Source: Trematomus loennbergii | Taxonomy: Eukaryota > Chordata > Actinopteri > Perciformes > Nototheniidae | NCBI GenBank assembly: GCA_012861695.1 | Contig: JAAOOA010000101.1 | Span: 412,501-476,500 of the forward strand | DNA length: 64,000 bases | Direction: 5' to 3' | Shown here: piece after piece, positions 1-64,000 of the stretch | How the letters are laid out: the number at the start of each line of letters is the position of its first letter | Numbering within the stretch: the first letter of the stretch is position 1 | Made by a program: the position numbers and the translations under genes | Notes under the pieces: generated by a model | Database searches by the model: none | What the model saw: only the letters and a program-made list of their open reading frames with translations | What the model was told of the DNA's origin: nothing

Positions 1-3000
1 CCACCTGCTGCTTCAGGTGCATCTGCTGCTGGATCTGCGCCATCTTCTTCTGCACCAGCTCCTCCGCTGAGAGGAAAACAAGTTTAACATTTGTCATCGG
101 AAAGAAACGTGTTCCTGCAACAACATTGGTGTAATATACTAGTTTTTCATGTTAATATAATTTTTGTATGTTGCAATGTTGGAGGAGCCTGAGACTGTCA
201 TTGCCAAACATTTAAATAGCTCTCTTTTTTCAATTGAAATGTATTTAGTCCTTAAAGAAAACAGGCAGGATATTCAATTTCAAATGTAACGATAAGTATT
301 CTTTAAAAATAACAACACAATTATTATACAATTATGAAACCTGAAAATGATCACGATAGGGCCCCTTTAAAACACAAGGAGGAAACTGGCTCGATACTTT
401 TGCCCACTAGATGGCGAAAGAATCAACACAGAAGGAAAAAGGGCTGAGGTGAGGTGGACTTTGTGACTTTGAGAGAGTCACCAGTCTAGTGTCCTTGAAA
501 TTATTTGATAATGCAAATGACCATGAAGCCTGAGCTTTAGTAACCCTTTTTCTGTGATAACAATCAGTGTGGAGGATTGGCAGCACACAAACAGCAAAGG
601 GTTCATGTTGTAATACTTGAAATTCCTCAAAGCAAGAGAGGACATGTTATATTAACTTACATAGGCTACCTTGTTTCACGTGAGTAATATGTAATCTCAT
701 GTTTTTTTGGAAATGTCCTACAGTATATTTTAAAAAACAAAACAAGAATCAAGGATGTTCTAGTTCTGATTCTGATATTGAATAAACAAACAATTTTTCT
801 GTAACAAACGGCCTAAAACAGGTTATATTTCCTCACAGATTTTGAAGAGGTGATCCCAGGCGGCCGCAAACTGTTTCCAGTAGGAGATGTAGGGCCAGAT
901 GCTCTTTGGGAAGAGGATGATGATGTTGGAGAGACGAAACATTTCACCCACGGAGACGATGAACTTTTGTGTTTCCTCCGGCACCTCCTCGTTCATGCAG
1001 CCCATACGAGTCTCAAACAACACTGAACAGATACCTGCGTTTAAAAAGATATACAACAAATATTATAACTCGTCTGTTTGCTATCCTGGCTACAAAGTGT
1101 TGGTTTAGTTAAGCAAAGTTTACACATCTTACACCTGACCTTGGCCAATAAAAAAAAACTAAATAACAATTCACTTCTTTTTTTTTAGCAAAGTGAAACA
1201 TTGATTTATGGGGATTTTGGGTGATATTATGATCCATTTGTTACCACATTTGTTTGATGGGGTTGGGTTCAATTATTTCACACTAAACTGGTCATTTAAA
1301 CAAATAGCCCCTGGCTATGTGGCATTGCAAAGTTAAAACAGGACATAGCCTTATAACATATAATCGTTTGCTGCTGCAATATTATTGTCTTCATTGTGTT
1401 ATTCTTCATGTCTTACACAGCCCTGTTGCCGTAGAAGCATGATATACAGAAAGTGAATCCATAATTTGATAAGAAAGCTGCTGTTTAAAGGAATATATAG
1501 ACATTTTAGGGAATATTTATCTGCTTTCTTTCTCAGAGTATGATTTAAAAAAGCAATACCACTGTCAAGCTGCCAGTTAGATATGAAGCTACGGCTAGTT
1601 AGCTTAGCGCTTAGCTTAGCAAAAAGATTGTACACGGAGGGAAAGCTAGCTTGGCTTTGTAAGCTGTAAACCTCTCTAAAACCATACATGCATCTTTTTT
1701 TCACTTTGTTATTATACATATTAATCCAAGTAAAGCCAGACCTGCTTTTTCAGCCTGTTTCCAGTCTTAAGGCTGAGCTAAATTAAGCTAAGCTAACCAG
1801 CTGTGGCTTTAGCTTCATATTTAGCACATAGACACTAGAGCTGTATCATTCTCACCCTTGAGTTATCTGAAGCAAATGAAATAAGCATGTTCCTAAAAAT
1901 GTCAAACTGATTTCTCTGTGTACATAAACGTAGTATCTCAGGGGTCAAGGCCAAAACACCCAACAACTGTGTCAGAGTTTACGCCCTGACAGCACACAAT
2001 GACACTAGTGATGTATTAATGGATGACTAATTCTCTGCTCTGCAAGAATGAAGAAGTGTGGTTGTAATCGTTATTTTGCAAGTAATATCTAAAGTTTGCT
2101 CCTCATTCTGCACAATTAATAATTGTATTTAAGTTACATTCTGAATTTAGGGCTTAGGCTACTTGAGTATTTTAGGGTAGCCTACTTATATTTGTATTTA
2201 TAAAGCATCTGGGAAATTCTTCCACCAAGGTAAAATTAAGGTCCTGACTTCTGAATCATAGCTACCTACATTTAAAAGTAGCCTACAATACTTGCTAATT
2301 GTACTGTTTTGACACAATCGTACTTGAGTATTTCCATTTTATGGTATTTTACTTCTAGTCCACTACATTTCAGGGACATATATTTTTTGTTTTTACTCCA
2401 CAACAATTATTTAAAACTTATATGTATTATCAGTTATTTTTGCATATTGAAACACAAGAAATCCATTTAGAAAAAGTGCAACATTAACAGGCTCTTACAT
2501 GATGTCTCAGTGATCAAAACAGGATAAAATATCATTATATAATAATAAAATACTGTGAAAAGGGTCACAAGTATTTACTTCACGTACATTTAGCTAATTA
2601 TACTTCTTAATTCTACTAGCAGTGGATCATATAAGACCAATTACTACTTTTACTCAAAGTAAAGGATCTAAGTACTTATTTCAGCTCTGTATGTGTGTGG
2701 TATGTTGCTTCCAGTTATGTCTAGTACTTTTTAGATGATATAATTGATTCACTTTAAAGATTAACAGAAGTAAGACATCCTGCAGAACACTTTAAACAAT
2801 ATCCATTACACTTGTGTTGAACTATAACACAGTTGATCTTCTGTCATTAATTAATGTAAGATGTATTTCACCAGTAACTTCTTCTAACTGCATTTCTTTC
2901 CCTCTATTGCTAATCTAGATGTTTTCTGTTGACTTTCCACAGGTGAATTGTTCACTACTGACCTTCAAAAGCAAATTTGTAGAGTTCCTCCGTCAGGTCG

Positions 3001-6000
3001 TTGACCATCACTCCGCCTCCGTTTGTATCCCTGAGCCAGGCCACTCTGTGGATGAAGTCCGTCACCACGTCGTTGACGGTGTTCGTGTAGGAGGAGACGT
3101 GTTTGGGCTTCAACATCCGAGGGTTCAGGATGCTGCGGATGCGCTGCCAATTGGCCCCCATTCTACCAAAAACCAGGAAGATTAATACAAGGTTTCACGT
3201 TTCAAGGCTTTTATTGTCATGTGTATATAGCTACAGTGTAGTTATGACAATGAAAATCTTAGGTCACAGGCTCCTCCAACAGCGCAACACAATAAACAGA
3301 TACAATAGTGCAAGTAAATCAAATATAATATAATAGAAACAGAAACAAAATGAGATAAAGTGGTTTAATAAACGTTCGTCAAACTCAAATGTATTGTTCT
3401 GTAACATGGGATTGTGGTCCTTTAACACACTTTAAAAACCCCTATTTACTTTTAATTGTTTGTTCAAATTGTATTTATGTTATATTACCTTGTTAAACTC
3501 TCTTTGTTTAATGATGTGTTGCTGGTATTTGGTACATTTTGTTCATTGTGTGTGTTTAAGCTCTTCTGTTTAAATGTGAAAGCCCTTTGGAACTTTGTTG
3601 TTTGAAATATAAAGAAAACTTGTTAAATTTGCCTTATGAAGTTTACTTTATTTTGGTATTTTTCAACTTATTCAACCCAAAATACACATATGAAAAATAA
3701 TAAATAAACAATGATAGGTCCTTGCTAGTGACAACCTATCAAATGTAAACTGACTGAAAACATGTAGCCTCAAGCCTAAGCTAGTTAGCCTTAAACATTT
3801 TGTATTTTGTAAAAATATACACTAAAATATGAAAGTGTATTCAAAGCCTGAGTCATTGCAATCCTCTCCATCAAAAAACTATTAAAAACACATCATTGAG
3901 TGTTGACAGATTGCTTCATTACCATTAACCCAGTGTAGTTGAATATGACTCCTTACTTGCATCTATACTCCACTAAACGTACTGTCCAATAGTCTTGAAA
4001 GAGCCAAAGACTAATTGAGTAATTCAGGAGGTTTTAGGGTTTAGAGTTCAGGCTTTTCTCTGTTGTAACTAAATTAACTGACGATGACGAGCGCTGCCTC
4101 AACAGGTCTGACAAGACAAACCTGATAACAGCGAAGGAAAGCTGCTATTGACAATCAAAAACAACAATTGTCCTCCTGACTGGGTCTGACTGGAGCCTTA
4201 AGATTTGTTACAATAGAGTACAAAGTACAACGCAACTAATACAGTAGTTTCCGAGGAATTATACTTAGATAGTGTTAAGGAATAATTCTTCTAGATATCT
4301 AACCTTTTGCTCTGTGACGTTTTATGATCTACTCTGACGTCTGTTATCTCCTTTAAGGAAAGGCCTTGGTGCCATATGTGTTGTTGTCACCAGTTTGTGA
4401 CCGGTCAACTTGTCTGGCACAAAGGGTAATTGTTGTGGGAACACTGAGGCACTTCTTTATCGGTGTTTGTGGACTCTAGGATGTGAAATCTTTGAGGCCA
4501 TGAGTGTCGGACGCAGGTGGCTCAGTGTTCCCAGCTGTTTAGTCTACTCCTTCAGAGAACCAGTTAAAAGGTCTAGCATAGAGAGAGGCTCTTCAGAATT
4601 GACGTGGCAACTCTACCGTGAAGTCGGAACCTCTGACTCTTTGATTTGTGATGTGAATCCTCCGGCCGAATACTCTGAATAAACCCATCAGTGTTTGACA
4701 TCAAAGCTCCAACTCTCACCGTGTCTCCTTCCTGAGTCGGTGACTCCATGCATTGCTACACAGAAGTTTCCTCCACAGATAGGATTTATATAAATGACAT
4801 CCTATTTTAAATAAGTATCAATAACATTGGACAGTATGTTTTGTTCTGCTTTTAACATTACATTAAATGTCACTTGGTAGATGCTTCCATGGCGACTTAC
4901 ATTCATTCAATACTGTGAGCAAACCCCTCAATACTGTGGGGTGAAGTGTTTTTCCCAGGGACACAATGACATGCTGACTGCAGTGGGACTCGAACTTGCC
5001 CTCCCTGGTCTGAAGATGAGCGCAATGTTCCACTGAGCCACAGCCTCCCTTTTGAGGCTTTAAGTTAGCCAATTAATTCGGGTATCTTCATAAATTACGA
5101 GTCAAATTCCCCAGGTGTTTTTTTTATGAGCTGTAAATAACACAAAGAGGGAATTGTGTGCAAAACATTGAATCTCACTCTGACTGAGGAGTCCTTATAG
5201 GAGTTTATTCTGAAGGCTGTTTTACAACTACTATGGAATTTACTGTGGACGGGATCAGCTAATCAAGCTAGAGGATCTATCAGAATCAGAATACCTTGCT
5301 TCGTCCCACAGAGGGGATTTTTACATTTGTTACAGCAGAAAGAGACAGTTTAATGTTAACTAAGAAGCATGCATAAAAAATATATTAAAGATTACAAAAA
5401 ATACACATCTGTAATGATGTAGCAGCCAGATATATATTGCACAGTAATTAACGGCATATATTGCACATAGTTGGTATGGGGGGTTTACTCACTCTGTCAG
5501 GGGTCCGTAGGCATGGTTCCTGACCTCCCTGTATCTCCTCCAGTGGGGCATGTCTGAGCGGACTGGGTGCCTCCCCTCCTGCCTCAGGACCTGCTCGATC
5601 AGCTCAGCAGTCGCCACGTTCACTATGACCAGAGGCCCGAACGTTGACTTCCACAGAGGACCGTAGATCTTCCTGTGCTCAATCTGTGGGCAGAGAGGGA
5701 GTCATTTACGGAGGTATTGGATGTGTGATTTACCAAAGAATCTCACATATGGAGCTGCCTCCTGCAGGACGGATCAATTTGTTATTTCCGCAGTGGAACT
5801 CATATGTTCAACACGTCAATTTACTTAGGGTCTAAGGAAATATGAACTTGAGTTTTGTTATAGTTGAATTGATTCTCAAACACACTTTAGGTTTTTAACG
5901 AGTTACTTTCTATTTATTTGTTTACCTTAAGAATCCTTTTTTAATCAATTTGTTCAGATTGCACAAAAGTAGTACTATGATGTTTGATATTACAGGGACT

Positions 6001-7066
6001 GTGACTTTTTAACATGATTTTATGCATATGGTGGTGCTTTCTCTTTACACTATGACAGATTGTGGCTATACTGAATGTCCTAAACAGTTTGAGAAGAAAT
6101 GCAAAGCATGTGGTTAATAATACGTATATTACCTAGGAGTACAGATGCAAATTTCTTCTGTGGAAAAACAGGTTCAGCAATTAAAATGTGGAAGTGTAAA
6201 GGTAAAGCCTTGTATTATTATAGGCCTACTAGTTTTCATAAATGTATTGTTTGTGTTGTGTAAAACAAATGTCAGGATAGATACAAAAACATTGCAGATT
6301 CTGATGCCAAGGTAATGTCTTTAAATGTCATGTTTTGTCAATGTAAAACCCAAATATGTTAATATAATTGAAAAACAGAGAAAATCTCCATACTGTATGT
6401 GAGATGCTGAAAACAGACTTTTCTGCAATTTTGGCATTACAACATTGTTATAATATTTGTGAGTGTGACCTTGATTTAACATTTCATTTGTCAATGCTGC
6501 CAGCAACACAAATACACATTTCCCTTCAGCTGGGTTCAGGGAGTGCATCTTATATGCAAAACCACAGCACAGACACAACTTCATAACAGTCTGCCTGCAC
6601 AGAGACCTGCCAAAATAGGTAAATACATTCATGTATTGTATTTACTTTGTGTTAACTACTGATTTACTAAGGCTTTACGGTCAAGTTAACTTGTGATGCA
6701 ATCGAAGACAGTCTCCATAAATTAAGTTGAAATAAATGATATGGTCGGACAGGTCGAAACCGAACAACAACACAGCCGTCCTTCCATCCACAGAATCCCT
6801 CCACGTACCTGCATTTGTTGCGCCTTTTTGAAATAGCCCTTTACAAAAAGCCAGTTCAAAGTGGACATCAAACTCGGTCCGCCTAAATCATCCATGGTTT
6901 TCTGTTTCACGGAGTCATTTATCACGGTGGTGGTGGTGGTGGCTGCGTCACGGCGGTGGATGCCCGCATGATTCCCCGCATTCAGGCCGGCTTTAGCCGT
7001 CTGAATCCCGGCGTGCTGCTGCCGGTTCACCCGCAGTCCGAGGCTCATCAGAGATGTCCTCAACAT
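1..7066 (-). CDS. CYP27-family mitochondrial cytochrome P450, N-terminal five exons (partial)
   Basis: Seen: five exons with consistent GT/AG junctions and phases at 7066-6809, 5683-5493, 3162-2963, 1034-837 and 66-1, the last cut by the window edge. They give about 304 codons of an expected 520-530. Exon 1 starts with a Met followed by an Arg/Ser/Gly-rich, acid-poor stretch, as in a mitochondrial presequence, then LGGPSLMSTLNWLFVKGYF. Exon 2 includes IEHRKIYGPLWKS and EQVLRQEGRHPVRSDMPHW; exon 3 includes NWQRIRSILNPRMLKPK; exon 4 includes VLFETRMGC and PEETQKFI. These match the sterol 26/27-hydroxylase family. Known: CYP27 enzymes are inner-membrane mitochondrial P450s that take electrons from adrenodoxin and hydroxylate sterol or secosteroid side chains. 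The I-helix and heme-Cys loop are outside the window, so activity cannot be judged. CYP27A fits better than CYP27B, CYP27C or CYP24, but the paralogue is not certain. The start at 7066 was chosen because the in-frame upstream extension is low-complexity. Confidence 0.88.
1484..1915. mobile_element. non-autonomous inverted-repeat element in CYP27 intron 3
   Basis: The left end (TTTAAAGGAATATATAGACA, then a TTTTAGGG stretch) is complementary in outline to the right end (CATGTTCCTAAAAATGTC). The inside contains GCTTAGC/TAAGCTAAGC-type motifs that recur in many fish genomes. No coding capacity is visible. Family assignment is from memory of common teleost repeats and is uncertain. Confidence 0.5.
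2145..2690. mobile_element. degenerate fish interspersed repeat (GTACTTGAGTA-type)
   Basis: AT-rich stretch just left of CYP27 exon 3 (lower coordinates, intron 3) with repeated motifs such as GTACTTGAGTATTTCCATTT, CCACTACATTTCAGGGA and TACTTTTACTCAAAGTAAAG. These look like a diverged relative of the element at 56115-56707. Termini are not clear and there is no open reading frame of note. Confidence 0.4.
3185..3330. repeat. short interspersed repeat, TTATTGTCATGTG type
   Basis: A stretch beginning near TTTATTGTCATGTGTATATA and running through CAACAGCGCAACACAATAAA resembles a short repeat seen often in teleosts. It lies in the intron between CYP27 exons 2 and 3. No target duplication was found. 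Confidence 0.35.
4857..5050 (-). mobile_element. tRNA-derived SINE (antisense copy)
   Basis: Read on the minus strand it has a tRNA-like head with an A-box-like GTGGCTCAGTGG and a B-box-like AAGTTCGAGTCCCACTGC. A body containing GTCATTGTGTCCCTGGG and a tail ending near ACATTTAATGTAATG follow. The element at 17033-17236 is the same family in the other orientation. It lies in the intron between CYP27 exons 2 and 3. Confidence 0.7.
5276..5470. repeat. interspersed repeat beginning TCAGAATCAGAATACC
   Basis: It starts with TCAGAATCAGAATACC and contains TCCCACAGAGGGGATTTTTA and a poly-A-rich middle. The same opening motif heads the repeats at 53527 and 60176. It sits next to CYP27 exon 2 inside the intron and carries no coding signal. 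Confidence 0.4.
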
Positions 7067-7118
7067 TTTCACTGCAGGTGTGTTTTTCCTGCAGCTTCTG
7101 AGGTAGAAACAGGCACGA

Positions 7119-7151
7119 CAGCAGTGTGTGTGTGTGTTGGTGTGTGTGTCA
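7119..7151. repeat. TG-rich microsatellite upstream of CYP27 start
   Basis: Interrupted TG dinucleotide run about 55-85 bases upstream of the CYP27 start codon, so it is probably in the 5' UTR or core promoter. Confidence 0.8.
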
Positions 7152-7299
7152 GATAATAATGGCTCCCTGTTTATAGCTGCAGGCCGCTTTTTAAACCCAG
7201 GCTCTGAGCCAACTGTGGACTTTGTTCCCATATCATAAATCTCCATGTTTGTAACATGCACATCCAAAACCAATACGCTGATTATGTACTTATAAGAGA

Positions 7300-10098
7300 A
7301 GATTGATTATTAAAAAACACATCTGAGTAGTGATATTTAACATTTTAAGAGGTTTAACTTAATAAATAACGTATTTAGGTGTAAAATACGAGCACCCGAA
7401 GAGCGTATACACCTCCATATCCTGCAATATTAATACAAGTAAAACCTGACGTGTCTGCCCAGTAATTGGGATCTGATCCAATTTTCTATGGGTTATTCCT
7501 CTGAACATGCTACATATTTCCAATAAGTTTCATGACAATCGGTCCAGTAGTTTTTCTCTAATCGTGTGCCAAACCTGCAAGGAGTTACTTTTCCACTGCT
7601 TTTTGTGCACCATGCCTCTTGTCTTGTTTATTGTGTGTGAATATTTTATTGGGTCACTTAAACTCAATGGGTTTTGTCTAAAACTAGACAACTCACTAAA
7701 TAATTTAGATCTTGGAGCTCAATATGTAGGTAAAGGTATTTGAGTTATTAAGAGTTATTGAGTTATTTCTTTTCACTATATCTGTAAAGCGTCTTTGAGC
7801 ACCTGTAAAAGCACTAACAAAATAAATCTATTATTATTAAATGTGCAATGTATTAAAGTGCCTTCTGGAAAACTGATCAATTCAGTATGATTACACACAT
7901 CCTAACACATGACAGCGATATGTATTGTATAATAGTGTATGGGTTCTCAAAACTATACATTTAAATGGAATATTTATTATGCATTTCATGTATTTGTGCT
8001 GCATTCACGGATGTTGCTGCCACCAGAGGGCGACTTCTACTTTGCTATCAGATGGGATAAATCTGTACAATATGCCATCAGAATTTGATTTCAATACTTT
8101 TTTTGTGGTTAGTTAATTAGTATTCATGTGTCAAGTAAATTGTGTACTTGGATCAATCTTGCAGTGTAGAGCTGTGTGTGTGTGTGACATAACATTTGTT
8201 TATCAGCTATTTTCAGTGCACTGCATTTCTACTCATGTTTTTAAATTGCAACGACAGTTATTTGACTCAGTTCGTAACAAAGACTTCAGGTTGTAACCGG
8301 CTCTGACCTCGTATAATTAGTAGTATAATTACAATTAATAGTATATACGTACACCTATCTATTAGCTTACATGGCACATGGTAACACCTTACAACTGTTT
8401 TTGCTTGTGACTCTCAACATGTCATCACAAGTTCTGGCCTATAAATGTGATATGAACAACAGCGTGTTTTTTTTTAGATGCCTAGTTAAAAGTTTAATGG
8501 ATGACTTCATTGGTTAAACAGTTATTGGTAATTACAAAATGTGTTGAAATAACACCTTCCTTGTTTGGCCTCGACAAAATCATTATAAGCGTCACAAATG
8601 TAACGCAGTCGTTGTACTAATGTTGAATAGAAAATTATCATTCTATTGTTTCTCTATTCTGATCCAACGGGACAAAGAAAAAAGCTTGTGCCAAACTATG
8701 AACCTAATCAAAAGCACTTAATTTCCCCCTTGATGGGAAAAAAAGGAAGCTTACATCCAGGATATCCTGCAGTAACCGGGCGTAACCTCAGGGTCACTAC
8801 GATCAGAACAAATGTTATGTAATCACAATAAAATCCACACATGGTTGCACAAAAAAAAATATATACATATTAAGCAATGCAAAAGCACAAAAACTATTAA
8901 AATCTTTATTTTTCTACAAGAAATTACTCTCAAATAGTTTACAAATGATTCTCTGAGGCCACCGTTCTCCTTAAGGCGGAAACATTTTAAGACATCTTCA
9001 ACACTTATCATTCAGCTGGGATGCCAAATAAAGGCTGAGACATAGACAGCAACTTCCTGTACGCTGAGTCGGGGCGCAGCAGGGAAATGGGGCTTGTGAC
9101 AAAACAAGAAGAAGGCCTACGTTATAAAAGGAAAATAACAAAAAGGCACACCAAGTTCTTAAAGACTCGCATTGAGGTGCAGCATCAAAGCATCTGGCTT
9201 GTTTTGCGCAATACAGTTCATACTAACTTCCAATTGCTTGGCTTTTGATATATATATAGAAAATATATTAAGCAATTTGCTGATGTTCGAGTATATTTTG
9301 AAAATATAAATAATTAGATTCAAGTATTGCAGGTTTAAAGCTACAAAGCATGACCCTCACTGAGTCAACTAAGCGCACTACTTCGCAAGAAATCAGAACT
9401 ACTTATAAACCGAGATATCACAGCAATCAAGGTTTCAAGACATCTTAAAGCTGCAATGATCAATATTAATTATTACCTTACCTGAAGCAATAGCGAGCAT
9501 TTTAGCGTCTTTCAGCTGATTGTTTTGGTTTTCTGGCCGACAAACTCCGCTCTTATCGACCTTGTTTTAAGTCAAAAGAGGCAGCTGTGATATGCCAAAA
9601 TTACTTTAAATAAACGGTAAACTACCCGCGAGTGTCAAACAGAAGACGGACACCTTTAGCAAATAGCTGTGGGACATTTTGGGAGTGTCTAATGGCTAAA
9701 GAGCCAGATATATTCCTCAGGGGTTGGTAAAGATCAACACAGCTTTTAGTAGATAAATATCGGACCAAAACCCTTCAGTTTGTTCACAGCGCTACGAATG
9801 GATGATCAATGGTGACTTCAGGTGTGTAATGAAGAAACAGTTAGCTACAACTTTCTAGGTAGATAGTAGAAATGTCAATATGCAATTATTTAAATGTATC
9901 TAGCTTCAAATTTAAATAGTTTTTGTCCTGCAGCTGGGTTTACAAAGAAAAAAGCTCTACATCTAACGTCACAACAACTCTAAAGGACAAAAGTAGAAGA
10001 TAAATATGATGAATAATTACTACCTCCATTTATATGTGTGATGTTTTCAATTCGGTTTGTTTTTTTAGCATTATTACAGAAAAACTACTGGCATGATT
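7300..10098. other. CYP27 upstream / EAF2 downstream interval
   Basis: No gene supported. AT-rich, with short open frames but no family signature. It should contain the CYP27 promoter at its left end and possibly the distal EAF2 3' UTR. The stretch around 7505-7580 resembles a common fish repeat. Confidence 0.5.
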
Positions 10099-10104
10099 TT
10101 TATT
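8905..10104 (-). terminator. two candidate EAF2 polyadenylation signals
   Basis: AATAAA on the minus strand lies at 10104-10099, about 570 bases past the EAF2 stop. A second lies at 8910-8905, about 1.76 kb past it. Either could set the 3' end; nothing in the sequence decides between them. Confidence 0.3.
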
Positions 10105-10671
10105 TTTGGCCTGGTCAGAGGTCTGCGCTCTCCGACTGCCCGGATGAATGTTTCCTATCAGAAACGAATGCAGCTAAACTGAAGCTATCTACAGAAATCT
10201 GACCTAAGGCACGACAAACTATCCTAATATTGCTAATGAAATGCAGGAACTCCAGAGGTGGTTAGGGACTGATTGATGGGGAAAAATATCCATCTGCACG
10301 ACATACTGTAACCACCGCTGTCTTTCTGCCTCTGATATGCTTAATGTGCACCCAGTGAGATGAAACACTTCAGATGGTTTGTTATTTACTTCTGCTTCTC
10401 TTACACCAATCCCATCATGCCACTCTGAAATAAGGCGTCCTTGTAACATACAGTTTTCACACCAGAAAAAAAAGATCACAAAGCAAAAAATGTGACGTAA
10501 AAATAGAAGTTTGTTGGCGGAGAAGCAACAAATGATATTTGCTAGCAGAAATGTGAATATGTCAAGGACAGAGTCCCGTATTAAAGGGAGTAAGACACTG
10601 ACAGGCCTGTTCCCTGTTCCTTCACTCCTCACTGAAGATCCTACTGATGTCCAAACACGTCCTCATGTCGT

Positions 10672-13600
10672 TCAGTCACTCTCACTGCCGGATTCACTCA
10701 GCTGGAGGTCACTCTCTGCAAACACAGGTACGTAGCAAAATGAACAATGAGATTTAGATGCTTAAATACATGAAGCCGTCATTACACAACATTATATTAG
10801 AGTTCCATTTCTTCACTATTTATCTTGGTTTCATTTCACTCTGTTGTTTTATCCTCTTTCTGTTACTTAACAGTTTGATGTAAAGTAGACGTGGAGCTAA
10901 GTCCCGTATCTGTAACTGTCTCTGTCCAAGAGTTCAAATGTATTCAAGAAAGATAAATGTAATCTTTTCCAAAACTAACAATATTTGATCTAAGAAAATA
11001 TTCTGCTTAAATCCATTTCTGTTGATGCTTAGTTCTGTTTTCTCTGCCTTTCCCCCCCCCCCCCCCCCGACTCTCATCTGTTAGCTTAAAGTGCACCTCA
11101 TGCTATTTTTAGGCAATAGCATAGGTCTCAGATATATACAAATATATTAAAAACATGTCTATGAAGTGTTTTGCTCAAAATACCAAACAGATCACCCATT
11201 CTAGCCATGCCTCATATCCCTCTATTTCACTTCCTGTTTCAAAAGTGCTGATTTGGGTATAAAGCTTTTAAAAAAATAGATCCAAAATAATAAAGGAGGG
11301 GTCTGAGCTCATGCGGGACCCGGCAGCTACTGTCTAAACTAAATACTGCCGTGATGAAACGCCATATCATGGATTATCAAGGATTCTTTCTGAAACAGTA
11401 TGGAGCTCAAAGGCTTTCTCTCTTGCCGGTTTACCACAAGGTGAGTTCCTTTTTATTTCCTGCTTCTTCACACACATGGGGTGTTTCTCAATCGCGAGTA
11501 CGCTTGCTTGGTAGCACATGTCTTCCGAGTCACTTGCTTCAGAAGCGAGGCAAGAATACTTCCTGGCATTCGGAAAACGAAGAGTGGAACAGGCTAGCAA
11601 GTGTGCGTCATACGAGAGGCCCCGCCTCTTACATTTTCCACCACAGATTTGGGGAAATTGGTCCGTGCGCAAAGCATTGTGGGGATTTTAAGACCGCGGA
11701 GTCTACACATGTGCAGCCTCGAAATTTCTCCTAACGAAGTACGCCGGGCTCAGTAGAATTTCAAGTATGCTGGAGATTGGAACAGTACTTCGGCGGCACT
11801 CGATGACGTAGTATGCTTGAAATAGTGGCTCTGCAGCAGCTTTACTCGCGATTGAGAAACACCCATGCTCTCCAGTACAGGTTAGCTCTGAGTGTTAGCG
11901 ATGCTAATGTAAACATGCACCGACCATATTACGTCCAAAACAGTCTGGCATTGTTTCTGATAGCAACGTTTCTGATAGGGCCGTGGGTGTAAAGCCAGAC
12001 TACATTTCAGATATTACGTCATATCGGACGCAAATCTGGATCAGATCCGTTGTAGCCCCGTTTTTAGAGATTTGGGTACGGAGGAAAAGAGAGAGGGTTT
12101 TTTTTTCTGACGCTGCGTGAGTTCCCTGACACACCGGGGACACATCTTTATGTATAAAAGACATCAAAAAGTGCATTTTGCATGATAGGTCCCCTTTAAC
12201 CAACTGATGTGTCTACAAGTGCTCTTTATTTTAAGAAAATAAAATGGTGTTGTTGAAATATATTAATTAGCTTCCCCCCAGTTATTTTATCCTAGCATAC
12301 ATTTCAGACGGCATGTTAAATCTCCCACACGTCAGACATTGCATTCCCCTCTTACTTACTGAAAATTGTTGTCACTGTTACCGTTATAAAAAGCTTGATA
12401 AGATAAAGGCGCGTCTGGCTGAGAAAGAGTCAAACTGACTTTTATAGTTTTGCTGCTGAGTACTTACTGAGAGTGTTAATGAGTCCTCCTCCACTCTCCT
12501 GTGGGCGACTGTTGTTGGTGGTGCTGGTGGAGATGATGGGCATACTGGGCATACTGGGCATGCTGGGCATACTGGGCATGCTGGGCATACTGGGCATACT
12601 GGGCATACTGGGCATGCTGGGGTTAACTGGAGCCGGGGGGGGAGGTGCTGCAGAAGTCCGCTCGTCATCAGAGTCGCTGTTGCTGGAGCTGTCGTCGCTG
12701 CTGGAGGACGAGGAGCTGTTGGAGTCTGAGGAGCTGTCGCCGCTGCTCAGCTGGTCCATGACCCGCACCTCCGCCATCAACTCTGTGATCACAGGCAAAC
12801 AGAGATGAAGGAAATAGTGAACGTGATCCAAATTTACAGGAAAGAGAGTGCTCAAAATAAATAAGATCAATGACTTAAAGGTCCTCTATTATACTGTTTT
12901 TCATCAATATGTTACAGGTCTCAGATATATACAGAACATGTCTCTGATTGGCTGAAACACCAAACAGATCATTGCAGCATCCCATAATCCCCTCTGTTTC
13001 AGCCCTGTTTCAAAAGTGCTGATTCTCTGTCTGTTACTTTAGATGAAAATAAGGAGCCCTCCCCACGCCCCTCTGAGAGATATTTGGTTAAAAAGAACAC
13101 AATAGCCGCGTTCACACCAAGTACTTTGCCGTACTTAGTGCCGGCACTTATTACCCCAGGGCACTTAGTACAGATCGCGTTCACACCGGAATAAATTCCC
13201 TGAGGGAAGATTACGCAAATGAGCCGCTGACGTCACTTCGTCTTCTTCTGCTTTGGGTTTACTGGCAGAACTGGGGCACTTTTTTCCCCAGGAAAGTACC
13301 ATCTCTCAGCAGGCACTAAAAATGGGGGTAAAAGTTCCCGGCTTGAAGTACTCTTTTTGGTGTGAACGCGACATAAGGGCTACTAACGGAACTAAACGCG
13401 AAAAGTACAGGGAAAAGTACTCCGGTGAACGCGGCTAATGGTGCTCTAGGAAGAGATTCAGGTGATAAGGTGTGGGGGGGGGGGGGGGTTACCTTGGTTG
13501 GTGATTGGCTAATGGTTACACAAGACAAAACATCGTTATGACATCATAAAGTGGCCAAAATGTGATCAGCTCATTTTCAGACAGAAATGTGTTTATGTAT

Positions 13601-15352
13601 AAAAGACATGAAAAAGTGGATTTTGCATAATAGGTGACCTTTAAGCAGCATAACATAATTAGCTTGAACCATCAACATGTATGCTCAGGAACGTCCCTAT
13701 AAAGATATTTTGCCGAACACCACGTTACCTCTCTCGATGTCGTCCATGGGAGACGCCGGGGAGGTCTTCTCTTTGGGAGGAGAACTCTTGGAGCTGGTGG
13801 AGGTTTTGTTGCTGCTGCTGCCGCTGCTGCTGCTGCTCTTCGGCTGCTCCTTCAGGCGACTGGTCTGCTGCTCCATGCGAGCTTGGATCTTACTGCTGCC
13901 CTCAGCCCTGGGAATGCACCAGATACATACACAGTAAGCAAAGGCATGTACAATGTTTGCTGAAAATCTGGTACAATAAAATGTGAACCCAAAACTCCGT
14001 CAGTAAGATAAGACTAGAAAAACGTGAAGGTTTTGAACATTGAAAAACCAGAAATACCTTTAAAATTATTCTTTGACAAAAATATGACAGCAAAATAGCA
14101 TTATTTGGGATCTATTGCTCTGTTTTGGTATACTTGATAATATGCTTTAAAAATAACATTTTCACCTAATTTAATCTGTAAATTAGCTTTATTTTTTAGA
14201 TGTAGATGTAAACATGTATGAAGACACTTGTGTTCAAATAACAGATGGTCAAATGTCTCAAAAAGTAGAACAGTAATAACATAAATTGCATGTCATTTTT
14301 TAACCCACCTGGTCTTCTTCACAGCTATATTGCTGTTGAGTTTCTCCAGTCTGTACTCTCCTGTGTCATGGTTCACAATGAGGATGCATTCTTTCATATA
14401 CGGCCTCTTGGACCCCTTGAAGACCGTCACTGGAGCACTTGATCCCTAAAAAATGTAAATAACACAGGAAGGATTGTAACCGTTAACGAAGTGATAAGTC
14501 AGAGTCCCAGAGAGTTTCCCTTAGAGGGTTTTGACCAGACAACCAAAATATGTTATTACTAGATTTTCTAAATATCATACAATTGTTGATAATGTGTTAA
14601 TGGAAGCTAAGGCACTAAACACAAAGAGGACTTCATAATGCTCATCAATTACTGACCTCTAAATTGGGTAAAGTAATAGTGACTTGCTCTCCTTTGCCCA
14701 CTTCAAGCTCTCCTTCACATGATGTATCAATGGAGGCTGGCTTGAAGTCATCTGTAAAAGAACAGAAAGTATTTGCACAATTTATACATAATTAGTGTGG
14801 TTATATTAACAACAGTTGCAAAAATACAAACAAAACAACAGCAACTCTGTGCTGCAGTTGTGTACCGTCACCACCAGATGGCGGTAGTGTACAGATTGAC
14901 GCAATGCTAACATTAGCTTACATTTTGACAGCTGGAGCATCAACGGCTTCTAATAGTTACGTTAACAAACGTATTAAGACGACAAAGAAGACACATAACT
15001 TTCAACTTACTGAAACGGGAAGGCGGATTCAACAAAGACACAAGGCTATTAAAATCTGTCTAAATGTCAAACAGCTGCCTTCGTATTTTAAAGCAACAAA
15101 GCTAACTAGCATGCTACTGTTAGCTATGTATCTTATAGACACAAAGCTAGCTAGCATGCCACTGTTAGCTATGTATTGTATAGCTACGAAGCTAACTAGC
15201 ATGCTACTGTTAGCTACTGTAAAAAGACTAGATTCAAAATCCCACTTACATCGCACCGTATGGTAGCCACTTTTAGGGTGTTTCTCAAACGTCTCTCCTA
15301 ATTTCAAGACGTGTTCTTGATTGTCAAAGTTGGAGTATGTTGTCCCATTCAT
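10672..15352 (-). CDS. eaf2: ELL-associated factor 2 (complete, 6 exons, 290 aa)
   Basis: Exons at 15352-15250, 14751-14657, 14445-14309, 13907-13729, 12782-12468 and 10715-10672 join in frame with GT/AG sites to 290 codons plus TGA. Seen: [13 protein letters not shown] in exon 1, [11 protein letters not shown] across the exon 1/2 junction, [12 protein letters not shown] in exon 2, [30 protein letters not shown] and VKKTR in exon 3, [13 protein letters not shown] across exons 4 and 5, a Ser/Asp-rich stretch at about residues 183-211, and the conserved end DLQLSESGS. Known: EAF proteins bind ELL through the N-terminal domain and stimulate RNA polymerase II elongation; the Ser/Asp-rich region is a transactivation segment. 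KECILI, the SPASP-DDIEREL run and the MDQLSS motif favour EAF2 over EAF1. Odd feature: eight Met-Pro-Ser repeats at about residues 228-251. The start is the first Met before the conserved block. Confidence 0.95.
11052..11068. repeat. poly-C tract
   Basis: Run of about 17 C in EAF2 intron 5, just left of the TTAA-flanked element. Its exact length is likely unreliable in any assembly. Confidence 0.85.
11090..12195. mobile_element. TTAA-flanked non-autonomous DNA transposon in EAF2 intron 5
   Basis: Flanked by TTAA at 11086-11089 and 12196-12199. The left end AGTGCACCTCATGCT and the right end GCATTTTGCATGATAGGTCC are imperfect inverted repeats. The inside has TCAGATATATACA and CCTGTTTCAAAAGTGCTGAT, which also occur in the element at 12879-13640, so the two are one family. 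TTAA targets are the mark of piggyBac-like (or Kolobok-like) elements. No transposase is encoded. A second element is nested at 11479-11864. Confidence 0.7.
11479..11864. mobile_element. 386-bp MITE nested in the TTAA element
   Basis: Inverted ends GGGTGTTTCTCAATCGCGAG and its complement at 11845-11864 are near perfect over about 20 bases. ATG at 11476-11478 and 11865-11867 is a plausible 3-bp target duplication. No coding capacity; the open frames across it are incidental. The 3-bp duplication would fit a PIF/Harbinger-type element, but that is inference. Confidence 0.75.
12538..12621 (-). repeat. 9-bp coding minisatellite in EAF2 exon 5
   Basis: Tandem 9-bp units (plus strand GGCATACTG / GGCATGCTG) encode eight Met-Pro-Ser repeats followed by Met-Pro-Ile. 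They lie between the acidic serine-rich region and the C-terminal motif of EAF2. Third-position differences (CATAC versus CATGC) are shared between non-adjacent units, as expected from unit duplication. Confidence 0.9.
12879..13640. mobile_element. TTAA-flanked non-autonomous DNA transposon in EAF2 intron 4
   Basis: TTAA at 12875-12878 and 13641-13644. Left AGGTCCTCTATTATACTG and right GCATAATAGGTGACC are inverted-repeat-like. Shares GTCTCAGATATATACA and CCTGTTTCAAAAGTGCTGAT with the intron 5 element. A second MITE is nested at about 13104-13437, and a G-run of about 16 lies near 13473. Confidence 0.7.
13104..13437. mobile_element. MITE with GCCGCGTTCAC ends nested in TTAA element
   Basis: Left end AGCCGCGTTCACACCAAGTA and right end TCCGGTGAACGCGGCT are inverted repeats. 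Internal GATCGCGTTCACACCGGAAT and CTTCTTCTGCTTTGGGTTTA recur in the element at 52455-53133, showing they are one family. No protein is encoded. Confidence 0.65.
15097..15222. repeat. 45-bp tandem repeat in EAF2 intron 1
   Basis: Three units with GCTAACTAGC or GCTAGCTAGC beginning at 15101, 15146 and 15191, each followed by ATGCYACTGTTAGCTA. The period is 45 bases. It lies about 30 bases from the EAF2 exon 1 donor. Confidence 0.85.
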
Positions 15353-15432
15353 TCTGATAGTTTCATGAGCCGAAACTTTCTGCTATCCTTTTTTTATCCG
15401 ATAACCATGTACGGCAGAGCCTTGAACACCTC

Positions 15433-15504
15433 ATTGGTACCGTTAGGTCCCTCCTACTCTTCGTTATGATTGGTCAAGTGGAGCGTTCCCCTTTGTTTGA
15501 TTGG
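15433..15504 (-). promoter_or_regulatory. EAF2 proximal promoter with three CCAAT boxes
   Basis: CCAAT pentamers on the minus strand lie at 15437-15433, 15473-15469 and 15504-15500, some 81-152 bases upstream of the EAF2 start codon. No TATA box is evident, which fits a broadly expressed elongation factor. Assignment rests only on position and motif. Confidence 0.5.
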
Positions 15505-15509
15505 TTGGA

Positions 15510-17030
15510 CGTCTGTCAATCAAGATTTGATGATGATGGAGCAGCTGTAATGCAAATGTTATGGGTTTCTATTCCCACAACCCATTTAAAAAGAAATTGA
15601 CATAATTTAACACATTAATCTCAATACTTTTTACATGTTAAAATATATTGTATTTATTTTTATTTTACTATTATCTATTTGATGAATGTCAGTATGCATT
15701 AGGATTCTGGAACTCACATGATTATTAACAATCAATCAAATAATATTGGATTATACGGGATATTTGTAAAAAAATTGGACTTTTTTAGACATTTTTGGGA
15801 ATATTTAATACACAAATATTCAATTTACTAAGATTTATGTTTTTGTAAATGTTCAAAATATTCAACTTATAAAACCAGAAATACCTTTAAAATGATATTC
15901 TTTCAGAAAGAAAGGACGGAAAAATTGCATTATTTGGATCTATTGCTCTGTTTGAGACATGATATTTGATATATGCTGTTTTGTACTATAGACTTTATAA
16001 AAAAGTGTGTTTTTCTTCTGACATTTTTTTATTTTTACGCGCATATATTTTTCTTTGGCATTATATATTTTCTTAGTCTTTCAGTGCTTGTGTTTATTTT
16101 AATGTTCAACCTATATTATTACTCACTTTTTTTATTTTCATTTTGTACAGCACTTGGACACAATTTTAAGATGAAAGACAATTACCACCGTCTATAAATA
16201 TAATTTCCAACCCTAGATTGCATATTAACAAATAAAGATAGCTCAAAATGAGAATCAGTATCCATAGTAAATATAAGAATCTCGACCCACAGATCCTAAC
16301 ACTGACCAAGTACCTTTTACACTAAATGAGCATCACTGGGCTGAGCTGCTAACCTAATTACTGAATGATCCAGACTGGCTGAACCGCTGAAGGTCTGGCA
16401 GTGAGAGACTGATGAACTGCAGCAGAAACACTTACTGACTGACTTCAGCTCCACAAGCTGCAGGGTCTCTGAGTGAAAATAATCTGTTTCCTTTCTTTAA
16501 ACTGTTAATGATTCCTAAGCCTTAAATTCCTGCCCTCTCTGCACTTTACTGAGGCCATATGCTCTGCTGCCTTCAAGGATCAACATCTAAAACAAGGGGA
16601 ATGTGGAGATTACACGGGCGTATTATCACCAGTTTGTCACTCTGTGGTCTTCCTGTCCACGTAAACAACATGTTATGAGAGGGTGAGTAGTAAGGTATTG
16701 GAAGAAGATTGGTTTCGGAGACACTAGGGATAATCTAAAATAGAAATAGGCAACAGAGTGGTAATACATAGCTCAAAGTGAAGTTCACAATTAGCCCACT
16801 CTTTCACCTTTGACCCATGACCTACAGTCAGTCTAGGGTAAGTTTCTTCCACTGCAAAAAAAGTAGACTATAGCACATAGAAATTGGTCTCAAAGGGGTC
16901 ATAAAGTAAAGTGTATAATACACTGAATAGATTTAAAACAATGCATAATATATGTTAATTATTATATAGTGTTTCCTTTGTTGGGGGGTTATGGAGGGCC
17001 ACATGAAAAAAAAACATAATAATAATAATA
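15510..17030. other. AT-rich intergenic sequence, no gene seen
   Basis: No conserved exon, RNA gene or clear mobile element recognised. Several T-rich runs (16010-16140). The open frame near 15973 is low-complexity Phe/Leu and is not credible as a gene. Confidence 0.5.
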
Positions 17031-17032
17031 AT

Positions 17033-17236
17033 GGGCTCAGTGGGATTGTGCGCTGAATTTAGTGCGCTGAACTTTGAATCAGGGGATAGCAAGTTCGAGT
17101 CCCACTGCAGTCAGCATGTCGTTGTGTCCCTGAGACACTTCACCCCAAATTGCTCCTGCAGGGATTGTCCACAGTACTGAATGTATGTAAGTCACTTTGG
17201 ATAAAAGCGTCTAACAAGTGACATGTAATGTAATAA
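17033..17236 (+). mobile_element. tRNA-derived SINE
   Basis: Head GGGCTCAGTGGGATTGTGCG, B-box-like AAGTTCGAGTCCCACTGC, body GTCGTTGTGTCCCTGAG, and a tail containing TAAGTCACTTTGGATAAAAG and ACATGTAATGTAAT. The TTTGGATAAAAGCGTCT block is typical of teleost V-SINE-like elements. Same family as 4857-5050. Confidence 0.75.
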
Positions 17237-17739
17237 TACAAATAATAATAAAATAGGATTATTGTATTTCAGGCAATACAAATAAATAAAACAAAAATAA
17301 CAAAGTATTCATTTATTTCAGGCAAAATAAAATAATAAATAATTCGTTTTCTCATGTTTTGTGTGATTATAATCCTATTTTTTTATTTATTCTAGTGCTG
17401 TGTAGACGGAGCTGGATGACAACAAGAGGAGTCCTGTTTCTCTGTATCTCTTGTGAACAGAAAGCAGCAGGGGTCTGTTTCCATGGACGAGGCAAACAGT
17501 GGCTGTCCTCCTCCAGAGCTATCGGTTACTGCGGTGGTTGCCCTTGGACTGCAGGAGGTGGTTTTCTGTTTCGAGCAACTATCCATTATTATCAACAACA
17601 CTGAGGGGGGAGCCACAATACAGAGTTCCCAGGTTGTAAGATAGTAGCAGCGGTGAAAGAGAGATCCTCCTGTGTGTCCGCCTCTTTCTGTTTCTGCAAC
17701 AGTGGAAGTCTCAGAAGTAAAAGTCCTGCACTTACTTAA

Positions 17740-18533
17740 CCCTTAGATGCATAAGTGAGTCTTTTTTGACCCGGTGAGGTGGTTTTCTTGAAGTATCTTT
17801 GAAATTACATTTGACATCATTTCATATTCCAGCTATTCCTCAAAGAACATGTTTTGGATATCATGCCATTCAAATTTTACATTTACATTTTAAGAAATTG
17901 TAGTTTTTGTATTTCTACCCCAAGCTTCCATAAGTGGGTCAAAAATGACCCGCATGCATTTCCTATGGGATCCTATGGGAACCTTTGATTCTTATCACCT
18001 GTTGCTGTCAGGAATACATTCACTGTAGACCACACAGACCACATCACAAGTGACATCTCTCAGGAAGATTATTTTACACAGCAAGATCTGATGCCTGTCA
18101 GTATAATCATAATAATAATACATTATATTGTGTTTCAAGGACTCAAAATCACTTTACAATATAAGGGAAGGTTAGGGTGGGGGGTATAGGACTATCCAAC
18201 TTGATCAACCGGCATATTGATGGGGGTGGGCTACGAGTAGACAAGAGGAGAAGAGATGAGTTTTGAAAAGGGACTGGAATACTGTGAGGGTCTCAGAATA
18301 GCGGAGATCTTTGCATCAATATGTATAAAAAAAATGTCTAAAATTATAAATAGTGAAAAATTAAATATAAAATATTTCTAGTGTGAACCAAAATATAATA
18401 CTAAATATTATACAAGTGATTTTTCTTAACCAAAATGACAAAAATGGCATAAAAACACATATTATTCTAATACGGGCCCTTTTAGACAACTTATGGAAGA
18501 GTGTATAGGTCCAGTCACTCGTGCATCTAAGGG
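17740..18533. mobile_element. TTAA-flanked element with ACCCTTAGATGCA ends
   Basis: TTAA at 17736-17739 and 18534-18537. The left end CCCTTAGATGCATAAGTGAG and right end CACTCGTGCATCTAAGGG are inverted repeats. Contains GGGTCAAAAATGACCCG, a small palindrome at about 17937. Another interspersed repeat (about 18108-18295, beginning at an ATAATAATA run) appears to sit inside. No transposase is encoded. Confidence 0.7.
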
Positions 18534-18599
18534 TTAAGAGTCCCTATTCTGCTTTTTATGGGGTTTCCCTTTCCTGTAGCGTGTTATAGGTTTCTGTGC

Positions 18600-19107
18600 A
18601 TGTAAAGGGTCTGCAAAGGCTAAAATCCCAAAGTTACCTCCAGAGTTTTCTCTCCGAAGCTGCTTTTAGTTTTTTAGCTCCCCACAAATGGAACAAAACT
18701 TCCAGAAAACCTGAGGTCTTATGAGGAGTTCTTTTAAGTCGCGGCTAAAAACACTACTTTTCTCAGATGCTTACCCAGAAGTCTTTTAACTTATTTTAGC
18801 ACCTACTGTATTTACGATGTTGTTTTTAAACCATTCTGTATCTCTTTTAAGCATGGTTTTTATGAATCTGTTATTCCATTACGTTTATTTATTGTGTTCC
18901 TTTCTGTTGTCTTCTTATTAAGTGTTCATGATGATGTAATGCACTTTGAATTGCCTCTGTGTGCCTTACCCCCCTGCCTGCAACTTAAATTACAAGTTTT
19001 ACCATACAAATATCAGAAAACCCGAAAAAATCTGAAATCCTTTATACATCCCACTGCACGTAAATGTATGCAGATAAAAAAGGCAATTTGCATAGTTAAC
19101 ATATTAC
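18600..19107. other. intergenic sequence without recognisable feature
   Basis: Nothing supported on either strand. The open frame near 18894 has no family signature. Confidence 0.4.
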
Positions 19108-19115
19108 ATTTAGAG

Positions 19116-20051
19116 CACATGTGTCAACTCAAGGCCCGGGGGCCAAATCAGGCCCTTGGTGGATTTAATTTCGGACCCGCAGGATAATTTAAAATTACTA
19201 TTAGATCTGGCCCGCTGGTATATAGCACGCACACCTTCACTCAATCCTGAGGACTTCCTCCGCTCAGAGCCTGAGCCCAAACATTGATGACCTTGCACCT
19301 AAAATGAAATGCCAAGTAGTATCTGGCTTGAACTAGCATCACAGAGCAGCACACTGAGTTTCAATGGATGTTTCCTTCTGCACTTTTTCTCTCACGACAA
19401 CAGGGCATGTTTGGTTTTTTCTTTGAGGGAAATAGTTTTTTTGAAGCTGTTGTTGGCCTGTGGAAAAATGTAATCATAAGAAATGACTCTGGAAAAGCTG
19501 CAGATAGAGCCATAAGAAATGAATGCAACTGATTATTTAATGTTTAATGTTGTTTTTATATAGGCAATCATTTAAAGGTGGGGTAGGTAAGTTTGAGAAA
19601 CCGGCTCGAGATACACTTTTTGTTATATTCCATGGAATGCTCTTAACATCCTGATAGCAATTAATATCTTAAGTGCTTTGACAAAAAATCCATTACAAAA
19701 TGTCATCTGTGGAAGCCGTAGTACTGTAAAAAGCACAACCAATCATCTGAGCGGCCCGGCTAAAATAACTGGATGGCCTACCTGCCTGTCAGCCTTCCAT
19801 CTGTGCACAAACTTATCTCGTGCCCTCATTGGTCATGTGCGCGTTCGTGTGTGTTGGAGGAGGGGCTCTGTAAGGAAGTGGCAGATTTTTTCCGGTTGTG
19901 TATTTTCAAATTCTAGCGCACCCGAGCTGGTTTCCAAAATTACCTACCTCACCTTTAAGCGTTGTTAATTCCAGATTTATTATGTGCAATAAGTCGACTA
20001 GTACCAATTTTTTCATTTTGGCCCACTGTGTATTTGAGTTTGACACCCCTG
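19116..20051. mobile_element. hAT-like non-autonomous element with 8-bp target duplication
   Basis: ATTTAGAG is repeated exactly at 19108-19115 and 20052-20059. The left end includes GTGTCAACTCAAGGCCCGGG and the right end TTTGAGTTTGACACCCCTG, which are inverted relatives. An 8-bp duplication is the hAT signature. The element is interrupted by another transposon at 19576-19954. No transposase remains. Confidence 0.8.
19576..19954. mobile_element. TTAA MITE nested in the hAT-like element
   Basis: TTAA at 19572-19575 and 19955-19958. Left AGGTGGGGTAGGTAAGTTTG and right AAAATTACCTACCTCACCT are inverted repeats. The copy at 58925-59304 is closely similar along its length. It encodes nothing convincing. 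Confidence 0.8.
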
Positions 20052-20059
20052 ATTTAGAG

Positions 20060-23000
20060 GTAAGCATACATTATTAAAATCAAATAAATCACATAAGATT
20101 ACAGTTGCAGCATTATGAAGTATATGCATGTGTATTGTGTTAATATATACTTAAATACCAAAATTAAGAGTACTTGTAAAAGTAAACTCAAAAATGTAAT
20201 CTCAATTGTAAATAATGGATTCTCGACCCGCCTGTCTTACGTTGACACACTTATTTCAGAACCATATCAAATCTTGGATTATCATTAATGATGCTTTAGT
20301 GCGTTTCACAATAACGACACTGATTAAAGAACTGGTATATATGTTAATACTGGTTTGATCTTCCTGTATAATTGCAAGTTAGATAGAATCTGTAATGGTG
20401 TTGTCATGTGTTTACATGCCCAGGGACTGCAGATGGAAATGAGCTAATAGTGAAATCTGGCATAAATCATCTCTGCATCTCTCTTTGTGAGATGAATGTG
20501 TTATGCATGGTGTTGTTTAATAAAGACTAATAATTAATGTATGCTGACTTCTTCACCAGATCCCTCTTGGTAATTAGACTGTTAACTGTTAAATAAGAGA
20601 AGGAGAAAGAAAGATATTCTGCTCTTTCAACACATATAAAATATATAAGTGGAGTAGTTTTTGTGCAAATGTTGTAAAAGCAAAATAGAATTGGGTGGCA
20701 CGTCTAAGTCAAATCTCAAGTCTTTGACAACTTAACTTAAACAAAGTCTTAAAGTCTGAAGTAAAAGACCAATTGCAAGGTCTCTGACAGCCGTACAATG
20801 ACATAGCCTTCTTTATTATTATTTACCAGATACAAACTTCAACCACAATGTTTTTAATCTAAAGTCTCAAGAAGGTGAAGTCATAATTTTTTATGACTCA
20901 AATCTGAGTTCTGTTTGAGTTTCGAGTTCATGACTTTGCCTGCAGTACTGAAATGTAAACATGTGTGGGTTTATTAAACAGCAATGGTACTAGTGACGTT
21001 GTTGTTTTTATTGTGACGATTTCAAACAGATATGTACAGTATTAATCCATTTATATAGTGACTATATTACAGTAAAACATGGTGGTTCTACTGACCAATT
21101 ATGGCTTTTTGTTGTATTTTATTCCCTAATCACTCAGTACCCAATATCAATGCATTTTCCCATCAGTTTCAGTACTCAATTCACTGATGTTTTTATATGT
21201 TTTGTTGAAAAGAAGAGGATCAAGTAGACACTCCTAAATGGACTCTGAATGCTGAATGATGGAGAGAAAACACACCACCCTGATCTGAGGCTGTCCACCA
21301 TGAGAGGCTCGTGGGGGGTGAGGAGGGCCATATGGGCTGAGGGAGACCACAGCCAGCCTTTTACCTCTGAGCCAATCAGGAGCCGAGTGAGAGCGTTTGT
21401 CCTATGGTAAGTGCTGCCTTCACTGGCTGTCGGAATAGAAAATGCACGCATGTATACAGTATATGTATATTTTAGTATTCTAAAAATACAATTCAATTTT
21501 GATTTATAACTTCACTTAGGGAGAGTCAGTCAAAAGTGTCTCTGAGCTTTTTTGATAAAACAAAAAACATCCTCTTAAGCACAAGTCAGGGCTAATTACT
21601 ATTACTAAGCTTTGTCAAAGGACCTATTAGAAAATCTTGTTTTCTTGGCAATGTGCATTTGTTGTTTGGATGATACACTGCATTGCCATACAAAAAGTAG
21701 CCAAATAAATATTGAAAAACAAACAATAAAACATTACACACAACACATCACCTTTGAACCAATATTCCACGTGTGAAACTGGGAGTGTGAATTTTACGAG
21801 CCCCACCTGAACGCAGCACTGTTCCCAAGGAGAACCCCGCAAAGCAGAGAGGTCGTGAATCCGGGATCCTCCGGTAAAACCCTTCAAACCTGCACCGGGG
21901 AAGGACAGAAATACATAAATGAACCAGCAGCCTGGGAGTGATTTACTCGGTGCCGGTTACCGGAGCCCGCTGTGGAGCCTCTTCAGATCCGGTTCTGTGA
22001 GGAGGAGCGAGCCTCCAACCTGCTCCTGATCTGGATCTGATCCATCTGAGGGGAGGCAGGTGAAAGCGTCCGGGAAGTAACTCTGAGTAAGTATAGCAAT
22101 GATTATAGTTTACATTTAAATCAAAAGACAAATGCCTGGTTGAAGGAGGCAGTTTTACCATCAGCCTCTCCTCAGGTGTTCATGGTGTGTTTGCGGTCCT
22201 CAGCTGTGATTGTAAACAGTCTTTATACACAGGCTGCATGTCTAGGAGCCCAGTTTTCTGTATCTCTGAAACCTGTCATGGCTTTTTCTTCTGCAAATAT
22301 CATTGTTTTGCATCTTAGCGATGGTTTCTGTAATGGTGTATTTGTACTTCTGTTATTTGATATCAAATACTTTCAGTTTTTTTTCAAGGGTTTAAGTATG
22401 ATAGTGTACAGCAATTGAACACAATGTGGCATAGTAGTTAGAGAAATGTATAACATACAACCCTCTAGCAGTGTCCCCTCAAATCTGGAAGAAAACAATA
22501 CATGAATACACAAATAAAACAATACAAAAAGAATCATATTAATAATGTTAAATACAAAATAAATAGTACTTATCTTAATCATTTGCATAATATGATGAAA
22601 TTATTATAAAATATATAATAAATATATAAATCAATCTAAATATATGGATATAATTACCTACCCCTGGAACCATACTGTAGAGTTGTTCATGTATAAGACA
22701 GTAAAAGTTAATTTAATCTAAAGAGAAAAATCATTGTTGCAATTGAAGGGAACCTTAAGTGATCCCAATAACCTCTAACATATTTAGATGAATTGCTTAA
22801 AGAAGATTATATATTTATATGCTTTTAGCCAATTTCTTGGACTTTGCTGTGAGACACTGTTGAGAAGTGAACCTTTTAATCTCAACTTTTATTGGGCAAG
22901 AAGTCCTTAACGGGCTTAACCAATGCATATTTGAACATTTACAGTGCTGAGAGAATCATGTTGTATGATTGAAAACTCCCCGACAGCTACTAATAAAAGT

Positions 23001-24130
23001 CAGACTAACAAATATTTCTATATTAGTCTTTATAAATGAGGATTGAATGATTATTTGATTATCTAAATCTCTTGATTAAATCTCTTTGGATCGACTAATC
23101 TAATACTTGACTAAAACTAATCTAATCTTCATTGTGTTGTTTCTGTTGTTCAACGCTCAGGCTGCACCACAAATGACGCCCACGCTTAATAACTTAACTT
23201 CATTACCTGAACAGGAGAAGGAAACGCTGCTGATTGAACTCTCCTTAACTCAGGGATTTGTTTCAGTCTCAAACAATCCTTAATAGTGTAGGTTTTAATT
23301 TATTTAAAAACAAGCCCAGCTGAAGAGATCTCTGTCAGTCGATATGATTTATACTTGAGGGTAAAACCATAAAGCAATAGAACTAAGACAGTATTTGACT
23401 TATTTTCTATGTGATGCCATTTAGTAAGTGCAGCTTCAAAGCACTGTAGTTATTCCCTTAAGGGAGTCCCGTCTCTCGAGTCCTTTAGTGCAACATTTCT
23501 GGGGATGACTGGCTGCAGCAGGCAGGTGCATCCAAGCCATGATGGGAAATGCCTCTGGGGCTGATGGGAGTGCTGGCTGACGTCCAGGCAGCAATCAGAT
23601 AATGTTAATGAATACGGTAAAATTGTGTTATTTGCAGTAGCAGCGGTCTCTCCGTTTTCCAGGAATGGAAAATACTGTATAATGAACCTCGGGCTCGCTA
23701 CACATGAATACTTGATGAAAACTGACTTAGTTGGAGTTTTTTTCCCCCCAGAGATGAGGGTCACATGACTGGAAAACCACTTGAATTTGTCATGGGTGCT
23801 TTCATAAAGGACTTGTATGAGTGCACTTTTGACACATGTTGGTGCTTTGCTTGCATAATGTTGGGCATGTTTTGTTTTAGCTCATTGAGAATAATTGATT
23901 ATTTTTCGCTTGTAAACACTGTAATTGTAAATGTCTTCTCCATTTTCGTCTTGATCATGTGTGGAAGTATTTAACCAAGGCCTTTTCTATTGTCTCTGTT
24001 ATTTTAAATCAAGATATCAGCTTGTTGGAATTTGATGCATTCATGGACAGAAGATGTCATACTGTTTTCAGGGGTATTGCTGATCGGCCAGCAGCTGCCA
24101 TGGAGGTCATTTAGTGTGTTCTGTTTCTGA
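20060..24130. other. intergenic sequence, no coding gene seen
   Basis: No conserved exons recognised on either strand. A GC-richer patch at 21780-22087 is listed separately. A stretch near 20420-20660 is of balanced composition without repeat signatures and could be a conserved non-coding element, but that cannot be shown from one genome. Confidence 0.4.
21780..22086 (+). other. possible non-coding first exon with splice donor
   Basis: A GC-richer island in AT-rich surroundings ends GGAAGTAACTCTGA followed at 22087 by a strong donor GTAAGTATAG. It has no good open frame in the plus direction, so it would be a 5' UTR or lncRNA exon. No partner exon was identified. Confidence 0.2.
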
Positions 24131-24155
24131 ACAAAAATGTATTTTAACAACCTTC

Positions 24156-24431
24156 ATGGGGCCATATTGTGCTCATTTACAGGGTTCACATTTGTATGTT
24201 GTGCCTCTACTGTGACATGTTTCCATGCTTTAATGTTCAGAAAGGTCTTTATCGTTCTCATACTTGGTAAAAGACATATTGCAGAAATGAATCCACACTC
24301 AGGGCATTTTTCATTTCATTTCTTACTGCACGTGACAGACAGACTAATCTTCATCTCGTATGATCTCATACATGTAGATTTTCCTGCACTGTGTTGCTCT
24401 GTTGCTCCCTATCTGAAATTAACATGGAATT

Positions 24432-24468
<37 letters not shown>

Positions 24469-25160
24469 AATAATTAGGCTCATTGAGACGGGTCGATCAG
24501 TCAGTCTAATCCCACAGATCTGTGTGTCAGGGGCCCCGGGGGCCTCTGATGCTAATGTATTCACAGGCATTGTAAAGTACTGTTTTTGTTTTGGAGCAAG
24601 ATCAGCATGGCTGGACAGAGAATAATTACCTTCCATTAACTTATTGGCTGAGCTCAGGCGTTTTATTGGTCTATCGAATTCAATTTACTTTACTCTTAAG
24701 TAATAGTCATTACTGCGGCCATTAGGATTAAAGTTATATTTATGTCATGAGCTGTTTTTTATTTTTTACAAAGAATACAAATAAGGGCTGTGTGATAAAG
24801 CACTCTGGAAAAATAATCAGTTTGCCTTTATCTATAACAACACTAGACGAACACCTCATACGTCATAGCTGTCAACTCTTTTGTGATTGGTCAACCGCTT
24901 AGAGATGTCCCGCCCCTTAGCCTATCACGTACAATGTGTTGGAGCGCCAACCAATTGGGGTCAGAACTTAATATTGCAAGTGTAACATAGTGATGTCGCG
25001 AAAGTAAACAAAGGAGTCCAATGGAGGTATTTCAGCTTCAGAGTGTGTGGGAGAGAGACTCCCTCTAAAGGGAACACAGGGATTTTAGTCTTTTCAGACC
25101 ATTTACATGCACAAAAACCTATAGAACACACTCTGAAGCATAATAGGGCCTATTGTGTAT
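24156..25160. mobile_element. possible inverted-repeat element (GGGCCATATTGTG ends)
   Basis: Left GGGGCCATATTGTGCTCAT and right CATAATAGGGCCTATTGTGT are loosely inverted. Internal TGCCTCTACTGTGACATGTT near 24200 is the inverse of a motif at about 26910. A CA microsatellite and apparently non-repetitive sequence lie between, so this may be two fragments rather than one element. Confidence 0.3.
24434..24466. repeat. CA microsatellite
   Basis: Uninterrupted CA dinucleotide run of about 16 units. Confidence 0.95.
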
Positions 25161-25169
25161 ATATATAAA

Positions 25170-26670
25170 CTGTATATTGAGCATTCTTATAGTCAACACA
25201 TCCTGATACAAATTACTAGAAGACCTCAGCCTGGCTTGAACTAAACCTCTGACTCGTTTAAAATGTGATTATATATCAAGCTGCTTCTTTTTACATAACA
25301 TAAAATGGCATTAAGCAGAACAGAGTCCAAACAAAAGTATGTAGAAAACTCTTCACTCTTCACATCAGACAAAAGGCACTCAGCCCTCTCTATCTCTATC
25401 TCTACAATGAGAGGAATGCAACCTTGATTCAAGACCACTCAGATAAAAAAGGAAAATCTCAAAGAAATGTACAATACACTTGCTGGAAAAGGCACGTCTG
25501 ATGTTAAGGTTGGTGATGGCATCTCAGTTGGAGAATTTTATTTAGGAATTCTGACAATGAAGTGAAAAAATGATGGGAGTTAGTTCAAGGAGGCAAATCA
25601 GCATTGAACCTCCAGCATTGAGCCCTCTGTCCCCCAAGAAGCTCCTTTGTTCTGTGCCCTGCCTGCAGGATCAACTGTAACTCATCATCCCTTGTGTGCC
25701 GTTAGAACATCAGTCACAGCTGCATGCACATCCACATGAAGGCAGTATGACTGACGGTGTATCTGTGAGTATCTGTGTGTGTGTGTGTGTGTGTGTGACC
25801 GGTCCTCCCCCATTTACAAACAAACACACTCAACAAAGGCGCTGTGGGTGGATGACAGTCTGGAGTCTCTATCCAAATTATGGACAACCTCTAATTACCA
25901 GTGCAGTAATTAAGAATCAGGCAGCTGTGGCAACAATAAACTGCTTCTGGGAGACCATGGAGAAATGATGATGCTGCTGCGGAGGGTGAAACTGTTTATT
26001 ACGCCCCTTTAACGCTGCATGTGCAGACACCCTCAGAATCTGGCTGCATACTCTCAGAGACACGTTGTGGTGGAAGAGTCAGAGAAAGAATCAGGTCTTT
26101 TGTCCTTCCCTAACCAGTGTTTAACCTCAGTTAAAAACGTCATCGGGTTAACCCTTTAACTGCCAGACCAAGAAAGAAGCGATGGGAAAATTATTTGTTT
26201 GCATTTTTTTATCAAATGGGCCACAAATAACCACAAACCATTTTTATTTTTTGACTGACCACACAGTTTTGTTTTATGAGCCTCTACCAACTGGTCGAGC
26301 TGGCCTTCTATGGTAAAAGTGCATTTTCAACAATCATCATATACAGTACAGTATTTGTATGCACCAAACTCAAATAAAACACAAACTGAAATACATTCGT
26401 TTCTTTTATGGAAAATGAGCAATATATACAACCAGATATATTCATAAAAGATAATAAATTATAATTGTAAAAGAAAAAAGTAATGTAAAGTGTTTTTCAT
26501 AATAAAAGAAATACTTGCTCATCTTACTGTATATCCTGTGTTGGCCTAACTTGCTCATCTGTGTGCAACTTTGGGCTGAATGCCATGCATGAAAGGTGCT
26601 ATATAAATTATTATCACTCTTTCACTCTGAGACTCATAAGGCAGTACTAGATTTAGTAATATTACCATGA
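25170..26670. other. intergenic sequence with a TG microsatellite, no gene seen
   Basis: A TG dinucleotide run lies at about 25773-25797. Otherwise no exon, RNA gene or terminal-repeat element could be supported. Confidence 0.45.
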
Positions 26671-26679
26671 ATCTAGCCA

Positions 26680-27000
26680 TTTATTTACCATATTTTATTG
26701 AAAAACATCTCTGAAACTCTGAAAAAGTCATATTGCAAGTTTACGTAATGTAAACGCCTCCATTGAACTCCTTTTGTTTACTTCAATAACACAATGACAT
26801 CACCATGGAACACTCCAGCTTCTAGCGCTTCAACACATTGTACGTCATAGGCTAAAGGGTCTTTATACATGAGAATAATAGAGAGACCTTTTTGAACATT
26901 TAAGCATGGAGACATGTCACAGTAGAGGCACAAAATACAAAAAGGGACCTGGAAAATAGCATATGGGGAAACAACAAAAAGATAATAGGGCCTCTTTAAT
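26680..27000. mobile_element. fragment of a TTAA-type element
   Basis: It ends AGATAATAGGGCCTCT followed by TTAA at about 26996, and contains GACATGTCACAGTAGAGGCA, the inverse of a motif near 24200. The left end is not clear. Probably a relict of the family suspected at 24156-25160. Confidence 0.4.
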
Positions 27001-27263
27001 ATTGTTCAGCCCTTAGAGTGATCTACCACAAGCAGTTTTGAGTGATTCAGTGCAGTTAAGATCATAGAGAGCTGCTATTACTGAGCCCAAAGCGAAGGCT
27101 AAAGTGAAAAAAAAAACTAGAGGTGGAGAGAGCAGGAAGGTCACCTGATAAAATGCTAATACGAACGCTTAGCATCCACGCTAGGTCAGGCTGACTGGGC
27201 TTGTTGGCTGAGAGACTTGTTCAAATACACACACATGCCCTACAATTCTCTCTCTCTCACACT

Positions 27264-27264
<1 letters not shown>

Positions 27265-27356
<92 letters not shown>
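27265..27356. repeat. long AC microsatellite
   Basis: About 46 uninterrupted AC units preceded by a short CT run. It lies about 70 bases left of the first sequence related to the crystallin array. Confidence 0.97.
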
Positions 27357-27358
<2 letters not shown>

Positions 27359-27426
27359 AGCTTAGAAAAAAAGCTGCTTTGAAGGACATTGATAGTTTAT
27401 CAGACTCCTTGTACGCAAATAGTTTA

Positions 27427-27520
27427 TTCCCTTTTTCTGCAAAATATGACAGATTTCGTGAAGTTGACCAATAGGAGCACATAACTGAAACAAAGAGAAG
27501 AGGAATTTGGTAGTAACAAC
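27427..27520. repeat. relict of a crystallin-unit upstream segment
   Basis: CTTTTTCTGCAAAATATGAC, TTTCGTGAAGTTGACCAATAGGAGCAC and CAAAGAGAAGAGGAATT match the segment upstream of crystallin copy 1 (about 28836-28922). This piece lies outside the first full unit, so it looks like the remains of a further unit whose gene is gone. Confidence 0.75.
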
Positions 27521-27838
27521 TGAAAGTAGTGTTCTTTTAATTCCCCAAAGTCACATATCATCTACCCAGTACATTAATCCTTCATCCAATATCAATTGTA
27601 AGGCATTATCTGTTTTTGTTTTCAGAAAATGTTCCAACACATTTCTCACCAGATAGATAACACGTTGGGATCCAAATCCTTGCTGATAGTTGCTAACTGA
27701 CAGAAAAATGTATAATTATAATTTAATTTAATAATGTATCATTATAACAGTCGGACAATAAGTGGGACAAAAGTAAAATTTAAGGTTAATTATTTATTTG
27801 GCATTTGATGAAGTCAAGAAACATTCAGTGAACATTTA

Positions 27839-28583
27839 TCAGTAATCGGTGATGCGCCTCATGCTCATGAACCTCTGGCCGCTCATGCCCATGTCTCTGA
27901 AGTTCCTGTACTCTCCGGGCCTCATGTACATCATCTTGCCTCTGAACTGGGGCTGCTCGTACATCAGCCAGTGACCGTCCATCACGTTGCAGGACTGGCA
28001 CTCGTTCATGCGGTAACGGTCCATGATGTTGTCACAGTCCTCCGTCATCTCGTGACTCTGACCACCGAAGTTCTCCTTCTCGTAGATATTCATCCTGTAC
28101 TGTCCTCTGTGCTGCTTTCGAGAGAAGAATTATGAATGAATGATTTAATGTAAAGAGTTAATGGTCACTCATAGTAGAATCGTACGATTTAAGTTTTATA
28201 CCCACCATGGGGATCATACGGCAAGACTTGATGCAGTCCCTCATTCCCATCATGCTCATGCAGTCGGAGTACTCGCCCCTCTTCATGAAGTGCTGGTTTC
28301 CCATGTAGTTGTTGCGGTCGTACACCATGAAGCAGCCGCTCTCCACCCTGCAGGACTGGCACCTGCTCAGGGAGGAGGACATGTCAGAGCAGTCATTCAT
28401 GCACTCATAAGAACGACCCTGGAAGTTCTTCTCCTCGTAGAAGGTGATCTGAAAGAAGGGAATTGTAATGGTTAGAAATATAGCAAGGTACAGATGGTGA
28501 TATTGCAAACAGTAATTTCTGCTTATCACAAAAAAGACTTCTGAAAGTACCTTGCCCCTCATGTTCATGCCGGTGTTGCTCAT
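27839..28583 (-). CDS. crygm: gamma-M crystallin copy 1 (intact, 182 aa)
   Basis: Exons 28583-28551 ([11 protein letters not shown]), 28448-28206 (81 codons) and 28111-27839 (90 codons plus TGA), all phase 0 with GT/AG junctions. Exons 2 and 3 each encode one domain of two Greek-key motifs: [31 protein letters not shown] and then [27 protein letters not shown]. This gene shape is typical of gamma crystallins. Known: fish gamma-M crystallins are soluble structural lens proteins rich in Met, lacking most of the usual tryptophans, packed at very high concentration for a high refractive index. Differs from the other copies by a Cys in MRDCIKS and an ITDY end. AATAAA lies about 41 bases past the stop. 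The MVTHSR-type open frame on the opposite strand is only a shadow. Confidence 0.96.
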
Positions 28584-28640
28584 GTTGGCTGTAGATGTGC
28601 TGTTGCTGGTGAACTGATATCCTACCTGGTTTAACCCTTT

Positions 28641-28707
28641 CCTTTTATACCTGACTAACGTAAAGAATGGGTAGCCCCTCCCCCTCAGGGAACCATCTAA
28701 CTCAGCA
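28641..28707 (-). promoter_or_regulatory. crystallin copy 1 core promoter
   Basis: TATAAAAGG at 28649-28641, 58 bases upstream of the start codon, and TGCTGAGTTA at 28707-28698. The latter contains TGCTGA, the half site bound by large Maf factors in lens crystallin promoters. The pair occurs with identical spacing in all six copies. Confidence 0.75.
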
Positions 28708-28719
28708 GTTTACCATTGA

Positions 28720-30180
28720 AGCCAACAGAATGCAGAGGTTTGGTACATTCTTACAGGGATTGGGTACCTTGTAGAGGAGGACAACTGACTCTATGTCTCT
28801 CAACATTCTCATAAAAAGACAATAGTTTTTTGCCTTTTTCTGCCAAATATGACACATTTTACTTGTTTCGTGAAGTTGGACAATAGGAACACAGAACTTT
28901 AAACAAAGAGAAGAGGAATTATGAGGGTGCTGCTAGGTGGGACTGCGAAACAAAGGAAAGGTCAGTCATATATTTTTATTTTATTTTGGCTTTTCAAATC
29001 AAGATAGTCGATATCAAGCACAATGCTTCTGAGCAAATTGTTTACATTCTTCTTCTAAGTTTTCCCATCACCTCATTCACAATAACATCATGGAGGTTTT
29101 AAAAGACGGCAAGCTATGATTAGTCGGGGGTCTCTTGGCGGAGACACGGCAATCATTTATTACTATATCATTGCCTTTTTTGAAACTGTGACCATTTGAA
29201 CAAAAACAAATATTGTGTACTCTGAATATAAAAGTAGAAGTAGATGATGAAACTGGAAAAAAATACACGAATATACAAGACATCAAACATATTCTGTTTG
29301 TATCAGAGTGAGTTTTTCAAGAACAATTGGCTTTGTAGCAATGGCTATTTGTTCTAGCGATAACTTGGTGTAGAACAAAATAGCTTTCAGTTTAATGTGA
29401 GCTTTTCTGGGGTTTATTGGGGTTTCATAATAATGGACAGTTAAACAATGGCATGGCACCTAACTGTGAAACAAGAGTATAGTTAATGTTGAACTGTAGT
29501 TTTGTGTGTTACATCTGCTCTAAGTTCAATTTTCAACTTAAGTAGGGAAGTCCTGGTCTTCGAGTCTCCTCGATATTAAAATATCAGAGGTTGATGTAAT
29601 GGCCATACATTTCATTTATTCCCAACAAAAAATGTGTTCTTTCAATTAATATTAATGCTATTATTGTATTAATATAGCATGTTGCAAAGTGCTATACGAA
29701 AGAAAATAAGATAGTATGGCAAATGGATATAAATAACTGTAATATCCATATGAGCCAGAGGCAACATTGTGTTGAGGGCGAGTTGAAGGAATCAGGGCTA
29801 ATGTAATGTTACATTAAAAATGCTTCATTATTTGAGTTAGGAACAAAAACACTGAACTATAATATCTGCATTCCCCTGACATTTAACCAGAAGTCAAAAG
29901 TAATAATTAATGTCTAAAATCTCACTAAGTGGCTTGAACAACCAACATAAGATAATAACACTTTCTACCTCGATTGGCTTTGTAAGCTTCATAATGGGCT
30001 GACCACAATGCATCTCTAATCAGATTTTCTTTCAATATGATGTACAGGTGTTCACTCAAGATTTGAAACCCTTAAATACTGAAGCCATACCTTGAGAAAT
30101 AAAGAAGTGAATTGCATTTATTGCACCTGAAATTAGTGTTTTTTGCACTAATATTTTTGTGCTGAAGGGACAACAGTGAA
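28720..30180. other. array spacer, no gene seen
   Basis: AT-rich non-coding spacer present in every unit with small indels. No exon, RNA gene or clear transposon ends recognised. A short cytosine-poor block after 29600 contains AATTAATATTAATGCTATTA, the site where unit 5 received a TTAA transposon. Confidence 0.6.
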
Positions 30181-30190
30181 TTATGTAATA

Positions 30191-30669
30191 GTCAGAATCA
30201 GATTTACATTTACACATACGAGGAATTTGCTTTGGTGTAAATGATACATACAAAGACACAGAAAAAAAGAATACGCAGCAAAACAAAATCAAATACAAAT
30301 AGGACTGTTGTTATAGCTATTTAAAACAACAATTTTAACACTTTTATAACAAATGTACAATATTAACATATGACAAATACTATATGCTGTATTTAAAGTG
30401 GAGAGCTGTGCTGATTTAAAAGAGGTACTGTGGAGAAGAAATGTGCAACATTTAAAAAATAACAAGATGTTGTTCGCATTATGTTATGTGCATTAATGTA
30501 ATGCATAATGTTTTTTCTGGGGTGGATAAAAGTCAGTTTCAGTGGGGGTCCTGGGCCTTGTTGATGAGGCCAGTAGCAGAGGGGAAGAAACTGTTCAGGT
30601 GGGGAGAGGTGTTGGTCCTGATGGAGCGCAGCCTCCTGCCAGAGTGGAGCGGGGTAAACAGTTTGTGTC
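30191..30669. mobile_element. interspersed repeat in array unit
   Basis: It begins GTCAGAATCAGATTTACATT and ends with a block containing GGGCCTTGTTGATGAGGCCA, AGAGGGGAAGAAACTGTTCA and GGAGCGCAGCCTCCTGCCAG. This is a highly recurrent teleost repeat whose class I cannot settle. Counterparts lie at about 38039-38520, 45900-46380, 60172-60650 and 63005-63500. The fuller opening GTCAGAATCAGAATCGG survives in units 4, 5 and 6, so units 1-3 share a small deletion. Confidence 0.6.
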
Positions 30670-30689
30670 CAGTTCAGTCTAGTACTGTT

Positions 30690-31072
30690 AGGGTTGGGGA
30701 AAATAGGACCCAAATGCAGTAAAAGACAAAAGGCATGTAACAAAAAGCGAGTTTAATAAAAAGCCGATGATATGAGATGCCGAGAAAAACAGGAAACAAC
30801 TAAAACCGCAAATCAGGGAGCACGAGGAACAGGAACAAACTTACAACAGCTACAGGCAGGTAACATGGATGAGCGAGCAGGGAGTAAAAGGGAAGACAAG
30901 ACTAAATACACAGAAGGGTAATCACAGGACAAGACACAGCTGGGCAGGGGAGGTAGAAACACAAGGGGGGGGGGGGCAACAGGTGAACACAAGGAGACAA
31001 TTAGACACAGGAGGGCAAACACAGGAAGGAAGACCAGACAAAGGGAGAACATAAATCCAAAACCATGACAAG
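30690..31072. mobile_element. second interspersed repeat in array unit
   Basis: Runs from GGTTGGGGAAAATAGGACCC to GGAGAACATAAATCCAAAAC, with a poly-G tract at about 30965-30976. AACAGGTGAACACAAGGAGA and CACAGGAAGGAAGACCAGA motifs recur in fish repeats. Copies lie in units 2 and 3. Unit 5 keeps only the last third (from 60651) and unit 6 only the first part (to about 63640). Confidence 0.55.
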
Positions 31073-31136
31073 TTTACTGAATACAAATAATACCTTGGTT
31101 TAAAAACGAAATCACATTTTTATTTAATTACCCAGA

Positions 31137-34100
31137 GTTCTATTTCATCTAGAGATGTCCCGATCCGATCACGTGATCGGGGATCGGAGCCGATCACGTG
31201 ATTTTCAAACGATCGGAATCGGGAGAAAAAAATCGGGGATCGGGAATTATTTTTATTTTATTTATTTTTTATAAAATATTTTTATTTTATTTAATGTTAC
31301 AAAACAAAAATGACCATGTTCACGTCTTGAAGTCATCCTGAGGCCTTAGTTTTGGTTTAAAATTACACAACATCATGTATGTGTTGCTTCTTTTGGGCTT
31401 GTTTTCATAGACCTGGTTGCTTATTTCTCTCAAATCTGGCAACAGAGTGGGCAGGGCGCAGTGTCTAATAGTAGCAGTAAGCTAACGAGAGGCTACGTTC
31501 AGCTGGTGCCTCGGGAGTCGGGACAGAGAAAATGTCAGGAGTTTGGAAGTATTATAAAATTGAAAGCGAAGGCAGTATAACAGCCAGATGCAATGTTTGC
31601 AAGGCGGAGGTTCCGCGTGGTGGAAAGAACAGAGCTACGTTCAACACGACCAATCTAATACAAACACCAACAACAACACGACGAGTACACAGCGGCCACT
31701 CAGGTAACGGCACTGAAACAACCAACACTTTCAGAGACTTTTAAAAGGAAAGAGAAACTGCCCCAGAACAGTGAAAAGGCCAAAAAAATAACAGCCAAGA
31801 TAGCTGAATTCATCGCGTTGGATGACCAGCCGTTATCTGTTACCTTTTTTTTCTCTTAATGCATTGCATAAAGATCGGATCGGGAAAAATCGGTATCGGC
31901 AGATTGTCAAAATCAAATGATCGGAATCGGATCGGGAGCAAAAAAAGGTGATCAGGACATCCCTAATTTCATCCTTACTGACCGCCAGAGGAAGTGCTTG
32001 GCACTGGATATTTTCTGTCTCGCGCATGTGCAGGTCAAGTATTTATGTCAACAAAGTCACGTGTGACCTCGCATGACCCCGGAAGGCATAAGTTCCGGTG
32101 TTGTCAACGAGTTCAGTCTTTTTTCATCTTCTCGCTGCACAGGTTACTACTCTATGAGCAGAAGCCAAGCTAGCCTATTAATATTTTGATTATTCATGCT
32201 CATCGCTACCTTTAGCCTTGTGATTGTGTCGGTCAGAGCTGCGGGCTAAACGCGACTCGCCCTCCAAAGGCTGCGACGAGCTGTCCCCCCCCCCCCCAAG
32301 GGAGGGGACCGCGGTGTTCACCGCTCGGACTCTCAGGAGCCCCGGACCGGTAAAGAGCGAATGCTCCTGCACATCAGTCGGTGAGATCGCTGCCTGAAGT
32401 ATGTGCTTGTCCAATCGGACAACACTTCAACAGTGTTTCATATAAACCACCAAGGGGGATCCAATCCTGAATCTGAGGGGACTCAACAAGTTCCTAAAGA
32501 TCTTACCCTTTCATATGCTGAGCACAGCGGACGTTCTTCGTACCGTTGCCAGGGGGGAATGGTTCACGTCCGTCGACTTGAAGACTTATTTCATGTGCCT
32601 ATCACAGGCAGTTTCTTCGATTTGCCTTCAGAGGCCGTCATTTCCAGTTCAGGGTGCTTCCATTCGGACTCTCCCTCTCCCCAAGGGTGTTCACCAGGTG
32701 TGTCGCGGCAGCTCTCTCGCCCCTGCAGTCTCAGGGTATGAAGATTCTGCCATACTTAGACGACTGGCTAATCTGTGCACCATCCCGGTTGCAGTCGACC
32801 CAGGACACGGCTCTCCTTCTCTCTCATGTCGCCCGGCTAGGCCTCAGGTGAACATGGAGAAGAGTTGTCTGAACCCCTCTCAGAGCCTAACCTTCATTGG
32901 GGTGGCTCTGGACTCAGTCACTATGCGGGCCTGTCCATCTGCTCAGCGCCTGGACGACATCCTCCAGCTTCTTCCCCTCTTCAAAGGGGCAGGTCTCTGT
33001 TCTCTGCCTCTTGGGCAAGCTGACAGCTGCCTCAACTGTCGTTCCCTTGGGCTTGTTGTCACTGCGCCCCCTGCAGAGATGGCTGAACGGCCTCCACTTA
33101 GACCCCAAGTGCACAGGCACAGAAAAATCAGGGTGTCACAACAGTGCCTCTCCACTCTATCCCCATGGAGGAGAGGTCGTATATGTCAAGGGGCGTGGCC
33201 ATGGGCTCCGTCCCTTTCCGCAGAGAGACCGTTACGACGGATGCCAGCCTCTCGGGATGGGGTGCGGTGTGGCAAAACAGGACAGCCGGGGCAGTGGTCT
33301 TGGACTGCACAGAACATCAATGTGCTAGAGCTACGAGCTGTGCACCTAGCACTCAGGCACTTCCTGCCATACCTGAGGGGGAGGCATGTGCTTGTCCGCT
33401 CGGACAACACTACAACGGTTTCATATAAACCACCAAGGGGGCACCAAATCTGCACGCTTGCTAGAGGTGTCCCAGACTCTCCTGACCTGGGCAGCCCCTT
33501 GCCTGGCCAGCCTACGGTCAATGTATCTGCCCGGAGAAGGAGAACCAAGTCGCAGACTTCCTCTCCCGTCACAAGCCTCCACCAGGGGAGTGGCGGCTTC
33601 ATCCAGAGGTGGTGGCCAACATCTGGGGTCTCTTCGGCAGGGCAGAGGTAGATCTCTTTGCCTCGAGGATTCGACCCACTGCCCCTATGGTTCTCCTTGA
33701 TGGAGAAGACCAGCCCTTTGGGTCAGGACGCCCTGGCTCATTCATGGCCAGGGTGTCTTCTCTATGCCTATCCACCCCTTCCTCTGATCCTACCAACACT
33801 CCTCAGAGTGCTTCATCAGGGCCACAGGCTTCTTCTGGTGGCCCCCTTCTGGCCAGCCAGGACTTGGTTCTCCCTGCTGCACAGACTCTGTTGCGGGACA
33901 CCTTGGCGTCTCCCCAACAGGAAGGACCTCTTGTCTCAGCTGGAGGGTCGGATATGGCACCCCGACCCCGCCGCCTCCAGCTGTGGGTCTGGCCACTGGA
34001 GGGCCCGACCCACTGCTGAGCGACTGCGTAGAGCCTGTCAGGAGGACTATTCTCAATGCTAGGGCACCATCTACTCGTAAGCAGTACGAAACAGGTGGAA

Positions 34101-35385
34101 ACTGTTTCTGACTGGTGCCAAGGGCGAAATGAGGACCCAGTACATTGCTCGGTGCCTACTATCCTTGAGTTCCTGCAGTCCCTCCTGGACGACGGCCGGT
34201 GTCCCGCTACCGTCAGGTGTATGTGGCTGCTATATCTCAGCTCAACACGCAAGGGTTGACAACAGCACAGTGGGGAGCCATAGGCTGGTATCCCTCTTTT
34301 AAGGGGAGCACTGAGGCTCGCCCCCCGAACATCCCAAGGGCCCCTACATGGGATCTGCCCTTGGTGCTGGATGCCCTATGCTCGCCTCCCTTTGAACCCT
34401 TGTTACAGGCAGAACTGAGGTGGCTCTCAGTCAAGACTGCTTTCCTTCTTGCCATCACCTCAGCAAAGCGTGTAAGCGAGCTTCAGGCCTTGTCCGTGAA
34501 CAGCTCGTGTCTGAGGTGGAACTCAGATGGCTCAGGTGTCACCTTATGGCCGAACACAGCGTTCCTCCCTAAGGTGCTGGCACGCTCTCATTTTAATCGG
34601 CCTATCCAGCTGGCACGGTTTGACCCCCCATCAGGAGAGGGGGAAGAGAGGTCAGACTCCTATGCCCGGTGCGGGCCCTTAGAGCTTATGTCCAGACTAC
34701 CGCAGGCATGCGTCAGTCTGAAGCTCTTTTGTTACGGTGGTCCTAGAAGGGGCTGTGCGCTCTCAAAACAGCGCTTGTCCCACTGGATCGTGGACGTCAT
34801 TGCCCAGGCATACAAGGAATGACCGTCCCTTGCCACCCAGAGTAAAGTGCCACTCTACCAGGAGTGTCTCCACGTCATGGGCGACCTTGAGAGGTGTGCC
34901 CCTGGAGGACATATGTGCCGGCCACATGGGCATCTCCGAGCACATTCGCCAGATACACGGGTGAATGTTGCCGCCCCTCCCGTGGGTGTGGTCCTCCTGC
35001 AGAGTCCCTAGGCCATCCTATAGGTAGTGCAGACTTCCTCGTGACTCTGTTGATATAGGTCATCCAGTGCTAAGCACGCCTCTGGCGGTCAGTAAGGATG
35101 AAATAGAACGATAGTTACGTATGTAACTACGGTTCTATGAATCTGGATGACCGCCAGAGTTCTTGGTCACTCGGAATCTTGTGTTCTGCGAGAAGATTCC
35201 ATAGGACTCAACTCGTTGACAACACCGGAACTTATGCCTTCCGGGGTCATGCAAGGTCACACGTGACTTTGTTGACATAAATATCGACCTGCGCATGCGC
35301 GAGACAGAAGATATCCAGTGCTAAGCACTTCCTCTGGCGGTCATCCAGGATTCATAGAACCGTAGTTACATACGTAACTTTCGTT
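31137..35385 (+). mobile_element. DIRS-like tyrosine-recombinase retrotransposon, copy 1 (defective)
   Basis: GTT at 31137-31139 and 35383-35385 bound the element. The termini are inverted repeats: left GACCGCCAGAGGAAGTGCTT (31980 on), right its complement at 35323-35342. Domains, broken by frameshifts: reverse transcriptase about 32456-32890 (LRGLNKFLK, YLDDWLI), RNase H about 33225-33590 (TDASLSGWG, LELRAVHL, SDNTT, VADFLSR) and a tyrosine recombinase about 34180-34965 (KRVSELQ, HSTRSVS). A block at 35063-35160 is complementary to both element tips joined, as in DIRS1. Known: DIRS elements replicate through a circular DNA inserted by the recombinase without target duplication. A stray RNase H piece sits before the reverse transcriptase at 32400-32455. 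Gag and most of the 5' coding region are missing. Confidence 0.9.
31150..31965 (+). mobile_element. truncated hAT transposon inside DIRS copy 1
   Basis: 816 bp with inverted ends TAGAGATGTCCCGATCCGATC and AGGTGATCAGGACATCCCTA, flanked by ATTTCATC at 31142-31149 and 31966-31973 (8-bp target duplication). The frame from 31532 encodes a BED-type zinc-finger start (VWKYYKIESEG, CNVCKAEVPRGGK, TFNTTNLI) typical of hAT transposases. It is followed in another frame by KKITAKIAEFIALDDQPLS. The catalytic core is deleted. Confidence 0.9.
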
Positions 35386-35674
35386 TTATCACATATCATC
35401 AACCCAGTGTATTAATCCGTCATCCAATATCAATTGTAAGGCATTCTCTGTTTTTTTTTTTGTCAATCTTGCAACAAATTTCTCCTCAGATATAAAACAT
35501 GTGAGGATCAACATTTTCATTGCTAATAGTTGCCTACTGTCAAATAAATCTTATATAATTAATTTCAATTAATAATGTGTGATTATAACAGTTGGACAAT
35601 AAGCATGACAAGTCACATTCAAGGTTAATTTTTTATTTGGCATTTTATAAATTCAGGAAACATTCAGTGAACAT

Positions 35675-36428
35675 TTAGCAGGAATCGGTGATACGCCTCA
35701 TGCTCATGAACCTCTGGCCGCTCATGCCCATGTCCCTGAAGTTCCTGTACTCTCCGGGCCTCATGTACATCATCTTGCCTCTGAACTGGGGCTGCTCGTA
35801 CATCAGCCAGTGACCGTCCATCACGTTGCAGGACTGGCACTCGTTCATGCGGTAACGGTCCATGATGTTGTCACAGTCCTCCATCATCTCGTGACTCTGA
35901 CCACCGAAGTTCTCCTTCTCGTAGATATTCATCCTGTACTGTCCTCTGTGCTGCTTTCGAGAGAAGAATTATGAATTAATGATTTAATGTAAAGCGTTGT
36001 GGGGTGGTCACCCATAGTAGAATCGTACGATTACAGTTTTATACCCACCATGGGGATCATACGGCAAGACTTGATGTTATCCCTCATTCCCATCATGCTC
36101 ATGCAGTCGGAGTACTCGCCCCTCCTCATGTAGTACTGGTTTCCCATGTAGTTGTTGCGGTCGTACACCATGAAGCAGCCGCTCTCCACCCTGCAGGACT
36201 GGCACCTGCTCAGGTAGGAGGACATGTCAGAGCAGTCATTCATGCACTCATAAGAACGACCCTGGAAGTTCTTCTCCTCGTAGAAGGTCATCTGAAAGAA
36301 GGGAATTTTAATGGTTAGAAATAGATTAGCAAGGTACAGATGGTGATATTGCAAACGGTTATTTCTGCTTATCACAAAAAGACTTCTGAAAGTACCTTGC
36401 CCCTCATGTTCATGCCGGTGTTGCTCAT
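35675..36428 (-). CDS. crygm: gamma-M crystallin copy 2 (intact, 183 aa)
   Basis: Exons 36428-36396, 36291-36049 and 35950-35675 (ends ITDSC, TAA). Exon 2 begins [11 protein letters not shown], so Ile is replaced by Met relative to copy 1; it has SSYLSRC and QYYMRRGEY where copy 1 has SSSLSRC and QHFMKRGEY. Exon 3 matches copy 1 except EMMEDC and the one-residue-longer C-terminus. All splice sites are intact. The exon 2 and exon 3 products are identical to those of copies 3 and 4. AATAAA lies about 38 bases past the stop. Confidence 0.96.
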
Positions 36429-36484
36429 GTTGGCTGTAGATGTGCTGTTGCTGGTGAACTGATATCCTACCTGGTTAACCTTTT

Positions 36485-36551
36485 CCTTTTATACCTGTTC
36501 AACGTAAAGAATGGGTAGCCCCTCCCCCTCAGGGAACCATCTAACTCAGCA
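36485..36551 (-). promoter_or_regulatory. crystallin copy 2 core promoter
   Basis: TATAAAAGG at 36493-36485 and Maf-type TGCTGAGTTA at 36551-36542. Confidence 0.75.
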
Positions 36552-38985
36552 GTTTACCATTGAAGCCAACAGAATGCAGAGGTTTGGTACATTCTTACAG
36601 GGATTGGGTACCTTGTAGAGGAGGACAACTGACTCTATGTCTCTCAACATTCTCATAAAGACAATCTTTTTTTGCCTTTTTCTGCCAAATATGACACATT
36701 TTACTTGTTTCGTGAAGTTGGACAATAGGAATACAGTACTTTAAACAAAGAGAAGAGGAATTATGAGGGTGCTGCTAGGTGGGACTGCGAAACAAATGAA
36801 AGGTCAGTCATATATATATATATTTTTTATTCTGGCTTTTCAAATCAAAATAGTCGATATCAAGAACAATGATTCTTCGAAAATTGTTTACATTCTTCTT
36901 CTCCTAAGTTTTCCCCATCACCTCATTCACAATAACATCATGGAGGTTTAAAAGACGGCAAGCTATGATTAGTCGGGGGTCTCTTGGCGGAGACACGGCA
37001 ATCATTTATTACTACTGTATCATTGCCTTTTTTGAAACTGTGACCATTTGAACAAAAACAAATATTGTGTACTCTGAATATAAAAGTCGAAGTAGATGAT
37101 GAAACTGGAAAAAAATACACGAATATACAAGACATCAAACATATTCTGTTTGTATCAGAGTGAGTTTTTCAAGAACAATTGGCCTTTGTAGCAATGGCTA
37201 TTGTTCTAGCGATAACTTGGTGTAGAACAAAAGCTTTCAGTTTAATGTGAGCTTTTCTGGGGTTTATTGGGGTTTCATAATAATGGACAGTTAAAACAAT
37301 GGCATGGCACCTAACTGTGAAACAAGAGTATAGTTAATGTTGAACTGTAGTTTTTGTGTTTCATCTGCTCTAAGTTCAATTTTCAACTTAATAGGAAGTC
37401 TGGTATTCGAGTCTCCTCGATATTAAAATATCACAGGTTGATGTAATGGCCATACATTTCATTTATTCCCAACAAAAAATGTGTTCTTTCAATTAATATT
37501 AATGCTATTATTGTATTAATATAGCAATGTTGCAAAGTGCTATACGAAAGAAAATAAGATAGTATGGCAAATGGATATAAATAACTGTAATACCCATATG
37601 AGCCAGAGGCAACATTGTGTTGAGGGCGAGTTGAAGGAATCAGGGCTAATGTAATGTTACATTAAAAATGCTTCATTATTTGAGTTAGGAACAAAAACAC
37701 TGAACTATAATATCTGCATTCCCCTGACATTTAACCAGAAGTCAAAAGTAATAATTAATGTCAAATTCACTAAGTGGCTTGAACAACCAACATAAGATAA
37801 TAACACTTTCTACCTCGATTGGCTTTGTAAGCTTCATAATGGGCTGACCACAAATGCATCTCTAATCAGATTTTCTTTCAATATGATGTACAGGTGGTCA
37901 CTCAAGATTTGAAACCCTTAAATACTGAAGCCATACCTTGAGAAATAAAGAAGTGAATTGCATTTATTGCACCTGAAATTAGTGTTTTTTGCACTAATAT
38001 GTTTTTGTGCTGAAGGGACAACAGTGAATTATGTAATAGTCAGAATCAGATTTACATTTACACATACGAGGAATTTGCTTTGGTGTAAATGTACATACAA
38101 AGACACAGAAAAAAAGAATACGCAGCAAAACAAAATCAAATACAAATAGGACTGTTGTTATAGCTATTTAAAACAACAATTTTAACACTTTTATAACAAA
38201 TGTACAATATTAACATATGACAAATACTATATGCTGTATTTAAAGTGGAGAGCTGTGCTGATTTAAAAGAGGTACTGTGGAGAAGAAATGTGCAACATTT
38301 AAAAAATAACAAGATGTTGTTCGCATTATGTTATGTGCATTAATGTAATGCATAATGTTTTTTCTGGGGTGGATAAAAGTCAGTTTCAGTGGGGGTCCTG
38401 GGCCTTGTTGATGAGGCCAGTAGCAGAGGGGAAGAAACTGTTCAGGTGGGGAGAGGTGTTGGTCCTGATGGAGCGCAGCCTCCTGCCAGAGTGGAGCGGG
38501 GTAAACAGTTTGTGTCCAGTTCAGTCTAGTACTGTTAGGGTTGGGGAAAATAGGACCCAAATGCAGTAAAAGACAAAAGGCATGTAACAAAAAGCGAGCT
38601 TTAATAAAAAGCCGATGATATGAGATGCCGAGAAAAACAGGAAACAACTAAAACAGCAAATCAGGGAGCACGAGGAACAGGAACAAACTTACAACAGCTA
38701 CAGGCAGGTAACATGGATGAGCGAGCAGGGAGTAAAAGGGAAGACAAGACTAAATACACAGAAGGGTAATCACAGGACAAGACACAGCTGGGCAGGGGAG
38801 GTAGAAACACAAGGGGGGGGGGGGGCAACAGGTGAACACAAGGAGACAATTAGACACAGGAGGGCAAACACAGGAAGGAAGACCAGACAAAGGGAGAACA
38901 TAAATCCAAAACCATGACAAGTTTACTGAATACAAATAATACCTTGGTTTAAAAACGAAATCACATTTTTATTTAATTACCCAGA

Positions 38986-41900
38986 GTTCTATTTCATCTA
39001 GAGATGTCCCGATCCGATCACGTGATCGGGGATCGGAGCCGATCACGTGATTTTCAAACGATCGGAATCGGGAGAAAAAAATCGGGGATCGGGAATTATT
39101 TTTATTTTATTTATTTTTTATAAAATATTTTTATTTTATTTAATGTTACAAAACAAAAATGACCATGTTCACGTCTTGAAGTCATCCTGAGGCCTTAGTT
39201 TTGGTTTAAAATTACACAACATCATGTATGTGTTGCTTCTTTTGGGCTTGTTTTCATAGACCTGGTTGCTTATTTCTCTCAAATCTGGCAACAGAGTGGG
39301 CAGGGCGCAGTGTCTAATAGTAGCAGTAAGCTAACGAGAGGCTACGTTCAGCTGGTGCCTCGGGAGTCGGGACAGAGAAAATGTCAGGAGTTTGGAAGTA
39401 TTATAAAATTGAAAGCGAAGGCAGTATAACAGCCAGATGCAATGTTTGCAAGGCGGAGGTTCCGCGTGGTGGAAAGAACAGAGCTACGTTCAACACGACC
39501 AATCTAATACAAACACCAACAACAACACGACGAGTACACAGCGGCCACTCAGGTAACGGCACTGAAACAACCAACACTTTCAGAGACTTTTAAAAGGAAA
39601 GAGAAACTGCCCCAGAACAGTGAAAAGGCCAAAAAAATAACAGCCAAGATAGCTGAATTCATCGCGTTGGATGACCAGCCGTTATCTGTTACCTTTTTTT
39701 TCTCTTAATGCATTGCATAAAGATCGGATCGGGAAAAATCGGTATCGGCAGATTGTCAAAATCAAATGATCGGAATCGGATCGGGAGCAAAAAAAGGTGA
39801 TCAGGACATCCCTAATTTCATCCTTACTGACCGCCAGAGGAAGTGCTTGGCACTGGATATTTTCTGTCTCGCGCATGTGCAGGTCAAGTATTTATGTCAA
39901 CAAAGTCACGTGTGACCTCGCATGACCCCGGAAGGCATAAGTTCCGGTGTTGTCAACGAGTTCAGTCTTTTTTCATCTTCTCGCTGCACAGGTTACTACT
40001 CTATGAGCAGAAGCCAAGCTAGCCTATTAATATTTTGATTATTCATGCTCATCGCTACCTTTAGCCTTGTGATTGTGTCGGTCAGAGCTGCGGGCTAAAC
40101 GCGACTCGCCCTCCAAAGGCTGCGACGAGCTGTCCCCCCCCCCCCCCAAGGGAGGGGACCGCGGTGTTCACCGCTCGGACTCTCAGGAGCCCCGGACCGG
40201 TAAAGAGCGAATGCTCCTGCACATCAGTCGGTGAGATCGCTGCCTGAAGTATGTGCTTGTCCAATCGGACAACACTTCAACAGTGTTTCATATAAACCAC
40301 CAAGGGGGATCCAATCCTGAATCTGAGGGGACTCAACAAGTTCCTAAAGATCTTACCCTTTCATATGCCGAGCACAGCGGACGTTCTTCATACCGTTGCC
40401 AGGGGGGAATGGTTCGCGTCCGTCGACTTGAAAGATGCTTACTTTCATGTGCCTATCACAGGCAGTTTCTTCGCTTTGCCTTCAGAGGCCGTCATTTCCA
40501 GTTCAGGGTGCTTCCATTTCGGACTCTCCCTCTCCCCAGGGTGTTCACCAGGTGTGTCGCGGCAGCCTCTGCCCCTGCAGTCTCAGGGTATGAAGATTCT
40601 ACCGTACTTAGACGACTGGTTGATTTGTGCACCATCCCGGTTGCAGTCGACCCAGGACACGGCTCTCCTTCTCTCTCATGTCGCCGGCTAGGCCTCAGGT
40701 GAACATGGAGAAGAGTTGTCTGAACCCCTCTCAGAGCCTAACCTTCATTGGTGTGGTTCTGGACACAGTCACTATAAGGGCCTGTCCATCTGCTCAGTGC
40801 CTGGACGACATCCTCCAGCTTCTTCCCCTCTTCGAAGGGCAGGTCTCTGTTTCTCGCTCTTGGGCAAGCTGACAGCTGCCTCAGCTGTCGTTCCCTTGGG
40901 CTTGTTGTCACTGCGCCCCCTGCTGAGATGGCTGAACGGCCTCCACTTGGACCCCAAGTGCACAGGCACAGAAAAATCAGGGTGTCACAACAGTGCCTCT
41001 CCACTCTATCCCCATGGAGGAGAGGTCGTATATGTCAAGGGGCGTGGCCATGGGCTCCGTCCTTTCCGCAGAGAGACCGTTACGACGGATGCCAGCCTCT
41101 CGGGATGGGGTGCGGTGTGGAAAACAGGACAGCTCAGGGGCAGTGGTCTGTTCAGGACTGCACAGAACACATCAACGTGCTAGAGCTACGAGCTGTGCAC
41201 CTAGACTCAGGCACTTCCTGCCATACCTGAGGGGGAGCATGTGCTTGTCCGATCGGACAACACTACAACAGTTTCATATAAACCACCAAGGGGGCACCAA
41301 ATCTGCACGCTTGCTAGAGGTGTCCCAGACTCTCCTGACCTGGGCAGCCCCTTGCCTGGCCAGCCTACGGCAATGTATCTACCGGAGAGGAGAACCAAGT
41401 GCCGGCTTCCTCTCCCGTCACAAGCCTCCACCAGGGGAGTGGCGGCTTCATCCAGAGGTGGTGCACAGCATCTGGGGTCTCTTCGGCAGGGCAGAGGTAG
41501 ATCTCTTTGCCTCGAGGATGTCGACCACTGCCCCTATGGTTCTCCTTGACGGAGAAGACCAGCCTTTGGGTCAGGACGCCCTGGCTCATTCATGGCCAGG
41601 TGTCTTCTCTATGCCTATCCACCCCTTCCTTGATCCACCAACACTCCTCAGAGTGCTTCATCAGGGCCACAGGCTTCTTCTGGTGGCCCCCTTCTGGCCA
41701 GTCAGGACTTGGTTCTCCCTGCTGCACAGACTCTGTTGCGGGACGCCTTGGCGTCTCCCCAACAGGAAGGACCTCTTGTCTCAGCTGGAGGGTCGGATGT
41801 GGCACCCCGACCCCTGCCGCCTCAGCTGTGGGTTGGCCACTGGAGGGCCGACCCGCTGCTGAGCGACTGCATAGAGCCTGTCATAGGACTTTTCTCAATG

Positions 41901-43240
41901 CAGGGCACCATCTACTCATAGCAGTACGAAACAGGTGGAAACTATTTTCTGACTGGTGCCATGGGCGAAATGAGGACCCAGTACACTGCTCGGTGCCAAC
42001 TATCCTTGAGTTCCTGCAGTCCCTCCTGGATGACGGCCGGTGTCCCGCTACCGTCAGGTGTATGTGGCTGCTATCTCATCTCAACACGCAAGGGTTGACA
42101 AACACAGTGGGGAGCCATAGGCTGGTATCCCTCTTCTTAAGGGGAGCTCTGAGGCTGCGCCCCCGAACGTCCCAAGGCTCCTACATGGGACCTGCCCTTG
42201 GTGCTGGATGCCCTATGCTCGCCTCCCTTTGAACCCTTGTCACAGGCAGAACTGAGGTGGCTCTCAGTCAAGACTGCTTTCCTTCTTGCCATCACTTCAG
42301 CAAAGCGTGTAAGCGAGCTACAGGCCTTGTCCGTGAACAGCTCGTGTCTGAGGTGGAACTCAGATGGCTCAGGTGTCATTTATGGCCGAATACAGCGTTC
42401 CTCCCTAAGGTGCTGTCACGCTCTCATTTAATCGGCCTATCCAGCTGGCACAGTTTGACCCCCCATCAGGAGAGGGGGAGAGAGGTCAAGACTCTATGCC
42501 CGGTGCGGGCCCTTAGAGCTTATGTCCAGACTACCGCAGGCATACGGCAGTCTGAACAGCTCTTTCTCTGTTACGGTGGTCCTAGAAGAGCTGTGCTCTC
42601 TCAAAACAGCGCTTGTCCCACTGGATCGTGGACGCCATTGCCCAGGCATACAAGGAGAATGACCGTCCCTTGCCACCCAGAGTAAAGTGCCACTCTACCA
42701 GGAGTGTCTCCACGTCATGGGCGACCTTGAGAGGTGTGCCCCTGGAGGACATATGTGCCACGGCCACATGGGCATCCCGAGCACATTCACCAGATACTAC
42801 GGAGTGAATGTTGCCGCCCTGCGCCCGTTGGGTGTGGTCCTCCTACAGAGTCCAACTAGTCCATCCCTATAAGGTAAGTGCTCAGGCTTCCTCGTGACTC
42901 TGTTGATATAAGTCATCCAGTGCTAAGCACTGCCTCTAGCGGTCAGTAAGGATGAAATAGAACGAAAGTTACGTATGTAATTACGGTTCTATGAATCCTG
43001 GATGACCGCCAGAGTTCTTGGTCACTCGGAATCTTGTGTTCCCGCGAGAAGATTCCATAGGACTCAACTCGTTGACAACCGGAACTTATGCCTTCCGGGG
43101 TCATGCAAGGTCACACGTGACTTTGTTGACATAAATACTCGACCTGCGCATGCGCGAGACAGAAGATATCCAGTGCTAAGCACTTCCTCTGGCGGTCATC
43201 CAGGATTCATAGAACCGTAGTTACATACGTAACTTTCGTT
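38986..43240 (+). mobile_element. DIRS-like retrotransposon, copy 2 (defective)
   Basis: Bounded by GTT at 38986-38988 and 43238-43240. Reverse transcriptase about 40307-40760 keeps SVDLKDAYFHVPI and YLDDWLI; RNase H about 41060-41430; recombinase about 42030-42810 with KRVSEL, HSTRSVS and TRYYGVN. Tip-junction block at 42917-43014. The same stray RNase H piece precedes the reverse transcriptase (40250-40306), so the rearrangement pre-dates duplication. It differs from copy 1 mainly by many one-base indels. The fourth RNase H acidic residue is changed (AGFLSR instead of ADFLSR). Confidence 0.9.
38999..39814 (+). mobile_element. truncated hAT transposon inside DIRS copy 2
   Basis: 816 bp, flanked by ATTTCATC at 38991-38998 and 39815-39822. 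BED-finger frame from 39381. It is essentially the same sequence as the copy in unit 1 and at the same position, so it was carried by duplication and not inserted anew. Confidence 0.9.
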
Positions 43241-43529
43241 TTATCACATATCATCAACCCAGTGTATTAATCCGTCATCCAATATCAATTGTAAGGCATT
43301 CTCTTTGTTTTTTTTTTGTCAATCTTGCAACAAATTTCTCCTCAGATAAAAACATGTGAGGATCAACATTTTCATTGCTAATAGTTGCCTACTGTCAAAT
43401 AAATCTTATATAATTAATTTCAATTAATAATGTGTGATTATAACAGTTGGACAATAAGCATGACAAGTCACATTCAAGGTTAATTTTTTATTTGGCATTT
43501 TATAAATTCAGGAAACATTCAGTGAACAT

Positions 43530-44282
43530 TTAGCAGGAATCGGTGATACGCCTCATGCTCATGAACCTCTGGCCGCTCATGCCCATGTCCCTGAAGTTCC
43601 TGTACTCTCCGGGCCTCATGTACATCATCTTGCCTCTGAACTGGGGCTGCTCGTACATCAGCCAGTGACCGTCCATCACGTTGCAGGACTGGCACTCGTT
43701 CATGCGGTAACGGTCCATGATGTTGTCACAGTCCTCCATCATCTCGTGACTCTGACCACCGAAGTTCTCCTTCTCGTAGATATTCATCCTGTACTGTCCT
43801 CTGTGCTGCTTTCGAGAGAAGAATTATGAATTAATGATTTAATGTAAAGCGTTGTGGGGTGGTCACCCATAGTAGAATCGTACGATTACAGTTTTATACC
43901 CACCATGGGGATCATACGGCAAGACTTGATGTTATCCCTCATTCCCATCATGCTCATGCAGTCGGAGTACTCGCCCCTCCTCATGTAGTACTGGTTTCCC
44001 ATGTAGTTGTTGCGGTCGTACACCATGAAGCAGCCGCTCTCCACCCTGCAGGACTGGCACCTGCTCAGGTAGGAGGACATGTCAGAGCAGTCATTCATGC
44101 ACTCATAAGAACGACCCTGGAAGTTCTTCTCCTCGTAGAAGGTCATCTGAAAGAAGGGAATTTTAATGGTTAGAAATAGATTAGCAAGGTACAGATGGTG
44201 ATATTGCAAACGGTTATTTCTGCTTATCACAAAAAGACTTCTGAAAGTACCTTGCCCCTCATGTTCATGCCGTGTTGCTCAT
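43530..44282 (-). CDS. crygm: gamma-M crystallin copy 3 (one-base deletion in exon 1)
   Basis: Exons 44282-44251, 44146-43904 and 43805-43530. Exons 2 and 3 encode the same protein as copies 2 and 4. Exon 1 has 32 bases instead of 33: one G is missing from CCGGTG, so the usual start leads to a stop after five codons. A second Met (44268) is in frame with exon 2 and would give a protein five residues shorter with both domains whole. A further one-base loss lies in the 5' UTR (TGCTGTGCTG). Whether it is functional depends on start choice, or on whether the deletion is an assembly error. Confidence 0.85.
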
Positions 44283-44337
44283 GTTGGCTGTAGATGTGCT
44301 GTGCTGGTGAACTGATATCCTACCTGGTTAACCTTTT

Positions 44338-44404
44338 CCTTTTATACCTGTTCAACGTAAAGAATGGGTAGCCCCTCCCCCTCAGGGAACCATCTAACTC
44401 AGCA
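44338..44404 (-). promoter_or_regulatory. crystallin copy 3 core promoter
   Basis: TATAAAAGG at 44346-44338 and Maf-type TGCTGAGTTA at 44404-44395. Confidence 0.75.
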
Positions 44405-46845
44405 GTTTACCATTGAAGCCAACAGAATGCAGAGGTTTGGTACATTCTTACAGGGATTGGGTACCTTGTAGAGGAGGACAACTGACTCTATGTCTCTCAA
44501 CATTCTCATAAAGACAATCTTTTTTTGCCTTTTTCTGCCAAATATGACACATTTTACTTGTTTCGTGAAGTTGGACAATAGGAATACAGTACTTTAAACA
44601 AAGAGAAGAGGAATTATGAGGGTGCTGCTAGGTGGGACTGCGAAACAAATGAAAGGTCAGTCATATATATATATTTTTTATTCTGGCTTTTCAAATCAAA
44701 ATAGTCGATATCAAGAACAATGATTCTTCGAAAATTGTTTACATTCTTCTTCTCCTAAGTTTTCCCCATCACCTCATTCACAATAACATCATGGAGGTTT
44801 TAAAAGACGGCAAGCTATGATTAGTCGGGGGTCTCTTGGCGGAGACACGGCAATCATTTATTACTACTGTATATCATTGCCTTTTTTGAAACTGCGACCA
44901 TTTGAACAAAAACAAATATTGCGTACTCTGAATATAAAAGTCGAAGTAGATGATGAAACTGGAAAAAATACACGAATATACAAGACATCAAACATATTCT
45001 GTTTGTATCAGAGTGAGTTTTTCAAGAACAATTGGCCTTTGTAGCAATGGCTATATGTTCTAGCGATAACTTGGTGTAGAACAAAATGGCTTTCGGTTTA
45101 ATGTGAGCTTTTCTGGGGTTTATTGGGGTTTCATAATAATGGACAGTTAAAACAATGGCATGGCACCTAACTGTGAAACAAGAGTATAGTTAATGTTGAA
45201 CTGTAGTTTTGTGTGTTTCATCTGCTCTAAGTTCAATTTTCAACTTAAATAGGTAAGTCTGGTATTCGAGTCTCCTCGATATTAAAAATATCACAGGTTG
45301 ATGTAATGGCCATACATTTCATTTATTCCCAACAAAAAATGTGTTCTTTCAATTAATATTAATGCTATTATTGTATTAATATAGCAATGTTGCAAAGTGC
45401 TATACGAAAGAAAATAAGATAGTATGGCAAATGGATATAAATAACTGTAATACCCATATGAGCCAGAGGCAACATTGTGTTGAGGGCGAGTTGAAGGAAT
45501 CAGGGCTAATGTAATGTTACATTAAAAATGCTTCATTATTTGAGTTAGGAACAAAAACACTGAACTATAATATCTGCATTCCCCTGACATTTAACCAGAA
45601 GTCAAGAGTAATAATTAATGTCTAACATTTTACTAAGTGGCTTGAACAACCAACATAAGATAATAACACTTTCTACCTCGATTGGCTTTGTAAGCTTCAT
45701 AATGGGCTGACCACAAATGCATCTCTAATCAGATTTTCTTTCAATATGATGTACAGGTGGTCACTCAAGATTTGAAACCCTTAAATACTGAAGCCATACC
45801 TTGAGAAATAAAGAAGTGAATTGCATTTATTGCACCTGAAATTAGTGTTTTTTGCACTAATATGTTTTTGTGCTGAAGGGACAACAGTGAATTATGTAAT
45901 AGTCAGAATCAGATTTACATTTACACATACGAGGAATTTGCTTTGGTGTAAATGGTACATACAAAGACACAGAAAAAAAGAATACGCAGCAAAACAAAAT
46001 CAAATACAAATAGGACTGTTGTTATAGCTATTTAAAACAACAATTTTAACACTTTTATAACAAATGTACAATATTAACATATGACAAATACTATATGCTG
46101 TATTTAAAGTGGAGAGCTGTGCTGATTTAAAAGAGGTACTGTGGAGAAGAAATGTGCAACATTTAAAAAATAACAAGATGTTGTTCGCATTATGTTATGT
46201 GCATTAATGTAATGCATAATGTTTTTCTGGGGTGGATAAAAGTCAGTTTCAGTGGGGGTCCTGGGCCTTGTTGATGAGGCCAGTAGCAGAGGGGAAGAAA
46301 CTGTTCAGGTGGGGAGAGGTGTTGGTCCTGATGGAGCGCAGCCTCCTGCCAGAGTGGAGCGGGTAAACAGTTTGTGTCCAGTTCAGTCTAGTACTGTTAG
46401 GGTTGGGGAAAATAGGACCCAAATGCAGTAAAAGACAAAAGGCATGTAACAAAAAGCGAGCTTTAATAAAAAGCCGATGATATGAGATGCCGAGAAAAAC
46501 AGGAAACAACTAAAACAGCAAATCAGGGAGCACGAGGAACAGGAACAAACTTACAACAGCTACAGGCAGGTAACATGGATGAGCGAGCAGGGAGTAAAAG
46601 GGAAGACAAGACTAAATACACAGAAGGGTAATCACAGGACAAGACACAGCTGGGCAGGGGAGGTAGAAACACGGGGGGGGGGGGCAACAGGTGAACACAA
46701 GGAGACAATTAGACACAGGAGGGCAAACACAGGAAGGAAGACCAGACAAAGGGAGAACATAAATCCAAAACCATGACAAGTTTACTGAATACAAATAATA
46801 CCTTGGTTTAAAAATCGAAATCACATTTTTATTTAATTACCCAGA

Positions 46846-49800
46846 GTTCTATTTCATCTAGAGATGTCCCGATCCGATCACGTGATCGGGGATCGGAGCC
46901 GATCACGTGATTTTCAAACGATCGGAATCGGGAGAAAAAAATCGGGGATCGGGAATTATTTTTATTTTTATTTATTTTTTATAAAATATTTTATTTATTT
47001 AATGTTACAAAAAAAAATGACCATGTTCACGTCTTGAAGTCATCCTGAGGCCTTAGTTTTGGTTTAAAATTACACAACATCATGTATGTGTTGCTTCTTT
47101 TGGGCTTGTTTTCATAGACCTGGTTGCTTATTTCTCTCAAATCTGGCAACAGAGTGGGCAGGGCGCAGTGTCTAATAGTAGCAGTAAGCTAACAAGAGGC
47201 TACGTTCAGCTGGTGCCTCGGGAGTCGGGACAGAGAAAATGTCAGGAGTTTGGAAGTATTATAAAATTGAAAGCGAAGGCAGTATAACAGCCAGATGCAA
47301 TGTTTGCAAGGCGGAGGTTCCGCGTGGTGGAAAGAACAGAGCTACGTTCAACACGACCAATCTAATACAAACACCAACAACACACGACGAGTACACAGCG
47401 GCCACTCAGGTAACGGCACTGAAACAACCGACACTTTCAGAGACTTTTAAAAGGAAAGAGAAACTGCCCAGAACAGTGAAAAGGCCAAAAAAATAACAGC
47501 CAAGATAGCTGAATTCATCGCGTTGGATGACCAGCCGTTATCTGTTACCTTTTTTTTCTCTTAATGCATTGCATAAAGATCGGATCGGGAAAAATCGGTA
47601 TCGGCAGATTGTCAAAATCAAATGATCGGAATCGGATCGGGAGCAAAAAAAGGTGATCAGGACATCCCTAATTTCATCCTTACTGACCGCCAGAGGAAGT
47701 GCTTGGCACTGGATATTTTCTGTCTCGCGCATGTGCAGGTCAAGTATTTATGTCAACAAAGTCACGTGTGACCTCGCATGACCCGGAAGGCATAAGTTCC
47801 GGTGTTGTCAACGAGTTCAGTCTTTTTTCATCTTCTCGCTGCACAGGTTACTACTCTATGAGCAGAAGCCAAGCTAGCCTATTAATATTTTGATTATTCA
47901 TGCTCATCGCTACCTTTAGCTACCTCTGGACAACAGTGCCTCTCCACTCTATCCCATGGAGGGAGAGGTCGTATATGTCAAGGGGCGTGGCCATGGGCTC
48001 CGTTCCTTTCCGCAGAGAGACCGTTACGACGGATGCCAGCCTCTCGGGATGGGGTGCGGTGTGGAAGAACAGGACAGCTCAGGGGCAGTGGTCTGTTCAG
48101 GACTGCACAGAACACATCAACGTGCTAGAGCTACGAGCTGTGCACCTAGGACTCAGGCACTTCCTGCCATACCTGAGGGGGAAGCATGTGCTTGTCCGAT
48201 CGGACAACACTACAACAGTGTTTCATATAAACCACCAAGGGGGCACCAAATCTGTACGCTTGCTCGAGGTGTCCCAGACTCTCCTGACCTGGGCAGCCCC
48301 TTGCCTGGCCAGCCTACAGGCAATGTACCTACCAGGAGAGGAGAACCAAGTTGCCGGCTTCCTCTCCCGTCACAAGCCTCCACCGGGGAGTGGCGGCTTC
48401 ATCCAGAGGTGGTGGCACAGCATCTGGGGTCTCTTCGGCAGGGCAGAGGTAGATCTCTTTGCTCGAGGATTCGACCCACTGCCCCTATGGTTCTCCTTGA
48501 TGGAGAAGACCAGCCTTTGGGTCAGGACGCCCTGGCTCATTCATGGCCAGGTGTCTTCTCTATGCCTATCCACCCCTTCCTGATCCTACCAACACTCCTC
48601 AGAGTGCTTCATCAGGGCCACAGGCTTCTTCTGGTGGCCCCCTTCTGGCCAGCCAGGACTTGGTTCTCCCTGCTGCACAGACTCTGTTGCGGGACACCTT
48701 GGCGTCTCCCCAACAGGAAGGACCTCTTGTCTCAGCTGGAGGGTCGGATGTGGCACCCCGACCCCTGCCGCCTCAGCTGTGGGTCTGGCCACTGGAGGGC
48801 CGACCCGCTGCTGAGCGACTGCATAGAGCCTGTCAAGGACTTTCTCAATGCTAGGGCACCATCTACTCGTAAGCAGTACGAAACAGGTGGAAACTGTTTC
48901 TGACTGGTGCCATGGGCGAAATGAGGACCCAGTACATGCTCGGTGCCTACTATCCTTGAGTTCCTGCAGTCCCTCCTGGACGACGGCCGGTGTCCCGCTA
49001 CCGTCAGTGTATGTGGCTGCTATCTCATCTCAACACGCAAGGGTTGACAACACACAGTGGGGAGCCACAGGCTGGTATCCCTCTTTAAGGGGAGCACTGA
49101 GGCTGCGCCCCCCGAACGTCCCAAGGGCCCTACATGGGACTGCCCTTGGTGCTGGATGCCCTATGCTCGCCTCCCTTTGAACCCTTGTCACAGGCAGAAC
49201 TGAGGTGGCTCTCAGTCAAGACTGCTTTCCTTCTTGCCATCACTCAGCAAAGCGCGTAAGCGAGCTACAGGCCTTGTCCGTGAACAGCTCGTGCTGAGGT
49301 GGAACTCAGATGGCTCAGGTGTCATTATGGCCGAACAGCGTTCCTCCCTAAGGTGCTGCACGCTCTCATTTTAATCGGCCTATCCAGCTGGCACGTTTGA
49401 CCCCCCATCAGGAGAGGGGAGAGGTCAAGACTCTTATGCCCGGTGCGGGCCCTTAGAGCTTATGTCCAGACTACCGCAGGCATACGGCAGTCTGAACAGC
49501 TCTTTCTGTTACGGTGGTCCTAGAAAGAGCTGTGCTCTCTCAAAACAGCGCTTGTCCCACTGGATCTTGGACGCCATTGCCCAGGCATACAAGGAGAATG
49601 ACCGTCCCTTGCCACCCAGAGTAAAGTGCCACTCTACCAGGAGTGTCTCCACGTCATGGGCGACCTTGAGAGGTGTGCCCCTGGAGGACATATGTGCCAC
49701 GGCCACATGGGCATCCCGAGCACATTCACCAGATACTACGGAGTGAATGTTGCCGCCCTGCGCCCGTTGGGTGTGGTCCTCCTACAGAGTCCAACTAGTC

Positions 49801-50181
49801 CATCCCTATAAGGTAAGTGCTCAGGCTTCCTCGTGACTCTGTTGATATAAGTCATCCAGTGCTAAGCACTGCCTCTAGCGGTCAGTAAGGATGAAATAGA
49901 ACGAAAGTTACGTATGTAATTACGGTTCTATGAATCCTGGATGACCGCCAGAGTTCTTGGTCACTCGGAATCTTGTGTTCCCGCGAGAAGATTCCATAGG
50001 ACTCAACTCGTTGACAACACCGGAACTTATGCCTTCCGGGGTCATGCAAGGTCACACGTGACTTTGTTGACATAAATACTCGACCTGCGCATGCGCGAGA
50101 CAGAAGATATCCAGTGCTAAGCACTTCCTCTGGCGGTCATCCAGGATTCATAGAACCGTAGTTACATACGTAACTTTCGTT
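46846..50181 (+). mobile_element. DIRS-like retrotransposon, copy 3 (internally deleted)
   Basis: Bounded by GTT at 46846-46848 and 50179-50181. The leader runs to about 47919, then jumps via a short filler (CTACCTCTGG) into RNase H, losing the whole reverse transcriptase. RNase H at about 47930-48390 is the longest open stretch of the three copies (TDASLSGWGAVW, VLELRAVHL, SDNTTTVFHINHQGG) but carries AGFLSR. Recombinase about 48840-49760 with HSTRSVS and TRYYGVN; tip-junction block at 49855-49953. Confidence 0.9.
46859..47670 (+). mobile_element. truncated hAT transposon inside DIRS copy 3
   Basis: 812 bp, flanked by ATTTCATC at 46851-46858 and 47671-47678. The BED-finger frame from 47239 stays open further than in the other copies (to TVKRPKK), because small indels restore the frame. 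Confidence 0.9.
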
Positions 50182-50471
50182 TTATCACATATCATCAACC
50201 CAGTGTATTAATCCGTCATCCAATATCAATTGTAAGGCATTCTCTGTTGTTTTTTTTTGTCAATCTTGCAACAAATTTCTCCTCAGATATAAAACATGTG
50301 AGGATCAACATTTTCATTGCTAATAGTTGCCTACTGTCAAATAAATCTTATATAATTAATTTCAATTAATAATGTGTGATTATAACAGTTGGACAATAAG
50401 CATGACAAGTCACATTCAAGGTTAATTTTTTATTTGGCATTTTATAAATTCAGGAAACATTCAGTGAACAT

Positions 50472-51225
50472 TTAGCAGGAATCGGTGATACGCCTCATGC
50501 TCATGAACCTCTGGCCGCTCATGCCCATGTCCCTGAAGTTCCTGTACTCTCCGGGCCTCATGTACATCATCTTGCCTCTGAACTGGGGCTGCTCGTACAT
50601 CAGCCAGTGACCGTCCATCACGTTGCAGGACTGGCACTCGTTCATGCGGTAACGGTCCATGATGTTGTCACAGTCCTCCATCATCTCGTGACTCTGACCA
50701 CCGAAGTTCTCCTTCTCGTAGATATTCATCCTGTACTGTCCTCTGTGCTGCTTTCGAGAGAAGAATTATGAATTAATGATTTAATGTAAAGCGTTGTGGG
50801 GTGGTCACCCATAGTAGAATCGTACGATTACAGTTTTATACCCACCATGGGGATCATACGGCAAGACTTGATGTTATCCCTCATTCCCATCATGCTCATG
50901 CAGTCGGAGTACTCGCCCCTCCTCATGTAGTACTGGTTTCCCATGTAGTTGTTGCGGTCGTACACCATGAAGCAGCCGCTCTCCACCCTGCAGGACTGGC
51001 ACCTGCTCAGGTAGGAGGACATGTCAGAGCAGTCATTCATGCACTCATAAGAACGACCCTGGAAGTTCTTCTCCTCGTAGAAGGTCATCTGAAAGAAGGG
51101 AATTTTAATGGTTAGAAATAGATTAGCAAGGTACAGATGGTGATATTGCAAACGGTTATTTCTGCTTATCACAAAAAGACTTCTGAAAGTACCTTGCCCC
51201 TCATGTTCATGCCGGTGTTGCTCAT
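50472..51225 (-). CDS. crygm: gamma-M crystallin copy 4 (intact, 183 aa)
   Basis: Exons 51225-51193, 51088-50846 and 50747-50472, all in phase with GT/AG sites. The protein is identical to copy 2 throughout. The upstream 67-bp promoter module is unchanged. The flanking unit is the first that lacks a full DIRS element. Confidence 0.96.
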
Positions 51226-51281
51226 GTTGGCTGTAGATGTGCTGTTGCTGGTGAACTGATATCCTACCTGGTTAACCTTTT

Positions 51282-51348
51282 CCTTTTATACCTGTTCAAC
51301 GTAAAGAATGGGTAGCCCCTCCCCCTCAGGGAACCATCTAACTCAGCA
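51282..51348 (-). promoter_or_regulatory. crystallin copy 4 core promoter
   Basis: TATAAAAGG at 51290-51282 and Maf-type TGCTGAGTTA at 51348-51339. Confidence 0.75.
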
Positions 51349-52454
51349 GTTTACCATTGAAGCCAACAGAATGCAGAGGTTTGGTACATTCTTACAGGGA
51401 TTGGGTACCTTGTAGAGGAGGACAACTGACTCTATGTCTCTCAACATTCTCATAAAGACAATCTTTTTTTGCCTTTTTCTGCCAAATATGACACATTTTA
51501 CTTGTTTCGTGAAGTTGGACAATAGGAACACAGACATTTTAACAAAGAGAAGAGGAATTATGAGGGTGCTGCTAGGTGGGACTGCGAAACAAATGAAAGG
51601 TCAGTCATATATATATTTTTTTATTCTGGCTTTTCAAATCAAAATAGTCGATATCAAGAACAATGATTCTTCGAAAATTGTTTACATTCTTCTTCTCCTA
51701 AGTTTTCCCCATCACCTCATTCACAATAACATCATGGAGGTTTTAAAAGACGGCAAGCTATGATTAGTCGGGGGTCTCTTGGCGGAGACACGGCAATCAT
51801 TTATTACTACTGTATATCATTGCCTTTTTTGAAACTGCGACCATTTGAACAAAAACAAATATTGCGTACTCTGAATATAAAAGTCGAAGTAGATGATGAA
51901 ACTGGAAAAAATACACGAATATACAAGACATCAAACATATTCTGTTTGTATCAGAGTGAATTTTTCAAGAACAATTGGCCTTTGTGTAGCAATGGCTATT
52001 TGTTCTAGCGATAACTTGGTGTAGAACAAAATGGCTTTCGGTTTAATGTGAGCTTTTCTGGGGTTTATTGGGGTTTCATAATAATGGACAGTTGAAACAA
52101 TGGCATGGCACCTAACTGTGAAACAAGAGTATAGTTATGTTGAACTGTAGTTTTGTGTGTTTCATCTGCTCTAAGTTCAATTTTCAACTTAAATAGGTAA
52201 GTCTGGTGTTCGAGTCTCCTCGATATTAAAAATATCACAGGTTGATGTAATGGCCATACATTACATTTATTCCCAACTAAAAATGTGTTCTTTCAATTAA
52301 TATTAATGCTATTATTGTATTAATATAGCAATGTTGCAAAGTGCTATATGAAAGAAAATAAGATTGTATGGCAAATGGATATAACTAACTGTAATACCCA
52401 TATGAGCCAGAGGCAACATTGTGTTGAGGGCGAGTTGAAGGAATCAGGGCTAAT

Positions 52455-53133
52455 AGACGCTTTCACACCAATACTTTGCCGTACTTAGTTCATCAGAACT
52501 TAGTTCATCAGAACTCTTTAGTTCTGATGAACTAAAGAGCAGATCGCGTTCACACCGGAATAAGTCCCTGAGGTAGGGTTAGGCAAATGAAGCCGCTGAC
52601 GTCACTTCTTCTTCTTCTGCTTTGGGTTTACTGGCAGGCCGCAAACAACTTCACGGCGTACATACTGCCACCCGAAGTCCCCGGCCGGAAGTCCCCGGAG
52701 TTGGGGACTGGCTTCAATAGAAGCTGCTGGGACTCCCAGCAGCTGCTACTGAAGCCTTCCGAGTAAATCTCCAGAAACGCCGACACCTCCTCATCTCCAC
52801 CGCTCCCATGTTTTCTTTTGTGTTGCCATAAGTTAGTCTCTCTCCGTTTGTGCGCTGAGGTAATGCTAATAATGCTAATGCGAGGAAAATAAAATGGCGG
52901 CTTCACAAAACGTTTTGGGAGTTTTACGGGGCGTGGTTTGCAATCCGCCCAGCCAATCAGAAATGGGAACCTTTTTCTCCCATGAAAGTACCTGCTCTCT
53001 AGCAGTGACTGAAAAGGGGGTGGAAAGGTTCTCATGAACTAAGTTCTAGTTCCCGATTTTTTTGGTGTGAACGCACATTTTCGGAACTATATCGGAACTA
53101 TACTGGGAAAAGTACTCCGGTGTGAAAGCGCAT
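52455..53133. mobile_element. MITE with ACGCTTTCACACC ends
   Basis: Left GACGCTTTCACACCAATACT and right CCGGTGTGAAAGCGC are inverted repeats. It shares GATCGCGTTCACACCGGAAT and CTTCTTCTGCTTTGGGTTTA with 13104-13437 but is about twice as long. It interrupts the array spacer at GGGCTAATGTAATG, which is uninterrupted in other units. A 15-bp perfect hairpin lies at 52500-52535. The 136-codon frame on the minus strand shows no family signature. Confidence 0.75.
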
Positions 53134-53770
53134 ATTGTAATGTTAAATTCAAAATGCTTCATTATTTGAGTTGGGGGCAATAACACTGAACTATAATAGC
53201 TGCATTCCCCTGACATTTAACCAGAAGTCAAGAGTAATAATTAATGTCTAACATTTTACTAAGTGGCTTGAACAACCAACATAAGTAACACTTTCTACCT
53301 CGATTGGCTTTGTAAGCTTCATAATGGGCTGACCACAATTGCATCTCTTATCAGAGTTTCTTTCAATATGATGTACAGGTGTTCACTCAAGATTTGAAAC
53401 CCTTAAATACTGAAGCCATACCTTGAGAAATAAAGAAGTGAATTGCATGTATTACACCTGGAATTAGTGTTTTTTGCACTAATATGTTTTTGTGCTGAAG
53501 GGACAACAGTGAATTATGTAATAGTCAGAATCAGAATCGGTTTATTACAAATTAGGTTTACACATACGAGGAATTTGCTTTGGTATATGTGGTACATAAA
53601 AGACACAGAAAAATGAATACTTAGCAAAACAAAATCAAATACAAATAGGACTGTTATTATAGTTATTTAAAAAAACTATTTTAACACTTTTATAACAAAT
53701 GTACAATATTAACATATGACAAATACTATATGCTGTATTTAAAGTGGAGAGCTGTGCTGATTTAAAAGAG

Positions 53771-53980
53771 ATCTCGTGTTCTCGCGAGAAGATTCCATAG
53801 GACTCAACTCGTTGACAACACCGGAACTTATGCTTTCCGGGGTCATGCAAGGTCACACGTGACTTTGTTGACATAAATACTCGACCTGCGCATGCGCGAG
53901 ACAGAAGATATCCAGTGCTAAGCATTCCTCTGGCGGTCATCCAGGATTCATAGAACCATAGTTACATACTAACTTTCGTT
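53771..53980 (+). mobile_element. DIRS right-end remnant
   Basis: 210 bases matching the right terminal repeat of the complete copies (CTCGCGAGAAGATTCCATAG through CTTTCGTT, ending in GTT at 53978-53980). The left part of the element and the hAT insertion are gone. Confidence 0.9.
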
Positions 53981-54158
53981 TTATCACATATCATCAACCC
54001 AGTGTATTAATCCGTCATCCAATATCAATTGTAAGGCATTCTCTGTTTGTTTTTTTTGTCAATCTTGCAACAAATTTCTCCTCAGATATAAAACATGTTA
54101 GGATCAACATTTTCATTGCTAATAGTTGCCTACTGTCAAATAAATCTTATATAATTAA

Positions 54159-57103
54159 CAGGGTTCGTACGGGTGCTGGAAATCCTTGAAAATGCTTGAA
54201 ATTGTACGAGGTGTTTTCAAGGTTTGAAAAGTGCTTGAATTTTGGGAATGGTGCTTGAATTTGGGATAAAGTGCTTGAAATTGTAAAATGCTTTACTTCG
54301 CTTTTTAGATTAAAAGAAAATAAAGAAGTCGGAGGCGCGTAATTGCTTCGCTTTTACATAAAACAGCTCCGCTCCGGCCTTCCCGCGCTATGCGCGTGAC
54401 CTGCAAGTGTTTTTGTTACGTGTGTGACCTGGGCATTCTGATGAGAGTGATAGATGACAGTATGCCAGGAGGTTGCAGTTTCAACGAGCGTTGGCTAGCA
54501 GAAGACAAATACAAGCCATGGCTAAGACGAGGGTCAAGCCCACGAGTAGCCTCCTGCAAAGTTTGCAAAAAACAACGATGGGAGAGTCTGCGCTGACGAG
54601 CCACATGAAAGGTACGCCGTAGTAGAGCATTTTAGATTAGGCTAACGTTGCATGTTACGTTTGTTTAAGCTAACGTTAGCAAGCTGAATAGCGAACTCGA
54701 GGAGGGATAATAATAATTGCAGGGGACAATAATTTCAGAGGAGCATACTTATGTTATGTGCGTTACAGTCGCCATCCTGTGGTGTTCAGAGGATGAAGCA
54801 CTCACTGTTGTAATTCAACCCAGTCTCACGGCATTTCGTGTTATAGTCACGAAATATAATCTATTGATTCGACACAGAGCGATTTTAAAAGCAATGTATT
54901 TCTACTGGTAGTATGTTTTCGTGCCTAAACCAAATGTGACTTGCTCTATCGAAATCAGTCACATTGACCCGAAGACACATTTTCGTTTGGATTACTGGTC
55001 TGGGGGAAGCTCGCAAGTGTGTGTGTGTTTTGTATTTTTGCGTTTGTGTGTATTGTGTTTGTGTACCGGGGAAACACTCACAAGAAACACCGGCTGTTGT
55101 TATGCCTGCTGTGATGTTAAATTACTCCGTTCTCCGTTGTAATTATGCCGTTACAAGCTTCAAAGTTGTATTTATCATCTGAATTTGCCGAAACAAGTTT
55201 AATATTCTGAAAGCCAATACTTTGTTTATTTGAAAACAAACTGTCCCGGACCCTGTCGTGTTATCTATGATTACTACTACGCCTTTACTTCATAATTTCA
55301 GCCGGAGGGAGGGGGAGCGACGCTGCGGAAGAGCAGGGTGCGAATTGAGAGGTGCCTCTTCTTCCCTTTACAAGCTTCAAAAAGTTTTATCATGAGATTT
55401 TGGCAATAACAGTTTCATGTTCTGAAAGCCAAGACTTTGTTTATTTAAAATCAAACAAAACACCCGAACCCTGAAAAACTAGTTTTTTTACACAAATCCA
55501 CGTTTATTTTTTAAATGAGCCGTTGCGACTTTTGACTGATTTCAATAGAGCGGGTCACAATAATAACAAATAGAAGGAACAAAATAAATACAGATTTCAG
55601 TATTCTGAGGCTCTGAGCCCCATTTCTTTTCCTCACAGACGGCAAAAAAAGCCCGACATTATACGATTTAAAATAAACAATAATCATGGCTTGATATTGA
55701 GTAAGAACATGTTTTTTGAACCCCACAGCTTCCGGTCTTCCAAGACCCGACCAGACAAAAAGACGCGGGCACGAAACATACTACTTGGTTGCGTAATTAG
55801 ACGTAGCTTGTTAGTATGTTGTTATAAATTATAAACTGAGGATTTGACCGCGTCACTATGGTTGATACTTTTAGAAACAGACTTTAATATAAAATCTTGA
55901 AGTATTATACCACTAAAACTACATTCTGCTTTAATCCCATGTAATTGTAGAATGAACACAGTTTTCCTTTGAAGATGTATAAGTCAGGTGTCTTGAGTAG
56001 TCAAAATGACCTACAAATCATTGTACACATTTGTAAATATTATTTTGCCATTGTGAGTCTATTTTTATGCAGCTCTGCGTGATTTTGTGGCTACAATTCA
56101 GGCTAATACGCTACCAGAGGTGGAATAAGTACTCAGATATTGTACTTGAGTAAAAGTAGAAGTACTCAGATCTTGTAGTGAAAGTAGATGTACTCAGATG
56201 TTGTACTTGAGTAGAAGTAGAAGTACTCATATATTGTACTTGAGTAGAAGTACTCAGATCTTGTACTTGAGTAAAAGTAGAAGTACTCAGATCTTGTAGT
56301 GAAAGTAGATGTACTCAGATCTTGTACTTGAGTAAAAGTAGAAGTACCAGAGTGTAGGAATACTCTGTTACAGTAAAAGTCCTGCATTCAACATGTTCCT
56401 CAAGTAAAAGTATAAAAGTATTATCATCAAAATATAGTTAAAGTAGCGACAGTAAAAGTAGTTATTGTGCAGATTGGTCCATTTCAGAATAATAAATATG
56501 ATATGTTTTATAATGATTGATCATTCAAGTGTTCTCAAAGCTGGTAAAGGTGCAGCTAGTTTGAATGACTTTGTATACTGCAGGATAGCTTGTGGATTAA
56601 AGTCTGATTTAACACTTGATTATATTTCACATCATTCATCCACATCTGTAAAGTAACTAAAGGTATTAAATACATGTAGTGGAGTAAAAGTACACCATTC
56701 ACCTCTGACTTATGTTTACTGCCAACCTAAAAGTACCTAAAAAATAGTAATCAATAATGTATTGAAAAGTTATTTGGCTGATTGTTTTATATTGGCTCAG
56801 CCGGGTTATATGGGATGCCCAGTCTACGTACAGATGGGTCACTCATTTTGAAATATTAAACTTAGTTTTCTTTTCTTTTAATGTTCTCATGTAGAATGCT
56901 ATTATGAAACACACATTTGGTTGTTTATAGCATAAAGAACATCTGATTTAATGTGAGGTTGGGAAATAATCATTTGAGTATAAGTATGTGTATATAAAAT
57001 GTAATTTACAACAGCTGTAAGAAGCTTGAAAAGCTTGAAAATGCACCTTGAAAATGCTTGAAAAGTGCTTGAATTTGACTTTGGAAAAGGTGTAAGAACC
57101 CTG
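54159..57103. mobile_element. 2.9-kb DNA transposon with CAGGGTTC ends
   Basis: Inverted ends CAGGGTTCGTACGGGTGC and GTGTAAGAACCCTG, followed inward on both sides by GCTTGAAAATGCTTGAA-type repeats. Flanked by AATTAA at 54153-54158 and 57104-57109; other units have a single AATTAA there, giving a direct 6-bp target duplication. A frame near 54465-54610 encodes GGCSFNERWLAEDKYKPWLR then C-x2-C and, after a frameshift, GESALTSHMKG, a transposon-type zinc finger. The 6-bp duplication does not fit hAT (8 bp) and may fit IS3EU-type elements, an inference. A second repeat is nested at 56115-56707. Confidence 0.75.
56115..56707. mobile_element. nested repeat with CAGAGGTG / CACCTCTG ends
   Basis: Starts CAGAGGTGGAATAAGTACTC and ends CACCATTCACCTCTG. 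The first 250 bases are an expanded minisatellite of AAGTAGAAGTACTCAGATCT-type units (about 56140-56350). Resembles a very common teleost non-autonomous element. A clear target duplication was not found. Confidence 0.65.
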
Positions 57104-57221
57104 AATTAATTTCAATTAATAATGTGTGATTATAACAGTTGGACAATAAGCATGACAAGTCACATTCAAGGTTAAGTTTTTATTTGGCATTTTATAAATT
57201 CAGGAAACATTCAGTGAACAT

Positions 57222-57973
57222 TTAGCAGGAATCAGTGATACGCCTCATGCTCATGAACCTCTGGCCGCTCATGCCCATGTCCTGAAGTTCCTGTACTCTC
57301 CGGGCCTCATGTACATCATCTTGCCTCTGAACTGGGGCTGCTCGTACATCAGCCAGTGACCGTCCATCACGTTGCAGGACTGGCACTCGTTCATGCGGTA
57401 ACGGTCCATGATGTTGTCACAGTCCTCCATCATCTCGTGACTCTGACCACCGAAGTTCTCCTTCTCGTAGATATTCATCCTGTACTGGCCTCTGTGCTGC
57501 TTTCGAGAGAAGAATTATGAATTAATGATTTAATGTAAAGCGTTGTGGGGTGGTCACCCATAGTAGAATCGTACGATTACAGTTTTATACCACCATGGGG
57601 ATCATACGGCAAGACTTGATGTTATCCCTCATTCCCATCATGCTCATGCAGTCGGAGTACTCGCCCCTCTTCATGAAGTACTGGTTTCCCATGTAGTTGT
57701 TGCGGTCGTACACCATGAAGCAGCCGCTCTCCACCCTGCAGGACTGGCACCTGCTCAGGTAGGAGGACATGTCAGGGCAGTCATTCATGCACTCATAAGA
57801 ACGACCCTGGAAGTTCTTCTCCTCGTAGAAGGTCATCTGAAAGAAGGGAATTGTAATGGTTAGAAATAGATTAGCAAGGTACAGATGGTGATATTGCAAA
57901 CAGTTATTTCTGCTTATCACAAAAAGACTTCTGAAAGTACCTTGCCCCTCATGTTCATGCCGGTGTTGCTCAT
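57222..57973 (-). pseudogene. crygm: gamma-M crystallin copy 5 (frameshift in exon 3)
   Basis: Exons 57973-57941, 57836-57594 and 57496-57222. One C is missing at about 57281 (CATGTCCTG instead of CATGTCCCTG). The frame changes after EYRNFR and stops three codons later, losing about 21 residues of the fourth Greek-key motif. The intron 2 donor has also lost one G (ATG|GTGGTA instead of ATG|GTGGGT), removing the G at donor position +5. Exon 2 has [10 protein letters not shown] (Ser to Pro) and QYFMKRGEY. The promoter is intact. Either a young pseudogene or a copy damaged only in the assembly; two independent one-base losses within 320 bases leave both possible. Confidence 0.8.
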
Positions 57974-58029
57974 GTTGGCTGTAGATGTGCTGTTGCTGGT
58001 GAACTGATATCCTACCTGGTTAACCCTTT

Positions 58030-58096
58030 CCTTTTATACCTGTTCAACGTAAAGAATGGGTAGCCCCTCCCCCTCAGGGAACCATCTAACTCAGCA
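58030..58096 (-). promoter_or_regulatory. crystallin copy 5 core promoter
   Basis: TATAAAAGG at 58038-58030 and Maf-type TGCTGAGTTA at 58096-58087, unchanged despite the damaged coding region. Confidence 0.7.
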
Positions 58097-58620
58097 GTTT
58101 ACCATTGAAGCCAACAGAATGCAGAGGTTTGGTACATTCTTACAGGGATTGGGTACCTTGTAGAGGAGGACAACTGACTCTATGTCTCTCAACATTCTCA
58201 TAAAGACAATCGTTTTTTGCCTTTTTCTGCCAAATATGACACATTTTACTTGTTTCGTGAAGTTGGACAATAGGAATACAGTACTTTAAACAAAGAGAAG
58301 AGGAATTATGAGGGTGCTGCTAGGTGGGACTGCGGAACAAAGGAAAGGTCAGTCATATATTTTTATTTTATTTTGGCTTTTCAAATCAAGATAGTCGATA
58401 TCAAGCACAATGCTTCTGAGCAAATTGTTTACATTCTTCTTCTCCTAAGTTTTCCCCATCACCTCATTCGCAATAACATCATAGAGGTTTTAAAAGACGG
58501 CAAGCTATGATTAGTCGGTGGTCTCTTGGCGCAGACACGGCAATCATTTATTACTATATCATTGCATTTGTTAAATAGCAACCATTTTAACAAAAACAAA
58601 TATTGCGTACTCTGAATGTA

Positions 58621-58792
58621 AAATAATAATAATAATAATTCCATATATTTATTATAGCGCTTTTCCAGAGCTCAAAGCGCTTTACAAATACACATTACAC
58701 ACATTACACATGTAACGGTCATGTACTATGGACAATACCCACAGGAGCAAATTCAGGTGAAGTGTCTTGCCCAAGGATACAACGGCCTGAAA
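58621..58792. mobile_element. short repeat with ATAATAATA head
   Basis: An (ATA)n run, then TTATTATAGCGCTTTTCCAG, GCTCAAAGCGCTTTACAAAT and GGTGAAGTGTCTTGCCCAAG, a recurrent fish short repeat. It replaces several hundred bases of unit spacer, so its arrival went with a deletion. A looser relative may lie at 18108-18295. Confidence 0.55.
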
Positions 58793-58924
58793 ATTCAATT
58801 TTCAACTTAAGTAGGGAAGTCCTGGTGTTCGAGTCTCCTCGATATTAAAATATCAGAGGTGGATGTAATGGCCATACATTTAATTTATTCCCAACTAAAA
58901 ATGTGTTCTTTCAATTCATATTAA

Positions 58925-59304
58925 AGGTAGGGTAGGTAAGTTTGAGAAACCGGCTCGAGATACACTTTTTGTTATATTCCATGGAATGCTCTTAACATCC
59001 CGATAGCAATGAATATCTGAAGTGCTTTGACAAAAAATCCATAAAAAAATGTCATCTGTGGAAGCCGTAGTACTGTAAAAAGCACGACCAATCATTTTAG
59101 CCGGCCCGGCTAAAATAACTGGATGGCCTACCTGCCTGTCAGCCTTCCATCTGTGCACAAACTTATCTCGTGCCCTCATTGGTCATGTGCGCGTTTGTGT
59201 GTGTTGGAGGAGGGGCTCTATAAGGAAGTGGCAGATTTTCTCGGTTGTGTATTTTCAAATTCTAGCGATCTCGAGCCGGTTTCTCAAACTTACCCACCCT
59301 ATCT
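58925..59304. mobile_element. TTAA MITE in unit 5
   Basis: TTAA at 58921-58924 and 59305-59308; other units have one TTAA in AATATTAATGCTATT at this place, so the duplication is proven by comparison. Ends AGGTAGGGTAGGTAAGTTTG and CAAACTTACCCACCCTATCT are near-perfect inverted repeats. Closely similar to 19576-19954. Confidence 0.88.
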
Positions 59305-59698
59305 TTAATGCTATTATTGTATTAATATAGCAATATTGCAAAGTGCTATACGAAAGAAAATAGGATAGTATGGCAAATGGATATAAATAACTGTAATACC
59401 CATGAGCCGGAGGCAACATTGTGCTGAGGGCGAGTTGAAGGTATCAGGGCTAATGTAATGTTACATTAAAAATGTTTCATTATTTAAGTTGGGAACAAAA
59501 ACACTGAACTATAATATCTGCATTCCCCTGACATTTAACCAGAAGTCAAGAGTAATAATGAATGTCTAAAATCTTACTAAGTGGCTTGAACAACCAACAT
59601 AAGCTAACACTTTCTACCTCGATTGGCTTTGTAAGCTTCATAATGGGCTGACCTCAATTGCATCTCTAATCAGATTTTCTTTCAATATGACGTACAGG

Positions 59699-60068
59699 TA
59701 GGGGTGTAATGGTATCCGTATTCGTCTCGAACCGTCACGGTTTGGACGTCACGGTTTGGACGTCACGGTTTGGCACATGCAGTCGCTCGTGTGTGTGCGT
59801 GCGTGCGTGCGTGTGTGTGTGTTAGCCTACTGTTTGTGGTTTGTTTTTAACTGTGTAATACAGTTAATTATTCAAAATGTTAGAGTTCCTTATTTTTCTA
59901 CTGAAACTTGCACTACTGTTAAAAAATAAATAACAACAAACCTGGAATTATGCATTTGGGACTTTTTTTTGCTTTTTCTTGTTGTACCGAACCCGTACCG
60001 AACCGTGACCCCCAAACCGAGGTACGTACCGGACCGTGAATTCTGTGAACCGTTACACCGCTACAGTA
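59699..60068. mobile_element. element with GGGGTGTAATGG / CCGTTACACC ends
   Basis: CGTACAGG at 59691-59698 and 60069-60076 looks like an 8-bp target duplication. Other units have a single GTACAGG here. Ends TAGGGGTGTAATGG and CCGTTACACCGCTA are inverted repeats; a few extra bases (CAGTA) follow on the right. Contains repeated GGACGTCACGGTTTGG and a TG/CG-rich run at about 59790-59822. Probably a hAT-type non-autonomous element. Confidence 0.65.
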
Positions 60069-61143
60069 CGTACAGGTGTTCACTCAATATTTGAAACCCT
60101 TAAATACTGAAGCCATACCTTGAGAAATAAAGAAGTGAACTGTAATTGAATTATGTTGAATTATGTAATAGTCAGAATCAGAATCGGTTTTATTACAAAG
60201 TAGGTTTACACATACGAGGAATTTGCTTTGGTGTAAATGGTGCATACAAAGACACAGAAAAAAGAATACATAGCAAAATCAAATACAAATAGGACTGTTA
60301 TTACAGCTATTTAAAAAAACAATTTTAACACTTTTATAACAAATGTACAACATTAACATATGACAAATACTATATGCTGTATTTAAAGTGGAGAGCTGTG
60401 CTGATTTAAAGGTTGTGGAGAAGAAATGTGCAACATTTAAAAAATAACAAGATGTTGTTCGCATTATGTTATGTGCATTAATGTAATGCATAATGTTTTT
60501 TCTGCGGTGGATAAAAGTCAGTTTCAGTGGGGGTCCTGGGCCTTGTTGATGAGGCCAGTAGCAGAGGGGAAGAAACTGTTCAGGTGGAGAGAGGTTTTGG
60601 TCCTGATGGAGCGCAGCCTCCTGCCAGAGTGGAGCGGGGTGAACAGTTTGCAACAGGTGAACACAATGAGACAATCGGACACAGGAGGGAAAACACAGGA
60701 AGGAAGACCAGACAAAGGGAGTACACAATGTCAAAATAAAACCGTAAAATTGCAACATAAATCCAAAACCATGACAAGTTTACTAACTACATATAATACC
60801 TTGGTTTAAAAACATAATAATCTCTTTTTTATTTTATTACCCAAAGTGTTATCACATATCATCAACCCAGTGTATTAATCTGTCATCCAATATCAATTGT
60901 AAGGCATTCTCTGTTTTGTTTTTTTGTCAATCTTGCAACACATTTCTCACCAGATATAAAACATGTTAGGATCAACATTTTCATTGCTAATAGTTGCCTA
61001 CTGTCAAATAAATCTTATATAATTAATTTCAATTAATAATGTGTGATTTTAACAGTTGGACAATAAGCATGACAAAAGTCACATTCAAGGTTAATTTTTT
61101 ATTTGGCATTTTATAAATTCAGGAAACATTCAGTGAACATTTA

Positions 61144-61890
61144 TCAGAATCGGTGATGCCTCATGCTCATGAACCTCTGGCCGCTCATGCCCATGTCTCT
61201 GAAGTTCCTGTACTCTCCGGGCCTCATGTACATCATCTTGCCTCTGAACTGGGGCTGCTCGTACATCAGCCAGTGACCGTCCATCACGTTGCAGGACTGG
61301 CACTCGTTCATGCGGTAACGGTCCATGACGTTGTCACAGTCCTCCATCATCTCGTGACTCTGACCACCGAAGTTCTCCTTCTCATAGATCTTCATCCTGT
61401 ACTGGCCTCTGTGCTGCTTTGGGAGAAGAATTATGAATGAATGATTTAATGTAAAGCGTTGTGGGGTGGTCACCCATAGTAGAATCGTACGATTACAGTT
61501 TTATACCCACCATGGGGATCATACGGCAAGACTTGATGTTATCCCTCATTCCCATCATGCTCATGCAGTCGGAGTACTCGCCCCTCTTCATGAAGTACTG
61601 GTTTCCCATGTAGTTGTTGCGGTCGTACACCATGAAGCAGCCGCTCTCCACCCTGCAGGACTGGCACCTGCTCAGGGAGGAGGACATGTCAGAGCAGTCA
61701 TTCATGCACTCATAAGAACGACCCTGGAAGTTCTTCTCCTCGTAGAAGGTGATCTGAAAGAAGGGAATTTGAATGGTTAGAAATAGATTAGCAAGGTACA
61801 GATGGTGATATTGCAAACAGTTATTTCTGCTTATCACAAAAAGACTTCTGAAAGTACCTTGCCCCTCATGTTCATGCCGGTGTTGCTCAT
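61144..61890 (-). CDS. crygm: gamma-M crystallin copy 6 (altered C-terminus, 181 aa)
   Basis: Exons 61890-61858, 61753-61511 and 61413-61144, in phase with GT/AG sites. Exon 2 begins [11 protein letters not shown] as in copy 1 and has QYFMKRGEY; exon 3 begins [16 protein letters not shown] two-base loss near 61158 (GATGCC instead of GATGCGCC) changes the end from MRRITDY or MRRITDSC to MRHHRF, so the protein stops one residue early relative to copy 1. Both crystallin domains are otherwise complete, so it could be functional. Copies 1 and 6, the outer pair, share features (ITFYEE, SSSLSRC) that the inner copies lack. Confidence 0.9.
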
Positions 61891-61947
61891 GTTGGCTGTA
61901 GATGTGCTGTTGCTGGTGAACTGATATCCTACCTGGTTTAACCCTTT

Positions 61948-62014
61948 CCTTTTATACCTGTTCAACGTAAAGAATGGGTAGCCCCTCCCCCTCAGGGAAC
62001 CATCTAACTCAGCA
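61948..62014 (-). promoter_or_regulatory. crystallin copy 6 core promoter
   Basis: TATAAAAGG at 61956-61948 and Maf-type TGCTGAGTTA at 62014-62005. Confidence 0.75.
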
Positions 62015-63640
62015 GTTTACCATTGAAGCAAACAGAATGCAGAGGTTTGGTACATTCTTACAGGGATTGGGTACCTTGTAGAGGAGGACAACTATGTCTC
62101 TCAACATTCTCATAAAGACAATCGTTTTTTGCCTTTTTCTGCCAAATATGACACATTTGTACTTGTTTCGTGAAGTTGGACAATAGGAACACAGACATTT
62201 GAACAAAGAGAAAGGAATTATGAGGGTGCTGCTAGGTGGGACTGCGAAACTTGGCGGAGACACGGCAATCATTTATTACTATATCATTGCCTTTTTTTAA
62301 ACAGTGACCATTTTAACAAAACAAATATTGCGTACTCTGAATGTAGAAGTAGATGATGAAACTGGAAAAAATACACGAATATACAAGTCATAAAACATAT
62401 TCTGTTTGTATCAGAGTGAGTTTTTCAAGAACAATTGGCCTTTGTAGCAATGGCTATTTGTTCTAGCGATAACTTGGTGTAGAACAAAATGGCTTTCGGT
62501 TTAATGTCGGGTTTATTGGTTTCATAATAATGGACAGTTGAAACAATGGCATGGCACCTAACTGTGAAACAAGAGTATAGTAAATGTTGAACTGTAGTTT
62601 TGTGTGTTACATCTGCTCTAAGTTCAATTTTCAACTTAAATAGGTAAGTCCTGGTGTTCGAGTCTCCTCGATATTAAAAACATCAGAGGTTGATGTAATG
62701 GCCATACATTTCATTTATTCCCAACAAAAAATGTGTTCTTTCAATTAATATTAATGCTATTATTGTATTAATATAGCAATGTTGCAAAGTGCTATACCAA
62801 CATAAGATAATAACACTTTCTACCTCAATTGGCTTTGTAAGCTTCATAATGGGCTGACCACAATTGCATCTCTTATCAGAGTTTCTTTCAATATGATGTA
62901 CAGCTGTTCACTCGAGATTTGAAACCCTTAAATACTGAAGCCATACCTTGAGAAATAAAGAAGTGAATTGTTTTTGTGCTGAAGGGACAACAGTGAATTA
63001 TGTAATAGTCAGAATCAGAATCGGTTTTATTACAAATTAGGTTTACACATACGAGGAATTTGCTTTGGTATATGTGGTACATAAAAGACACAGAAAAATG
63101 AATACGTAGCAAAACAAAATCAAATACAAATATGACTGTTATTATAGTTATTTAAAAAAACTATTTTAACACTTTTATAACAATTGTACAATATTAACAT
63201 ATGACAAATACTATATGCTGTATTTAAAGTGGAGAGCTGTGCTGATTTTAAAAGAGTTACTGTGGAGAAGAAATGTGCAACATTTTAAAAATAACAAGAT
63301 GTTGTTCGCATTATGTTATGTGCATTAATGTAATGCATAATGTTTTTTCTTGGATGGATAAAAGTCAGTTTCAGTGGGGGTCCTGGGCCTTGTTGATGAG
63401 GCCAGTAACAGAGGGGAAGAAACTGTTCAGGTGGGGAGAGGTTTTGGTCCTGATGGAGCGCAGCCTCCTGCCAGAGTGGAGCAAGGTAAACAGTTTGTGT
63501 CCAGTTCAGTCTAGTACTGTTAGGGTTGGGGAAAATAGGACCCAAATGCAGGAAAAGACAAAGGCATGTAATAAAAAGCTAAGGATAAAGAAAAACATGA
63601 AACAACTAAAACAGCAAATCAGGGAGCAACAGGAACAAAC

Positions 63641-64000
63641 TAGAGAATGCAATTCCTGAAGAAATTGCTAGTGGGAATGCTTTATGCTGAAAAGCTGACG
63701 CTAAACTGCTATGCTGAAATGTAATGTCTAAGACGAAAGTGAATAATTTAGATTGAAATGATACATGAACACTGGGGGCTTGAATGTGTGATAAGAGAAG
63801 AAAAGAAAGTAAAAAAGCTTGGAAAAGCAGCAGAATATTTTAACTGCAAACTATTGAACTAACTTGATGGCGAATGATCTGTCGCCATGGCAACGGTATT
63901 TGATGACACCCCATAATACGCTTAGATATGTTGATGGCTGTATCGTTACCAAACCTGTGAAGTTTTGGGCTGTTTGGAGCATTTTCACTGAAGTTATGAG
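63641..64000. other. sequence beyond the array, repeat-like
   Basis: Starts where array homology ends. Phrases such as GCTAGTGGGAATGCTTTATG and CGCCATGGCAACGGTATTTG look like a further dispersed fish repeat cut by the window edge. No gene seen. Confidence 0.3.

Follow-up and report, generated by a model that had tools for sequence, protein, structure and literature searches.

Tandem gamma-M crystallin genes with patchwork sequence identity in Trematomus loennbergii

The 64,000-nucleotide stretch of Trematomus loennbergii DNA analyzed here (the window) appears to cover one end of a large array in which ordinary gamma-M crystallin genes follow one another in tandem and have been recently and repeatedly homogenized, a reading to which we assign a probability of roughly 85%. 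The sequence directly demonstrates the arrangement of the genes, the structural marks of their units, the patchwork of identity among them and the conflict among their trees. A first-pass annotation of this DNA described a six-unit tandem amplification. The six copies in the window are real, but the number six is an effect of the window edge: an exon search of the same contig (C101) located 15 gamma-M crystallin loci on the minus strand at C101:440.3-525.3 kb (85 kb), a count that, like the substitution-free tracts described below, depends on a single assembly that shows indications of single-base errors. We refer to these loci as array B (B01-B15, or copies 1-15). A further 17 loci on the plus strand, array A (A01-A17), face array B at a distance of about 100 kb on the same contig.

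As the first-pass annotation proposed, the three-exon genes lie head to tail; all six copies in the window have their exons in order on the minus strand, within homologous units organized as an array (Table 1). Successive copies start 7843, 7855, 6942, 6748 and 3917 bp apart. The same 12-nucleotide motif, TCACATATCATC, opens every one of the six units, including unit 5, and has six exact matches in the window, all on the plus strand. When up to one mismatch is allowed, nine matches are found on both strands, compared with 0.46 expected, and none of 100 shuffled sequences reached nine. Array B contains 14 exact copies of the motif, and the unit of copy 8 has one with a 1-bp deletion. Between each gene and the motif on its downstream side lies about 0.3 kb, or 3.2 kb at copy 5. 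Gene spacing suggested that copy 5 lacks the motif, a possibility ruled out by the insertion that separates the two. Given the minus-strand orientation of the genes, the motif falls on their 3' side and is therefore not a promoter.

Table 1 Features of the window (positions are those of the window unless a contig is given)
Feature	Position	Strand	Details
Unit 1 (motif to next motif)	27551..35388		
Gamma-M crystallin copy 1	27836..28583	-	exon 1 28551-28583, exon 2 28206-28448, exon 3 27836-28111; TATA-like 28643-28649; AATAAA 27793-27798; PF00030
Spacer tract, unit 1 vs unit 2	30052..32518		1 substitution in ~2.47 kb, gaps uncounted
Unit 1 spacer segment missing from unit 4	30425..35175	+	zf-BED remnant 31481-31744; reverse transcriptase 32582-32851 (RVT_1, E 1.2e-10); tyrosine recombinase 34169-34822
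Unit 2	35389..43243		
Gamma-M crystallin copy 2	35675..36428	-	exon 1 36396-36428, exon 2 36049-36291, exon 3 35675-35950; reference model, 183 aa
Unit 3	43244..50184		two gaps, 411 + 506 columns, in retroelement part relative to units 1-2
Substitution-free tract, copy 4 vs copy 3	43309..44584 (copy 3 side)		1,276 bp
Gamma-M crystallin copy 3	43530..44282	-	exon 1 44251-44282 (32 nt, 1-bp deletion), exon 2 43904-44146, exon 3 43530-43805
Unit 4	50185..53983		682-bp insertion absent from other five; large spacer segment reduced to last 213 bp (53771-53983)
Substitution-free tract, copy 4 vs copy 2	50250..51528		1,279 bp; copy 2 side 35453-36731
Gamma-M crystallin copy 4	50472..51225	-	exon 1 51193-51225, exon 2 50846-51088, exon 3 50472-50747
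Unit 5	53984..60851		
Insertion in unit 5, ~2.95 kb	54159..57103		ends CAGGGTTC...GAACCCTG; 6-bp target duplication AATTAA; compared with empty sites in units 4 and 6
Gamma-M crystallin copy 5	57222..57973	-	exon 1 57941-57973, exon 2 57594-57836, exon 3 57222-57496 (275 nt, 1-bp deletion)
Unit 6	60852..64000		cut by window edge; next motif at C101:479624 (window position 67124)
Gamma-M crystallin copy 6	61141..61890	-	exon 1 61858-61890, exon 2 61511-61753, exon 3 61141-61413 (273 nt, altered last codons)

Gamma-type crystallin genes consist of a short first exon followed by one exon for each double-Greek-key domain, and the genes in the window have this structure. In all six, the exons measure 33 nt (32 in copy 3), 243 nt and 273-276 nt, and GT-AG boundaries occur at all four splice sites in each of the 15 array B genes. 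In copy 1, the one copy scanned, both domain exons match PF00030 (Crystall), with 92.5 and 106.4 bits (cut-off 25). We assign the genes to the fish gamma-M crystallins on the basis of methionine content (14.8-15.8%, with 4.9-6.5% cysteine, in six proteins measured), the closest PDB sequence to copy 2 (zebrafish gamma-M7, 2m3c; E 9.2e-71, residues 10-181), and the names of homologues, many of the 120 listed being gamma-crystallin M1, M2 or M3 of fishes. Every array B gene has a TATA-like box 64-66 bp upstream of its ATG and a hexamer resembling a polyA signal 3' of its stop codon, features that would fit working genes. The copies are presumably expressed as lens protein. A search of the 64-kb window against Rfam yielded no matches.

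The spacers contain mobile elements. The insertion in unit 5 is a DNA transposon, and we take it to be hAT-like. The unit 1 spacer segment has counterparts in units 2 and 3, and its first 0.24 kb is also found in units 5 and 6. DIRS-like retroelements encode both a reverse transcriptase and a tyrosine recombinase. Both are present in this segment, the second region having homologues in Zoarces and Merluccius that are annotated as Tyr recombinase, and we class the element as DIRS-like. In units 1-3, the sequence of this element has diverged further than the adjoining DNA, which weighs against the favored reading given below.

Alignment of the units, as the first-pass annotation recommended, revealed that divergence differs between gene and spacer, and in both directions. 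Copies 2, 3 and 4 do encode identical domains: exons 2 and 3 show no substitutions among them. A substitution-free tract of 1,585 bp is common to copies 2 and 3. Gene and spacer divergence are 0.07% and 1.01% for copies 2 and 3, 0 and 0.92% for copies 7 and 8, and 0 and 0.62% for copies 7 and 10; the exons of copy 7 have no substitutions relative to copies 8 and 10. In units 1-2 (gene 5.95%, spacer 2.58%) and units 6-7 (1.95% and 0.35%), it is instead the spacers that are closer to each other, which rules out the idea that identity tracts are always centered on genes. In units 1-2, the longest substitution-free tract is 1,711 bp. Under the assumption that the substitution rate is even along the unit, this tract, the 1,585-bp tract and the two tracts of copy 4 in Table 1 each exceed all 2,000 permutations of their own pair, and for units 1 and 3 a single permutation among 2,000 attained the longest tract observed, 560 bp.

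This patchwork fits recurrent unequal exchange and gene conversion, neither confined to the middle of the array nor always gene-centered. Recent unequal crossing-over or gene conversion in the middle had been suggested previously. Exchange itself is upheld by the substitution-free gene tracts of copies 2-4 and by the mosaic copy 11 (see below), but the limitation to the middle is not, given the spacer of units 1-2 and the identity of copy 7 to copies 8 and 10. Similarly, the view that copies 1 and 6 retain older residues holds for I, F and K, which are common in array A, but not for the Ser in SSSLSR, where array A mostly has Tyr or Asn.

The possible dosage increase raised in the first-pass annotation can be extended to a selective explanation, in which amplification and identity would be maintained because more gamma-M crystallin aids a dense or cold-stable lens. 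The ratio dN/dS is 0.28-0.75, below 1 in all 13 pairs chosen; these values also accord with the array of ordinary genes favored here. Published proposals hold that gamma-M number is of benefit to dense aquatic lenses and, in toothfish, to cold tolerance (PMC2358921; PMC11118217). However, the tracts of identity do not consistently fall on genes, as the closer spacers of units 1-2 and 6-7 illustrate, and we regard such selection as doubtful.

We consider it still less likely that entire units in the central part of the array were simply duplicated in recent time and no gene conversion took place. In favor of this explanation, copies 2-4 lie next to one another and have in common the retroelement segment or what remains of it. 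Nonetheless, divergence varies between parts of a single pair of units, and copy 11, which lies outside the window, is a mosaic: its 5' half groups with copy 12, and its 3' half with copies 7-10. In AU tests, for which clades were picked after the distance tables had been seen, data from the 3' half rejected the grouping of copies 11 and 12 (p 1.75e-7), and data from the 5' half rejected two groupings found in the 3' half, copies 7-11 (p 1.3e-4) and copies 6 and 12 (p 1.6e-4). Support for these groups is moderate (copies 11 and 12, 89/83; copies 7-11, 91/84; copies 6 and 12, 78/79). AU tests of the conflict involving copies 1 and 14 and copies 13 and 15 were not significant (p 0.13 each). Trees, tracts and divergence thus reveal parts of one unit with conflicting histories, as in concerted evolution.

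As assembled, copies 3 and 5 lack a full translation. To evaluate such frameshifts, gaps were counted relative to copy 2 in an exon alignment of 36 rows (15 from array B, 4 from contig C286 and 17 from array A). The exons contain 33 single-base deletions and one single-base insertion, the latter doubtful in that it occurs in A01, whose exon 1 is misaligned. In 11 comparisons of close copies, chosen mainly for their gaps, we counted 30 single-base deletions and no insertions; 21 of these deletions fall in runs of at least two identical bases, and such runs make up 195 of 552 bases. The exons of A07, A09 and A10 are free of substitutions in every pairwise comparison, and A09 and A10 together have 13 single-base deletions. 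Copy 9 differs from copy 7 by five substitutions beside six deletions, and units 2 and 3 differ by 48 substitutions and 62 gap events, 47 of them of 1 bp. Since deletions far outnumber insertions, the frameshifts in copies 3 and 5 probably point to consensus errors, although this is not proof. Their near-exclusive character as single-base deletions also disfavors copies 3, 5, 8, 9 and 11 as decayed pseudogenes. For near-identical copies in this assembly, frameshifts alone are no ground for calling a pseudogene without reads.

Such frequent deletions, together with the lack of a private mark in unit 2 and two probable haplotigs (C286:1-20752, colinear with C101:505741-526500 at 99.5%, and C476, which repeats the exon matches of C101:250-264 kb at a near-constant offset), could suggest that haplotypes or misjoined reads set in tandem account for part of the six units, but this is very unlikely, because genes 12-15 (4 of 15) reappear on a second contig with order and spacing unchanged, and because private marks distinguish five of the six units in their alignment: a 3' flank in unit 1 that has 45-49 differences in about 245 sites relative to 12 of 14 other copies, the retroelement gaps of unit 3, the insertion and spacer remnant of unit 4, the insertion with target duplication of unit 5, and a 191-bp gap in unit 6. 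These marks seem to back the copy number.

For the homogenized array that we favor, we infer the recombination mechanism and the order and direction of events as follows. A base unit of gene, promoter-side DNA, 3' flank with motif, and spacer would have been multiplied through misaligned homologous exchange. The DIRS-like retroelement would have entered a spacer beside a motif and been carried into units 1-4, and private insertions and deletions may later have marked individual units. Gene conversion or double exchange would then have overwritten short tracts: genes 2-4, the spacer of units 1-2, genes 7, 8 and 10, one of the two halves of copy 11, and, in the opposite array, a block that resembles array B. 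Piecewise exchange of DNA among copies is a well-known evolutionary route for such gene families.

That 2.9-kb block lies within array A (C101:299787-302681). Over 2,984 columns it differs from unit 1, the first unit of array B, by 75 mismatches, compared with 89 mismatches in 1,074 columns relative to its best match in array A, and it carries upstream DNA of the array B type. The neighboring gene A11 is also similar to array B (92.7%, 76 mismatches in 1,294 columns); therefore, the case for transfer between the arrays rests on mismatch rate and upstream type. We suggest, tentatively, that sequence possibly passes between the two facing arrays in addition to within each, and that array B, with its derived upstream type, would then be a lineage-specific amplification that parallels other tandem expansions reported in Antarctic fishes.

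The nearest proteins come from Antarctic notothenioids. Ten array B proteins are 89-92% identical to Champsocephalus gunnari P0005, A15 is 96% identical to Gymnodraco acuticeps P0007, and Notothenia coriiceps P0014 is also among the best notothenioid gamma-M matches. No array B protein has a match above 92.3% among the 120 proteins compared, although the database is clustered at 90% and may therefore hide closer ones. Zebrafish gamma-M proteins are alike in having two Crystall domains, with gamma-M7 (2m3c) the closest PDB sequence, and their genes are mostly clustered too (PMC2358921). The near-identical copies and two facing arrays found here differ from the zebrafish arrangement as known from description. 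The mammalian CRYGA-F genes also form a gamma-crystallin cluster derived from duplication, but with fewer copies; in PMC3554465, gene conversion is named as possible, and these genes are said to have no orthologues in non-mammalian vertebrates. In notothenioid AFGP and haemoglobin arrays, which encode unrelated proteins, transposable elements multiplied along with tandem genes, as in the spacers here, and the haemoglobin expansion is tied to a repeat before each gene pair (both from PMC10256766); no counterpart of this junction repeat is shown in the gamma-M array. No paper on this array appeared among those listed for fish gamma-M crystallins and lenses, notothenioid crystallins and genomes, gene conversion and fish genome expansions. 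In such arrays, copy number and expression could be used to examine the suggestion that a dense, cold-stable lens is linked to the number of gamma-M genes (PMC2358921). Expansion of gamma-M crystallins in fish is already known, and this array is an ordinary but clean example: a clear case of a lens protein array that has grown and been patchily overwritten, and in which insertions serve as natural markers of time.

The six gamma-M crystallin genes of the window, a head-to-tail series on the minus strand (27836-61890), had been described in the first-pass annotation as an array of six units, but they are only the beginning of a longer one. A scan of C101:246001-526500 (C101 is contig JAAOOA010000101.1, of which the window covers 412501-476500) found 15 minus-strand loci between 440.3 and 525.3 kb, here called array B (B01-B06 are copies 1-6 of the window). 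The same scan placed 17 plus-strand loci, array A (A01-A17), between 257 and 340 kb, about 100 kb away and facing array B. More crystallin-like genes flank array A on both sides, at 250-254 kb and 343-361 kb. The assembly comprises 1.208 Gb in 3566 contigs, and crystallin counts from the genome-wide search are lower bounds.

The protein of copy 2 has 183 residues from three exons (see table). Both domain exons of copy 1, which was the copy scanned, match Pfam PF00030, and among PDB sequences zebrafish gamma-M7 (2m3c, E 9.2e-71) comes nearest. All 15 genes of array B have GT-AG ends at all four splice sites, a TATAAA-like box 64-66 bp upstream of the ATG, and a polyA-signal-like hexamer 36-37 bp past the stop. 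The nearest proteins are from Antarctic notothenioids (identity 89-92% for B proteins and 96% for A15), so that the host is likely a notothenioid. From family membership, we infer that array B proteins serve as lens structural proteins.

Selected features of arrays A and B
Feature	Coordinates	Remarks
Copy 2 exon 1		11 residues
Copy 2 exon 2		N-terminal domain, 81 residues
Copy 2 exon 3		linker and C-terminal domain
A09, A10	C101:290423-294838	6-7 single-base exonic deletions each
B09	C101:492054-492600	6-7 single-base exonic deletions; 5 substitutions vs B07
B13	C101:511890-512503	second upstream type, nearer A11 close to the ATG
B15	C101:524712-525324	second upstream type, shared with B13

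Identity within array B is a patchwork. The earlier observation that copies 2, 3 and 4 encode identical domains was borne out, and around the genes, with gaps ignored and introns included, no substitutions occur across 1,279 bp (copies 2 and 4), 1,276 bp (3 and 4) and 1,585 bp (2 and 3), each tract exceeding all 2,000 of 2,000 permutations of its pair. However, near-identity is not peculiar to these copies. Units 1 and 2 differ by one substitution, gaps again ignored, in a spacer tract of about 2.47 kb, whereas their gene blocks differ by 5.95%. Partly or wholly beyond the window, the gene blocks of B07-B08 and B07-B10 lack substitutions (spacers 0.92% and 0.62%), and B06-B07 has the opposite pattern (gene block 1.95%, spacer 0.35%). 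Over their whole length, units 2 and 3 differ by 48 substitutions and 62 gap events, 47 of them of 1 bp.

Single genes can also be mosaic: B11 has no substitutions relative to B12 in exon 2 plus the upstream 400 bp, and none relative to B07, B08 and B10 in exon 3. For clades picked after distances were known, AU tests rejected B11+B12 for the 3' half (p 1.75e-7) and both B07-B11 (p 1.3e-4) and B06+B12 (p 1.6e-4) for the 5' half; apparent conflicts for B01+B14 and B13+B15 were not significant in such tests (p 0.13 each).

For two Antarctic fishes, one genome paper (PMC7307600) gives D = 0.011 and t = 6.7 Myr, which by our arithmetic is 8.2e-10 changes/site/year; the rate printed there, 3.28e-9, is four times higher and may be per generation. 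By the same arithmetic, zero substitutions in 1,279 bp at 8.2e-10 limit the age to about 1.4 million years (upper 95% bound), or to 0.36 million years if 3.28e-9 were a yearly rate, assuming a notothenioid host, a coding-gene rate and a correct assembly.

Motif-to-motif alignment revealed marks specific to individual units. In units 1-3, a large spacer segment contains a zf-BED remnant together with retroelement pieces bearing reverse transcriptase and tyrosine recombinase (both identified in unit 1), which we take to be DIRS-like. About 0.92 kb of this segment is missing from unit 3, and unit 4 retains only the last 213 bp. A 682-bp insert is private to unit 4, a 2.95-kb insertion to unit 5 and a 191-bp gap to unit 6. 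These features argue that the units are separate copies and that the retroelement insertion predates the separation of units 1-4. Among units 1-3, the retroelement part (near 32.5-35.2 kb of the window, and the matching stretches) has diverged, with up to 34/395 sites differing in one bin of units 1-2, and adjoining DNA is nearly identical; this divergence could stem from ectopic conversion, or from mis-polishing caused by other copies in the genome.

All six units start with TCACATATCATC, which has 9 matches in the window with at most one mismatch (0.46 expected). It had been noted as the start of each unit; since the genes run along the minus strand, this sequence sits 3' of them. Comparison with the empty sites in units 4 and 6 shows that the motif (53984) and gene (57222) of unit 5 are separated by the 2.95-kb insertion, which has short inverted ends and a 6-bp target duplication. 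Directly ahead of the motif, units 2-5 have the last part of the retroelement-bearing segment and later units have plain spacer, and the alignment of copies 1 and 2, too, starts at the motif. The motif is thus the point from which copies align rather than a regulatory start.

Exchange may extend to array A. In the first 150 columns upstream of the ATG, B13 differs from A11 at 9 of 148 sites, compared with 21 of 149 for B14. B13 and B15 have few differences from each other; A12 and the 13 remaining B genes have the other type. B14, between B13 and B15, has the common B type. The A12 block (C101:299787-302681) matches the first B unit at 93.5% (75 mismatches/2,984 columns) and its best array-A counterpart at 88.5% (89/1,074), and therefore a B-type unit probably moved into array A, the direction being our inference. 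The adjoining A11 matches a B unit at 92.7% (76 mismatches/1,294 columns) and another array-A gene at 96%.

As assembled, 10 of the 15 B genes have an open frame, including B06 (altered end) and B10 and B12 (3 extra bases). The frames of B03, B05, B08, B09 and B11 are not open, and each has at least one single-base exonic deletion; B08 has an additional 2-bp gap where exon 3 starts. Exons of 36 aligned rows contain 33 single-base deletions and one doubtful insertion. Eleven close comparisons, selected mainly for having gaps, gave 30 deletions versus no insertions (14 columns in longer gaps excluded), and A09-A10 has 13 deletions without exonic substitutions. We read the single-base deletions as probable consensus errors.

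Another contig of the assembly is colinear with the end of array B (C286:1-20752 with C101:505741-526500). Over 20.7 kb the two differ by 35 mismatches and by 57 gaps, of which 45 are 1 bp long, and genes 12-15 recur on C286 in unchanged order. Most simply, C286:1-20752 represents the other haplotype. Judged by exon hits, C476:301-315 kb, on a third contig, is colinear with C101 at about 250-264 kb. Both stretches are probably second haplotypes remaining in the assembly.

Elsewhere in the window, minus-strand cytochrome P450 exons, presumably CYP27A-like, occur at 823-1062 and 2955-3194 (Pfam p450 E 1.7e-5 and E 2.6e-4, the latter under the curated cut-off). The minus strand at 12442-12885 has an open frame rich in Ser and Asp and, after it, Met-Pro-Ser repeats. 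It gave no match in a Pfam search; we presume a resemblance to an ELL-associated factor.

The word "crystallin" is absent from the main texts of the blackfin icefish (PMC7307600) and 24-species notothenioid (PMC10256766) genome papers. Other reports (PMC2358921; PMC11118217) already describe gamma-M expansion in fish, suggest that it plays a part in dense lenses, and argue that in toothfish the number of gamma-M genes is tied to tolerance of cold.
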